Source: Lachnospiraceae bacterium (GTDB lineage Bacteria; Bacillota; Clostridia; Lachnospirales; Lachnospiraceae). Taken from it: a DNA stretch of 44,620 nucleotides. The position numbers and the translations under genes were made by a program. This document shows, in pieces, positions 1 to 44,620 of the stretch (positions are counted from its first letter, which is position 1; the number at the start of each line of letters is the position of its first letter). The notes below the pieces were generated by a model. That model searched no databases. It had not been told where the DNA came from and saw only the letters and a program-made list of their open reading frames with translations. The DNA is taken from NCBI GenBank assembly GCA_017618075.1, contig JAFZUY010000007.1, positions 1-44,620 on the forward strand. Reading direction: 5' to 3'.

Positions 1-116
1 AGTGAGATTTCTTCATCAGTCTTTCCTATAAAGAAAAACTCTGTATCAAAGCAAATGTCTTTTATACTATTGACTTTACACACTGTTAAGTTATGTGATA
101 ATCTCTTTAATTCCAT
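1..116 (-). CDS. ACT-domain protein, N-terminal part (cut by window edge)
   Basis: An open minus-strand frame starts at ATG 116 and runs off the left edge, giving 38 codons that begin MELKRLSHNLTVCKV. A GAGG ribosome-binding site lies six bases upstream of the ATG. The N-terminus, with its TVCKV strand and the later FFFIGKTDEE, resembles from memory the small ACT-domain (ACT_7/CASTOR-type) proteins of Firmicutes, which have about 130 residues and probably bind amino acids. Only the first third is visible, so the family call is tentative. It is the last visible gene of the AT-rich left segment and has the segment's leader motif 44 bases upstream. Confidence 0.6.
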   Translation of the reverse strand, partial: MELKRLSHNLTVCKVNSIKDICFDTEFFFIGKTDEEIS

Positions 117-159
117 ATCAACCTCGTAGTCGTTTTAATTCAAATATAATTCGCTTTCG

Positions 160-187
160 TTAGTGAGTAAAACCAAAAGTTAACGTT
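160..187 (-). repeat. Cassette leader motif, copy 1 (long form)
   Basis: On the plus strand the first 19 bases read TTAGTGAGTAAAACCAAAA and are followed by GTTAACGTT. The 28 bases match 2709-2736 at 27 positions. It lies just past the stop of the AAC(3)-like gene and 44 bases upstream of the ACT-domain gene. Confidence 0.8.
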
Positions 188-195
188 CCTTTTAT

Positions 196-939
196 TCAAT
201 CTTTTACTATTCCCCATAATTCATAAGGATCACGTAATAGTTCATCTCTGTAAATTGAAACAACATCATAAATATCAAAAAACATAACCTTACAGGGACC
301 TATATATGCTTCTTTAATCAATCCTAGGGAATACGCTTTTTCCTGAATTTTATACCATGCTTTAACAGGAGGGTATCCTGCCTCCATAAACCATTCTTCC
401 GGTGGGTATTTATCATTTATTAAAGCATTTGGCTCGGAGATTTTTCGAATATCATCAGGTGTATCATTTTCCATATAGTGCATGGCTGTCAGTTTGTAAA
501 TGTCCACACCTAGCATTAAAGCCTTCCCGCCATGATGAATCGCGTAATTCAGTCCTCCATGAATTGCTTCGCTACCATATTTTCCCCAGCCAGATGTGCT
601 GATAATATCCGTTCCGGTATATGTATCAGGCAGACTCCGAAAAGTATCTGCTACAATTCCCATAGCGGTCTTCTTTTCATCACGATCAAGAACTTTTATT
701 TTAACCGTTATTCCCAGTTTTCTATCTTCCTCTGTAAGCTCTAATTCTCTGCTCAATCGTAATGCCGGCATGAAAATGCTTCCCTCGTCCGTCACCAGTT
801 CCTTCAAAGTATCGATTACGGTTATTGCACCACCTTCAAGTTCTCCAAAACTGCTCAAAGAACTATGAACTTCCAAAATCATACCGGGTTCAATTCCCAA
901 CTTAATCAGTTTGTTTTTTAATTCTTTTTTTGTTACCAT
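196..939 (-). CDS. AAC(3)-family aminoglycoside N-acetyltransferase-like protein
   Basis: The 247-residue protein fits the antibiotic N-acetyltransferase (AAC(3)) family. The HSSLSSFG signature lies near residue 25, followed by a GSIFMPAL strand near residue 54 and the GGKALMLGVD strand with a downstream HYMEN segment. Family members transfer acetyl from acetyl-CoA to the 3-amino group of 2-deoxystreptamine aminoglycosides, but many chromosomal homologues have unknown substrates. Length is near the usual 260-270. The ribosome-binding site is weak. It stands alone between gaps of 79 and 108 bases, unlike the packed genes further right. Resistance activity is not shown by sequence alone. Confidence 0.85.
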   Translation of the reverse strand: MVTKKELKNKLIKLGIEPGMILEVHSSLSSFGELEGGAITVIDTLKELVTDEGSIFMPALRLSRELELTEEDRKLGITVKIKVLDRDEKKTAMGIVADTFRSLPDTYTGTDIISTSGWGKYGSEAIHGGLNYAIHHGGKALMLGVDIYKLTAMHYMENDTPDDIRKISEPNALINDKYPPEEWFMEAGYPPVKAWYKIQEKAYSLGLIKEAYIGPCKVMFFDIYDVVSIYRDELLRDPYELWGIVKD

Positions 940-956
940 ATTTTTCCAAAACTTCT

Positions 957-975
957 TTAGTGCGGAAAACCAAAA
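957..975 (-). repeat. Cassette leader motif, copy 2
   Basis: The plus strand reads TTAGTGCGGAAAACCAAAA. It sits 18 bases upstream of the ATG of the AAC(3)-like gene and matches the consensus TTAGNNCGTAAAACCAAAA found at five other places in the first 3.3 kb. Confidence 0.7.
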
Positions 976-1032
976 TTTACTTCTTCAAATCAACATCCGG
1001 ATCAAAATACAAACATCCGATTAATCATCTCG

Positions 1033-1048
1033 ACAAATTCGAATTTGT
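1033..1048. repeat. Perfect 16-base palindrome beside the VOC gene
   Basis: ACAAATTCGAATTTGT is its own reverse complement and touches the stop codon of the VOC gene. A related imperfect copy lies at 1445-1460, just upstream of the same gene. It may be a recombination site, an operator or a hairpin; the sequence does not decide. Confidence 0.6.
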
Positions 1049-1434
1049 TAAATTGATATCCACCAGCATACACCATATTTATCAATAATGGTGGCGCAAC
1101 ATTTACTCCATGGAAGTTCTCCGATAGGTTCAATAATTACACCCCCATCGCTCAAAACCTGAAAAGCATTATAAACAGCTTCTTCTGTTCCCATTTCAAA
1201 AACGTTAAAAGTCATAGTTTCCCACTTGTTTTTGTGTACTACATCTATATCACAGGGATTTTTCGCTTCTGCCAATGCCAAAAAACCTTCCCCGTTTACA
1301 GATAGCTCACAGTGCTCATAAGCAGTGTTATCTTCATTTTTAAACTCCCGGGTTACTTCTGCTCCAAAGGCTTTGCAGTATGTTTTTGCTGCTTCAAAAC
1401 TGTTTTTAACATATACCTGTGTATAATTCTTCAT
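1048..1434 (-). CDS. VOC-family (PhnB-like) protein
   Basis: The 128-residue protein belongs to the vicinal oxygen chelate superfamily, PhnB/3-dmu-9_3-mt type. It opens with the usual first strand QVYVKNSFEAAKTYCKAF, and the end (PWSKCCATIIDKYGVCWW) matches the family's terminal strand. The start is set at ATG 1434 because GGAGG lies six bases before it. A longer frame to 1503 exists but would overlap the next gene and lacks such a site. The metal-binding residues typical of glyoxalases are not all evident, so it may be a binding rather than catalytic protein. Two related palindromes flank the gene. Confidence 0.85.
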   Translation of the reverse strand: MKNYTQVYVKNSFEAAKTYCKAFGAEVTREFKNEDNTAYEHCELSVNGEGFLALAEAKNPCDIDVVHKNKWETMTFNVFEMGTEEAVYNAFQVLSDGGVIIEPIGELPWSKCCATIIDKYGVCWWISI

Positions 1435-1444
1435 CGCAACCTCC

Positions 1445-1460
1445 ACAAACTCCGATTTGT
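1445..1460. repeat. Imperfect palindrome upstream of the VOC gene
   Basis: ACAAACTCCGATTTGT matches the perfect palindrome at 1033-1048 at 13 of 16 positions. It lies 11 bases upstream of the VOC start codon, so the VOC gene is bracketed by the two copies. Confidence 0.5.
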
Positions 1461-1493
1461 CATACTCATTTATATTCAAATATCTCAAACACA

Positions 1494-2270
1494 TTAAGTA
1501 CAAGAAATATAAAAATTGTAGTTTCCATTAGTTGTATCTATCGTTGTTTTAAAAATATTTATCTTAATCGGGCAACTCTCATCAATGATGGTCTCACACT
1601 GAGTCGCACTTCCTTTATAATCTGCTTCCCCGAAGTATTCAATACCTTTATGAATTAGTTTCATTTTTAGCACAGCGTCGTATTTCTGCCATGCCTCAGA
1701 ATCATTCTGAATCCACAATTCTTTACATCGTTGGCATTCGTTCAAAATATCTTCAAAATTCAAAAGAATTAACTCAGAATTTTTGTCAAGCTTGAAACGA
1801 GTACTTTCCATACCGTTGATTATCTTGTATTTTGGAATCTCTGGCAAAGATGCCTCGATTTCCGTTTCAAAGGGAACATTCTCGCCAAATTCATCATTCC
1901 AGAAGACATTTGCGAATCCAGTCCATTTAATAGCAATTTTTTCTTTGGTAACATCAATAATTTCAATCACTCCGCTAGTGACTTCTTCATGTTCAAGCAC
2001 ATATAGATTTCCGGCTTCTTCGCCAAAACGGTTAGTATCTTTTTTCCACTCATATTTCTTTCCTTTCAAATTCCGGAGAGTTTTTCCGCCAATTTGAAAA
2101 CCATTATTATGATACAAATGGACATTTTTTAACTCATAATCCAATTCTTTACTGTCTGTTTCCGCTTCGATATCTATAAACATCTTCAATTCCTGATTCC
2201 TGGGGATAATATCTAAACGAACGCTTGCCGATATTACTTGATATTCAACATCCTTTAATTTGAAATACAT
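1494..2270 (-). CDS. Hypothetical protein, 258 residues
   Basis: I do not recognise this protein. It is soluble, with no signal peptide or membrane segment, and is rich in beta-strand-like alternation in the first 150 residues (for example VLEHEEVTSGVIEIIDVTKEKIA). A CQRC pair lies near residue 178 and an acidic, charged C-terminal half follows. A GAGGAAC ribosome-binding site supports the start. It belongs to the AT-rich left segment, with a leader motif 51 bases upstream. The strand-rich first half suggests a binding or assembly protein, but no function can be assigned. Confidence 0.8.
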   Translation of the reverse strand: MYFKLKDVEYQVISASVRLDIIPRNQELKMFIDIEAETDSKELDYELKNVHLYHNNGFQIGGKTLRNLKGKKYEWKKDTNRFGEEAGNLYVLEHEEVTSGVIEIIDVTKEKIAIKWTGFANVFWNDEFGENVPFETEIEASLPEIPKYKIINGMESTRFKLDKNSELILLNFEDILNECQRCKELWIQNDSEAWQKYDAVLKMKLIHKGIEYFGEADYKGSATQCETIIDESCPIKINIFKTTIDTTNGNYNFYISCT

Positions 2271-2320
2271 TTTAGTTCCTCACTTAATAATCAATAATTC
2301 AATAAGTAACTGAATCCGAG

Positions 2321-2339
2321 TCGGGCCGTAAAATCAAAA
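2321..2339 (-). repeat. Cassette leader motif, copy 3 (divergent)
   Basis: The plus strand reads TCGGGCCGTAAAATCAAAA. The CGTAAAAYCAAAA half is conserved while the TTAG half is lost. It lies 51 bases upstream of the 258-residue gene. Confidence 0.55.
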
Positions 2340-2362
2340 TATCTTTTCTCACTAATTCCTTG

Positions 2363-2668
2363 TTAGCCGAGAGCTAATCCAAGATAAAACCACGTCAAAA
2401 ATTCAATCACAAGGAATCCTAAAAAACCTATTATACTGGTCAAAAGCCCCGCAATCCAAATAGCTTTATGATCATTTCTTAACTTTCCGGTTGCCCATGA
2501 AAAAAGCAACCCTGCAATAGATGTAATCGGCGTTATACAAAAGACACCCGTTATCGAACGAAGATGATATGCATCCCAAATATATATACCGTGAAGGATA
2601 ATTGATACAACTCCAAAAACTAAAGGAATGCAGACTAATATTTTTTCTATTTTCTCATTATTATTCAT
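2363..2668 (-). CDS. Small integral membrane protein
   Basis: This 101-residue protein has hydrophobic stretches at about 10-31, 39-61 and 69-97 (the last long enough for two passes). A short charged loop (KLRNDHK) lies between the second and third. No catalytic motif is visible. The layout resembles the small DUF-type membrane proteins of Lachnospiraceae that often carry 3-4 helices. It is a lone gene in the AT-rich segment, with two copies of the leader motif directly upstream and a weak ribosome-binding site. Function unknown. Confidence 0.75.
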   Translation of the reverse strand: MNNNEKIEKILVCIPLVFGVVSIILHGIYIWDAYHLRSITGVFCITPITSIAGLLFSWATGKLRNDHKAIWIAGLLTSIIGFLGFLVIEFLTWFYLGLALG

Positions 2669-2683
2669 TTTATAACAAACCTA

Positions 2684-2702
2684 TTAGCACGTAATATCAA
2701 AA
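2684..2702 (-). repeat. Cassette leader motif, copy 4
   Basis: The plus strand reads TTAGCACGTAATATCAAAA, 16 bases upstream of the small membrane protein gene and directly beside copy 5, in the same orientation. Confidence 0.65.
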
Positions 2703-2708
2703 TATAAT

Positions 2709-2736
2709 TTAGTTAGTAAAACCAAAAGTTAACGTT
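2709..2736 (-). repeat. Cassette leader motif, copy 5 (long form)
   Basis: The plus strand reads TTAGTTAGTAAAACCAAAA followed by GTTAACGTT, with 27 of 28 bases identical to 160-187. The flanking AATATAATT is shared too, so homology extends over roughly 50 bases with a short indel. Confidence 0.8.
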
Positions 2737-2755
2737 GCTTAAACAATACAAATAT

Positions 2756-3235
2756 TTATGAAAAATATTTATTATATTCCCTAAATAAAAGCGTTCTCCT
2801 TTTATTTCCAGTCCTGGAATACCAATCTACGCATAATCCAAAAAAGGTCATACTCGCTAATCCTTTATTAACAACCATATTATATTTCCCGGGCACAAAA
2901 GGAAATTCTTCTACAATAAGACTTGCATCTTTATTATTCTGAACAACCACTTCAGCAAAATATACACCCATGCACTGTTCAAATTCTTCTCTCGAAATCC
3001 CAATACTCTCAAATTTGTCTTCTTCAAGAAGTTCAAAATACCATTTCTCCAAATCTTTTAGACTTTCAACTGAATAGTTTGTAAACAGAATCTCGTTCTC
3101 TTTGCATAAATCAATAAATTCATCTTTTAGTCTGTTATAAAAAGTGAAATAAAACTCTTTAGCATCAGAAATACTATTAAAACTTTTCAGTTTCGAACCA
3201 TATAACAAAGCAGCCTTTAATCCCGCTTTAGACAT
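2756..3235 (-). CDS. Hypothetical protein, 159 residues
   Basis: I do not recognise this protein. It looks mainly helical in its first 85 residues (KEFYFTFYNRLKDEFIDLCKEN and following). The second half has strand-like segments (YFAEVVVQN, GKYNMVVNKGLASMTFFG) and no membrane segment or signal peptide. GGAGGG ten bases upstream supports the ATG. The gene is among the most AT-rich in the window and stands alone between gaps of about 80 bases, the rightmost member of the cassette-like segment. An immunity or antitoxin-type protein would have such size and character, but that is only a guess. Confidence 0.75.
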   Translation of the reverse strand: MSKAGLKAALLYGSKLKSFNSISDAKEFYFTFYNRLKDEFIDLCKENEILFTNYSVESLKDLEKWYFELLEEDKFESIGISREEFEQCMGVYFAEVVVQNNKDASLIVEEFPFVPGKYNMVVNKGLASMTFFGLCVDWYSRTGNKRRTLLFREYNKYFS

Positions 3236-3251
3236 TTATGAAGAACCCTCC

Positions 3252-3270
3252 TTAGAACGTAAAACCCAAA
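3252..3270 (-). repeat. Cassette leader motif, copy 6
   Basis: The plus strand reads TTAGAACGTAAAACCCAAA, 17 bases upstream of the 159-residue gene. The minus-strand end of the motif runs straight into that gene's GGAGGG ribosome-binding site. Confidence 0.7.
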
Positions 3271-3316
3271 TATATTTACATCATTACTGCAGAAATATCC
3301 TGTATTACTAACTTGT

Positions 3317-4195
3317 TTAATCCGGACAATTTATAATCCCTCCAATGTAGTAATCCAAAAGCTCATATATCCAGTCTTTGAGATTTGAGAATTCAAAGCC
3401 CAGCGCTTTTGCTTTATCTGTATTTATGCTGTACTCAGGCTCGCCGTTGTAAGGAGCAGCATCGCCGTCTTCGCTTATAATAGCTTGGGCGCCTGTTTTT
3501 GTTTCTACATAATCTATGATTTCGCGAATCGAAATCGTTCCGTCAGAGCTTCCGTTAAATGCGCCACAAACATCTTTTTCAGCAAGAAAAGCTATGAATT
3601 TTCCTGCCTCGTCAGAGCGGATAAAGCTCATCTGAAAATCAATGTTATCGATGTGCATGGGAATGCCTTTGATGACATGTTCAACATAAAAGAGAAGCCT
3701 TTTTGTGTAGTCATCTTTACCTATCGCGAAAGGATACCTGACTGCTATCCATTTCTTATCAGGATACTGCTGCCACAGTGCGTATTCTGCCTGGCGTTTA
3801 ATTTCATCATATGGAAAAGCTGGTCTGTCACACCATATAAGTTCTGCGGATAATCCGTCGAAGTCGGTTTCGACTGTATTGATGTGCTTCGGATTGTATA
3901 CGGATGTACTTGACATATAAATGTACTTATCGCAGTCCACATTATCCATCACATACTTAATATCATTTGAGCAGTATGCAATCTTATCGATTACGACATC
4001 ATAATGCGTGCCGGATAATGCTTCTTTTACGCTCTGTTCATTTGTTCTCTCGATCTTAATTCTTTTAACCGTATCTCCGAATTCATCCGAAGCAAGACCT
4101 CTGGTTGCAATGGTAACTTCATGACCTTTTATGAGCAGTTCTTTTACCATATGTATTCCAAAAAATCTTGTTCCGCCTATAACCAGTATTTTCAT
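3317..4195 (-). CDS. NAD-dependent epimerase/dehydratase (extended SDR)
   Basis: The 292-residue protein starts with the Rossmann motif GGTRFFG at residues 7-13. It has the SSTSVY strand near 95-100 and the catalytic Y129-x3-K133 pair (PYDEIK). This matches extended short-chain dehydrogenases of the sugar-nucleotide epimerase/dehydratase type, close to the Csp41-like group. The substrate is unknown. AAGGTG precedes the ATG. The gene follows the zinc-ribbon protein gene by eight bases and is probably cotranscribed with it. It marks the right border of the AT-rich segment. Confidence 0.88.
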   Translation of the reverse strand: MKILVIGGTRFFGIHMVKELLIKGHEVTIATRGLASDEFGDTVKRIKIERTNEQSVKEALSGTHYDVVIDKIAYCSNDIKYVMDNVDCDKYIYMSSTSVYNPKHINTVETDFDGLSAELIWCDRPAFPYDEIKRQAEYALWQQYPDKKWIAVRYPFAIGKDDYTKRLLFYVEHVIKGIPMHIDNIDFQMSFIRSDEAGKFIAFLAEKDVCGAFNGSSDGTISIREIIDYVETKTGAQAIISEDGDAAPYNGEPEYSINTDKAKALGFEFSNLKDWIYELLDYYIGGIINCPD

Positions 4196-4203
4196 TTTTC
4201 ACC

Positions 4204-5490
4204 TTATGCTTTTTTTATTTCAACCAGTACCCAGTCGTCGGTTATTAATTCATATTCGTTGCCACAGCTCGGACAACATTTGTTTTTCATTGCATTAAAA
4301 CTTGTACCGCATGTCGGGCACTGAATTCGCGTCATTGAAAAGTTTAAGTCAACCGGTATGTCGGTTCTTCTTTTAAAAGTTGCGCTGTAAACAGGATGTG
4401 TATAAGAAACCTTGTTATCTTTGACGGAGAGAACATCAAAATACGATTTAATCTCAACGGTTACAAATCCGTCCTCTTCTCTAAAGCCTTTAAGGCCAAG
4501 TATTCCTGCATAGTTTAAGTCGATAATATCCTTAAATTCTTCGGGAAGTTTTTCACCCTGATAGCTTAAAAGTTCGCTTTCATCCTTTGAATAAACCGCC
4601 TTCTTAATCAGGGAAATCGCCTTGTTCTTAAAATATTCAAAAGAAAACTCGGGAGTGATTTTTTTCATCCTTGCTTCAAAACGTTCTCTGGATGCTGCGG
4701 TTCCCATTCTTTGCAAATCAACGATTGCCCTGGCAATCTTAAAAAGCAAGTGCATAAAAAGGAATAAAAAGAATCCGTACATTGCTCCTAAAATACAAAA
4801 GAAAATCGGACCGTACCGGGAAATCTCTTTTATGGTATTCGCAAATATAGGATCATTCTTAAAAAGAGAGGCAAATATAGCCAAGCCGATTGCACAAATA
4901 ACAGAACATATAGGCCAGCCGATAAATACCTGCTTTTTGGTCATTTGAAGCTGGTCGAAGAAATAGAAACTTGTAATCTTGGGGAATAAATCGTCCATTT
5001 TATACTGTGTGCCGCAGTAAGGACAGCCGTTTTGAAGATCGGCTATAGTCTGGTCTGCACCGCAGTTTGGACAGATGTGTATTTCATTATCGGGATGTGA
5101 GCCTGAGACAATGTCGGTCACCGTTCCGTAAAAGACATATCTTAAAGTATCTTTGTAAAGAATCTTTTCATTCTGTCTGACTCTTCTTTTAACACCGAGC
5201 ACACCGAATCCGACTTTACTTGCGTAATGTTTATCTTTCCAGTTCTCGGCATCAAAAAAGGTATTGTTGACAGATGAATTTTTCGCTCTTTCATATACCT
5301 CGTAATCGAGTTCGATGTTCTTACTTTCGATTCGCTCATGCTGAAGATTAAGCGTATATGTTAAATCATTATCCGCGAAAGGAATTGTCTCGCCCTTGCC
5401 TATTGCCTTGCCTAAAGATGATGTGAATCGCAAAAGTTTCTTTTCGTATGAAGGTTTAAGCGGTATTGCCTGAAAATAGTTTTTCCCCAT
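4204..5490 (-). CDS. Membrane protein with two zinc ribbons, Tim44-like
   Basis: The 428-residue protein has a central zinc ribbon (C140, C143, C156, C159), two membrane helices at about 189-210 and 227-250, and a second ribbon at the C-terminus (C391, C394, C406, C409). The region 255-380 (a helix pair followed by the strand run VTVEIKSYFDVL) resembles the Tim44-like domain seen in other Firmicute zinc-ribbon membrane proteins. The N-terminal 130 residues are soluble. Its role is unknown, possibly membrane-associated assembly or trafficking. An AAGGGG site supports the start. Confidence 0.75.
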   Translation of the reverse strand: MGKNYFQAIPLKPSYEKKLLRFTSSLGKAIGKGETIPFADNDLTYTLNLQHERIESKNIELDYEVYERAKNSSVNNTFFDAENWKDKHYASKVGFGVLGVKRRVRQNEKILYKDTLRYVFYGTVTDIVSGSHPDNEIHICPNCGADQTIADLQNGCPYCGTQYKMDDLFPKITSFYFFDQLQMTKKQVFIGWPICSVICAIGLAIFASLFKNDPIFANTIKEISRYGPIFFCILGAMYGFFLFLFMHLLFKIARAIVDLQRMGTAASRERFEARMKKITPEFSFEYFKNKAISLIKKAVYSKDESELLSYQGEKLPEEFKDIIDLNYAGILGLKGFREEDGFVTVEIKSYFDVLSVKDNKVSYTHPVYSATFKRRTDIPVDLNFSMTRIQCPTCGTSFNAMKNKCCPSCGNEYELITDDWVLVEIKKA

Positions 5491-5519
5491 TTTTATCCCC
5501 TTTCATTTACACAAAAAAA

Positions 5520-6008
5520 CTATCTTAAATCCAGTTCATAGCAGAAGAAGTCCTGATTGTACATACTGCACTCGCCAACGTTCTTAAAATCAAAAGAATC
5601 ATACAGGCGAAGTGCTTTGGGATTGTATCTGTTGACTATAATGTGAACGCCGTTGCAGCCTCTTTTCTTTAATTCTTCGAGCAAAAATTTTACTAATATT
5701 TTGCCTATTCCCTGCCCCTGCATGTCGGGACTTACTGCTATTCTTGAAAACTCTGCTTCGGGTTCCAAATCTCTGTTCCAGCAGGGAAGTTTATTTACTT
5801 CCTCGTCCTCATCGATTGAAATTGCACCAACTATTTTTCCTTCTGTTTTTAAAACAAACAATGCATCTCTTGAGAAATCAAAATCTATTGTTTCGTTTGA
5901 CGGATATTCATCGGTCCAGGGGCAGCCTTCTCTGCCGACCTGGGATTTATACAGTGAGAGTAACCCTTCTCTGTCTTCTTCTTTTGCCAAAACTATCTCG
6001 TAATTCAT
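5520..6008 (-). CDS. GNAT N-acetyltransferase
   Basis: The 162-residue protein is a single GNAT domain. The acetyl-CoA-binding motif A is PDMQGQGIGKILV, preceded by the strand EFSRIAV and followed by the NPKALRLYDSFDFKNVG segment typical of RimI-like enzymes. The acceptor is unknown. It lies 12 bases downstream of another GNAT gene and was probably duplicated or recruited with it. AGAGGT precedes the ATG. Confidence 0.9.
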   Translation of the reverse strand: MNYEIVLAKEEDREGLLSLYKSQVGREGCPWTDEYPSNETIDFDFSRDALFVLKTEGKIVGAISIDEDEEVNKLPCWNRDLEPEAEFSRIAVSPDMQGQGIGKILVKFLLEELKKRGCNGVHIIVNRYNPKALRLYDSFDFKNVGECSMYNQDFFCYELDLR

Positions 6009-6020
6009 TTTATTTTACCT

Positions 6021-6797
6021 CTATTTTGATTCCGCATTTATTTCATCAATAACAGCAATCGGTTTAATCGTCATCTCTACCCATGTCGGGATAAAAGCGC
6101 TCTTAAAAGCATTGCGCACGGAACGGATATTTGACCATGCGGTACAATAAAAAGGTACCTTGTCGCATTTAAGAATCTCCAGTGCAAGCCTTGATGTCAG
6201 CGCCGATGCAATTCCTTTTCTTCTGTATTCCGGAAGTACATCAATACCTATCTGCCACATCTTATCCGCATCAGACGAACATCCGGAAAGTCCGACTAAT
6301 TTTCCATTATCGTATGCCCCGACACCCAGCACATCCAATTCTTTTCTGTCTTTGCAAATCGCGTTGGACCATTCGGGCAAATACAGATTCTCAAAATCCT
6401 TTTGTGTAAGAACTTTGAGTTCGTAATCGCAGGGCAATTCTTTTAGGAGTCTTAAATCCGGCAGATAATATTCTGCCATAAAACATACTCCGTATCCCTT
6501 AGCTGCAAGCTCATTGTTTAGCCAGTACATATTGGGATTTTCGAAGCAGTGATAGAAATGAAATTTGTTAATGTATGTATCAATTATGTCTCTTAATTCT
6601 TCGTTAACCGACGCAACAATATTATTGCCGTAGGATATGCAGTTACAGCCAATCGGAAGCTTGTAATAATTCTTGGCATGTTCCCCGAGTTTAAACGGAA
6701 CAATTACATTTTTATCGCTTAAAAAATCTTCTACTCTGCATCCTAAATCTTCGGCGGACTGTTCCATCGCAATCCTAAGTAAATCCTGATTGTTCAT
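6021..6797 (-). CDS. GNAT N-acetyltransferase with extended N-terminus
   Basis: This 258-residue protein carries a GNAT fold in its C-terminal half. The CoA-binding motif is PEYRRKGIASALT and the following region ends FKSAFIPTWVEM. The N-terminal 110 residues form an extra domain of the kind found in two-part GNATs. The start is placed at ATG 6797, seven bases after AAGAGG; an upstream ATG at 6824 has no such site. It is the first gene of a leftward unit, divergent from the htrA gene. The substrate is unknown. Confidence 0.85.
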   Translation of the reverse strand: MNNQDLLRIAMEQSAEDLGCRVEDFLSDKNVIVPFKLGEHAKNYYKLPIGCNCISYGNNIVASVNEELRDIIDTYINKFHFYHCFENPNMYWLNNELAAKGYGVCFMAEYYLPDLRLLKELPCDYELKVLTQKDFENLYLPEWSNAICKDRKELDVLGVGAYDNGKLVGLSGCSSDADKMWQIGIDVLPEYRRKGIASALTSRLALEILKCDKVPFYCTAWSNIRSVRNAFKSAFIPTWVEMTIKPIAVIDEINAESK

Positions 6798-6984
6798 AAT
6801 AAAACCTCTTGTCATAAAAGCCATCTAATCTATTTTATCATATATCTTTAAAACATCATATTTTCAAATCAATAATTGTGATTTTTTTGTGATTTCAAGT
6901 CAATTTCAGGTTGGGTGTTTATCATCAGAATTGTCAAAAGAAAAAAACAGACAATTTATTGTTTTAGATAAAGGAGTGATATAT

Positions 6985-8328
6985 ATGGAAACCTATACTT
7001 ATGAAGAAACAATTAAAACACCCGAACCTAAAAAAACAAGAAAAGGTAAAACAGCTTTAAAGGTCGCTGCTCTGGCTCTAGGATGTTCTCTTTTAGGAGG
7101 TGCTGTAGGCGCAGGCGGAACCGCTGTGACAGGCCTTGCATTATACACCTTTTATAAGCCTGCTGTGACTAGTGAAAAAGATACTGCAATCGAAGGTGAT
7201 ACAACCACAGTTTATGAAGGTGTAAAAGAAAATCCCGCACTTAGCGTTTCATACAAGGATACTTCCAAAGAAATGAGCGCTTCGGAGGTTTATGCGCAGA
7301 ATGTTAATTCTACGGTCGGAATTACTACATCCATCACAACCAATTATTTCGGTTATCAGACCACAACCCCCGCTGCGGGCTCAGGTTTTATACTGACCGA
7401 GGACGGATACATTATTACGAATTATCACGTAATTGAAGATGCAAGCGAAATCAAGGTTACAACCTACGGCGGCGACGAATATGATGCCAAACTGATTGGT
7501 TACGACGAAAGCAATGATATCGCGGTAATCAAGGTTGATGCAAATAATCTTGCACCCGTAACTCTCGGTGATTCTGATGCGCTTAATGTAGGTGATGATG
7601 TAATCGCAATCGGTAATCCTCTCGGTGAGCTTACTTTCTCGCTTACCGCAGGAGCTGTAAGTGCTCTGGACAGAAATGTTACCCTCAGTAATGCATCAAT
7701 GAATTTAATTCAGACAGACTGTGCAATCAACTCGGGTAATTCCGGCGGCGCACTCTTTAACACATACGGCGAAGTAATCGGTATTACCAATGCAAAATAT
7801 TCAAGCAACGGTTACAACACTGCATCAATCGACAATATCGGCTTTGCAATTCCTATTAACAGCGTTAAGAAAATCATTACCGAAATCATCGAAGACGGAA
7901 GCATTACAAAACCTTATATCGGCGTATATATTTACGACCTCGGAAGCGATTACCAGAGATTCGGTCTTTCGGGTGCAGTTGTTCAGAAGGTCGATGAAAA
8001 CAGTCCCGCTGAAGAGGCAGGAATTAAAGCAAACGACCTTATTACCAAAGTTAACGGTGAAGATATTTCCGATTCGGAAGAATTAAGAAGTATTATCGCA
8101 AAAGGAAATGAAGGCGACACATATACTCTTACGATAAACAGAAGCGGTGAAATAATTGAAGTTGAAGTAACACTTTCATTCAAGAAACAGTCCGCTCTTC
8201 CCGAAGAAGAAAAGGCTCCCGAAGGTGAGCAGCAGATGCAGAATCCTTTCATGAACGGAGGATTCCCAGAAGGAGATTTTTCAGACGGAGACTTCCCTAA
8301 AGATTTTATGCCAAACAGCAAAAACTAA
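6985..8328 (+). CDS. htrA: HtrA/DegP-like membrane-anchored serine protease
   Basis: This is the only plus-strand gene. The 447-residue protein has a short cytoplasmic lead, a membrane helix at about 23-55, a trypsin-like domain with the triad H148, D178 and S253 (GNSGGA), one PDZ domain at about 310-400, and a Pro/Glu/Phe-rich acidic tail. This is the standard layout of Firmicute HtrA proteins, which degrade or refold misfolded proteins outside the membrane. The start is ATG 6985 because AAGGAG lies eight bases before it; a longer frame from 6889 lacks a site. The tail after 400 with GGFPEGDF-type repeats is not typical. A strong terminator follows. Confidence 0.95.
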   Translation: METYTYEETIKTPEPKKTRKGKTALKVAALALGCSLLGGAVGAGGTAVTGLALYTFYKPAVTSEKDTAIEGDTTTVYEGVKENPALSVSYKDTSKEMSASEVYAQNVNSTVGITTSITTNYFGYQTTTPAAGSGFILTEDGYIITNYHVIEDASEIKVTTYGGDEYDAKLIGYDESNDIAVIKVDANNLAPVTLGDSDALNVGDDVIAIGNPLGELTFSLTAGAVSALDRNVTLSNASMNLIQTDCAINSGNSGGALFNTYGEVIGITNAKYSSNGYNTASIDNIGFAIPINSVKKIITEIIEDGSITKPYIGVYIYDLGSDYQRFGLSGAVVQKVDENSPAEEAGIKANDLITKVNGEDISDSEELRSIIAKGNEGDTYTLTINRSGEIIEVEVTLSFKKQSALPEEEKAPEGEQQMQNPFMNGGFPEGDFSDGDFPKDFMPNSKN

Positions 8329-8357
8329 TTCATTTGTTCGCTTCTTTCTCACACTTT

Positions 8358-8404
8358 AACAAAACTCATGCAATCCTTTTGGAGAGCATGAGTTTTGTTT
8401 TATA
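8358..8404 (+). terminator. Rho-independent terminator after htrA
   Basis: A perfect 14-base stem (8358-8371 with 8386-8399) encloses a 14-base loop and is followed by T-rich sequence on the plus strand. The minus-strand reading has no comparable T run, so it serves mainly htrA. Confidence 0.85.
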
Positions 8405-8487
8405 TCATCAACATCCGCGGGTTCACCAATGTGAAGATCTGCTATGTAATTGCCGTTATATATGTGTCTAATAAGAGAGAGTTAAAT

Positions 8488-9291
8488 TTATTGTACTTCA
8501 AATTCGACCGCAAGGCCTTCTTTTTCTATTCTGTACGTTCCTTTTTCAAGTGTTCCGTACGGCGTCAGATTGCAGATTTCTTCCGAGGTTTCTCCCGCTG
8601 GAAGATAAAGTCCGATATCCGTATATCCCCAGTTGGTTAATTTCATCGGAAGAACATACCACTCACCGTCAATCTTTTTTTGCAGTGAAAAGTATTCACC
8701 ATAAAAGAAATCCGCACCGCTGTCATTTTTTAAGCTGACCGTTACTATTTTATCTTCCATACTGACAAACGACATCGATATATTGTTCTTTTCACCCGGA
8801 AAATCTCCGACTTTCTGATAAAATCTTATATCATATTCGCCAAGCAAAGCTGCATTCGGGTATAAAAGTCCGCCATCATAACTGTTGCCTGTATCGGAAG
8901 TTTTATCATAAAGTTTCTTTAAATTATATTTTGCCTTGTAAACATTTCCATCCTTTGTCAGCCAGAGTCCGTCACAGTATGAAAGACATATTTCCTCGCC
9001 ATTTTTATCGCTGATGCCGATTCCGTAACAGGGCACTTTTATGTCTGCGATTTTGGAAGAGTCCACTTGTTTAGTATTAAGCTTGTTTATTTCATCAATT
9101 ATTTTTTCTTCCTCCTCCTGATCGAAGAGCCATTTCATTTCGGTTTTTTCACCGTCAAAATAATAAAGTGCCAGGGCGCACGTTTCCGGAGATGCATTAT
9201 CAAGCAACTTAATACCGCCTGTTTCTTTGCAGGCTGATAAAAGAAAAACTGCCAATAAAGATATTATAATTCCAAGAATGCTTTTTTTCAT
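8488..9291 (-). CDS. Lipoprotein with Ig-like C-terminal domain
   Basis: The 267-residue protein has a lipoprotein signal (charged MKKS, hydrophobic run, lipobox LLSAC with C21). After a 140-residue unknown region, the C-terminal 100 residues (from about NNISMSF) resemble the bacterial Ig-like domain of Firmicute surface lipoproteins. The FSLQKKIDGEWYVLP strand pair and the closing YGTLEKGTYRIEKEG are its recognisable parts. It should be anchored on the outer face of the membrane. AGGAGGGG precedes the ATG. It converges with htrA. Ligand unknown. Confidence 0.82.
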   Translation of the reverse strand: MKKSILGIIISLLAVFLLSACKETGGIKLLDNASPETCALALYYFDGEKTEMKWLFDQEEEEKIIDEINKLNTKQVDSSKIADIKVPCYGIGISDKNGEEICLSYCDGLWLTKDGNVYKAKYNLKKLYDKTSDTGNSYDGGLLYPNAALLGEYDIRFYQKVGDFPGEKNNISMSFVSMEDKIVTVSLKNDSGADFFYGEYFSLQKKIDGEWYVLPMKLTNWGYTDIGLYLPAGETSEEICNLTPYGTLEKGTYRIEKEGLAVEFEVQ

Positions 9292-9299
9292 AACCCCTC

Positions 9300-10121
9300 C
9301 TAAAAATTCTCTCGTGAAAGTTCCCAGAACATAACCGCGCTTGCGGCGCCGACATTTAATGAATCCACTACAGGATTCATCGGAATCTTTGCCACATAAT
9401 CGCTTCTTTTTATTGTATCTTCTTTTAAGCCGTATCCTTCGTTGCCAAGTATTACGGCGAGTTTCTTTTCTTCTTTTATGCGCTTGTCATTTATATTAAC
9501 CGAGACGTCGGATAAAGCCATAGCAACGGTCGCAAAGCCGTTGTCGGAAAGAACTTTCAGATAGTCCGTATCCCTGTCGGTCTTAGTCCACGGAATCTGA
9601 AAAACGCACCCCATGCTGACACGCTCAGCCCTTCTGTATAAGGGATCTGATGAGTCATAGGTGACAATTATTGCTTCAACTCCCATAGCTGCCGCTGAGC
9701 GGAAAATCGAACCGATGTTGGTAGGGTTTTCTACGTTTTCAAGCACTGCGATAAGGCGTTTGTCTTGTATGATTTTCTCTATGGATAAAAGAGGTTTTCT
9801 CTTCATCGCGGAGAGTATTCCGCCGGTTAATGCGTAGCCTGCGAGTTCTCTTAAAACGCTGTCATCTCCCATGTAAACCGTAACGTCTTTGATGCCGTTC
9901 AGGATATTTCTGCTTTCTTCATCAATTGCCTCGGAGGCTAGAATTGAGAGCGGTTCATATCCCGCATCGAGCGCTCTTTTAATGACCTTTGCGCTTTCGC
10001 ATATAAAGATACCGGGCTCGGGTTCGTTTGCACGAAGAAGTTTAACTTCGTTATTCTGCCTGTAAACTTCAAGCTCGGGTAAATCCAGATTTTCAATTTT
10101 TATATAATCTTCTTTTATCAT
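9300..10121 (-). CDS. TrmH/SpoU-family RNA 2'-O-methyltransferase
   Basis: The 273-residue protein has the three SPOUT motifs of the SpoU class: NPTNIGSIFRSA (132-143), LGNEGYGL (225-232) and IPMNPVVDSLNVGAA (246-260). The N-terminal 110 residues form the substrate-binding domain seen in rRNA methyltransferases of this group. The enzyme transfers a methyl group from S-adenosylmethionine to a ribose 2'-OH of rRNA or tRNA. The exact site cannot be read from the sequence. It starts two bases after the stop of a double GNAT gene and is translated with it. Confidence 0.92.
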   Translation of the reverse strand: MIKEDYIKIENLDLPELEVYRQNNEVKLLRANEPEPGIFICESAKVIKRALDAGYEPLSILASEAIDEESRNILNGIKDVTVYMGDDSVLRELAGYALTGGILSAMKRKPLLSIEKIIQDKRLIAVLENVENPTNIGSIFRSAAAMGVEAIIVTYDSSDPLYRRAERVSMGCVFQIPWTKTDRDTDYLKVLSDNGFATVAMALSDVSVNINDKRIKEEKKLAVILGNEGYGLKEDTIKRSDYVAKIPMNPVVDSLNVGAASAVMFWELSRENF

Positions 10122-10123
10122 TT

Positions 10124-11077
10124 TTATTCGCTGAGAACCTTTAATAAAAAGTCTCTTGAGTCGTCATCACGGAATTTTTCGTAGCCGTTTTTCTCATATA
10201 ATTTCATGGCGCCTGTGTTGGATTTTTCAACATGAAGACATATCGCGGGAATGTTTCGCTCCTTCGCATATTCTTCTGCCTTTTTAAGAAATTCGCTTCC
10301 GAGTCCCCTGCCTCTATAGGCGCCTGCAACGCAGAAATCATCAAAATAGAAGTAATCCTTGTCATCATGATGCTCTTCAATCGAAAGATATCCGATTACT
10401 TTTCCGTCATCCTCTGCCACATATACGCGGTCGCCGTTTCCTTCGAAAAACTTATCAAGATAGCCTTCTTCATAACCTTTAACATCCTCTGTATTGTAAA
10501 TTGTATGAAGCATTTCGAGGAATAAATCTTCTATTGCTTTTTTATCCTTAGGTTCGCCTTCTCTTATCTTAATACCGTCTTTTCGAATAATCATATTGCA
10601 TCTGTCCCAGGCTTCGTCTTTGTATTTAAATGCACCGGGAGTCAGTTTTCTTTCCACAAATCCGACGCCCTCATAACATTTCTTTGCTATAGGGTTTTGA
10701 GGGAAAACGTTTAACTGAACAATCTCGGCATCCGTGGTTTCAAAGATATGTTTTACGACAAGTTTTAACATCTCTTTTCCGATGCCCTGGCCACGCTTTG
10801 AACCGTCCACCATCACGAATTTAAGCATGGATTCTTTGGTCTCCTGGTTGACTCCGCCTATACAGAAAAAACCCACAACTTCTCCGTCATCGGTGGTAGC
10901 TACGTAGGGTGCATCGCCGAACATTTCATCTATCTCTTTTAGGAGGAGTGAAAAATCTTCGCGTTCTAACGGAAAATTAGTGTGGTTTGCGCACCAGAAA
11001 GCATGTGTTCTCTCGTCCGTAATCCAGTTTTTTATAACATCAAAATCTTTATCAATGTCAAATGCTCTTAGTTTCAT
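10124..11077 (-). CDS. Tandem two-domain GNAT N-acetyltransferase
   Basis: The 317-residue protein contains two full GNAT domains. The first (about 1-155) has the CoA motif SKRGQGIGKEML. The second (about 169-317) has AGAYRGRGLGSEFL and the NTGAMKLYEKNGYEKF ending. Both look intact, so each could bind acetyl-CoA. Tandem GNATs include mycothiol synthase-like and antibiotic-modifying enzymes, but the substrate here is not evident. It is packed against neighbours on both sides (one and two bases), in a run of three GNAT genes. Confidence 0.9.
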   Translation of the reverse strand: MKLRAFDIDKDFDVIKNWITDERTHAFWCANHTNFPLEREDFSLLLKEIDEMFGDAPYVATTDDGEVVGFFCIGGVNQETKESMLKFVMVDGSKRGQGIGKEMLKLVVKHIFETTDAEIVQLNVFPQNPIAKKCYEGVGFVERKLTPGAFKYKDEAWDRCNMIIRKDGIKIREGEPKDKKAIEDLFLEMLHTIYNTEDVKGYEEGYLDKFFEGNGDRVYVAEDDGKVIGYLSIEEHHDDKDYFYFDDFCVAGAYRGRGLGSEFLKKAEEYAKERNIPAICLHVEKSNTGAMKLYEKNGYEKFRDDDSRDFLLKVLSE

Positions 11078-11078
11078 T

Positions 11079-11537
11079 CTATCTTACTCTTTCTTTGTTT
11101 TTTATTTTAAAACCTGCGTCTTCATAGAGCTTAAGCGCACCCTTATTCCACTCTGCAACGTGAAGTGTAATCGGCAGGTCATTCTTTTTTCGTATGTGTT
11201 TTACAGCCCATAAAAGAAGCTTTCGGCCGTAACCTTTTTTAGTCTCCTTGGTATTAACAAACAAATCATCGATTTCGTTACAATTACATGCGACGGAACC
11301 AATCAATCTGCCGTCTTCTACAAGTAGAAAAATGTCGGCTGATTTTTTTATGATTGCTTCGTCATCCGAATACCAGTTGTAGGGCTTAATATCGAGTGCT
11401 TTACGCATAGGAAAAAACGCTTCGTTGTAAAGCGTTTTATAATCCGAAATGTATGCCGCATCAAAGGGAATACATTCAATATCAACGGGCTCATATTCTT
11501 TTTTGTCATAACACATCTCGTATGCCCAGATTTCCAT
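11079..11537 (-). CDS. GNAT N-acetyltransferase
   Basis: This 152-residue protein is a single GNAT domain with strand GSVACNCNEIDDLFV, motif A TKETKKGYGRKLLL and the NKGALKLYEDAGF ending. The K-rich replacement of the usual R/Q-x-x-G-x-G/A first position is within family variation. It sits one base from its neighbours in the GNAT run, so it is probably cotranscribed with them. The acceptor substrate is unknown. Confidence 0.88.
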   Translation of the reverse strand: MEIWAYEMCYDKKEYEPVDIECIPFDAAYISDYKTLYNEAFFPMRKALDIKPYNWYSDDEAIIKKSADIFLLVEDGRLIGSVACNCNEIDDLFVNTKETKKGYGRKLLLWAVKHIRKKNDLPITLHVAEWNKGALKLYEDAGFKIKNKERVR

Positions 11538-11538
11538 T

Positions 11539-12012
11539 TTACAGTTTCATTCTCATGTCGATATATTTCTGCACTCTGTCTTCAAAGCCGAGCTTTTTGT
11601 AGATCGGATAGCCTTCGCTTGTAGCCACCAGATCGATACGACAGAGCTTATGCTCTTTCGCATATTCAATCATATTGGTCATAAGCTGCGAGCAGATGCC
11701 GCGGCCCCTGTATTCGGGCTCGGTGTAGACGCTTAAAACTTCGGTGTCAAAGCCGTTTGGAAGGAAAGGATTTGCAGGCTTTTCAATAATTAAAAGATAT
11801 GCTGCAGCCACAAGTCTTCCTTCGGCTCTTGCGACAAAGGCAATCAGTTCTTTGCCGAGTCTCCTCTCGAAGTAATCCGGAAGCTGCTTTTCCATGCATT
11901 CTCTCTCGTAGTCCGTAATGCTTCCGAAATCATCTATCATATATGCTATTCTGAGTCTTACAAGTTCATCAATATCGTTTACATTTGCGGTATCAAATAC
12001 TATTTCACTCAT
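11539..12012 (-). CDS. GNAT N-acetyltransferase
   Basis: The 157-residue protein is a single GNAT domain. It opens with the common DTANVNDIDELVRLRIAYM helix, has motif A EPEYRGRGICSQLM and ends in the YPIYKKLGFEDR segment. AAGGAA precedes the ATG. It closely parallels the GNAT at 16424-16873 in its opening helix and in its LPDYFERR/LKDYYDRH equivalent, so the two may be paralogues. Substrate unknown. Confidence 0.9.
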   Translation of the reverse strand: MSEIVFDTANVNDIDELVRLRIAYMIDDFGSITDYERECMEKQLPDYFERRLGKELIAFVARAEGRLVAAAYLLIIEKPANPFLPNGFDTEVLSVYTEPEYRGRGICSQLMTNMIEYAKEHKLCRIDLVATSEGYPIYKKLGFEDRVQKYIDMRMKL

Positions 12013-12031
12013 TATTTTTTCCTTTCACTTA

Positions 12032-13381
12032 TCAAATAAATCCCGAAAATTTTTCCGCAAACCATCCAATTTTTTCATATGATATGATTCTGCAGAGTGT
12101 ATCGGTAAATCTGCCGAATTTCCGGTAGAAAATATTAAACATAAAATAAGCGGCTCTTATCTCTTTTGATTTCGGGCACCGGCGAATTATGTTTTTGAAA
12201 CTGTAGATATCCTTATAGATTTGAAGATATCCGTGATACAGTTCCTCCCTTGTCATACCTTTAGGCATGTAGACCACATTCGCCGTATTGTAGAGCGCGA
12301 GATTATTTGTAAGAATTCTGCCTTCTGCTTTCATTCTGTCGTAAAGAGCGGTTCCGGGATACGGTGTCAGAATATGTGATGTTACGGTTTCTATTCTGTT
12401 TTTTACTATCCAGTCAAGTGTCGTTTTGAATGTATCAACAGTATCTCCGTCAAGCCCGAATACGAAACTTCCGTTTATCATAATACCTCTGTCATGGATA
12501 GCTTTTATGGCTCTTTCGTATTCATGCACACTGTTTTGAACTTTGTGGACACCACTTACCGATGACGGATTTATACTTTCAAATCCGATAAAAAGACTCC
12601 TGCAGCCTGATTTTTTCATAAGATCCAGAAGTTCGTCATCATACGCGGCATTAATGGAAACTGCAGCACTCCACTTGATTTTAAGCGGTATAATTCTTTT
12701 AAGAAAAGCCTTGGTCCACTTCGGATTGCCGGCAAAGTTGTCGTCAATGATCATTATATGCTTTGACCGAACAGCTCTTATATCGGCTAAAACATCTTCT
12801 ATATCGCGATTAACATACTGTCTTTCCTTTGCACTGTTGTAACAGAAATCACAGCGGAAAGGACATCCCCTGCTTGTGTGAATAACATTGCAGTAAAGAT
12901 ATTCGCCTTTCTTAAGGAAATCATATGCCGGAGATACGATTTTTTTACCCGAAACAGGCGCACAGCATCTGTAAACGGATTGCAGATTATTGTTTTTAAA
13001 ATCTTCTATAATTCTGGGCCACGTTTCTTCCGCGGCTCCTATGCAGTACACATCAAAAAGATCTTTACGTATAAGTTTGTATGCGGTCGTAATGTATATT
13101 CCTCCCGCAACAACCACACATCCTTTTTCCCTGAATCTCCTTGCTATTTTTGCCGCTCTCGGGAGTGTATCGACAGTCACCGAAATACCGACAATATCAG
13201 GAGTATCATCGTAATTGATTTTCTGGATATTCTCATTTTCGAGTTCGACATAATTCTCATCCCGAACCAGATTTACAATAGTAAGCAGTCCGAGAGGCGG
13301 AGCCATATGAAGTTTTAAACCTGTATCCATAGGGCGCCGGTTCATTTTTGGCATTATTAATTTAATGTGTAAACGCCTCAT
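12032..13381 (-). CDS. Cobalamin-binding-type radical SAM protein
   Basis: The 449-residue protein has an N-terminal B12-binding-like domain (about 20-130; PDIVGISV, VVVAGGIYIT) and a radical SAM core with the cluster motif C173-x3-C177-x2-C180. This is the BchE/P-methylase architecture, whose members carry out radical methylations and cyclisations; the substrate is unknown. The B12 domain lacks an obvious DxHxxG motif, as in many members of this group. AAGGTG lies just before the ATG. A short upstream frame (ATG 13400, 13 codons) with its own GGAG could be a leader peptide. Confidence 0.88.
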   Translation of the reverse strand: MRRLHIKLIMPKMNRRPMDTGLKLHMAPPLGLLTIVNLVRDENYVELENENIQKINYDDTPDIVGISVTVDTLPRAAKIARRFREKGCVVVAGGIYITTAYKLIRKDLFDVYCIGAAEETWPRIIEDFKNNNLQSVYRCCAPVSGKKIVSPAYDFLKKGEYLYCNVIHTSRGCPFRCDFCYNSAKERQYVNRDIEDVLADIRAVRSKHIMIIDDNFAGNPKWTKAFLKRIIPLKIKWSAAVSINAAYDDELLDLMKKSGCRSLFIGFESINPSSVSGVHKVQNSVHEYERAIKAIHDRGIMINGSFVFGLDGDTVDTFKTTLDWIVKNRIETVTSHILTPYPGTALYDRMKAEGRILTNNLALYNTANVVYMPKGMTREELYHGYLQIYKDIYSFKNIIRRCPKSKEIRAAYFMFNIFYRKFGRFTDTLCRIISYEKIGWFAEKFSGFI

Positions 13382-13426
13382 AACTTACACCTTCACATTC
13401 CATCCCGCATCTCCTGCCTGTGTTCT

Positions 13427-13432
13427 ATTATA
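13427..13432 (-). promoter_or_regulatory. Possible -10 box for the radical SAM gene
   Basis: On the minus strand the hexamer is TATAAT, about 45 bases upstream of the start codon, in the gap after the ABC exporter gene. No convincing -35 box is seen at 16-18 bases spacing. Confidence 0.35.
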
Positions 13433-13463
13433 TAATTTTTCGGCGTTTTTTGCATTCACAACT

Positions 13464-15179
13464 TTAATGCGAAACAGTGTAAAGTGCGTAGAAGTATCCT
13501 TTCTTTTCCATAAGGTCTTCGAATTTTCCTTTTTCTTCTATGCGTCCGTCTTTTAAAACGATAATTTCGTCGTATCTTTTAAGAAGGCATTCGTCGAGCG
13601 AGTGTGTGATTACTATTCGTAAAATATCCTTTAAGTTCAAAATATCGTCCGAAACTTCATAAGCTGTTTTTCTGTCAAGTGCTGCGGTTGCTTCGTCTGC
13701 CAAAAGGATCTTGGATTTTTTCAAAAGGCTTCTCGCAATGGATATTCTCTGCTTTTCGCCGCCGGATAAGTCTTTTCCGTTGTCTCCGCAAAGATAATCC
13801 TCACCCTTTTCTTTCACGAAATCATCGAGTCTTGCACGTCTTATTGCTTCGTTAATTTCTTCTTTTGCAAAGTCTTTGAACATTGTGACATTGTTTTTAA
13901 CTGATGAGTTAAAAACAAACACGTCCTGCTGGATCATCGAAACCACGTCATAGAGTGATTCCGCGGATATATTTTTCATCTCCGAGTTGTCAAAGAAAAT
14001 GTTACCGCTGTAGTCCTTGGAGGATGACATTAAAAGATTTAAAAGAGTGGATTTTCCGCTACCGCTTCCGCCTACTATCGCGTAGGCTTTACCAGCTTCG
14101 AATTCAGCATTTATATTGTGTAAAATCTCTTTTTCTTCATCATATCCGAAAGATACGTTTTCAAGTTTTATTGACCGGTTAAAATCATTAATATCAAGAC
14201 CGTCTGATTCGTCTGTATTTTTATCAAGTGCCTTTGCAAGCTTTTCAACAAGTGCGAGTGCTGCTTTTCTGCTTGATAAAATTCCGGGAAGTTCCGCTAC
14301 GGGGGAAATAAGGAAGTTCATAAGATTTACGAACATTATTACAACGCCGGGCGACATGCCTTCACCCTTTAAGCAGAGGTATGTACCGACCGCAAATACG
14401 CCAAATTGCGCCAGGCAGCCTGCAAGCATTCCCATCATAGAAACCGATGTTCTGATGCGGTCTTTTTTGAACTTTTCTTTTTCAAGTCTTCTGTTGTTTT
14501 TATCAAAAATGGAAGTTATTTCCGCTTCTGCTTTAAAGCTTTTAACTACCTTAAAACCTCTTAAACAGTCGCCTACGGAAGTTACGAAATCCGCGTTGTG
14601 GTCCGATACGTTCTTTTCCACGCTAACGAGCCTTCTGCCTGTAAGCGCCGATACCGCTACGGGTAAAAGCATTACAAGGATTGCCACAAGTGTTAAAAGA
14701 GGCGAAGTAATAAGCATAATGATTAATGAACCGAAAAATGAAACCGCCTTTGAAATAAGCAATAAATTTTTGCCGAGATAATCCGCTTCAACGCTTGTCG
14801 CATCATTGGTTAAAGCGGATATGTAAGCGAAAGTATTTTCATCCTTAAAAGAAGAAATTCTCTTCTCCGTAAGCTTCTCAAAAGCGAAGTTTTTATACTG
14901 AATCATGGCCTTATTGACGAATTTTGGGCGCGAAAAAAAATCCACCAGTAAAATCAAGACTGCACCTAACACAATTCCGGCTATTATCCTAAGGACTGTC
15001 GTGAAGCCCAAAGCGCCCTCAACACCCGATCCGACGTCGGTTAAAGCTTTAATGCCCCACGATATTCCAAGCGATATAAAGCCTGTCAGAAAGGAAGAAA
15101 GTACCGCAAACAGAAATGCTGTTTTATTCTTCCTGTAAAACTGTGATTTTAACTGTTTATATAATGATTTGCCAGACAT
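13464..15179 (-). CDS. ABC exporter, permease-ATPase fusion
   Basis: The 571-residue half-transporter has a membrane domain (residues about 20-300, six predicted helices) and an ATPase domain. The latter has Walker A GGSGSGKST (370-378), Q417/Q418, signature LSGGEKQ (471-477), Walker B ILLADE (491-496) and H526. It should act as a homodimer or with a partner half-transporter and export a small molecule, lipid or peptide. An AAAGGAG site supports the start. It follows a regulator gene by 12 bases, suggesting inducible expression by its substrate. Confidence 0.93.
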   Translation of the reverse strand: MSGKSLYKQLKSQFYRKNKTAFLFAVLSSFLTGFISLGISWGIKALTDVGSGVEGALGFTTVLRIIAGIVLGAVLILLVDFFSRPKFVNKAMIQYKNFAFEKLTEKRISSFKDENTFAYISALTNDATSVEADYLGKNLLLISKAVSFFGSLIIMLITSPLLTLVAILVMLLPVAVSALTGRRLVSVEKNVSDHNADFVTSVGDCLRGFKVVKSFKAEAEITSIFDKNNRRLEKEKFKKDRIRTSVSMMGMLAGCLAQFGVFAVGTYLCLKGEGMSPGVVIMFVNLMNFLISPVAELPGILSSRKAALALVEKLAKALDKNTDESDGLDINDFNRSIKLENVSFGYDEEKEILHNINAEFEAGKAYAIVGGSGSGKSTLLNLLMSSSKDYSGNIFFDNSEMKNISAESLYDVVSMIQQDVFVFNSSVKNNVTMFKDFAKEEINEAIRRARLDDFVKEKGEDYLCGDNGKDLSGGEKQRISIARSLLKKSKILLADEATAALDRKTAYEVSDDILNLKDILRIVITHSLDECLLKRYDEIIVLKDGRIEEKGKFEDLMEKKGYFYALYTVSH

Positions 15180-15191
15180 TGTTTTCTCCTT

Positions 15192-16256
15192 TTATTCTTC
15201 CGCAAGCCTTTTAAGCTTTGCGACAGTTTTCTCATCGTTAACTATTTCAAAAACTTTTTCAATTCCGTCTAAAGCAGATTTGCCCAAAAGATCATGAACA
15301 CTTCCTGAAGGCAATTTTACAAACCTGATGCTGTTTGCATCATAGTTTGGATTCGCATCATATGCCTTCGCAACCTCAAGTGCGGTTTTATATGTACTTA
15401 CAGCTTTCGTTGCATGTATGGACTTTAAGTAAACATATGCCAGAAGAGAAAGTGCAACTGCCTTGTATTTATCCACGATGCTGAATGTATCCTCTTTTTT
15501 AAGACCGTCAGTAATTGTGATAAACCATTTTATTATCTGCTCAGCCGATTCATAATCCTCACGAGAAATATACACGTTGGCCATACCCAGAGCCATTTCG
15601 GTTAAGTTCCTTAATGACTGAATCAGAGAATACGAAAGGAAGAATTCAGCTTCATCATGTTTGTGGCAGAAAGAGGTAAGTGTATATCCTATAATGTCGT
15701 TGTATATTCCTTCGCAGTTATTTTTCTTTAAGATTTCAACCGCCTCATCACCTTCGCCGAGCATAAGTTTTGCCTGAGCCATGTAGCTGTATATGCTCAT
15801 TTCACTTATACCGGAATTTCCCTTCTGATCTATTAAAAGAAGCGCTTTTTCGAAGAGTTCATACGCTCTTTTATAATATCTTTTCTCGTCGTACGGTCCG
15901 ATGACCAGATAAAAAAGAGCGCTGCTTGTTACAACCATAAAATTGTTCGGATACTTGCTTAATGCTTTTTCCGCTTCTTCCACGCCGTCAGGATTTTTCT
16001 CGTCCAGGTTTTTCTGAATTCGTTTAATAACCGCTTCGGGGCCGTTATCCTTCATCTCATATCCAAGCAATACATCCACGGAGAGATCAAAATAATCAGC
16101 CATATCCATGATTATTTTTATGTCGGGAACCGAAAGTCCCGCTTCCCACTTATGTACCGCTCCGACGGTTACTCCGAACACTTCCGCAAGCTGTTCCTGT
16201 GTAAGCTTTTTTTCTTTTCTTAACCTTCTTATATTTTCAGCGATTTTAATTTCCAT
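15192..16256 (-). CDS. XRE-family regulator with C-terminal TPR-like region
   Basis: The 354-residue protein starts with a helix-turn-helix of the XRE type (residues about 7-60; TQEQLAEVFGVTVGAVHKWE). A long helical region of about 290 residues follows that reads as TPR-like repeats (KRYYKRAYELFEKALLLI, KAVALSLLAYVYLKSI). Such proteins often respond to peptides or cell-state signals. AAAGGAG lies before the ATG. It is upstream of the ABC exporter gene and probably controls it and itself. Repeated GTATA/TATAC half-sites occur about 90 bases upstream. Confidence 0.9.
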   Translation of the reverse strand: MEIKIAENIRRLRKEKKLTQEQLAEVFGVTVGAVHKWEAGLSVPDIKIIMDMADYFDLSVDVLLGYEMKDNGPEAVIKRIQKNLDEKNPDGVEEAEKALSKYPNNFMVVTSSALFYLVIGPYDEKRYYKRAYELFEKALLLIDQKGNSGISEMSIYSYMAQAKLMLGEGDEAVEILKKNNCEGIYNDIIGYTLTSFCHKHDEAEFFLSYSLIQSLRNLTEMALGMANVYISREDYESAEQIIKWFITITDGLKKEDTFSIVDKYKAVALSLLAYVYLKSIHATKAVSTYKTALEVAKAYDANPNYDANSIRFVKLPSGSVHDLLGKSALDGIEKVFEIVNDEKTVAKLKRLAEE

Positions 16257-16344
16257 AGCTTAATCTCCTTTGGGTTATTCCGGAATTCTTAACTTTATTT
16301 TATCTGACCGCTCATAAAAGCTCAATACACCATCAATACCAATT

Positions 16345-16372
16345 GTATAATATTTTATATACTTTCGGTATA
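16345..16372. promoter_or_regulatory. GTATA/TATAC half-site cluster upstream of XRE regulator
   Basis: Three half-sites occur in 28 bases: GTATA at 16345, TATAC at 16358 and GTATA at 16368. They form the inverted repeats GTATA-N8-TATAC and TATAC-N5-GTATA. The cluster lies about 90-115 bases upstream of the regulator's ATG and may be its operator. No clear promoter hexamers could be paired with it. Confidence 0.35.
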
Positions 16373-16380
16373 GTTTTCTC

Positions 16381-16416
16381 ATAAAAGAAAAGAAGAGCCG
16401 CTTAAGCTCTTCTCTT
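16381..16416 (-). terminator. Terminator after the GNAT/isomerase unit
   Basis: The stem GAAGAGC (16392-16398) pairs with GCTCTTC (16406-16412) around a seven-base loop. On the minus strand it is followed by TTTCTTTTAT. It lies seven bases past the stop of the GNAT gene at 16424. Confidence 0.75.
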
Positions 16417-16423
16417 ATATTTA

Positions 16424-16873
16424 TTAAAGCTTATACTGCATAAAATTGCCGTTTTTGACGAATCCGAAGTTCGTGTATAATAAAACACCCATATCCGATG
16501 CGGTTATCCATACAGACCCGCATTCGCATTTTCTGGCTTCGTCCACCACTCTGGATAAAAGCTCTTTGGCAATTCCCATACGTCTGTAATCAGGATCTGT
16601 AAACATACTGGAAAGCAATCCGAGACGACCGGACGGGCAGCTGAAATAAGGCGGCTTTTCAACGATTGACATACCGCTCGTACCTACGATTTTGTCACCG
16701 TCCATTGCAAGCCATGAAACGAATGTTCCGTCAGCCATGTGGCGGTCGTAATAATCCTTAAGCGCGGGAACTAAATCAATGTCTTCTGTTGCGCCTTCTT
16801 CGCGAAGCTGTTTTATTCTGATGTTTATAAACGTATCTACCTGTTCACTCGTAAGCTTCTGATAAGTAACCAT
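16424..16873 (-). CDS. GNAT N-acetyltransferase
   Basis: The 149-residue GNAT has the motif A segment DPDYRRMGIAKELL and an ending YTNFGFVKNG. GGAGG precedes the ATG. It starts two bases past the stop of the isomerase gene and is followed by a terminator, so the two genes form a bicistronic unit. It resembles the GNAT at 11539-12012 in its opening helix and central residues. Substrate unknown. Confidence 0.9.
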   Translation of the reverse strand: MVTYQKLTSEQVDTFINIRIKQLREEGATEDIDLVPALKDYYDRHMADGTFVSWLAMDGDKIVGTSGMSIVEKPPYFSCPSGRLGLLSSMFTDPDYRRMGIAKELLSRVVDEARKCECGSVWITASDMGVLLYTNFGFVKNGNFMQYKL

Positions 16874-16875
16874 CC

Positions 16876-17712
16876 TTATACCTCCGTTTCAAAGCCGTTT
16901 TCTTTAAGCCACTTCACTGATTTTTTAAGTGCCTCTATAGTCTTTGTTTCAAGCACGCATCTTGCGTTTCTTTCCTTCGCAAGGTTAAGTCTCTCGTGAA
17001 GATTTATATCTCCGTCACCGAGAGCCAAATGATTTTTAGGCGGCTCTTCTGTGCCGTCATGAATGTGGAAATGAATCAGTCTGTCTTTGTTCTCAAGTAT
17101 AAAAGGAACGTCAATTTCTTTTATGCCTTTTGAATGTCCGATATCCCATGTCGTACCGAATTTAGGACTTCCTAAAAGAAACTTAATAGCCTTTTTCTCG
17201 TATTCCTTAAAGCCGTCGGTATTCTCAACACAGATTTTTATATCGCTGTCACCAATCCATTCCTCGCACTTGTTTCTAAATGTTTCAAACGACTTCATAT
17301 AAACGTCAAAATCTCTCTCATACATCTGCACTTTTCTGTCGGGAAGTGTAATGAAAATCCCGTGATGCATGTGCATATTTATGGTAAGGGGCTGGGATTT
17401 ATCGCCGTATTTATCGCGAAGAAGTAAGAACTTTTTCGCAACTTCAATCGACCTTCTTGCTGTCTCTAAATATGCATCGGTAACCAGTTGGTTAAAGTCC
17501 GCGATATTTAAATTCTCATCCAGGTGGATTGTATAATAAATGCCTGCCTTATCCGCAAGGCTCATAAAATAATCGGTATCTTCAAGCTTATCAACCTGAT
17601 ATTCGGGAAAATTCATATTAAGCTCAATGAACTTTAAGCCTAAACTTTCGCAAAGGTTAACATTATCTTCGAGAGTACGATTTTCAATTAATGTCGGCAT
17701 TCCAAACTGCAT
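16876..17712 (-). CDS. TIM-barrel sugar phosphate isomerase/epimerase-like protein
   Basis: The 278-residue protein fits the xylose isomerase-like/AP-endonuclease 2 TIM-barrel family. It has the N-terminal strand MQFGMPTL, the metal-site-like segments TINMHMHHG, DIKICVENTDG and TTWDIGHSKG, and the closing FHIHDG and CVLETK. Members isomerise sugars or cleave abasic sites, but this group is uncharacterised. The start is at ATG 17712, just past AAAGGAG; an upstream ATG at 17742 lacks a site. The terminator of the preceding gene ends 22 bases before this start. Confidence 0.82.
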   Translation of the reverse strand: MQFGMPTLIENRTLEDNVNLCESLGLKFIELNMNFPEYQVDKLEDTDYFMSLADKAGIYYTIHLDENLNIADFNQLVTDAYLETARRSIEVAKKFLLLRDKYGDKSQPLTINMHMHHGIFITLPDRKVQMYERDFDVYMKSFETFRNKCEEWIGDSDIKICVENTDGFKEYEKKAIKFLLGSPKFGTTWDIGHSKGIKEIDVPFILENKDRLIHFHIHDGTEEPPKNHLALGDGDINLHERLNLAKERNARCVLETKTIEALKKSVKWLKENGFETEV

Positions 17713-17733
17713 ATTTACTCCTTTATGTCGCCA

Positions 17734-17771
17734 AAAAGCCACAATACCCCTTTTAGGATATTATGGCTTTT
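17734..17771 (-). terminator. Terminator after the zinc-ribbon repeat protein
   Basis: A 13-base stem (17734-17746 with 17759-17771, one mismatch that would be a G-U pair on the minus-strand RNA) encloses a 12-base loop. On the minus strand it ends in CTTTTT. Confidence 0.75.
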
Positions 17772-17786
17772 ATGATCTTTATTCTT

Positions 17787-18950
17787 TTACCAGTCGCTGT
17801 CCCAGTCGCTGCTGCCCGAATCCCAGGAATCGCTCGAGCTGTCCCAGGAATAATCGTCGTCATCATCGTAATCGTTTGAATGACTTGCTTCATACGCGGC
17901 CTCTCTGGCTAAATCTTCTTGGTAGTCTGCATAATACTCTGTTTCCGTAAAATCGGAAATCTGAGTTTCGCTGTTCCAGTCAGGCGTATACCAGAAATCC
18001 TGTGCTACGGACTGATGCTTTAAGTCCGAAGGAACGTCGGAACCCCAGATATCATCCCAGTCACCGGTTTCCGTATCGTATACATACCAGTCGCTGTCCT
18101 GACCGGATTTCATGTGATAATAAATATTATCATCATATGAGTAATAACCGGTATTAACCTTAAAGTTATTCTGGGCATCCGAATATAATAAACTGTCGGC
18201 AAAATCCGTTCCGCCATAGCTTGAATTGTAATCCGATGACAAGAAATATTTTTTAGCCTTGTACTGTCTGTTGATCTCGGTCGAGCCACCGTTTTTTACC
18301 CAGTCGCCTTTTTCCGTATCGTACAAAGCCCAGCTGTATTCGTCGTCATCGTAATGATATAATAACTTGCCTTTGTAATAACTGATATCGTCGCACTTGT
18401 AATATCCGATTGCGGGAGGCAGGTTTCTCGTATATACGTATCCTACGCCGCCTCCGATAATTCCTATGGTTATGATGTAGGTGATTAATGTTGAAAGGCA
18501 GCCTTTCTTTCTCTTCCTGCCGCCCTGTGAAGAACGGTAACTGCTGCTCGAAGAAGAAGTCGAAGAATTCTTAATATTATTGGCTTTCTGCTCCAGTATT
18601 TCCTGCTTTAATCTTGTGTGAAGTTCGTTTACCGCATAAGCTTCGTCCGTGCCTTCATATCTGACTGCACGTGTTCCGTCGGCCTTGTTTTTGTAAACGA
18701 TAAAATTGCCGGAATTTTCATCCTTGTAAATACCGAAAGCCTTGGCTCCGCGATAATCTTTGCCGATGAAAAATCTGGTAACATCCTCAGGCGGAAGACC
18801 TTTGGCTGCGTACCATTCTTTTAAGCCCTCGATGGTTGTGGGCTGATCCGAAGTACTTCGTCTGACGTTCTGATTAGGTGCGCCGCAGTTCGGGCACTTT
18901 TCCAGTGTATCGTCAAACATCGATTCACAGTATTCGCATTTGATTTTCAT
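17787..18950 (-). CDS. Zinc-ribbon membrane protein with two internal repeats
   Basis: The 387-residue protein has an N-terminal zinc ribbon (C5, C8, C19, C22), a soluble region, a Ser-rich linker (about 129-141) and a KRKK stop-transfer-like patch before one membrane helix (about 153-173). The outside part contains two related repeats (about 181-245 and 268-335). Each has GYY, then a YDTExGDW block (210-217, 291-298). The tail after 360 is almost only Asp, Ser and Trp. The role is unknown. The layout suggests a cell-surface protein with a regulatory cytoplasmic ribbon. AGGGAAAAG precedes the ATG and a terminator follows. Confidence 0.8.
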   Translation of the reverse strand: MKIKCEYCESMFDDTLEKCPNCGAPNQNVRRSTSDQPTTIEGLKEWYAAKGLPPEDVTRFFIGKDYRGAKAFGIYKDENSGNFIVYKNKADGTRAVRYEGTDEAYAVNELHTRLKQEILEQKANNIKNSSTSSSSSSYRSSQGGRKRKKGCLSTLITYIITIGIIGGGVGYVYTRNLPPAIGYYKCDDISYYKGKLLYHYDDDEYSWALYDTEKGDWVKNGGSTEINRQYKAKKYFLSSDYNSSYGGTDFADSLLYSDAQNNFKVNTGYYSYDDNIYYHMKSGQDSDWYVYDTETGDWDDIWGSDVPSDLKHQSVAQDFWYTPDWNSETQISDFTETEYYADYQEDLAREAAYEASHSNDYDDDDDYSWDSSSDSWDSGSSDWDSDW

Positions 18951-18968
18951 TTTTCTTTTCCCTCATTT

Positions 18969-19130
18969 TTACACGGCGCACCTCTTCGCGCCATTACGAT
19001 TATACCATATAATCAGGAAAATTACTGCAAATACAGCGATAGAAATCATTAGTCCGCCCCAGGTTGCAATCAGTTCTTTTACGGGGTCTGCTTTACCGAA
19101 TGAAGTATATTCAAATGATTGAGTAATCAA
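18969..19130 (-). CDS. Possible small single-helix membrane peptide (or remnant)
   Basis: A short minus-strand frame ends at 18969. From TTG 19130 it gives 53 residues; from ATG 19049 only 26. It contains one hydrophobic helix (MISIAVFAVIFLIIWY) and a basic end NRNGAKRC. No good ribosome-binding site precedes the TTG. GGAGG lies six bases before an in-frame ATT that overlaps the end of the HAD gene. It may be the tail of a lost larger gene. Whether it is translated cannot be judged from the sequence. Confidence 0.3.
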   Translation of the reverse strand: MITQSFEYTSFGKADPVKELIATWGGLMISIAVFAVIFLIIWYNRNGAKRCAV

Positions 19131-19137
19131 TTCTGTT

Positions 19138-19812
19138 TTATAAGTAATTTAATACCTCCAACTGAGTATTCGCGTGATCAAACTCATCATATATCGGACA
19201 CGGAACGTGCGGTTCGAAGGCTAAATCGTGGAACCATGTGCACTGTACGGGATGCATTCCTGCGTCTCTTGCGGCAAAGAGTTCTTTGGAACCTCCGTCG
19301 CCGACGTAGAGGCATTCGCCAGGCTCGACGCCAAGTTCCTCGGTCATTTTTGTAAACAATTCGGGAGCGGGTTTGCGAATTCCCTGCTCGTAAGAAATTA
19401 GCGCAACGTCGAAGTAAGGGAATAAAACGCTTTGTCTTATGAAGTCTCTCTCGTCGGAGAATGTATTTGTGATAAGGCCTATTTTTATGCCTCTCTTTTT
19501 TAATTCTTTTAGGAGGTTAAGCGAATCCTCGGGCATCGCATCAAAAGTGGTCTTAAGACATTCTCTTCTGTTCCCGGCTATCTGCTTAACTTTGTCTTCG
19601 GAATAAATTCCGAGGTCTTTGAAAACTATTTCCAGCACCTCTTCTATCGTGTACTCTCCGGTGCTTCTGCCTTCTTCGGTTTTATGCCATCCTTTTCTGA
19701 ATTCCTGAAGGTCTACGCCGACATCCGCAGCGATATCTTCGCTGAAGTAAATTTTGCCGGTAAACAATGTTACAAGGGTTTCAAACATATCAAAAATAAC
19801 TGCTTTAATCAT
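19138..19812 (-). CDS. HAD-family hydrolase
   Basis: The 224-residue protein has HAD motif I FDMFETL with nucleophile D8, motif II GLITNT, the lysine-bearing GIRKPAP motif and motif IV YVGDGGSKEL. The motif I variant (Phe in place of the second Asp) is common in the haloacid-dehalogenase-type subgroup. A helical cap follows motif I. The substrate is probably a small phosphorylated metabolite. AAGGAAGG precedes the ATG. It follows the NUDIX gene by ten bases. Confidence 0.92.
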   Translation of the reverse strand: MIKAVIFDMFETLVTLFTGKIYFSEDIAADVGVDLQEFRKGWHKTEEGRSTGEYTIEEVLEIVFKDLGIYSEDKVKQIAGNRRECLKTTFDAMPEDSLNLLKELKKRGIKIGLITNTFSDERDFIRQSVLFPYFDVALISYEQGIRKPAPELFTKMTEELGVEPGECLYVGDGGSKELFAARDAGMHPVQCTWFHDLAFEPHVPCPIYDEFDHANTQLEVLNYL

Positions 19813-19822
19813 TGTGCCTTCC

Positions 19823-20308
19823 TTATCTGTCGCGCTCCTCGATAATGTGAATTATTTTGTCTTCTGATAAAATCTCGTCTATTCTCTCAGGGATAAAAGA
19901 GGGTTTTATGAAACTGTTTTTAACCTCTTCTATCGGAATCCACACCAGATCTTCTCCGTCATCGGTTAAAGTTTTAAATTCCGTGAGTTCGTCGACTGAA
20001 AGGATATAGTACATTTCTATTGTGTGGCAATCCTTCCCATTGATTATTCCGCCGTCTCCTTTAAAAAAGTTTTCGCAAAGCACAGCAAGTCTTATCGCAT
20101 GAGCGCGTATTCCGGCTTCTTCGTATACTTCTCTTTCAACGCAATTCTTGGTTGTTTCACCGATATGAACGCAGCCTCCAATCATGTAATAATATTTGTC
20201 GCCAAACTTGCTTTGTACGAAAAGCATTTTGTTATCATGGATGATTATTCCTCCCGCACGAAAGCGGAAGTAATCATTCCCTTTAATTACCCAACAATCT
20301 TCAGCCAT
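19823..20308 (-). CDS. NUDIX hydrolase
   Basis: The 161-residue protein carries a complete Nudix box at residues 45-67 (G45, E51, then REVYEEAGI), the Mg-binding signature for cleaving nucleoside diphosphate-linked compounds. It is upstream of the HAD gene and may form a two-step hydrolase pair with it. The ATG is preceded by AGAGGAG. Substrate specificity cannot be read. It follows a REP-like element and the acyltransferase gene. Confidence 0.93.
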   Translation of the reverse strand: MAEDCWVIKGNDYFRFRAGGIIIHDNKMLFVQSKFGDKYYYMIGGCVHIGETTKNCVEREVYEEAGIRAHAIRLAVLCENFFKGDGGIINGKDCHTIEMYYILSVDELTEFKTLTDDGEDLVWIPIEEVKNSFIKPSFIPERIDEILSEDKIIHIIEERDR

Positions 20309-20350
20309 CTTGTCTCCTCTCTATCATTCATTTTCAAAAACAGCAAACAG

Positions 20351-20370
20351 AGAACTGTCCCCAGGTGGTA
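20351..20370 (-). repeat. REP-like G-rich element, copy A
   Basis: On the plus strand the copy reads AGAACTGTCCCCAGGTGGTA. It matches the neighbouring copy B at 16 of 20 positions. The shared core is YGTCCCC. Confidence 0.6.
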
Positions 20371-20383
20371 AAAAGGCCAAAAT

Positions 20384-20404
20384 AGAACCGTCCCCAAATG
20401 GTCA
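20384..20404 (-). repeat. REP-like G-rich element, copy B, overlapping a stop codon
   Basis: On the minus strand it begins with TGACCATTTGGGGACGG and its TGA is the stop codon of the acyltransferase gene (20402-20404). It lies directly beside copy A with 13 bases between. Confidence 0.65.
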
Positions 20405-21658
20405 CTTATGGTTCTTCCAGTATGCGTTGTAAAGCTCTTCCGTGGCGAGGGCCATCTTGGTAACCGAGAACTCGCACTTTGCGGGATCGGGATAGGTATA
20501 CCAGGTATCCTTAAGTGTATTTAAATCCACGCAGTCGCCGAACTTTCCGAGATACTCGTATTCGATGTGGCAGGAGTAAAGCGAAGGTACATTTTTAACC
20601 ATTTCATGAACATCCCCGTCTTTATCCGTTACTTTTACGGTAAAGCCGTTCATGTCGTGTACCATCGTTCCTTCGCCGATCGGAATATATTTTTTCGCGT
20701 TCGGAAGCGAATCAACTCTTACAGGCAGAACGCCCGTTGAATATGTTCCTTCTTCAACCTCGCGTCTGACATTTTCTCTTTCCCATTCATACCAGTCGGG
20801 AATATGCGAAAACTCCGTTTCGCCCGATACCGCTTCAAGTTCGCTTAAGTCATTTATCTTCCATTCTTTGCCGCAGGCATTACACTTAAGAATTCTGCCT
20901 TCAGAACTCATTTTATACTCTGTCTTGCAGGAAGCGCACTGATAAAGCACCTTGTGAAGTCCTTCCGCATGACCTTTGTATGTGATTTTGATTCCGCGTT
21001 CTTTCTGCCATGCGAAATCATCGTATTGGAACGCTTCGACTATCTTTTTGTTAATCTCATCAACGGAAGCATTCTTTAATTCTTCGGCCGTAAAAATCTG
21101 AGTAAACTCTGCCTCGGTTGGTTTCACTCCGCGGTCGTGGAGATTCCAGAAAGGTGAATTTACATGATGTCCGTGACATATTAAAGTTACAACGGGAACT
21201 TTAAGAAGCTTGCAGAGTTTTCCGAGGGATTCGGGAAGTACGGCGGTTGTGCCGCATAAAGAATATCTCGCCTCGGGATAGATTACCGCAACATCTCCGT
21301 TTTTTATGGTCTGTGAGAGCTGTTTTACGAGCGTTATATCGTTCGTGAATTTTCTTTTGCAGATGCAGCCTACATCACGAAGAAGTTTTTCTCTGCCGAT
21401 AAAACCGTCAATTGCAACAACATAATTTGCTCTCCAGGGATAGATTGCTTTGGTTGCAACCTTAAAATCCATAAAAGCGTTGTGGTTGCAAAGAAGAACG
21501 AAAGGAGGTTTTAATCCTTCCGTATTCACCTTTGTGATTTTGCATTTGTGTTTTGCAACATCCGGCGCACTTAAAATGTATGTCAGCGGCCTTAAATACC
21601 ATCTTGTTCTGACAGGCGGTTTCTGCATGTCAAATCTTTTGAAGTTTTCGTCTCGCAT
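20402..21658 (-). CDS. PlsC-like acyltransferase with zinc ribbon
   Basis: The 418-residue protein has the acyltransferase block H59-x4-D64 (NHNAFMD) and the PEARYS element (128-133). Both are typical of lysophospholipid/glycerol-3-phosphate acyltransferases that act at the membrane. After residue 235 it carries a zinc ribbon (C241, C244, C259, C262) and a further 150-residue domain not usual in PlsC. GAGGT lies ten bases before the ATG. The stop codon lies in a REP-like element, and another copy lies just upstream. Its role in phospholipid synthesis is inferred only from the family. Confidence 0.88.
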   Translation of the reverse strand: MRDENFKRFDMQKPPVRTRWYLRPLTYILSAPDVAKHKCKITKVNTEGLKPPFVLLCNHNAFMDFKVATKAIYPWRANYVVAIDGFIGREKLLRDVGCICKRKFTNDITLVKQLSQTIKNGDVAVIYPEARYSLCGTTAVLPESLGKLCKLLKVPVVTLICHGHHVNSPFWNLHDRGVKPTEAEFTQIFTAEELKNASVDEINKKIVEAFQYDDFAWQKERGIKITYKGHAEGLHKVLYQCASCKTEYKMSSEGRILKCNACGKEWKINDLSELEAVSGETEFSHIPDWYEWERENVRREVEEGTYSTGVLPVRVDSLPNAKKYIPIGEGTMVHDMNGFTVKVTDKDGDVHEMVKNVPSLYSCHIEYEYLGKFGDCVDLNTLKDTWYTYPDPAKCEFSVTKMALATEELYNAYWKNHK

Positions 21659-21678
21659 TGTTGTTTAGACCTCGCTTT

Positions 21679-21707
21679 TGATACCGGGGGACGGGGTTAG
21701 TGTGGCA
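21679..21707 (+). repeat. REP-like G-rich element, copy C
   Basis: The plus strand begins TGATACCGGGGGACGGGG and ends TTAGTGTGGCA. It matches the reverse complement of 33843-33871 at 24 of 29 positions. It lies between an upstream ribosome-binding site and the acyltransferase start. Confidence 0.65.
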
Positions 21708-21747
21708 TATTCATTCTCCTCCCGGTGCTCTTTTTAACACCTATTTT

Positions 21748-21753
21748 ATTATA
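21748..21753 (-). promoter_or_regulatory. Possible -10 box for the acyltransferase gene
   Basis: The minus-strand hexamer is TATAAT, about 90 bases upstream of the start codon. The -35 region (TATTTA at 17 bases spacing) is weak. A GGTGTT...AGCACC hairpin and a GGGAGGAG site followed by the frame ATG AAT ATG CCA CAC TAA lie between it and the gene. Confidence 0.4.
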
Positions 21754-21793
21754 CATATTTCCTCATAAAATAAATAGGGATAAGTACTATAAC

Positions 21794-22735
21794 TTACCCC
21801 CATAATGTATTCATCAGGCTCTTTGCTCTCTCCCTGCTGTAACCGGGATAGATTTCCTTAAAATATTTAATTTCGGATACGGAATCCGTGTAGTATCTGA
21901 GTGCGAGTTCAAAGCAGATTTTTTCGAATACCCGTGGCAGATCTTTTTCGATTTCTTTTTTGGAAGAAATGCTTTCGTATCCTTTTATGATTTGCTCTGC
22001 GGCTTCTTTGTCAAATCTTCCACTGTATACGCAGGATGAACGAATGCAGTCTGCTATATCTTCCAAAATCGAGCCGGGCATTATCGTATCCATGTCTATG
22101 GAACCGACCACTTTTCCGTTGCAAAAAAGAATGTTTGAAAGTTTGGTATCGGCGTGAATGACGGATGAAGTGTCGAGTTTAACATCAAGCATCGAATCGA
22201 TTTTGTCGTCGATTATTTTCTCCAACTCTTCATCGCGCTCTTCTTTTGTTTCGCCAAGCACACGATTATATTCATCGAAATAATGCGAAAGATTATGAAG
22301 CATAGGATACACAGCCTTGGGCTTATCATCAATTGAATCAAAAACTGCATGCATCCTCGCGAGTCCCTGTCCGAGCGAAAAGAGCCGCTCTTTCGAAAGA
22401 GGTTTTTCAAGAATTTCACAGCTTATAAACGGATACATTCTCCACTTATCATCATCGAAATCGGTATAAAAATACTCGCCTTCACTGTCTTTTATCCACT
22501 TCGGATAAAGCCAGTTATTTTCTTCACAAGCTTTCGAATAAAGTCCGTAATTAAACTCAAGGAAGTCCGAATTCATATTTCTGTTTAAGCGCTGGACCAC
22601 ATACATTTTACCTTCCGCACCGACGAGAAACGTATCGTTAATAAGCCCTTTGGAGTTTGAACTTATAAGCCTCACTTCAGGACGAATGAATTCTTTGCAT
22701 ATTTGTTTTAAAACCTGCTCGTCGATTCTTTCCAT
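21794..22735 (-). CDS. APH-fold kinase, NahK-like
   Basis: The 313-residue protein is a phosphotransferase of the APH fold closest to N-acetylhexosamine 1-kinase. It has GLINDTFLV near residue 30, the nucleotide lysine-region VVQRLNRN, catalytic HADTKLSNILF (H194, D196, N201) and the metal-binding segment IDMDTIMPG (D214). NahK phosphorylates GlcNAc/GalNAc at position 1 in the Leloir-type salvage pathway. Sugar kinase activity is likely but the sugar is inferred. It starts at the base after the DinB-like gene and closes an eight-gene run. Confidence 0.83.
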   Translation of the reverse strand: MERIDEQVLKQICKEFIRPEVRLISSNSKGLINDTFLVGAEGKMYVVQRLNRNMNSDFLEFNYGLYSKACEENNWLYPKWIKDSEGEYFYTDFDDDKWRMYPFISCEILEKPLSKERLFSLGQGLARMHAVFDSIDDKPKAVYPMLHNLSHYFDEYNRVLGETKEERDEELEKIIDDKIDSMLDVKLDTSSVIHADTKLSNILFCNGKVVGSIDMDTIMPGSILEDIADCIRSSCVYSGRFDKEAAEQIIKGYESISSKKEIEKDLPRVFEKICFELALRYYTDSVSEIKYFKEIYPGYSRERAKSLMNTLWG

Positions 22736-23392
22736 CTACTTTCCAAGCTTGCTTTTTATTCTGAGACACGCCTCAGTATGCATTATCCAGTGTCTCGAAA
22801 AAGGCATCTGAATCAGTCCGCGAATGTCTTTGTCGCACCAGTAATCAATGAGCCAGACTGCGCTTTCGTCTTCGCTTACAACGCGAAGCGATTTAAGATA
22901 TTCTTTTTTCTCTGCGGGGATTTTTCTTTTTAAATCCTCATAGGATAATTCTTTTATAATCTTTTCGGAGCTTTTCTTAACATCCGAAATATATGCATAA
23001 AGTTCTTTTAAATCAAGCTGTTTCGAGAAGTCCGCGATATCGTTCTGAAAAAGTTCGTTGCCCGTGGTGATGATGGGCGAACCGATTTTTTTATCATAAC
23101 CTTTCTTAAAGAAAACTTCTTCGTCTCCTTTTACGATATCATGCGCAACGATGTCTTCGATTCTGAAAACATGCCAGAGCGAATAGGCAATTGTTTTGTT
23201 GTGAAGGCCTTCCGCTTTTAAGAAAGGGATTGCGTTGAAGTCATCTTTTTTCAAATCCCTCTTAAAAGAAGCAATCACGTCCCAGACTTCGTTTCTTAAT
23301 TCAATCAAAGAATCGATACCATCTTCGAAAGTATCTTTTTTCTTTAACTGAGTCTGCATTTGTTTGTTTAATTCCGACCACTCTTTATTCAT
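22736..23392 (-). CDS. DinB-like protein
   Basis: The 218-residue, mainly helical protein resembles the DinB/DfsB four-helix family. It has the SLWHVFRIEDIVAHDIV helix near residue 70 and the C-terminal RHWIMHTEACLRI helix. Histidines in both helices may bind a metal. DinB-fold proteins often transfer thiols or detoxify electrophiles. GAGGAG precedes the start. It sits between radical SAM and kinase genes with gaps of two and zero bases. Function uncertain. Confidence 0.75.
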   Translation of the reverse strand: MNKEWSELNKQMQTQLKKKDTFEDGIDSLIELRNEVWDVIASFKRDLKKDDFNAIPFLKAEGLHNKTIAYSLWHVFRIEDIVAHDIVKGDEEVFFKKGYDKKIGSPIITTGNELFQNDIADFSKQLDLKELYAYISDVKKSSEKIIKELSYEDLKRKIPAEKKEYLKSLRVVSEDESAVWLIDYWCDKDIRGLIQMPFSRHWIMHTEACLRIKSKLGK

Positions 23393-23394
23393 AA

Positions 23395-24273
23395 TTACTC
23401 CTCAAATAAACTTAACTGTTTGTATTTCTCGGGGTACTCATTCATGTATGCGAAAACATCATCCGCTTTATACATTATACCCTTTTCTTTGCAGAAATTT
23501 CTGAAAAGTTCAGATAGTTCTTTTGCATTTGGACTCAAGATTTCATAGGCATATCCGTAGGTTTCTATGTACTTTTGTTTCAAACCCGGGAAATGCTTAT
23601 CAAGTGCCTCATAAAAGTATTCTCTGTCGCCTTCTCTTAATGTTACGCCCATTCCGCAATTGACTATTCCTTTTACTTTGACACGTTCACATTCTTCAAG
23701 TATTGCCTGAACATTTTCTTTGGTATCGTTTATAAAAGGCAATAGCGGCGAGAGCCAGACTACTGTCGGAATATCACGCTTTTGCATTTCTTCAAGCACT
23801 TCAATTCTTCTTTTGGTATTACAGACATTCGGTTCTATGATTTTGCAAAGCTCGTCATCATATGTTGTAAGGGTCATTTGAACCACGCATTTTGAAGTTT
23901 TGTTTATCTCATCCAGCAAATCAATATCACGCAGAATTCTGTCAGATTTTGTCTGAATCGCGAGACCAAATTCATTCTTCAGAATTACTTTAAGACATTT
24001 TTGCGTCAGCTTTATTTCTTCCTCGCAATGTAAGTACGGATCGGATATATAGCCTGTTCCGATCATGCATTTTTTTCTTTTTGATTTAAGAGCCTTATCA
24101 AGAAGTTCCGGTGCATTTTGCTTTACTTCTATGTCTTCAAACTTATGTTTAAGCTGATAGCAGTTGCTTCTTCCGTCACAATAAATGCAGCCGTGAGTAC
24201 ACCCGCGATATACATTCATTCCGCAAAATCCACCGTTCTTGTTAAGTATTCCTTTTGCATCTACAAAATGCAT
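23395..24273 (-). CDS. SPL-family radical SAM protein
   Basis: The 292-residue protein has the radical SAM cluster motif C25-x3-C29-x2-C32 (RGCTHGCIYC). The overall sequence resembles the Rv2578c/spore photoproduct lyase-like group. Spore photoproduct lyase repairs thymine dimers in spores. This subgroup is uncharacterised and the true substrate is unknown. AAAGGAG precedes the ATG. It lies in the WYL-regulator run. Confidence 0.88.
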   Translation of the reverse strand: MHFVDAKGILNKNGGFCGMNVYRGCTHGCIYCDGRSNCYQLKHKFEDIEVKQNAPELLDKALKSKRKKCMIGTGYISDPYLHCEEEIKLTQKCLKVILKNEFGLAIQTKSDRILRDIDLLDEINKTSKCVVQMTLTTYDDELCKIIEPNVCNTKRRIEVLEEMQKRDIPTVVWLSPLLPFINDTKENVQAILEECERVKVKGIVNCGMGVTLREGDREYFYEALDKHFPGLKQKYIETYGYAYEILSPNAKELSELFRNFCKEKGIMYKADDVFAYMNEYPEKYKQLSLFEE

Positions 24274-24283
24274 AGTGTCTCCT

Positions 24284-25030
24284 TTAGCCGTTAACGCGCT
24301 TAAGAAATCTTTTATCGTTCATCTGCTCGTTTGTCACATATTCTCCGTCCTTAAAGAAAGCATAGGTAGTAATCGGAGTAGGTGCGTTTTGTGCTTCTTC
24401 TTTTGTCGAAAGTTTAATTGCCTTAAACTTTATTCCGTTCGCCTTAGCAGTCTCTTCGAGAATAGGAACGTATTTTCCGTTGTACGGACACTGATTTGTG
24501 TAATACAAAACATAGCCTTTTTCATCCGTATGAGGATGCTTCGCACACTCCCTAAAAGAGGGTTTCTTTGCATCTTTTATGAGCGGTAAATACCAAAGCT
24601 GAATGCCGTTATCCGCCTCGTCCGCCACTTCGAATCCTTTATGCTTTAAGAACCCGGGATCCGATAAGAAGGGCATTTTCTTTGCCGCCGATAAAATGCA
24701 GATTCCCTTCTTTCCTTTTTCTTTGCTGTCTTTAATGCATGCCTCAAGAAGCTCCGTAGAATAACCGTGTCCTTTGAATGAACCCGATACCCAAAGGCAG
24801 TCGATATACATATAATCAGGTGCTTCAATCGGATTCCACGCATTTTCCGCAGGAATAAATTCGACAAAACATTTTCCTCTCTCCGCACTCTTTATAAATA
24901 CCAGACCCTCATCGAATCTGTCTGCAAGCCACAACTTCTTTGAAGATACCTGAATATCCTTGTTGTTAGCAATCGCACAACAGATATGCTCAGTTTCAAG
25001 ATTATCTTTTGTTACTCTGATATATTCCAT
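24284..25030 (-). CDS. GNAT acetyltransferase with YoaP domain
   Basis: The 248-residue protein has an N-terminal GNAT domain (CoA motif VSGSFKGHGYSTELL, residues about 82-97). A C-terminal YoaP-like domain (about 175-248) has the YYTNQCPYNGKYV segment with a Cys that suggests a thioredoxin-like fold. This two-domain layout is known from Firmicute YoaP-type proteins. GAAGGG precedes the ATG. It is part of the WYL-regulator run. Substrate unknown. Confidence 0.85.
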   Translation of the reverse strand: MEYIRVTKDNLETEHICCAIANNKDIQVSSKKLWLADRFDEGLVFIKSAERGKCFVEFIPAENAWNPIEAPDYMYIDCLWVSGSFKGHGYSTELLEACIKDSKEKGKKGICILSAAKKMPFLSDPGFLKHKGFEVADEADNGIQLWYLPLIKDAKKPSFRECAKHPHTDEKGYVLYYTNQCPYNGKYVPILEETAKANGIKFKAIKLSTKEEAQNAPTPITTYAFFKDGEYVTNEQMNDKRFLKRVNG

Positions 25031-25062
25031 TTGACTTTCCCTTCTTTTTTAGAGTTATCTGA

Positions 25063-25695
25063 TTATTTTTTTCTGATTGGATGTCTGACCACGGTTTTGA
25101 GTTTCTCGGGTGCAACTTTTCGCACATCACTTAAATAAATCTCATGATGATATCTTTTATCGGTGATGTCTAATACATAACCTTCTTTTTCCATGAATTC
25201 ATGCATTGCATCGACTGTTGCAGGTTCATCGTCGTATGGACCGATGTGCATGCACTGAACGCATAAGCCTTCATCATATGTAAAGAATTCAGCCTTGAAA
25301 AAGTCAGTCTTTTTCTTCTTCGCTGCTTCTTCTTTTGCCCACTCAAACTCTTCCTTTGTGACAAAGTCCGGAAGACGGATCACGGATATCCACTCAAAAT
25401 TTTCTTTATGGTTGTAATCGATTCCGGTCACGCCCTGCTGCCACCAGAAGCCTTCAAGCGGAGGAACTACATAGTCAAAATATCCGTCTATCCTATGGTC
25501 TCCCATCTTGCTCATTTTAATTGAAAAAGCTATTCCGTATAAAAGCCCTATGCTCTCTTTGTATTCGCCGCCTTCCGCATTCGGATCTCCTTTTCCTCTT
25601 ACTGCTATGTAATTCATCTTCGGAACTTTTACGATTGACGGCTTGTTCTTCGGCATATAAAACTCTTTGTATTCTTTCTTAAAATCGAATGCCAT
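25063..25695 (-). CDS. GyrI-like small-molecule-binding protein
   Basis: The 210-residue protein matches the GyrI-like domain family: an N-terminal strand with KVPKMNYIAVRGKGDP, the DYVVPPLEGFWWQ segment and CMHIGPYDDEPATVDAMHEF. Such proteins bind drug-like ligands in a concave pocket; E. coli GyrI inhibits gyrase. No DNA-binding domain is attached. It starts at an ATG after AGAGGG and is part of the WYL-regulator run. Confidence 0.85.
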   Translation of the reverse strand: MAFDFKKEYKEFYMPKNKPSIVKVPKMNYIAVRGKGDPNAEGGEYKESIGLLYGIAFSIKMSKMGDHRIDGYFDYVVPPLEGFWWQQGVTGIDYNHKENFEWISVIRLPDFVTKEEFEWAKEEAAKKKKTDFFKAEFFTYDEGLCVQCMHIGPYDDEPATVDAMHEFMEKEGYVLDITDKRYHHEIYLSDVRKVAPEKLKTVVRHPIRKK

Positions 25696-25698
25696 ATG

Positions 25699-26091
25699 TT
25701 ATCCCTCTACAAACGAACCTATTTCAATAAGATTACCTTCCGGATCTGCAACGTAACATGTTCTTTGTCCCCAGGGTTCGGTTGTGGGTTCCATCACGCT
25801 TTTAGCTCCAAGTCCCGTAACTCTTGCGAATTCTCTGTCAACGGCAGAGTAGTTTTCCACACCGAGAGCGATCTCGTAATGACCGTTAACTCCCTTACAG
25901 TAAGAAAAGGAACTTCCGGTCATCTTTTCAAAATCCGACTTTCTGTAAAGTAAAAAGAGTGTTCCGTCCTTTTCCAAAAATACATTTGATGCATCTTCAT
26001 CTTCTTTTATTTCAAACCCGAGCACGTCCCTGTAAAAGCGGATCATAGTACTCATATCATCCACAAATATACCAAAACCTTCCAGTTTCAT
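25699..26091 (-). CDS. VOC-family protein
   Basis: The 130-residue protein is a single VOC domain of the glyoxalase/bleomycin-resistance type. It has the opening strand GFGIFVDDMSTMIRFYRDVLG, EIALGVEN in the middle, and the closing GQRTCYVADPEGNLIEIGS with the family's typical DPEGN element. It may bind a metal via His/Glu at these strands. AGGAGG precedes the ATG. It is part of the run behind the WYL regulator. Confidence 0.9.
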   Translation of the reverse strand: MKLEGFGIFVDDMSTMIRFYRDVLGFEIKEDEDASNVFLEKDGTLFLLYRKSDFEKMTGSSFSYCKGVNGHYEIALGVENYSAVDREFARVTGLGAKSVMEPTTEPWGQRTCYVADPEGNLIEIGSFVEG

Positions 26092-26108
26092 TTACTTCCT
26101 CCTAAAAC

Positions 26109-26477
26109 TTATTCTCCGCAGTAAGCAACCGCATCCACCTGGAAATGAAGACCGTCGCTTCCACCTACATGTGCGAAGTTTGTCTCGATGGATTTTCTTG
26201 CGGGGTAGTTGCCTTTGAATCTTTCTTTTATGACCTTTTCCATTGTGGGAATGTTGTAAACGTCTCTGAAAAGACAGTCCATCTGAACCACGTTTTCGAG
26301 TGTCAGACCAACCATCGCAAGGCGCTCTTCCATGTTGTCAAAAGCACCGTTTATCTGCTCTTCGATCGTTCCGCCGATGTTTCCGACACAGTAGCTTAAG
26401 AAGCAGAAATCTCCTGCTTTTACGATGCCTGAGTGTGCCCACTGTTCGTTTATTTCATATCTTTCTATCTTGCTCAT
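26109..26477 (-). CDS. RidA-family protein
   Basis: The 122-residue protein fits RidA (YjgF/UK114): the KAGDFCFLSYCVG strand, the QINGAFDNMEERLAMVG helix, and PARKSIETNFAH near residue 93, whose Arg corresponds to the conserved imine-binding residue. Many members deaminate reactive 2-aminoacrylate. Some are stress or binding proteins. The ATG overlaps the stop of the regulator gene by four bases (ATGA), which implies coupled translation. Confidence 0.88.
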   Translation of the reverse strand: MSKIERYEINEQWAHSGIVKAGDFCFLSYCVGNIGGTIEEQINGAFDNMEERLAMVGLTLENVVQMDCLFRDVYNIPTMEKVIKERFKGNYPARKSIETNFAHVGGSDGLHFQVDAVAYCGE

Positions 26478-27388
26478 TTTTTTCCTCCGTATATTCTGCT
26501 CATATTATCTGCTATTTCTTTTAGGCGGTCTCTGACCTCTGCGGGTTCAAGAACTTCGACCTTATCTCCAAATGTTAACATCCACGAAACCAGATTGTCC
26601 AAATCCGAATAATACTCTTCAAAAAGGATTTTTCCGTCCTCGGTTTCGCTGTAGCAGTACGTTCCGAATTCCTCGACCAGACGCCACTTCATATCCGCAT
26701 CAAACAGCGCTGTAACTTTGATATTTCTCGGATATAAAAGTTCGGCTGACATGTCGGGCAGCGGTACGTTTCTGCATTCAAATTCTTTCTTTGATACCTG
26801 TACATTGTCCATTCGATTGAGTTTGAAAAGCCTGTAATCTTTTCTTTTAAGGCACCATCCGTACACATACCAGCTGGTCCATTTAAAAACCACGTAATAC
26901 GGCTCGATGGTTCTCTCACTCTCTCCGGACGGAGCGAAGTATTTGAATTTAAGCAGCTTCCTATTTTCAATTGCATCCTGTATCATCGATATTTTCGGCG
27001 CCAGTGTTGCTTTATACCACGATGACAGGTCAATTAACATGGATTCTTTTCCGCTTACAAGCTCTGAGGAGCCCGCCTGAATTTTCTCCATTAACTGACT
27101 GTAATAACTGCTGCCGCTCACGCTGTCCAGGCTCCTAAGTCCGGCCATAATCATCTGCATATCTCTGGATGTAAGAATGGTTCTATCCATCCTGTATCCG
27201 CTCATAATGCTGATGCCTCCGCCGACTCCCTGAGTGGTCTGAATCGGTATTCCCGCCTTGCACAGAGCCTCGATGTCACGGTTGATGGTTCTTCGCGAAA
27301 CCTCAAAATGCTCTGCCAGTTCGGGCGCGGTTGTCATTTCTTTTTGCAACAATATCGACAATATTCCGATAAGTCTGTCTATCTTCAT
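26474..27388 (-). CDS. WYL-domain transcriptional regulator (YafY-like)
   Basis: The 304-residue protein starts with a DeoR-type HTH (residues 1-60; TAPELAEHFEVSRRTINRDIEAL). It continues with a WYL domain (about 130-230; KLLKFKYFAPSGESERTIEPYYVVFKWTSWYVYGW). WYL proteins sense ligands, often nucleic acids, and regulate stress or defence operons. GGAG lies eight bases before the ATG. A good promoter with an overlapping dyad lies upstream. It heads a tight run of eight genes. Confidence 0.93.
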   Translation of the reverse strand: MKIDRLIGILSILLQKEMTTAPELAEHFEVSRRTINRDIEALCKAGIPIQTTQGVGGGISIMSGYRMDRTILTSRDMQMIMAGLRSLDSVSGSSYYSQLMEKIQAGSSELVSGKESMLIDLSSWYKATLAPKISMIQDAIENRKLLKFKYFAPSGESERTIEPYYVVFKWTSWYVYGWCLKRKDYRLFKLNRMDNVQVSKKEFECRNVPLPDMSAELLYPRNIKVTALFDADMKWRLVEEFGTYCYSETEDGKILFEEYYSDLDNLVSWMLTFGDKVEVLEPAEVRDRLKEIADNMSRIYGGKK

Positions 27389-27411
27389 ATTTTCAACTCC
27401 TGATTAAGTAT

Positions 27412-27443
27412 ATTATACTAAACACGACAGCATTATGTCATGT
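27412..27443 (-). promoter_or_regulatory. Promoter and candidate operator of the WYL regulator operon
   Basis: On the minus strand, -35 ATGACA (27436-27441) and -10 TATAAT (27412-27417) are separated by 18 bases. The inverted repeat ACACGACA/TGTCATGT (27422-27429 and 27436-27443, seven of eight paired, six-base spacer) overlaps the -35 box, as expected for an autoregulatory operator. Confidence 0.65.
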
Positions 27444-27451
27444 TTAAAAAA

Positions 27452-27486
27452 TAAAAAAACGGTTATTTTCGTTTTGAAAATAACCG
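27452..27486 (-). terminator. Terminator after the Gfo/Idh oxidoreductase
   Basis: CGGTTATTTT (27460-27469) pairs with AAAATAACCG (27477-27486) around a seven-base loop. On the minus strand it is followed by TTTTTTTAT. It separates the GH127 run from the WYL-regulator promoter. Confidence 0.85.
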
Positions 27487-27513
27487 CTCTTTTATGATGT
27501 TTTTTCGTTGATA

Positions 27514-28488
27514 TTAATATCCGATTTCTTCAAACACAAGATCCATCAGTTTGGAATTTCTCAAAGAAAACTCGGGCGATACATAGGGCTTTTCACCGTT
27601 TAAAATACAGTTTCCAAGCTGCGTGATTTCAAGGCTGTAGTTTTGCGGAACGGATATTTTTCTTTCGATAACTCTGTCTTTTGTGTAGATTTTATAGCTT
27701 ACTTCTCCGGCCTGATTGTACTCAACGTCAGATCTGATGCTGCCTTTGTCGCCGTGAATATAAAGTCTTTCAAATCTTGAATTTGTATTCTCGCCGAGAA
27801 TCATTCCGACGTTAAACGAAGCTCTGACACCGTTCTCAAAGCGAATGATTGCAGCCGTATTGTAATCGACTCCAAGGTCTGAAAATTCCGCTACTGCTTT
27901 TACAAATGCGGGCTCGGAATCGATGAGCGATAAAATCATAGTCGTACAGTAACAGCCGAGATCATACATTGCTCCGCCGCCCTGATCTTTGTAAAGACGG
28001 ATGTCTTCCTTGTAGCCCTGCGTGTGAAATGCCGATTCGATATAATCCACTTTTCCAATGATACCGCTTGCGACATCTTCTTTTAGGGTTTTTACATAAG
28101 GGCTGTGAAGATAAGCGTATGCTTCCATTAAAACAACATTGTTTTCTTCAGCAGTTTTAAATAATTCTTTTGCGTCATTTGCATTTAATGCCATCGGCTT
28201 TTCGCAAAGGACGTTCTTTTTCTTTTCAAGCGCGGCCTTTACCCATTTGAAATGAAGGCCGTTTGGAAGAGGAATGTAAACTGCCTGTATATCCTCATCA
28301 TCGAGAAGTTCTTCGTAACTTCCGTAAGCTTTCTTAAAGCCGAATTCGTCTTTGAATTTCTCCGCCTTTTCAATGCTTCTTCCCGCAATTGCATAAAGCT
28401 CGCAGTTTGGTGATAAAAGCATCCCCGGAATCGTGCATCCTCTCGCGATATTCGCGGTTCCCAAAACTCCCCACTTAACTTTCTCCAT
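27514..28488 (-). CDS. Gfo/Idh/MocA-family oxidoreductase
   Basis: The 324-residue protein has the Rossmann start GVLGTANIA (7-16), the conserved CEKPMAL (E96-K97-P98) and the GGGAMYDLGCY segment of Gfo/Idh/MocA proteins. These are NAD(P)-dependent dehydrogenases of sugars and inositols. It follows the GH127 gene by 19 bases, so it may process the sugar released there. GAGGAAGG precedes the ATG and a terminator follows. Confidence 0.92.
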   Translation of the reverse strand: MEKVKWGVLGTANIARGCTIPGMLLSPNCELYAIAGRSIEKAEKFKDEFGFKKAYGSYEELLDDEDIQAVYIPLPNGLHFKWVKAALEKKKNVLCEKPMALNANDAKELFKTAEENNVVLMEAYAYLHSPYVKTLKEDVASGIIGKVDYIESAFHTQGYKEDIRLYKDQGGGAMYDLGCYCTTMILSLIDSEPAFVKAVAEFSDLGVDYNTAAIIRFENGVRASFNVGMILGENTNSRFERLYIHGDKGSIRSDVEYNQAGEVSYKIYTKDRVIERKISVPQNYSLEITQLGNCILNGEKPYVSPEFSLRNSKLMDLVFEEIGY

Positions 28489-28507
28489 AATTTTCCTTCC
28501 TCATTTT

Positions 28508-30367
28508 TTATTCAAAATACCAGTAAATACCGTATCTCTCACGCGCCTTTTTATAATGCGGACTAAAGGTCAGCGAACGGTCGGTTCCTTCGAGATTAAA
28601 GGAAAGTGTCTCGCCGTTTCTTTTCATATGCGAATCTATATTGGCTATAAAATCTTTTACACTTCCGGCCGTCACTTTTAACATTTCATTGCCCGCAATT
28701 TTCTCAGACGGGATTGTTACATCGACACCCGTAGTAGTATCCGTCATGTTTTCTGTACCCAAATCCGCGGATAAAAGAATGGGACCATAAAAGAATGCAA
28801 ATACATTTTCACAGTCTGGCAAGCCTTTAGGTAAAACAGCGCACTTGCATGTACATAAAATAGTGTCACCGTCGTTCCAGTTTCCGTCGATGCATATGTA
28901 ACCGTTTTCTTTTGTGATGTTTTTATCTTTTACAAAGACTTCTGCATCCTTAGCCCAGTCTGGAATTCTGAGGCGGATTTTTATTTCTTTAGGAGCATCA
29001 TCCGTGAGGTGTACGATAAATCGGACAGTATCTTTTTCCGGGATCTGTGACTCCTGAACTAATTTTATTCCAAGCTCAGGACAATTTACTTCCGACGAGA
29101 AAAACAGATTAACCGTGATGCCTTCTTCGTCCTTAAAATAAATGCTGTCACCAAGCTTCGTGAAGTTTTCCATTCCGCTGCCCGTGCAGCACCAGAATTT
29201 GGTGAACTCTGTGCTGTACACTTTAAAATAACCTGTCGCCATCGGCTGAAAATACATCGTCATGCCGGTCGCAGGATTCTGCGAAGAAAGAATCGCATTG
29301 ATAAATGTATTCTCATAATAATCCGCATACTTTTTATCGCCTGTTATCATAAAAAGCTTGCGCGTCATTTTAAGCATGTTGTATGTGTTGCAGGTCTCGT
29401 TGTTGCAGTTGGTACGCTCAGTATCAAGAACATCGTCTTCTCCGAAATGTTCCCATTCGCTGTTGCCGCCCGTCGCATAAGTATGATGCTTTACAACTGT
29501 ATCCCAGAATTTAACTGCATACTCAAGATATGTTTCATCTCCGGTCATAATATATCGGTTAAGTGCTCCGGCAAACTTCGGAATCGTCGTGTTTGCATGA
29601 AGATTATTTAACGCGTTTTTCTCACCCGAAGCCACCTTTTTAAACAAATCTTCCTCGTCAAAAAGATGCGCAGCAATTAAATGCTCTTCTTTTTTCGTAT
29701 ACGAATAAAGATCGTAAAGCGCATCATTCATACCGCCGTATTCAATGTTTAGAACGGTTTTATGAGTCTCTTCTGACCACTTAGATGCGCGGTTATAAAC
29801 CCAGTCTCCGAGCCTGTCTGCAACGGTAAGTGCAGTCTCATATCCTGTCAGGCGGTAAGCATTTACCAGTCCGTCCAGAATTTTATGCATGGTATACCAG
29901 GGTACCCATGCTTCTTTGAAAATATCAATCCTGTTCTCTTCGACCATGTCAAACTGAAGCTCGACATTTTCAAGATCGGTTATCGTGGCGCCAAATATGA
30001 ATCCGGGCTTTCCCTTTGTGTTCGCCTGACACTCAAAAAGTGCATCAACAATTTCTTTTACTTTTGAAAGAAATATTTCCTTATCTTCTTTTTTGCAGGC
30101 TGCATTTGCGTACGCCTGCGAAATCGCCGTAAGGAAATGTCCCATGGTGTGGCCGCCGATAAGCGAATCTTCCCAGCCGCCGTAACGAATCTTCGGGGAA
30201 GCAATTCCTGCGTTCTCATAGAAGCCCGCCAGCAGACGCCCGATATCTATCTTTTTTAAATATTCGGTTTCTTTTTCAAATGCATTTGCACAATATGAAT
30301 CAAGCATCTGAACCATGCCCGGCTCAAATGCCTGATATTTTTTTATGCTTTCCATACACTCTTGCAT
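28508..30367 (-). CDS. GH127 beta-L-arabinofuranosidase-like glycosidase
   Basis: The 619-residue protein matches the GH127 (DUF1680) family. It has GGHTMGHFLTAIS near residue 71, EYGGMNDALYDLYS near 209, the zinc-site elements NETC (E324, C326) and FWCCTGSG (C393, C394), and a C-terminal beta region. In HypBA1 the equivalent Cys418 is the catalytic nucleophile and the others bind zinc. It should cleave beta-L-arabinofuranosides from plant or hydroxyproline-linked glycans. No signal peptide is seen, so it acts inside the cell on imported oligosaccharides. It overlaps the GNAT upstream by 25 bases. Confidence 0.93.
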   Translation of the reverse strand: MQECMESIKKYQAFEPGMVQMLDSYCANAFEKETEYLKKIDIGRLLAGFYENAGIASPKIRYGGWEDSLIGGHTMGHFLTAISQAYANAACKKEDKEIFLSKVKEIVDALFECQANTKGKPGFIFGATITDLENVELQFDMVEENRIDIFKEAWVPWYTMHKILDGLVNAYRLTGYETALTVADRLGDWVYNRASKWSEETHKTVLNIEYGGMNDALYDLYSYTKKEEHLIAAHLFDEEDLFKKVASGEKNALNNLHANTTIPKFAGALNRYIMTGDETYLEYAVKFWDTVVKHHTYATGGNSEWEHFGEDDVLDTERTNCNNETCNTYNMLKMTRKLFMITGDKKYADYYENTFINAILSSQNPATGMTMYFQPMATGYFKVYSTEFTKFWCCTGSGMENFTKLGDSIYFKDEEGITVNLFFSSEVNCPELGIKLVQESQIPEKDTVRFIVHLTDDAPKEIKIRLRIPDWAKDAEVFVKDKNITKENGYICIDGNWNDGDTILCTCKCAVLPKGLPDCENVFAFFYGPILLSADLGTENMTDTTTGVDVTIPSEKIAGNEMLKVTAGSVKDFIANIDSHMKRNGETLSFNLEGTDRSLTFSPHYKKARERYGIYWYFE

Positions 30368-30858
30368 ATTTCATATACTCCGTCGTGATATGCGCCTTCA
30401 CCTGTAAAGAAGGTTTCAAATCCGCATTTCTCAAGTACTCGCCCCGAAGCTGCATTTTCTTTTAAGCGGATGCCGTAAACTTCGTTCGTACCGACCTTTT
30501 CAGACATCACGGGAAGAAAGGCTTTAACTGCTTCCGTTGCATAACCTTTTCCGGTAAATGCTTTCGCGATATGATATCCGATCTCCCATTTGCCTTCACC
30601 GATGGGGACCAGCTGAACATAGCCGATGTTTTTGTTTTCGTCTTTTATGATAACGGCGTAGACTAACGGACCTTCCGTCAAACCATACTGAGACATCAGG
30701 AATTCTATCGTCTCTTTCGCATCATCAAGCGTTTCAAAAACTTCATCGGGAACGAATCTTCTTGTGTCTTCGTCCAGCGAATTTTTATGAACATCCGGTG
30801 CCATATCCACGGTCATTTCAGTTATTATCAGTCTGTATGTTTCCAACAATTTATTCAT
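30343..30858 (-). CDS. GNAT N-acetyltransferase (RimJ/RimL type)
   Basis: The 171-residue protein has the RimJ/RimL-like opening ETYRLIITEMTVDMAPDVHK, the CoA motif KAFTGKGYATEAVK and the ENAASGRVLEKCGFE ending. It overlaps the GH127 gene by 25 bases and the HAD gene by eight, so the three are translationally coupled. The acceptor (protein N-terminus or small molecule) is unknown. Confidence 0.9.
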   Translation of the reverse strand: MNKLLETYRLIITEMTVDMAPDVHKNSLDEDTRRFVPDEVFETLDDAKETIEFLMSQYGLTEGPLVYAVIIKDENKNIGYVQLVPIGEGKWEIGYHIAKAFTGKGYATEAVKAFLPVMSEKVGTNEVYGIRLKENAASGRVLEKCGFETFFTGEGAYHDGVYEICKSVWKA

Positions 30859-31540
30859 TCTTTATTACCTTAAAAGCTCCTAAAAGACTCGTTATGCTTT
30901 CGACTCCTTCAGGAATTTCTTTGCCAAAGCGGTTAAGCCACAATGCTCTTATTCCCAGGCTATTGGAACCTTTCACATCACTGCTTAATGAATCACCTAT
31001 GTGAATAACTTCATCCGCATTAAGTCCGGACTTTTTAAGAGCGAGCTCGAAGAGTTCTTTTCTCGGTTTATAACTTTTAGCATCTTCCGATGTGAACACT
31101 CCCGCAGCCTTAAGGCCGTGGAAATCCATCGCTTCCAGAATATCCGCAGTGTCGATGTTTGATACCACATAAACAGGCAGGGGACTCTTTTCAAAAAACT
31201 CTTTTGAATCCTCAAATATCGGCGGATTCACCCAGTGCGCAAACATCATTTCGCTGAGTTCCTTTGCATCCGCGCTCGATTCAAATTGCTCTAATGTATG
31301 TTCCAGTGATTTCTCTTCCAGCACTCTCTGAGTCTCGAATGTATCGCCGTAGGAGTTCATGAACATGGTCTGAAAATCTTTCCACCAGAATGAATCCACT
31401 TCCGAAGGGTTTTCGACTTTTCCCGTATCGCATATTATCTTCGTAATTTTCTTAATGACTTCTCCGTCCTCGTGAACTATCGTTCCGTAGAAATCCACAA
31501 AAAAGGCTTTAATACAGATTTTCTTTCCGTAATCGTCCAT
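30851..31540 (-). CDS. HAD-family hydrolase
   Basis: The 229-residue HAD hydrolase has motif I FVDFYGT (nucleophile D16), motif II VYVVSNID, the lysine element KSYKPRKE and motif IV HIGDSLSSDVKG. Motif I again lacks the second Asp. The cap is inserted after motif I. The cofactor is expected to be Mg. GGCGGT precedes the ATG. It is part of the GH127 run, with a GNAT directly downstream. Confidence 0.92.
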   Translation of the reverse strand: MDDYGKKICIKAFFVDFYGTIVHEDGEVIKKITKIICDTGKVENPSEVDSFWWKDFQTMFMNSYGDTFETQRVLEEKSLEHTLEQFESSADAKELSEMMFAHWVNPPIFEDSKEFFEKSPLPVYVVSNIDTADILEAMDFHGLKAAGVFTSEDAKSYKPRKELFELALKKSGLNADEVIHIGDSLSSDVKGSNSLGIRALWLNRFGKEIPEGVESITSLLGAFKVIKNE

Positions 31541-31543
31541 TGT

Positions 31544-31960
31544 CTATACCGCCTTAATCATTATCATTTCCATAGGCTGTTCGTAACCCGGCACATCAAC
31601 CGTAAATCCGCCGCAGTCCTTGTAGCCAAGCTTACGGTAGAAATGCTGTGCCTCTTCATCAACCTGTGTGGAAGTCATAAGCATTCCGTAGCCCTTTGAC
31701 TTCATGTCGTTTTCCCAGTGCTCCATCAACAGTCTGCCGTATCCTTTTCTCTGATAAGCATTGTCAATATAAAGCATCGTACAAAAAGGCGTATTATCCC
31801 AAAAAAGGTTGTAGCGTAAAACCCCTATAACCTTTTCATTTTCCGTTAAAACGTAACTCTGTTTATTTTTTACTTTTTCCTCGAATCCACTTTCGGGCAA
31901 ATGGCGGTCAAGTCTGTACCATTCGCTTTTGTCTGCAGATTCTGCGTATCTTATTAACAT
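31544..31960 (-). CDS. GNAT N-acetyltransferase
   Basis: The 138-residue GNAT has motif A DNAYQRKGYGRLLM and ends AQHFYRKLGYKDCGG. The ATG follows AGAGT. It sits three bases upstream of the HAD gene, inside the GH127 run. Substrate unknown. Confidence 0.9.
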   Translation of the reverse strand: MLIRYAESADKSEWYRLDRHLPESGFEEKVKNKQSYVLTENEKVIGVLRYNLFWDNTPFCTMLYIDNAYQRKGYGRLLMEHWENDMKSKGYGMLMTSTQVDEEAQHFYRKLGYKDCGGFTVDVPGYEQPMEMIMIKAV

Positions 31961-31969
31961 TTGTATACT

Positions 31970-32752
31970 CTATTTTTTCAATCGTTTGGTCTTCTTGTCG
32001 GTGTATTCTGCGATATGCTTTCTGAGCGGTTTTAACTGTTTTTTATGAGCGCAAAGTTTTTCCGTACAGTTCTTGCATTGAAGATAGTCGTTCGTCTCTT
32101 CGGAAAATCTTTCCGGATGCAGGTAAAATGTTAATTCCCAGCGAACAAGCAATGCTATGGATAAAACGAGCAAACTCCAGGTATACGTTTGTTTTACGAA
32201 GAAAAGCGGAGTAAACATCATCGCATAGTCCCAGTTATATATTCTGCAGGTACTGCAGCACTTGTTTTTCATAAACACTGTCTGGAACGGGCAGAAGAAC
32301 AAAATGCAGATGATATCGCAGATGGAATATGCACTGCATAAAAGAATCATAATTCCGTCATCCAGAATTCCAAGCATGTGTAATGCTCCGAAGAATGCGT
32401 TGAATACAACCCAAATCAAAGCAACAAGCATTGTAGAGTAATTGTCATGAATTACTATTTCAGTCGAGCCGCTTTTAATATAGTTTCTGGCAAACTGCTT
32501 CTGACATCCAGGACTTTCAAGTTTGGACGGAAAGAATCGGAAAATCATTTCCACTACAAATATAGCCCAGGTAACAATCAAAATAGTCGGCATTTGTTCA
32601 ATACTCTCAATGATAGACGCTTCGGAATGGAACCTGAATCGTATATAGCTGATGAGTATCAATACAAAAAGTGCCGATCTGTAGATTAGTCGGAAATAAT
32701 GCCAGGCTAGTACAATACTTATTCTTTTTTTTCTCTTTTCTTGCTTTTCCAT
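31970..32752 (-). CDS. Cys-rich polytopic membrane protein
   Basis: The 260-residue protein begins with a basic patch and has about five or six membrane helices (for example near 24-40, 55-70, 105-128, 133-155, 180-200). A cysteine cluster lies in the loop after the fourth (KCCSTCRIYNW). A second cluster, CKNCTEKLC, is near the C-terminus before a lysine-rich tail. The cysteines suggest metal binding or a redox role. It resembles uncharacterised membrane proteins of Lachnospiraceae. No function can be assigned. Confidence 0.75.
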   Translation of the reverse strand: MEKQEKRKKRISIVLAWHYFRLIYRSALFVLILISYIRFRFHSEASIIESIEQMPTILIVTWAIFVVEMIFRFFPSKLESPGCQKQFARNYIKSGSTEIVIHDNYSTMLVALIWVVFNAFFGALHMLGILDDGIMILLCSAYSICDIICILFFCPFQTVFMKNKCCSTCRIYNWDYAMMFTPLFFVKQTYTWSLLVLSIALLVRWELTFYLHPERFSEETNDYLQCKNCTEKLCAHKKQLKPLRKHIAEYTDKKTKRLKK

Positions 32753-32757
32753 TTTTC

Positions 32758-33387
32758 TTAACTATTCTTCCATTGGTATTTTGTAAGGTCGACGCGTCCG
32801 TCAATGACTTCAACGCCTTCCGCTTCAAGTAATTTTGCCTGTGCTCCGCTTCCGCCGAAAGCAAACTCTCCCGCGAGTTCTCCCTTGGCGTTTACCACGC
32901 GAAAACATGGAATGTTGTCGGGGTCGGGATTTTTATGAAGAGCGTTTCCGACGGCACGTGCCATCTTTTTATCGCCTGCTGCCTCAGCCACCTGAGCATA
33001 GGTTGCAACTTTGCCATAAGGAATTTTCTTGACTGCTTCATAGATTCTTTTAGAAGGACAGTCGCTGATTAAATCATAACTCTCGGCAATCATTAGTTCA
33101 ATATCTTTATCGGGTATCGAACCATCTAAAATAATCGTATTCCAGTGGTCTTTGTTCTGATGATATCCGGGCTTCACGGACTTGTATATTCCGCGCCAGA
33201 AATATGCTTTGTCGGGATCGACTTTTACGTTGAGATTGACGAAGCCATCCTTCTCGTAAGTCCAAAGAAATGCCTTTTTGTTTCCCTTATATCTAATTAG
33301 TTGCCAGTTCTCATCGTGAAACGGGGCGTCCTGATACACATCGGGAAACGATAATCCGTATTTTAATGCTTCTTTTCTGGTCTTCAT
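32758..33387 (-). CDS. YjbR-MGMT (alkyltransferase-like) fusion
   Basis: The 209-residue protein joins an N-terminal YjbR/MmcQ domain (about 1-105; DENWQLIRYKGNKKAFLW) with a C-terminal O6-alkylguanine alkyltransferase-type DNA-binding domain. The alkyltransferase part has YGKVATYAQVA, RAVGNAL and the active-site segment at 160-165, PCFRVV. The usual PCHRV motif has lost its histidine (F162) but kept the cysteine (C161). The His normally activates the Cys, so transfer may be weak, or the protein may bind alkylated bases as ATL proteins do. It lies in the GH127 run and overlaps the GNAT upstream by four bases. Confidence 0.88.
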   Translation of the reverse strand: MKTRKEALKYGLSFPDVYQDAPFHDENWQLIRYKGNKKAFLWTYEKDGFVNLNVKVDPDKAYFWRGIYKSVKPGYHQNKDHWNTIILDGSIPDKDIELMIAESYDLISDCPSKRIYEAVKKIPYGKVATYAQVAEAAGDKKMARAVGNALHKNPDPDNIPCFRVVNAKGELAGEFAFGGSGAQAKLLEAEGVEVIDGRVDLTKYQWKNS

Positions 33388-33821
33388 AGCTGCATTCTCA
33401 TCTCTTCCATACCGAGTTCCACGAGACCTGTTGATACAAATCCAACGGACTCATATAAGCCTTTGGCCACCGAATTTCCGGGCGCAACTCCGGTGTATAT
33501 GCTGTCGGGATTGAAACATTTCTTTACGAAATCTATTCCCAATTTCAGAGCCTGTCTTCCGTACCCTTTGTTCTGGTATCTTTCATCAATCATAAATTCC
33601 CAGAGAGTGTAATATTCCTTTACTTCATAGTAGCCCATCATGATAAAACCGACAAGCGTTTCGTCATCATAAACTGCGAAAGGATATGCGGTCTTGGAAT
33701 AAACATATGCTTTTGCAAGGGATTCAGCGTTCGATACCACAAAGCCTTTCTGGTCGTCTCTGACTTTAAGTGCAAGTACAGCGTCTATATTTTCTGTTGT
33801 TATTTCTTTTAGGGTTATCAT
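33384..33821 (-). CDS. GNAT N-acetyltransferase
   Basis: The 145-residue protein is a GNAT of the compact type: ITTENIDAVLALKVRDDQ at the start, motif A DERYQNKGYGRQAL and ending GNSVAKGLYESVGFVS. GAGGAATAAGG precedes the ATG. It overlaps the YjbR-MGMT gene by four bases and starts the eight-gene run. A REP-like element lies just upstream. Substrate unknown. Confidence 0.9.
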   Translation of the reverse strand: MITLKEITTENIDAVLALKVRDDQKGFVVSNAESLAKAYVYSKTAYPFAVYDDETLVGFIMMGYYEVKEYYTLWEFMIDERYQNKGYGRQALKLGIDFVKKCFNPDSIYTGVAPGNSVAKGLYESVGFVSTGLVELGMEEMRMQL

Positions 33822-33842
33822 ACCTTATTCCTCATAAAAGAA

Positions 33843-33871
33843 TGACACACTACCCCCGTCCCCATGTGTCA
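33843..33871 (-). repeat. REP-like G-rich element, copy D, overlapping a stop codon
   Basis: On the minus strand it starts TGACACATGGGGACGGGGG and ends TAGTGTGTCA. The ends TGACACA/TGTGTCA are perfect inverted repeats. Its TGA (33869-33871) is the stop codon of the methyltransferase gene. It matches 21679-21707 (24 of 29). Confidence 0.75.
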
Positions 33872-34810
33872 AATTTCTCCTTTGGCAAAGAGATTGTCTT
33901 TGCCCATACCGCACACATACGGGTTACTGTCGTAAATATGGCAGAAGTCCAGGAAATCTCTTCTCTGCGTGGGGTCATTCATAATCTTAACCAGTATCTC
34001 ATTCGGAATGGTTCTGGCGAAAGCGCCGGGGCCTGCAAATTGAATATTCTTTACTCCATTCTTCTCAAGAATTCCTTTGAGTTCGTCCGGCATAAAATGG
34101 TACGAAATACTCCATGGAGCCTCTCCGTTATCATATGCTTTCTTTGATTCTTCTATATCTCCGAAAAGGCCTGTTTCATAGGTCTTCATCACTGATTCTT
34201 TGGAAAAAGAAAAATCGGCAATCGCTTTTTCGCGATTGCTTATGCACCATTGCACCCATCCGTCCTTGCTGTCTTTATCAAGTATAAACTGATTTTTCTG
34301 GATAGGATTGGATGCGTAAGGAAGTGCTCCCATTCTGCTTGACACACTAATGATTATGCGTTTGCGCGCTATTCTAACAAGCTCACTTATCGTCTTTTCC
34401 TGATTAGGATAAGTGTATGAAATCGGCGAATCAAAAGACATTACAAGATCGAAAGACTTATCTTCATACGCCGACAAATCTTCCAATGCTCCCTGAACAA
34501 ATGTAATATTGTCGAGGACTCCCTCTTTTGCCGCAATTTCTTTTGCCTTATCAATCATCGGTAAAGAGATGTCAAAATGTGTAACTTTCAATCCTTTCTT
34601 TGCAAGCAGAATTGAAAAACGTCCGCAGCCTGCACCGCCGTCAAAAACGGTTTCAATACCGTCTAAATTTGCAAGAAGTTCTTTTTCTATAAAATCTTTT
34701 TGCACGATATCATCGATAAATGTTTTCTCTCTTTCAGCCTCAAGTTCACCTTTATCAGGCTGATTCCACATTCTCTCCGATATTTTTGTGCTGTAATCTT
34801 TGTTGTTCAT
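33869..34810 (-). CDS. Class I SAM-dependent methyltransferase
   Basis: The 313-residue protein has the Rossmann-type SAM motif VFDGGAGCGRFSILLAKKG (about 55-73), the acidic strand end THFDIS, and a post-motif II strand FDLVMSFDSPISY. The C-terminal third is unusually long for a small-molecule methyltransferase. It belongs with the MFS and LdhA genes upstream (gap 9 bases). Its stop codon is part of a REP-like element. AGGAAAT precedes the ATG. Substrate unknown. Confidence 0.88.
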   Translation of the reverse strand: MNNKDYSTKISERMWNQPDKGELEAEREKTFIDDIVQKDFIEKELLANLDGIETVFDGGAGCGRFSILLAKKGLKVTHFDISLPMIDKAKEIAAKEGVLDNITFVQGALEDLSAYEDKSFDLVMSFDSPISYTYPNQEKTISELVRIARKRIIISVSSRMGALPYASNPIQKNQFILDKDSKDGWVQWCISNREKAIADFSFSKESVMKTYETGLFGDIEESKKAYDNGEAPWSISYHFMPDELKGILEKNGVKNIQFAGPGAFARTIPNEILVKIMNDPTQRRDFLDFCHIYDSNPYVCGMGKDNLFAKGEI

Positions 34811-34819
34811 AATTATTTC

Positions 34820-36004
34820 CTAATTTTTTTCTTTTATGGTTGCTTTCCCGATTATGAAAAGCATGATGATTAATACTACAGGGAATACGAGTCCGACGCC
34901 CATTCCCGCTCTGAGGTTATCACCTGCAAACTGAGTAACTCTGCCGACAATAGCCGGTCCAACGCTTCCGCCAAGGTCTCCTGCCATCGCAAGAAGTGCA
35001 AACATTGCCGTACCACCCGTCGGGAATTTTTTAGACGAAATACTGATGGTTCCGGGCCACATTATTCCGACGGAAAATCCGCATAACATACAACCGATTA
35101 ATCCTATGACCGGATTTGATGAAAGCGATGCCATAAGATAACATGCCACGCAAAGCGCTCCGCTTCCAATCATAAAAGACGTCAGTTTTATTTTATCTCC
35201 ATACTTACCGTATATTACTCGACTTATGCCCATTGTAACCGCAAACATGCATGGGCCTAAAAGATCGCCGAATGTTTTGCTTAATCCAAGAGCAGCTTCT
35301 GCATATGCCGATGCCCACTGTGCCATTGCAAGTTCCGATGCACCTGCGCATACCATAAGAATAATTGCTACCCAGAAAAGCGGCTTTTTGCCGAGCTGTC
35401 TAATGCCCATTCCCTTTCCGTCTTCGACAATGGGAACTATAGGACAGGTCGCAAAATTAAAGATATTAATTGCAGGAACCAGCGCCCAAATTACGGTCAG
35501 CCACTTCCAGCTGTTCATTCCGAATATCGCAAAAAACAGTGTTGAAATCACGATGGTTCCAACGGAACCCCAGCAGTAAAACGAATGCAGGAGGCTCATG
35601 GTTGCTTCCTTGTTTTCGAAAGGACACGCTTCTACGATGGGACTTGCCAGAACCTCTATCAGTCCGCAACCCATTGCATAAACCGTTACGCTAATAAGAA
35701 TTCCGGCAAATGCATTGGGAAGTAGGTCCGGCAGAAATGCAAGCCCTATCAAGCCTGCTGCCGAAAGTATTTCTGATGCCACGATTGAAACTCTGTATCC
35801 AATCTTATCTACAAACTTGGCACAGAAAAGATCGACTAGCAACTGTGTGAAAAAATATACAGTAGAAATAAGCGCTATGTTTCCAAGCGAAATCCCATAG
35901 TCATTATGAAATTTTAAAAATAAAAGCGGCGCAAAATTCGACGCTATCGCCTGGGTTATAAATCCCAGATAACAGGCTAATTTTGTTTTACGATAGTTTG
36001 GCAT
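34820..36004 (-). CDS. MFS transporter
   Basis: The 394-residue protein is a major facilitator with about 12 helices, starting with the N-terminal helix after PNYRKTKLACYLGFITQAI. The loop 2-3 signature is degenerate but the helix pattern is clear. The start is set at ATG 36004; a longer frame starts from GTG 36034 and would overlap the ldhA stop, and neither start has a strong ribosome-binding site. It may export or import a sugar or small acid. It lies between ldhA and the methyltransferase in one unit. Confidence 0.85.
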   Translation of the reverse strand: MPNYRKTKLACYLGFITQAIASNFAPLLFLKFHNDYGISLGNIALISTVYFFTQLLVDLFCAKFVDKIGYRVSIVASEILSAAGLIGLAFLPDLLPNAFAGILISVTVYAMGCGLIEVLASPIVEACPFENKEATMSLLHSFYCWGSVGTIVISTLFFAIFGMNSWKWLTVIWALVPAINIFNFATCPIVPIVEDGKGMGIRQLGKKPLFWVAIILMVCAGASELAMAQWASAYAEAALGLSKTFGDLLGPCMFAVTMGISRVIYGKYGDKIKLTSFMIGSGALCVACYLMASLSSNPVIGLIGCMLCGFSVGIMWPGTISISSKKFPTGGTAMFALLAMAGDLGGSVGPAIVGRVTQFAGDNLRAGMGVGLVFPVVLIIMLFIIGKATIKEKN

Positions 36005-36024
36005 ATTTTTTCCCGATAAAACTT

Positions 36025-37065
36025 TTAGAAGCACTTCTTCTCATGGGTCTGCTTACAATTTGCAATGTTGGCGCATTTATAGCAAACCTCATTGGGACAT
36101 GTGTCTTTTTCGAAGAACTCTCTGATGTTATCCAAAGTTGTGTCAGCGATGTTGGTCAAAGCCTCATTGGTAAGGAATGCCTGATGTGACGTTACGATAA
36201 CATTCGGCATGGAAATTAATCTTGCCAGGGTATCATCGTTTACAATGTGGTTCGAATAGTCATGGAAAAAAACATTTGATTCCTCTTCATATACATCGAG
36301 ACACGCCGCACCGATCTGTCTTGCTTTAATTCCTTCAACTAACGCCTCTGAATCTATCAGGGCACCTCTTGAGGTATTGATTATTACAACACCTTTTTTC
36401 ATCTTTTTCATGGTCTCGGCATTTATCATATGGCGGTTTTCATCGGTCAAAGGACAGTGAAGTGAAATGATGTCACTTCTTTCCCATATTTCATCAAGAG
36501 AAACATATTCTATTCCGGAATCTGCAGCGGGGAATTTGTCATATGCGATGACATTCATTCCAAAGCCCTTGCAGATATCCATAAATACTCTTCCGATTTT
36601 TCCCGTGCCGATTACACCGACTGTCTTTCCGTGAAGGTCAAAGCCTGTTAATCCGTTCAGACTGAAATTAAAATCTTTTGTTCGTATATATGCTTTATGA
36701 ATTCTTCTTATGGATGTTAATAAAAGAGCCATTGCGTGCTCTGCCACAGCGTACGGCGAATAGGCCGGAACTCTCACGACATGGATTTTTCCGTATGCAT
36801 ATTCAATGTCGACATTGTTATATCCCGCACATCTTAAAGCAATCAGTTTTACACCCATTTTGCATAAAGCATCAATAACCTCGTGGTTAACATCATCATT
36901 AACAAATATACAGACAACGTCATAGCCTTCAGCAAGTTTGCAGGTATCCTTTGTCAGTCTTGTTTCAAAATATGCTATTTCAAATTCTTCATTTAAGTTC
37001 GAAGAAATAAAAGAATTCTTATCATATTCTTTTGCATCATAGAAAGCGATTTTGATTTTTTCCAT
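36025..37065 (-). CDS. ldhA: D-lactate dehydrogenase
   Basis: The 346-residue enzyme closely resembles E. coli LdhA in its recognisable segments: LRCAGYNNVD, VRVPAYSPYAVAEHA, the GTGKIG NAD motif (153-158), NTSRGALID with catalytic R233, E262 of the DVYEEE segment and H294 of HQAFLT. It reduces pyruvate to D-lactate with NADH in the cytoplasm. After the usual end (TCPNE) it carries a 20-residue extension with several cysteines (C328, C331, C337, C345). AAAGGA precedes the ATG. The MFS gene follows it. Confidence 0.94.
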   Translation of the reverse strand: MEKIKIAFYDAKEYDKNSFISSNLNEEFEIAYFETRLTKDTCKLAEGYDVVCIFVNDDVNHEVIDALCKMGVKLIALRCAGYNNVDIEYAYGKIHVVRVPAYSPYAVAEHAMALLLTSIRRIHKAYIRTKDFNFSLNGLTGFDLHGKTVGVIGTGKIGRVFMDICKGFGMNVIAYDKFPAADSGIEYVSLDEIWERSDIISLHCPLTDENRHMINAETMKKMKKGVVIINTSRGALIDSEALVEGIKARQIGAACLDVYEEESNVFFHDYSNHIVNDDTLARLISMPNVIVTSHQAFLTNEALTNIADTTLDNIREFFEKDTCPNEVCYKCANIANCKQTHEKKCF

Positions 37066-37121
37066 ATCTATATCCTTTCATTATCTTTTCTGAAAAATTA
37101 TCCAATTAGTTTTCTTCCAAT

Positions 37122-37628
37122 CTATATTTTTATCACCGACACATGCGTTATCCCGTTGGCTTCATCAGGATATTCTCTGTCAAACTTCATTCCGATTGCT
37201 TCAGCGGTTTTGATGGAAGGCAGATTCGTGTACTTGCAGTAAGAGTAAAATGCAGGATAATCTGTGTTTTCCTTCGCCCAGTCCAATACACCTTTGGCAG
37301 CTTCCTTCGCGTATCCATTATGCTGTTTATCCCTACGGATATGATAGCCTATTTCGGGAAGCATCTCGCCTTCGATATTCTGTAAAGTCAGTCCGCAGTC
37401 ACCGATCATTTCGCCGGTATCTTTTAGGCACACAGCCCAAAGACCGAAGCCGTCTTTTACGTAGCGTTTCATATTACGTTCTATCCAGTCTCTGACTCTT
37501 TTTTCATCGAAAGAATATGGATAATGCTGCATTATCTCAGCGTCTGCAAGGACCTTATACAATGCATCAAAATCATCCATACTCATTTCCCGCAAAAAAA
37601 GTCTGTCGGTTTCCAAAATTATCTTCAT
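37122..37628 (-). CDS. GNAT N-acetyltransferase (RimJ/RimL type)
   Basis: The 168-residue protein has the RimJ/L-like start ILETDRLFLREMSMDD, motif A RRDKQHNGYAKEAAKG and the NLPSIKTAEAIGMKF ending. It is immediately downstream of another GNAT gene (six-base gap) and 56 bases upstream of ldhA. The ribosome-binding site is weak. Substrate unknown. Confidence 0.9.
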   Translation of the reverse strand: MKIILETDRLFLREMSMDDFDALYKVLADAEIMQHYPYSFDEKRVRDWIERNMKRYVKDGFGLWAVCLKDTGEMIGDCGLTLQNIEGEMLPEIGYHIRRDKQHNGYAKEAAKGVLDWAKENTDYPAFYSYCKYTNLPSIKTAEAIGMKFDREYPDEANGITHVSVIKI

Positions 37629-37634
37629 CTGTAT

Positions 37635-38396
37635 TTAATGTGTCCTTTCCTCGCCTGACACTTCGTAAGCGGTATATTCGTGCGAGAACTCATATCCCAG
37701 TTTTTCTGCAAGACGTACCGAATTCATATTCTGTGCATCCCAGCTCGGATATAATCCCTCATCAAGACATCGTAAAATAAGCGCAGCACTTACAATCGTC
37801 GCAAGTCCTTTTTTACGCTCCGACTCTACGGTATCAACCTCTATTTCAATGCCTTCCCTGTACCTTGTATATGAGGATGCACCGGCCACGATCTGACCTT
37901 CTTTGAGAATCACCATGCCTCTTCCGATCTCGAGATATTTTTCCTTGCTTCCAAATGATGAAACAAAATCTCTCGTTACGGGATCCGGCAGACACATATC
38001 ATAGATCTTATCATCGATTTCTTTTAGCTCGTATCCGTCGGGTAAATCTTTTATGATGTTTCGTAAAAAATCTGTATCAAACTTTGTATCCTTTTTGATG
38101 GCGTATCTGGTGACTTTCTTTGCCTTCGGAAAACACTCTTCAATGCAGGCTTCCCATGCTTTATTCTGCGGAGTCATAATTATAAAGCCCTCCGGCTTAT
38201 TCGACACAAGTTCCTTACTTGGCTCTCCCGCATAAAAGGCAAAGCAGCCGACAAAAGCCATCGCAGATTTGGGAGATTCCAAATCGGTAACATAAATCTT
38301 ACCCATTACTTTTTGCAGGCATGAGTAAATCAGAGTCTCCTCCCAGTCTTCAAAAAGACCGGCAACTTTTGATGTGTCTGTTAATTCATAAATCAT
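37635..38396 (-). CDS. GNAT N-acetyltransferase with long N-terminus
   Basis: The 253-residue protein has its GNAT domain in the C-terminal 110 residues. The CoA-binding motif is SERKKGLATIVSAAL, then PSWDAQNMNSVRLAEKLGYE at the end. The first 130 residues form an additional domain typical of the GNAT_acetyltransf-type (ZmpR-like) proteins. GAGGAAC precedes the ATG. Substrate unknown. Confidence 0.85.
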   Translation of the reverse strand: MIYELTDTSKVAGLFEDWEETLIYSCLQKVMGKIYVTDLESPKSAMAFVGCFAFYAGEPSKELVSNKPEGFIIMTPQNKAWEACIEECFPKAKKVTRYAIKKDTKFDTDFLRNIIKDLPDGYELKEIDDKIYDMCLPDPVTRDFVSSFGSKEKYLEIGRGMVILKEGQIVAGASSYTRYREGIEIEVDTVESERKKGLATIVSAALILRCLDEGLYPSWDAQNMNSVRLAEKLGYEFSHEYTAYEVSGEERTH

Positions 38397-38420
38397 TTTC
38401 GTTCCTCAAATACAATAGAA

Positions 38421-39347
38421 TTAAAGTTCTTCTATCACGGATGTGCCTTCGCAGCCGTCAGTCCATTTCCACTTCTCATAAAATCTGAGCTTTCCGTTTT
38501 CAAAACGAGGCTCAGAAGTACACGAACCGGATTTTGATTCTCCATCCGTATTGATGTGTCTATAGTCAAAACGTAGATTATTATTTTCATCTATTGTTCC
38601 TAAAAGAAAGCCTTTTATAACGCTTCCGCCTGAATACTCAGCCCAGATAACATTCCCCTTCTGATGATATGCAAATATCGTTTCATCAGACACTTCTCCT
38701 GTATCGGAATTGGATATCGCGGTAAAATACCTGTCTTCAAGCGAAAACTCTTTCTTTGTTTCAGTAAAAAGAGTTTTTCCTTTTTCGTATGCTTTTTTAA
38801 GATTAAGATCCCAGTTTGCCTCTCTGGAAGTATTCTCTCTTGAAGTGCTGTCAAAAAGAACAAATTCGGTTTCTTTTACACGGTTAAAAAGTCTGTCTCC
38901 GAACATGACTTTTTTCATACTGCCAAGCAGTCCGAGTTTTTCCAGTCTGTCCGCCGGATTTCCCGCCGAGCAAAGGATTATTCCCTTTTCGAGCATCTTC
39001 ATTGTTTTGTTTCCATAAGCAAATCCATATGACCATACTCTGTCAAACCAGCCCACGAGTTTGGCCGGTGCTTCAGTCCAGAATACCGGATAAATAAATG
39101 CAATTGCATCCGATGAATTAATCTTCTCCTGTTCTGCAAGAACGTCATCCGCAATTTTTGGTGTCTCTTTGTAATTGGCATCTCTCAGATATTCCTGCTC
39201 AGTCATATCCGATTTGAAATCCATTTTATAAAGGTCCGAAAGCTCATACTCATTTCCTGAGTCTATAATTCCTTTTATGAATTTATCTTTGAGATTTCTT
39301 GTTAAAGAATCCTCAGAAGGATGACAATATACGATAAAAACTTTCAT
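38421..39347 (-). CDS. Flavodoxin-fold NAD(P)H oxidoreductase fused to a small beta domain
   Basis: The 308-residue protein starts with a flavodoxin-like domain of the NQO1/MdaB type (about 1-195; FIVYCHPSEDSLTRN, FIYPVFWTEAPAKLVGWFDRVW). It continues into a C-terminal domain of about 105 residues (KGNVIWAEYSGGSVIKGFLLGT, RFDYRHINTDGESKSGSCTS, FYEKWKWTDG). That domain resembles the small stand-alone proteins often mislabelled n-acetylglutamate synthase. The first domain should bind FMN or FAD and reduce quinones; the role of the second is unknown. AAAAGGAG precedes the ATG. Confidence 0.85.
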   Translation of the reverse strand: MKVFIVYCHPSEDSLTRNLKDKFIKGIIDSGNEYELSDLYKMDFKSDMTEQEYLRDANYKETPKIADDVLAEQEKINSSDAIAFIYPVFWTEAPAKLVGWFDRVWSYGFAYGNKTMKMLEKGIILCSAGNPADRLEKLGLLGSMKKVMFGDRLFNRVKETEFVLFDSTSRENTSREANWDLNLKKAYEKGKTLFTETKKEFSLEDRYFTAISNSDTGEVSDETIFAYHQKGNVIWAEYSGGSVIKGFLLGTIDENNNLRFDYRHINTDGESKSGSCTSEPRFENGKLRFYEKWKWTDGCEGTSVIEEL

Positions 39348-39430
39348 TAATTCTCCTTTTTTCCTGCAGGAGTTTCGTTAATCACACTAAAATCCGGCAT
39401 ATGGTATCGATTCGATGTGTTTGTATTGCA

Positions 39431-40342
39431 TCACATCATCTGCTTTTTCAAATTCTTCCATTGACTCATAAAATAATCATAAATCGAATTAAGTCTGTCT
39501 GTTATTTCCTGATTTACCGGAACAACTTTATCCAAATACTGTGTGCCTCTTTCTCCCATAAAATCCACGCAAAACAGTAAACAATAAAAGATGAATGCCC
39601 TCTTTTGTTCACTGTTTAAATTCATTTCTTCCAGCAGATAATCGACGTAGTTGGTATCCAGGTTCATATTGAGCAATGCAACTTCAGTCATCGCAACGAA
39701 GGTAAGTTTATCTCCAAAGCCCATCCAGTCAATATCTATTACACCCGATACATGTCCGTTTTCAATCAAAAGATTCTTCGTACTGATATCATCAAGATAG
39801 GGTATGGGTTTAACCGAACTGATATACGGTTGCATTTCTTTTAGGATGTTTGATACTTCTTCCACCTTAGAAACATCAAAAAATCCGTTATTTGAAATCA
39901 GTTCATACGCCCTTCCAAGCATTTCATCCGCAAATGAATTCCAGTTCCAGTCATCAGGTGCCTGTATCTTTAAAGCCGACACTTTATTCTGTATTGCAAC
40001 AACTTCTTTTGCTATCTGTCTTTTCTCCGAATCTTTCAAATCCTGGTATATTTTTCCAATATCTTCTCCTAAAAGATATGAAAGAATCAAATATCGGTAT
40101 TCATCGTATTGACCGTATTTTATAACCTTGGGAATCGGAATATCGCATACTTCCAGTTCTTTTAACAGGTAAACCGTGTTTTCATACGCATCTTTTTCGA
40201 GCGAACTCCTCAGTATGTATTTGTTATTCTCGGCAGTTACAATGAAAACATAGTTTCCGATTCCGGTGTTACACCGTTCTATCGAAAAAACCTTTACCTT
40301 CATTACATTTTCAAATAACTGACCTGCTTTTATTATTTCCAT
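39431..40342 (-). CDS. APH-fold phosphotransferase, degenerate catalytic His
   Basis: The 303-residue protein has the aminoglycoside phosphotransferase fold: KYILRSSLEKDAYEN near the nucleotide loop, and the catalytic segment YLDDISTKNLLI (D185, N190) followed by the metal site VIDIDW (D203). The usual HxDxxxxN has Leu (183) in the His place, but Asp and Asn are kept. Small-molecule kinases of this group phosphorylate sugars, amino alcohols or antibiotics. It overlaps the GNAT gene upstream by ten bases and ends the operon behind the palindrome. Confidence 0.85.
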   Translation of the reverse strand: MEIIKAGQLFENVMKVKVFSIERCNTGIGNYVFIVTAENNKYILRSSLEKDAYENTVYLLKELEVCDIPIPKVIKYGQYDEYRYLILSYLLGEDIGKIYQDLKDSEKRQIAKEVVAIQNKVSALKIQAPDDWNWNSFADEMLGRAYELISNNGFFDVSKVEEVSNILKEMQPYISSVKPIPYLDDISTKNLLIENGHVSGVIDIDWMGFGDKLTFVAMTEVALLNMNLDTNYVDYLLEEMNLNSEQKRAFIFYCLLFCVDFMGERGTQYLDKVVPVNQEITDRLNSIYDYFMSQWKNLKKQMM

Positions 40343-40782
40343 TTTTTCGAATAATACACAAATTCTTTATCACGCTTAACTTCCTTATAGCCCAGCTTGG
40401 TGTAGAAGGAATTAGTCCTTACGTTCCAAACAGGCGTATCAAGCGTAATTTCTTTCACATTCGGAAACATTGCTTCAATTTCCTGCATCATAAAAAGTCC
40501 GTAGCCCTTACGAAAATGCTCGGGAGCGACAAATATTCTGCCGACATTTAAAACATCATCTTTTAAAAACAAAATTGCACCGCCGACAACCCATCCGTCA
40601 TCGGTCAGTTTATAAAGACAATTAGCCCTCGCCATTTTGTTATGAAAAGGAAGAGACATATATCCGGGAGGTCCGCCTGCAGAAGGCGCACCAATTTTTA
40701 CATCGCTGTCAAATGCTCTTTTCGATATTCCGTTTAATGTCAAAGCATCGGATGTTCCGGCTTTGGATAATTTTAAGCTCAT
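40333..40782 (-). CDS. GNAT N-acetyltransferase
   Basis: The 149-residue protein has a GNAT domain: KLSKAGTSDALTLNGISKRAFDSD at the start, motif A PEHFRKGYGLFMM, and the NVRTNSFYTKLGYKE ending. AGGAA precedes the ATG. It lies between the nucleotidyltransferase-like and APH genes. Its substrate may be the same compound as theirs, but this is inferred from position only. Confidence 0.9.
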   Translation of the reverse strand: MSLKLSKAGTSDALTLNGISKRAFDSDVKIGAPSAGGPPGYMSLPFHNKMARANCLYKLTDDGWVVGGAILFLKDDVLNVGRIFVAPEHFRKGYGLFMMQEIEAMFPNVKEITLDTPVWNVRTNSFYTKLGYKEVKRDKEFVYYSKKWK

Positions 40783-40791
40783 AAAAGATTC

Positions 40792-41607
40792 CTAACCCTT
40801 TTCTTTTCTGTATGATTCATAGGCTTCCCAAATTGCAAGGAAGTCTGCACTTCTGTCCGTATAATCCGGATAAAAGTTTTTTACCAGTCGGTCATACGAT
40901 AATGCTCCCGCATACAATTTATCTGCGATTCGGTTGAAAGTCTCATTATCCGTTTTGTAAGGACACTTTCCTAAATCTTTTGAATATTCCAGTTCCTCAG
41001 AATAACCGTATCGGTGATGATTGGTTTTATGTTCCGAGTCTCTCATAACCATCTGCATTACCAGGGTTTCATTACAGTTTGTGTTTGCGAGATGGTCACT
41101 TATCAGAGAGTCTTTACGATACAGCTTACCGAGTGCCTGAATCTGAATAAACCAGAAACGATTGATATTTTCCAGAGGCCATTTTTCATTTTCTGGATTA
41201 GACTTACACGGCTCAAGCTGCAATTTACCATCACCGTCTTCAAATTCGAAAATCAAATCATATCGCATGCCGTTTTTAAAGATGATTCTGTGCACATTAT
41301 TTTCCGCTCCAAACATCCAGCCAAGTGCGGTATCCTTTGACACGCCAAAACGGTCTATTCTTTTAAGATAATCTTCCTGCGTAACTGAACCGTCTTTCGG
41401 AAGACAAACTTTTACATGCACATCCGAATCGCTGTAGATATCGTGAAAACCCGCTTCAAAAGCCTGCTTTCCTGCTTCGTTTAAGTTCTCTCGCGTAATG
41501 ACAATGTCTTTTACACAAGCATTTACAACTTCAGGATGAGCAAAGATTTCCTCCATATATTGCAGGAAAGTTTCTTCCATTTTCTCTTTTGTTAAATTAA
41601 TATACAT
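40792..41607 (-). CDS. Nucleotidyltransferase-like protein (ANT(6)/Lnu-like)
   Basis: The 271-residue protein resembles the streptomycin/lincosamide adenylyltransferase group. YSDSDVHV (D60, D62) takes the place of the GSxxD nucleotidyltransferase site, a later acidic strand is MRYDLIFEF, and the helix NRFWFIQIQALGKLYRKD resembles the NEFW element of ANT(6). The expected reaction is transfer of a nucleoside monophosphate to a small molecule. Family distance is large, so the substrate is unknown. The ribosome-binding site is weak. The gene sits seven bases after the stop of the palindrome-headed gene. Confidence 0.7.
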   Translation of the reverse strand: MYINLTKEKMEETFLQYMEEIFAHPEVVNACVKDIVITRENLNEAGKQAFEAGFHDIYSDSDVHVKVCLPKDGSVTQEDYLKRIDRFGVSKDTALGWMFGAENNVHRIIFKNGMRYDLIFEFEDGDGKLQLEPCKSNPENEKWPLENINRFWFIQIQALGKLYRKDSLISDHLANTNCNETLVMQMVMRDSEHKTNHHRYGYSEELEYSKDLGKCPYKTDNETFNRIADKLYAGALSYDRLVKNFYPDYTDRSADFLAIWEAYESYRKEKG

Positions 41608-41614
41608 TATTTTT

Positions 41615-42484
41615 TTACCTTGCCAAGTTTGCGTAAAGAGTTACCCACTTGTTTTCTTCGCCTACATTACCGGCTTTGAATGCAGGAACACTCTTGGATG
41701 CCGTCAGAATATATTTTCCGTTATCCGTTTTATGCTCATCGAGTACCTTGTATCCTGCCTTCATAGCTTCGGATTCAGGCTCGCAGCCAAGCACCCTTAA
41801 TGCATAAACAATCATATGCGCACCTATTTTTATAGGATCGGGCGGATAGAAAGTGCTAAGCATCACTTCCACCATCGGAGTTTTCATATCATCCGTACGG
41901 TAGAAAATATTTCTTTTCGTAAAATAATGAGCCAGCGCGTCCTCACATTCCGGCTTAAATCCCTGGAGATGTAATTCCGCAACAAGCAAAAGATATTCAA
42001 CCGTCAGCCTTGCGCAGCTTTTATGAGGTTTTTTTGGATCGTTAATCTTTTTGTTGGTGCTGATGCAGCCAAAACCGCCGTCTTCTTTAACCAGTTTAAG
42101 AACGGCATCGACCTCGTTTTTTACGATATCTTCAGAGTAATATCCGAGTTTAACCAGATTTCGTAAAAGAAGCGGTTCCCCGCAAAGCATCTTAAATCCG
42201 GTACTCTTTATAAGCCCAAAAACTTCATCGTCAATATCCTGACCGATGTCATCTCTTGTAAGTCCCCATTCTGCGAACGCCATAATTGCATCATACTTAT
42301 CCCAGGGTTTGTCTTTCTTTAATTTCTTAAGCCCGCGCTCATACACCTTGCTTTGCAGCAGTTCTTTTTTGCAGGCAATAACTTCTTCATCATCTTCCGA
42401 AAGTTTTTTATACTCTTTCAGGGTTCTTAACTTTACTTCCGGATTATCATTTTCTGTTAACCACTCTAATACAGACTGTTCCAT
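41615..42484 (-). CDS. Helical repeat protein, alpha/alpha-toroid-like
   Basis: The 289-residue protein is nearly all helical (PEVKLRTLKEYKKLSED, then KPWDKYDAIMAFAEWG). An EDGGFGC turn at 134-140 recalls the QW-type turns of prenyltransferase/squalene-cyclase alpha/alpha toroids. I do not recognise the family. Start ATG 42484 is chosen because AAGGAGGT lies seven bases before it; a longer frame from 42508 starts inside the upstream palindrome. It is the first gene of a four-gene unit. Function unknown. Confidence 0.78.
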   Translation of the reverse strand: MEQSVLEWLTENDNPEVKLRTLKEYKKLSEDDEEVIACKKELLQSKVYERGLKKLKKDKPWDKYDAIMAFAEWGLTRDDIGQDIDDEVFGLIKSTGFKMLCGEPLLLRNLVKLGYYSEDIVKNEVDAVLKLVKEDGGFGCISTNKKINDPKKPHKSCARLTVEYLLLVAELHLQGFKPECEDALAHYFTKRNIFYRTDDMKTPMVEVMLSTFYPPDPIKIGAHMIVYALRVLGCEPESEAMKAGYKVLDEHKTDNGKYILTASKSVPAFKAGNVGEENKWVTLYANLAR

Positions 42485-42503
42485 ATTTCGTACCTCCTTA
42501 TAA

Positions 42504-42521
42504 GACAATTATATAATTGTC
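42504..42521. promoter_or_regulatory. Perfect 18-base palindrome, candidate operator
   Basis: GACAATTATATAATTGTC is perfectly palindromic and contains TATAAT on both strands. It begins 20 bases upstream of the start of the first gene of the operon at 39431-42484, so a repressor bound here would cover the promoter. The shape fits MarR- or TetR-type sites. No regulator gene of those families is seen nearby. Confidence 0.6.
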
Positions 42522-42557
42522 TGAGGATAAAAACCTGTCACCCCTTGTTATATTTTG

Positions 42558-43259
42558 TCAGGACTTTTTCCACGGCCTTTTCCCGTCAAGCCAGCCTTTT
42601 TCTTTCCAGTACCGGGTTTCTGCCGGTGAGGAACTCATGCCTTTCTTTTGCATCATTCCCATCATATTAAAGAAAAATTTAGTCTTAATGCCGACGGAAG
42701 GTAATGAGTTCTGACTCAGTTTCTTTGCCAGAACATCTGCCTTTTTACTTATCTTCTCCTTTTTAGCCGCAGCTACACCATCCCATTTCATAGCCTGAAC
42801 TGCAATGCCAAACTTGTATATTTTAGGGACTCCCAAATAAAACAGACAGTCTTTAACATCCTTTATTGCCGACTTTGGTCCGGCACCCGCGGCGGTAGAT
42901 ATGATAACCGCGCGCTTTTTAAACATTGATTCCATCGGTCTGTGAGATATCCAAAGATCAAATGTCAAATCAAAAAATGACTTTAAAGGTGCTGACATAT
43001 GCATGCAGTAAGTCGGTGTCGTGACAATTATCACATCCGCCAAATCTATGGAATCAATAATCTTTTTCTTTTCCTCATAAAACGGACATGCTGTCTGGTC
43101 TTCAATACACTGATAACACCCTGTGCAGAAATGATTCAAATCCTTCGGAAAGAAGAACTCAGTAATTTCATTCTCGCCTTCTATTCTGTCTGCTATCATT
43201 CGTCCGATGTGATATGTACTTCCTTTATGATTCTGCCCATTGAGCATTACTATTTTCAT
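42558..43259 (-). CDS. NAD(P)H-dependent flavodoxin-fold reductase
   Basis: The 233-residue protein has the FMN-binding flavodoxin-type start VMLNGQNHKGSTYHIGRMI. It then has a cysteine segment HFCTGCYQCIEDQTACPF and the TPTYCMHMSAPLKSFFDL core. Cys-rich members of this family can carry an iron-sulfur cluster, which the spacing here would not contradict. The start ATG 43259 follows AGGAG; the upstream frame from 43328 lacks a site. Probably reduces quinones or nitro compounds. Confidence 0.85.
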   Translation of the reverse strand: MKIVMLNGQNHKGSTYHIGRMIADRIEGENEITEFFFPKDLNHFCTGCYQCIEDQTACPFYEEKKKIIDSIDLADVIIVTTPTYCMHMSAPLKSFFDLTFDLWISHRPMESMFKKRAVIISTAAGAGPKSAIKDVKDCLFYLGVPKIYKFGIAVQAMKWDGVAAAKKEKISKKADVLAKKLSQNSLPSVGIKTKFFFNMMGMMQKKGMSSSPAETRYWKEKGWLDGKRPWKKS

Positions 43260-43355
43260 TTTTGTAAATCTCCTAAGATTTTTAAAAGAAGGCAAACCAT
43301 TTCGACAATAGTTTCGTTGATTAACCACTTATTTTCTCAAACTTAAGCTTATATA

Positions 43356-43871
43356 CTATCTCACAGGACAAATCATCTGAAGGTCAAATGGTTCTTCTTC
43401 AGCAATTTCTTTTATGGGATTACTTGCCAGGTCACTTCCCATTGCTCTGTAAAATGCGATCGTCTCCTCAGAAGAACAGGCAGATATGTACAAAGCCTCT
43501 GCACCGGCTTTTCTTGCTTCCTCTTTTCCTGCCTCAAATAGTTTTCTGCCAACGCCTTGTCCTCGGCATTCAGAAGATACCTGCATCATATCAAGAATCA
43601 TATACGGGCCACTAAGCTTCCTTAACAGTCCTATAAAGCCAACCACTTTATCATTATCTAATGCAATGTATGTGATATATTCATCACTGCATATTTTCTT
43701 TGCTATAGCACGCTTTTTGTCCAGGTCCCAATCTTCGGTATATTTGCATTCTACTAATGCATATTCTCCGCCTATTCTGCGATAAACCTTATTTACATCC
43801 TGTTTTCTGTTGTATGAATCTAATGAATTCAAACAGAAATTTGTTTCTGATAATAATTCAATTCTAATCAA
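43356..43871 (-). CDS. GNAT N-acetyltransferase (TTG start preferred)
   Basis: The 171-residue protein has a GNAT domain (motif A SSECRGQGVGRKLF, ending SEETIAFYRAMGSD). The start is set at TTG 43871 because AAGGAG lies nine bases before it and the resulting IRIELLSETNFCLNSLDSY opening resembles the family's usual one. The ATG at 43892 has only AAGGA three bases away, and the AAGGAG lies inside its first codons. Substrate unknown. Confidence 0.78.
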   Translation of the reverse strand: MIRIELLSETNFCLNSLDSYNRKQDVNKVYRRIGGEYALVECKYTEDWDLDKKRAIAKKICSDEYITYIALDNDKVVGFIGLLRKLSGPYMILDMMQVSSECRGQGVGRKLFEAGKEEARKAGAEALYISACSSEETIAFYRAMGSDLASNPIKEIAEEEPFDLQMICPVR

Positions 43872-43888
43872 ATGATAATTCTCCTTAA

Positions 43889-43984
43889 TCATTTCCTTTT
43901 GAAGAGATAATTACCTTTTCCTTTTCCTTTCATTTGATAAATAATTTCCGATTCCAGCATCTTCTTTATCAATTCCCGGGTCAT
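43889..43984 (-). pseudogene. Possible winged-helix remnant, 31 codons
   Basis: A short frame beginning at ATG 43984 reads MTRELIKKMLESEIIYQMKG, then KGKGNYLFKRK, and stops at 43889. The recognition-helix-like TRELIKKMLESEII followed by a basic wing KGKGNYLF resembles the end of a winged-helix DNA-binding domain. No convincing ribosome-binding site precedes it. It may be the tail of a broken regulator between the serine-hydrolase and GNAT genes, or chance. Confidence 0.25.
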
Positions 43985-43992
43985 AGCCCAAT

Positions 43993-44620
43993 CTAATACA
44001 TTTCTTCCCTTATTTTTCTCATCCTCGCCCATACATTATCGCCATAGTTGCTGAGCAAAACTGTTATCATACCATTATTGGGATTATATTCGGAAATGGC
44101 GCTTACACCATCATCGCATCCTTGCATGTACACATAATCCTGACCCTTAGGATTATCGATGATCCACACTCCAAAGCCATAATACCCCTCTTCAGGATCG
44201 TTACCGTCACCACTTTGTTTGGAAAACATCTGTGATACCATTTCCTCCGAAAGCAACTCATGTCTGATCAGACCATTCCAGAACTTCACGATATCGCCTA
44301 CGGTTACAAATGCTCCTCCGTCACCGGTCCCCTTTGCACCGACGGAATAAATATTTGTACGAAAGTCTTCTGTCTCAGGACAGTATATATAACTGTTGGC
44401 ACATCTTGCCGGCAGTCTGTCAAAAGCAAAATATCCTGTATCACGCATACCGCATTTATCAAAAACATTTTGCTTAAGATATACATCAAAATCCATCCCC
44501 GTGATCTTTTCTATAATCATCGCGAGCAATATGTATCCGGTATTGTTGTACTGAAATTTTTCTCCTTTCGGGTACATCATGGGTTTATCTATAAACAACG
44601 GAAGCATATCCTCGTTATGC
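43993..44620 (-). CDS. Serine beta-lactamase-like hydrolase, C-terminal part (cut by window edge)
   Basis: The frame is open to the right edge (about 208 codons visible). It belongs to the serine beta-lactamase/penicillin-binding-protein-like (class C/LACTB) family: YNNTGY is the YxN tyrosine motif, and GGAFVTVGDIVKFWNG and the end SEYNPNNGMITVLLSNYG are conserved strands. The catalytic SxxK is upstream of the window. Such proteins are esterases or peptidases more often than lactamases. A signal peptide cannot be assessed because the start is missing. Confidence 0.88.
   Translation of the reverse strand, partial: HNEDMLPLFIDKPMMYPKGEKFQYNNTGYILLAMIIEKITGMDFDVYLKQNVFDKCGMRDTGYFAFDRLPARCANSYIYCPETEDFRTNIYSVGAKGTGDGGAFVTVGDIVKFWNGLIRHELLSEEMVSQMFSKQSGDGNDPEEGYYGFGVWIIDNPKGQDYVYMQGCDDGVSAISEYNPNNGMITVLLSNYGDNVWARMRKIREEMY

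What the first reader, a model, noticed from the sequence alone, without database searches (positions are those of the whole stretch)
6439..40076. Nonamer TCTTTTAGG/CCTAAAAGA occurs 15 times, far above chance
Exact copies start at 6439, 7089, 10935, 17171, 19505, 24551, 26517, 28079, 30879, 33805, 35256, 37420, 38599, 39837 and 40068. By rough base-composition reasoning about half a copy would be expected in 44.6 kb on both strands. Orientation on the plus strand is 9 TCTTTTAGG to 6 CCTAAAAGA. All lie inside genes. Eight read in frame as xxC CTA AAA GAx (Leu-Lys-Glu/Asp), and seven in the opposite sense, mostly CTT TTA GGx (Leu-Leu-Gly). Fixed frames show that codon or dipeptide preference contributes, but the CTA codon in this context is striking since TAG-containing words are usually avoided. 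An uptake-sequence-like, Chi-like or methylation-linked word is possible. None occurs in the first 6.4 kb, which includes the cassette-like segment.
Basis: partly seen in the sequence, partly recalled or inferred. Interest (0 to 1): 0.75.

Follow-up and report, generated by a model that had tools for sequence, protein, structure and literature searches.

The report
DNA-uptake-like word in rumen Lachnospiraceae
A ten-letter DNA word is scattered on both strands through the genomes of six related, apparently rumen-dwelling bacteria about once every two to three thousand letters, much as the 'take me up' tags of Neisseria and Haemophilus are, which would be unexpected in this branch of bacteria if it works the same way.

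Summary
The nonamer occurs 15 times (0.6 expected) and is a slice of a decamer, TCVTAAAAGA (reverse complement TCTTTTABGA; V = A, C or G), with 19 copies in the window. Whole-genome counts of TCHTAAAAGA are 738-1011 in six of 31 genomes of the genus, 203 in one and 33-153 in the other 24. The excess is not codon usage: in genes it is 13.6-fold (sense) and 12.2-fold (antisense) over synonymous-codon shuffles, and it is densest between genes. Over-representation falls with mismatch load (23-, 2.5-, 1.1-fold), a published signature of DNA uptake sequences. Spacing is random, without strong replication polarity. The six carriers form one clade. Their sites are almost never present in non-carrier sisters (1 of 43) but are mostly kept among carriers (75 of 98 pooled; matched control words 291 of 509). 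Best reading: an uptake-sequence-like self-recognition word that arose recently in a Lachnospiraceae clade with ComEA, ComEC and type IV pilus genes. No receptor was identified and uptake is untested. Chi, KOPS and HIP1-type readings fit less well but are not all excluded.

The parts
6439..6448 (-). decamer TCCTAAAAGA, in gene 6021-6824
   Evidence: nonamer
7089..7098 (-). decamer TCCTAAAAGA, in gene 6889-8328
   Evidence: nonamer
10935..10944 (-). decamer TCCTAAAAGA, in gene 10124-11077
   Evidence: nonamer
16379..16388 (+). decamer TCVTAAAAGA, intergenic
17170..17179 (+). decamer TCCTAAAAGA
   Evidence: nonamer 17171
19505..19514 (-). decamer TCCTAAAAGA
   Evidence: nonamer
24573..24582 (-). 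decamer TCVTAAAAGA (A or G at place 3)
26224..26233 (-). decamer TCVTAAAAGA (A or G at place 3)
27488..27497 (-). decamer TCVTAAAAGA, intergenic
30641..30650 (-). decamer TCVTAAAAGA (A or G at place 3)
30878..30887 (+). decamer TCCTAAAAGA
   Evidence: nonamer 30879
33832..33841 (+). decamer TCVTAAAAGA, intergenic
35170..35179 (+). decamer TCVTAAAAGA (A or G at place 3)
38047..38056 (-). decamer TCVTAAAAGA (A or G at place 3)
38598..38607 (+). decamer TCCTAAAAGA
   Evidence: nonamer 38599
39837..39846 (-). decamer TCCTAAAAGA
   Evidence: nonamer
40067..40076 (+). decamer TCCTAAAAGA
   Evidence: nonamer 40068
40779..40788 (+). decamer TCVTAAAAGA, at a gene boundary
42161..42170 (+). decamer TCVTAAAAGA (A or G at place 3)
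24551..24559 (+). nonamer CCTAAAAGA without the leading T (one-mismatch site)
26517..26525 (-). nonamer CCTAAAAGA without the leading T (one-mismatch site)
28079..28087 (-). nonamer CCTAAAAGA without the leading T (one-mismatch site)
33805..33813 (-). nonamer CCTAAAAGA without the leading T (one-mismatch site)
35256..35264 (+). nonamer CCTAAAAGA without the leading T (one-mismatch site)
37420..37428 (-). nonamer CCTAAAAGA without the leading T (one-mismatch site)

Best explanation
TCVTAAAAGA is a genome-wide, clade-specific self-recognition word that works like the DNA uptake sequences (DUS/USS) of Neisseriaceae and Pasteurellaceae. Proposed mechanism: a surface receptor of the competence machinery (type IV pilus, ComEA, ComEC) binds fragments carrying the word better than others. 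Recombination of those fragments then drives up the word wherever sequence constraint allows, by point substitution on either strand, in genes and between them. Shown here: the word, its extent, its strict and tolerant positions, its independence of codons and strand, its random spacing, its single-clade distribution, its origin by point substitution, its retention among carriers (significant against the strict control in two of five comparisons), and the presence of ComEA, ComEC and type IV pilus genes in the clade. Inferred: that a receptor reads it, that uptake is biased by it, and that this bias is the cause of the enrichment.
For: Whole-genome TCHTAAAAGA counts in 31 genus genomes: six with 738-1011, one with 203, 24 with 33-153. 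For TCMTAAAAGA, 785 in the own genome against 0-69 in one genome of each of 148 other genera of the family and at most 73 in 244 other genomes of the class. Genes: sense 134 vs 9.9, antisense 63 vs 5.2 in synonymous shuffles; intergenic 50 vs 0.9. Mismatch-load ratio 23.5/2.5/1.11 in own genome, 21.6/2.5/1.03 in G004, 23.2/2.6/1.03 in G023; absent in three of four non-carrier sets and weak in the fourth, G007 (5.3/1.6/1.13). A decline with mismatch load is the published signature of uptake sequences (PMC1939737, passages read). Random spacing, CV 1.00, variance/mean 1.00. The six are one clade, support 100/100. Sites kept among carriers 75 of 98 pooled against 291 of 509 A-tract control words, but 1 of 43 against 47 of 243 in eight non-carrier sisters. 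ComEC in 30 of 31 genomes; a ComEA-like gene directly before it in five of the six carriers, the sixth contig being cut there, with SLBB and helix-hairpin-helix domains in the own genome; pilus-type ATPases in 31 of 31.
Against: No receptor identified. The pilin, ComEA and ComEC genes seen in carriers have counterparts in non-carrier sisters, so their presence alone does not explain the difference. A full-length PilB-type ATPase was found in only 3 of the 6 carriers (G004, G020, G023), possibly from incomplete assemblies. The gene-end bias reported for Pasteurellaceae was not seen. Retention over the strict control is significant alone only for G004 (p 0.027) and G023 (p 0.007), not for G020 (0.10) and G013 (0.19), and G006 goes the other way (4 of 7 vs 29 of 48). 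There is a mild excess on the G-rich strand, 119 of 204. Competence has not been shown for these bacteria. Sequence-specific uptake is described as exceptional outside Neisseria and Haemophilus (PMC12040237, passage read).
Confidence: 0.52

Rival explanations
1. Binding site of an abundant chromosome-organising, segregation or regulatory protein peculiar to this clade, kept by ordinary selection.
For: Sites tend to be kept among carriers, strict core TAAAA(G) with tolerant outer places looks like protein-DNA recognition, intergenic excess.
Against: About a thousand sites at random spacing, in genes on both strands, intergenic sites with no fixed distance or orientation to gene starts or ends; graded enrichment of one-mismatch words fits a drive better.
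Confidence: 0.2
2. Methylation-linked word of the HIP1 kind: an orphan methyltransferase with a methyl-directed repair step creates and maintains the word.
For: HIP1 of cyanobacteria is a comparable lineage-specific genome-wide word tied to orphan methyltransferases (PMC4390886, abstract read).
Against: The word is not palindromic. PF01555 reaches its cut-off in 2 of the 6 carriers (G020, and pieces in G013) and in 5 of the 25 others; PF07669 gives in all six a weak match in a 299-aa frame, a length also seen in non-carriers (G007, G010, G015, G029), plus a 584-aa frame in G000 only. At orthologous places sister words differ at many positions, not by one kind of change. Other methyltransferase families were not searched.
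Confidence: 0.12
3. Chi-like recombination site read by AddAB or RecBCD.
For: Over-represented word at about one per 2-3 kb; mild excess on the G-rich strand (119 of 204).
Against: [quoted passage not shown] coli (PMC8022716, passages read). Here the excess is mild, sense and antisense excess are alike after codon control, and the word is denser between genes.
Confidence: 0.08
4. KOPS/SRS-type polar word that steers a DNA translocase.
For: Short word, many copies.
Against: No strong polarity.
Confidence: 0.03
5. Codon, dipeptide or A-tract usage.
For: The core TAAAAGA is raised over its reversed form in many genomes of the genus (3.0-3.4-fold in carriers, 3.1 in G007, 0.8-2.5 in the rest) and the commonest reading frame is I/L/V-Lys-Glu/Asp. 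A word explained this way does exist here: TCGGGATC fits the codons of Asp-Pro-Asp/Glu and is as common in non-carriers.
Against: 12- to 14-fold over synonymous shuffles on both strands, about 55-fold between genes, and absent as a full word from sister species of similar G+C.
Confidence: 0.02

Closest known systems
DNA uptake sequence (DUS) of Neisseriaceae, read by the minor pilin ComP
   Same: Short word in hundreds to thousands of copies, lineage-specific, grossly over-represented, with excess falling by mismatch load (PMC3630211 passages; PMC1939737 passages).
   Different: Word is AT-rich and unrelated; host is a Lachnospiraceae lineage; no ComP-like receptor identified; density (about 1 per 2.2-2.9 kb) is lower than the 2245-5918 copies given for several Neisseriaceae genomes.
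Uptake signal sequence (USS) of Pasteurellaceae
   Same: Excess outside genes (65% of H. influenzae USS in ORFs against about 86% coding, PMC2346458 passages; here 197 of 247 in genes that make up 93% of the sequence), one orientation commoner in reading frames, no general strand bias.
   Different: No bias to gene ends here; no relation in sequence.
HIP1 of cyanobacteria
   Same: Lineage-specific, genome-wide over-represented word.
   Different: HIP1 is a GC-rich palindrome with matching methyltransferases (abstract); the word here is neither GC-rich nor a palindrome, and no matching methyltransferase was found in the two families searched.
Chi
   Same: Over-represented short word.
   Different: No strong polarity; denser outside genes.

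Membership tests
DNA uptake sequences (DUS/USS) | Hundreds to thousands of copies of one short word on both strands | tested here: met
   939 copies of TCHTAAAAGA in own genome, 492 forward and 447 reverse
DNA uptake sequences (DUS/USS) | Over-representation falls steadily with mismatch load | tested here: met
   23.5/2.5/1.11/0.96 for 0-3 mismatches; reversed word 1.16/1.22/1.10/1.05 in own genome, 1.59/1.47/1.11/1.06 in G004
DNA uptake sequences (DUS/USS) | Not explained by codons; excess in non-coding DNA | tested here: met
DNA uptake sequences (DUS/USS) | No general replication-strand bias | tested here: met
   119 of 204 scorable sites on the G-rich strand, a mild excess; 45 further sites without clear skew
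DNA uptake sequences (DUS/USS) | Dialects that follow phylogeny | tested here: inconclusive
   Six carriers monophyletic; G007 shows a weaker form with core TAAAAGA but its place on the tree is unsure (44% of columns)
DNA uptake sequences (DUS/USS) | Pilus and competence machinery in the genome | tested here: inconclusive
   ComEA and ComEC present, pilins present in all six, pilus-type ATPases present; PilB-type full-length hit in 3 of 6 carriers
DNA uptake sequences (DUS/USS) | Bias to gene ends (reported for Pasteurellaceae; not a defining feature of DUS in general) | tested here: not met
   23 of 190 in the last 150 nt of genes, 14.7% expected, p 0.36
DNA uptake sequences (DUS/USS) | Cognate receptor (ComP-like minor pilin) | tested here: inconclusive
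   Orphan pilins found, for example beside galE-like genes in all six carriers, but also in five non-carrier sisters
DNA uptake sequences (DUS/USS) | Cells take up DNA with the word preferentially | not testable with these tools
   needs a competent isolate
Chi | Polarised with replication | tested here: not met
   only mild excess; contigs only, origin unknown
HIP1 | Palindromic word | tested here: not met
   TCVTAAAAGA is not its own reverse complement
HIP1 | Cognate methyltransferase in carriers | tested here: inconclusive
   PF01555 and PF07669 show no carrier-specific member; other families not tested

The most novel reading that the evidence does not exclude
Sequence-specific DNA uptake arose independently in Bacillota: a clade of rumen Lachnospiraceae recently acquired a receptor for TCVTAAAAGA and the word is being driven through its genomes, so that carriers, a weak carrier (G007) and word-free sisters of one genus show the start of an uptake dialect.
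Probability: 0.45. Interest if true: 0.9.

Novelty: new variant of a known kind. Interest (0 to 1): 0.76.

Why it matters
In the passages seen here, sequence-specific uptake is known from two Gram-negative families only. A case in Lachnospiraceae would be an independent origin, with non-carrier sisters in the same genus, so that how such words start, which receptor reads them and what they do to gene flow could be tested directly. It would also mean that these gut bacteria exchange DNA by transformation, preferably with their own kind.

Tried and rejected
Codon or dipeptide preference was tested by synonymous shuffles and rejected. Base composition was rejected by the reversed-word control within one genus and by sisters of similar G+C. 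Replication polarity was tested by GC skew; only a mild excess. A regulatory position was tested from intergenic distances and orientations; none seen. A mobile repeat was rejected because the flanks carry little information (largest 0.26 bit, the base before the decamer). A different word in non-carrier relatives (a dialect) was sought by k-mer scans of stretches of G003 and G024 and of G007, G015, G008, G009, G026 and G010; no comparable word was found, except that G007 has the core TAAAAGA raised, and G009 has repeated CTTCGAATTC-type words that I did not pursue. A methyltransferase specific to carriers was sought in two families; none. A pilin specific to carriers was sought in part; the one compared at its gene neighbourhood has counterparts in sisters. 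The RpoB search had hits in 21 of 31 genomes, lacking G007, G010, G013, G015 and G026 among others, and was not used for a tree. A second over-represented word, TCGGGATC, fits Asp-Pro codons and is as common in non-carriers. Literature: eight searches; in their listings I saw no uptake sequence reported for Lachnospiraceae or other Firmicutes. Some listings were capped (25 of 44, 10 of 39 and 15 of 75). The library lacks most subscription journals and all preprints.
Full report
CHECK OF THE OBSERVATION. The nonamer TCTTTTAGG occurs exactly at the 15 places given, against 0.61 expected in dinucleotide shuffles. All 15 are inside open reading frames: 8 read CTA AAA GA, 6 read CTT TTA GG, and one reads TCT TTT AGG. 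A shuffle of synonymous codons within each gene of the window gives 0.55 +- 0.69 copies, at most 3 in 200 rounds.

THE REAL UNIT. In the window the nonamer count (15) is close to what its own 8-mers predict (13.2), and CATAAAAGA is commoner still (19), so the nonamer is one view of a wider word. Comparing 437 kb of the own genome and 113 kb of two enriched relatives (G004, G023) with 170 kb of two non-enriched relatives (G003, G024) of the same genus brought out TCATAAAAGA (130 vs 0), TCCTAAAAGA (68 vs 0) and TCGTAAAAGA (49 vs 1). These two non-enriched relatives have somewhat higher G+C (0.42-0.44 vs 0.36-0.40); later comparisons use sisters of 0.40-0.42. Single-substitution analysis in the own genome gives observed/expected under an order-2 Markov model of 20, 35, 12 and 3.7 for A, C, G, T at place 3. 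At places 4 to 8 (TAAAA) every substitution falls to 0-1.9 (in the small relative sample two cells reach 2.9 and 7.4 on 2-3 counts). At places 1, 2, 9 and 10 some substitutions keep a 2- to 9-fold excess. Outside the decamer the base before it carries most information (G in 4%; 0.26 bit), the rest is weak. I write the word TCVTAAAAGA. The window holds 19; 9 of the 15 nonamers are inside one.

WHO CARRIES IT. Whole-genome counts of TCHTAAAAGA over the 31 genomes held for the genus: G004 1011, G000 (own) 939, G023 893, G013 818, G020 794, G006 738; G007 203; the other 24 between 33 and 153; the reversed word gives 22 to 78. So G007 (203 vs 39) and G015 (153 vs 32) also exceed their reversed word about 5-fold with this pattern, whose T variant is weak; under the Markov model G007 keeps a signal and G015 does not. 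For the nonamer the same six have 250-428, G007 58, and the other 24 have 5-43, mostly below their reversed-word counts. In the family, one genome for each of 148 other genera has 0-69 of TCMTAAAAGA against 785 here; in the class the 244 other genomes have at most 73. A few low-count genomes there exceed the reversed word several-fold (G325 28 vs 5, G396 24 vs 4); I did not look into them. A ComEC tree of 30 genomes puts the six carriers in one clade with support 100/100, nested among non-carriers; G011 had no ComEC hit and is absent. The nearest titled records by a window protein are Lachnospiraceae MAGs, most of them from ruminants by their titles: L041-L043 (97-98% identical protein) have 4.6-6.8 decamers per 10 kb, L044-L046 (92-95%) 0.7-2.5, the other 74 loci at most 1.4.

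NOT CODONS, NOT STRAND, NOT POSITION. In 481 called reading frames (499 kb) the decamer occurs 134 times in sense and 63 times in antisense, against 9.9 and 5.2 in synonymous shuffles; all five frames in which it can occur without a stop codon are raised 4- to 25-fold. In 36 kb between them it occurs 50 times, against 0.9 expected by an order-2 Markov model. The gene calls are my own mechanical ones (80 codons or more), so 'between genes' may include small genes. The rare codon CTA makes up 324 of 14,236 Leu codons (2.3%) but 54 of 247 (21.9%) before Lys-Glu/Asp. Spacing is exponential (CV 1.00), 10-kb counts are Poisson (variance/mean 1.00, 51 bins). On sequence with clear GC skew 119 of 204 sites lie on the G-rich strand, a mild excess that the sense preference in genes could give (inference). 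Intergenic sites have no fixed place or direction. Seven neighbouring pairs lie within 60 bp, six of them in opposite orientation, one around what looks by eye like a terminator. There is no bias to gene ends.

MISMATCH LOAD. For TCMTAAAAGA and 0, 1, 2, 3 mismatches the observed/expected ratio is 23.5, 2.5, 1.11, 0.96 in the own genome (534 kb), 21.6, 2.5, 1.03, 0.97 in G004 and 23.2, 2.6, 1.03, 0.96 in G023. G007 gives 5.3, 1.6, 1.13; G015 0, 1.1, 1.1; G008+G009+G026 0.7, 1.3, 1.06; G003+G024 0, 0.66, 0.98. The reversed word gives 1.16, 1.22, 1.10 in the own genome and 1.59, 1.47, 1.11 in G004. A decline of this kind, seen in H. influenzae and N. gonorrhoeae and not in control genomes, is what the 2007 study of uptake-enhancing sequences reports (PMC1939737, passages read). 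The core TAAAAGA alone exceeds its reversed form 3.0-3.4-fold in carriers, 3.1-fold in G007 and 0.8-2.5-fold in the rest.

HOW THE SITES AROSE. Where the own genome has a decamer and a BLAST alignment covers it, the word is intact in G004 36 of 42, G023 21 of 27, G020 10 of 15, G013 4 of 7, G006 4 of 7. Control words of the form NNNVAAAAGA (same A-tract and GA, no T) are intact in 147 of 209, 58 of 116, 47 of 104, 10 of 32 and 29 of 48. Fisher p (one-sided) is 0.027 for G004 and 0.007 for G023, 0.10 for G020 and 0.19 for G013, and G006 goes the other way. The pooled figures (75 of 98 vs 291 of 509) count some own sites more than once. An earlier, laxer control gave larger contrasts. In eight non-carrier genomes of the same sub-clade only 1 of 43 sites is intact, against 47 of 243 controls, and the aligned words differ at scattered places. 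So the words were mostly made in place by point changes in the carriers' lineage and tend then to be kept; this does not look like one kind of mutation or like insertion.

MACHINERY. In five of the six carriers ComEC is preceded by a ComEA-like lipoprotein; in G023 the contig begins at comEC. In the own genome it has SLBB (PF10531) and helix-hairpin-helix (PF12836) domains. The same arrangement is in seven non-carriers of the sub-clade, while 14 other genomes have a GerMN-like protein before comEC (the GerMN name is from memory, no search run). ComEC is found in 30 of 31 genomes. Type IV pilus-type ATPases are in all 31; a full-length PilB-type hit is present in G004, G020 and G023, but not in G000, G006 and G013, which may be assembly gaps. 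A second full-length PilB-type ATPase, told apart by its score and in G007 lying beside several pilin-like genes, is listed for 12 genomes and for none of the six carriers. Pilin-motif hits number 1-7 per carrier and 7-12 in nine of ten non-carriers searched, 0 in G016. The apparent loss of the second system goes with the gain of the word: a lead and no more. An orphan pilin between galE-like and prsA-like genes (names by eye) is present in all six carriers, but also beside galE-like genes in five sisters (G007, G008, G009, G010, G015). I therefore have no receptor.

MECHANISM. Shown: a 10-bp word with protein-like specificity, spread over the chromosome without regard to strand, frame or gene, in one clade, made by point changes and in part demonstrably retained. 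Inferred: biased uptake of word-bearing DNA followed by recombination. This is the leading explanation for DUS and USS in the passages read and fits the shown features, including the graded mismatch load. What it lacks is a receptor and any demonstration of competence.

COMPARISON. It works, as far as sequence can tell, like DUS/USS; membership cannot be claimed without uptake data. Seen passages say that sequence-specific uptake is an outlier found in Neisseria and Haemophilus (PMC12040237), that DUS comes in dialects that follow phylogeny (PMC3630211), that USS have one commoner orientation in reading frames and no general strand bias (PMC2346458), and that type IV pilins of Clostridioides difficile bind DNA although competence has not been seen there (PMC9556784). 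Chi (PMC8022716) and HIP1 (PMC4390886, abstract) fit less well for the reasons in the rival list. In the listings I saw no report of such a word in Lachnospiraceae.

LIMITS. The carriers are draft genomes known here by handle only; that they live in the rumen is inferred from the nearest titled records. Site statistics rest on 22% of the own genome, taken by contig and not at random. Expectations use simple Markov models. The tree rests on one gene. Methyltransferases were searched in two families only.

Noticed in passing
genomes G000, G004, G006, G013, G020, G023 versus G002, G003, G007, G008, G009, G011, G014, G015, G022, G025, G026, G029: A second full-length PilB-type ATPase (grouped by score; in G007 beside pilin-like genes) is listed for 12 genomes of the genus and for none of the six word carriers.
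   Followed up: partly
L121-L150: comEC stands after a comEA-like gene in 12 genomes of the genus and after a GerMN-like gene (name from memory) in 14 others.
   Followed up: partly
L199 16880-18199: In G004 a reading frame that looks like an IS30-type transposase (named from memory) lies between the pilC-like and pilA-like genes.
   Followed up: no
own genome, several loci; window once: TCGGGATC/GATCCCGA is over-represented (38 vs 6.8) but is as common in non-carriers and fits Asp-Pro-Asp/Glu codons: a contrast case of a codon-driven word.
   Followed up: yes
L164, L204, L253-L255 (G009): CTTCGAATTC-type and AGAAGCTGAA-type words are repeated (16 and 12 copies in 84 kb), perhaps from a repetitive protein.
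   Followed up: no
window 1-4000: GC 0.35-0.36 against 0.38-0.43 further on; a gene at 196-939 matches PF02522 (aminoglycoside 3-N-acetyltransferase family), and one at 39431-40342 matches PF01636 (phosphotransferase).
   Followed up: no
window 5520-43892: Many small genes that look by eye like GNAT acetyltransferases, mostly on one strand; one, at 10124-11077, is a two-domain fusion by Pfam.
   Followed up: no
G325 and G396 (class search): Two distant genomes show TCMTAAAAGA several-fold over the reversed word at low counts (28 vs 5, 24 vs 4).
   Followed up: no
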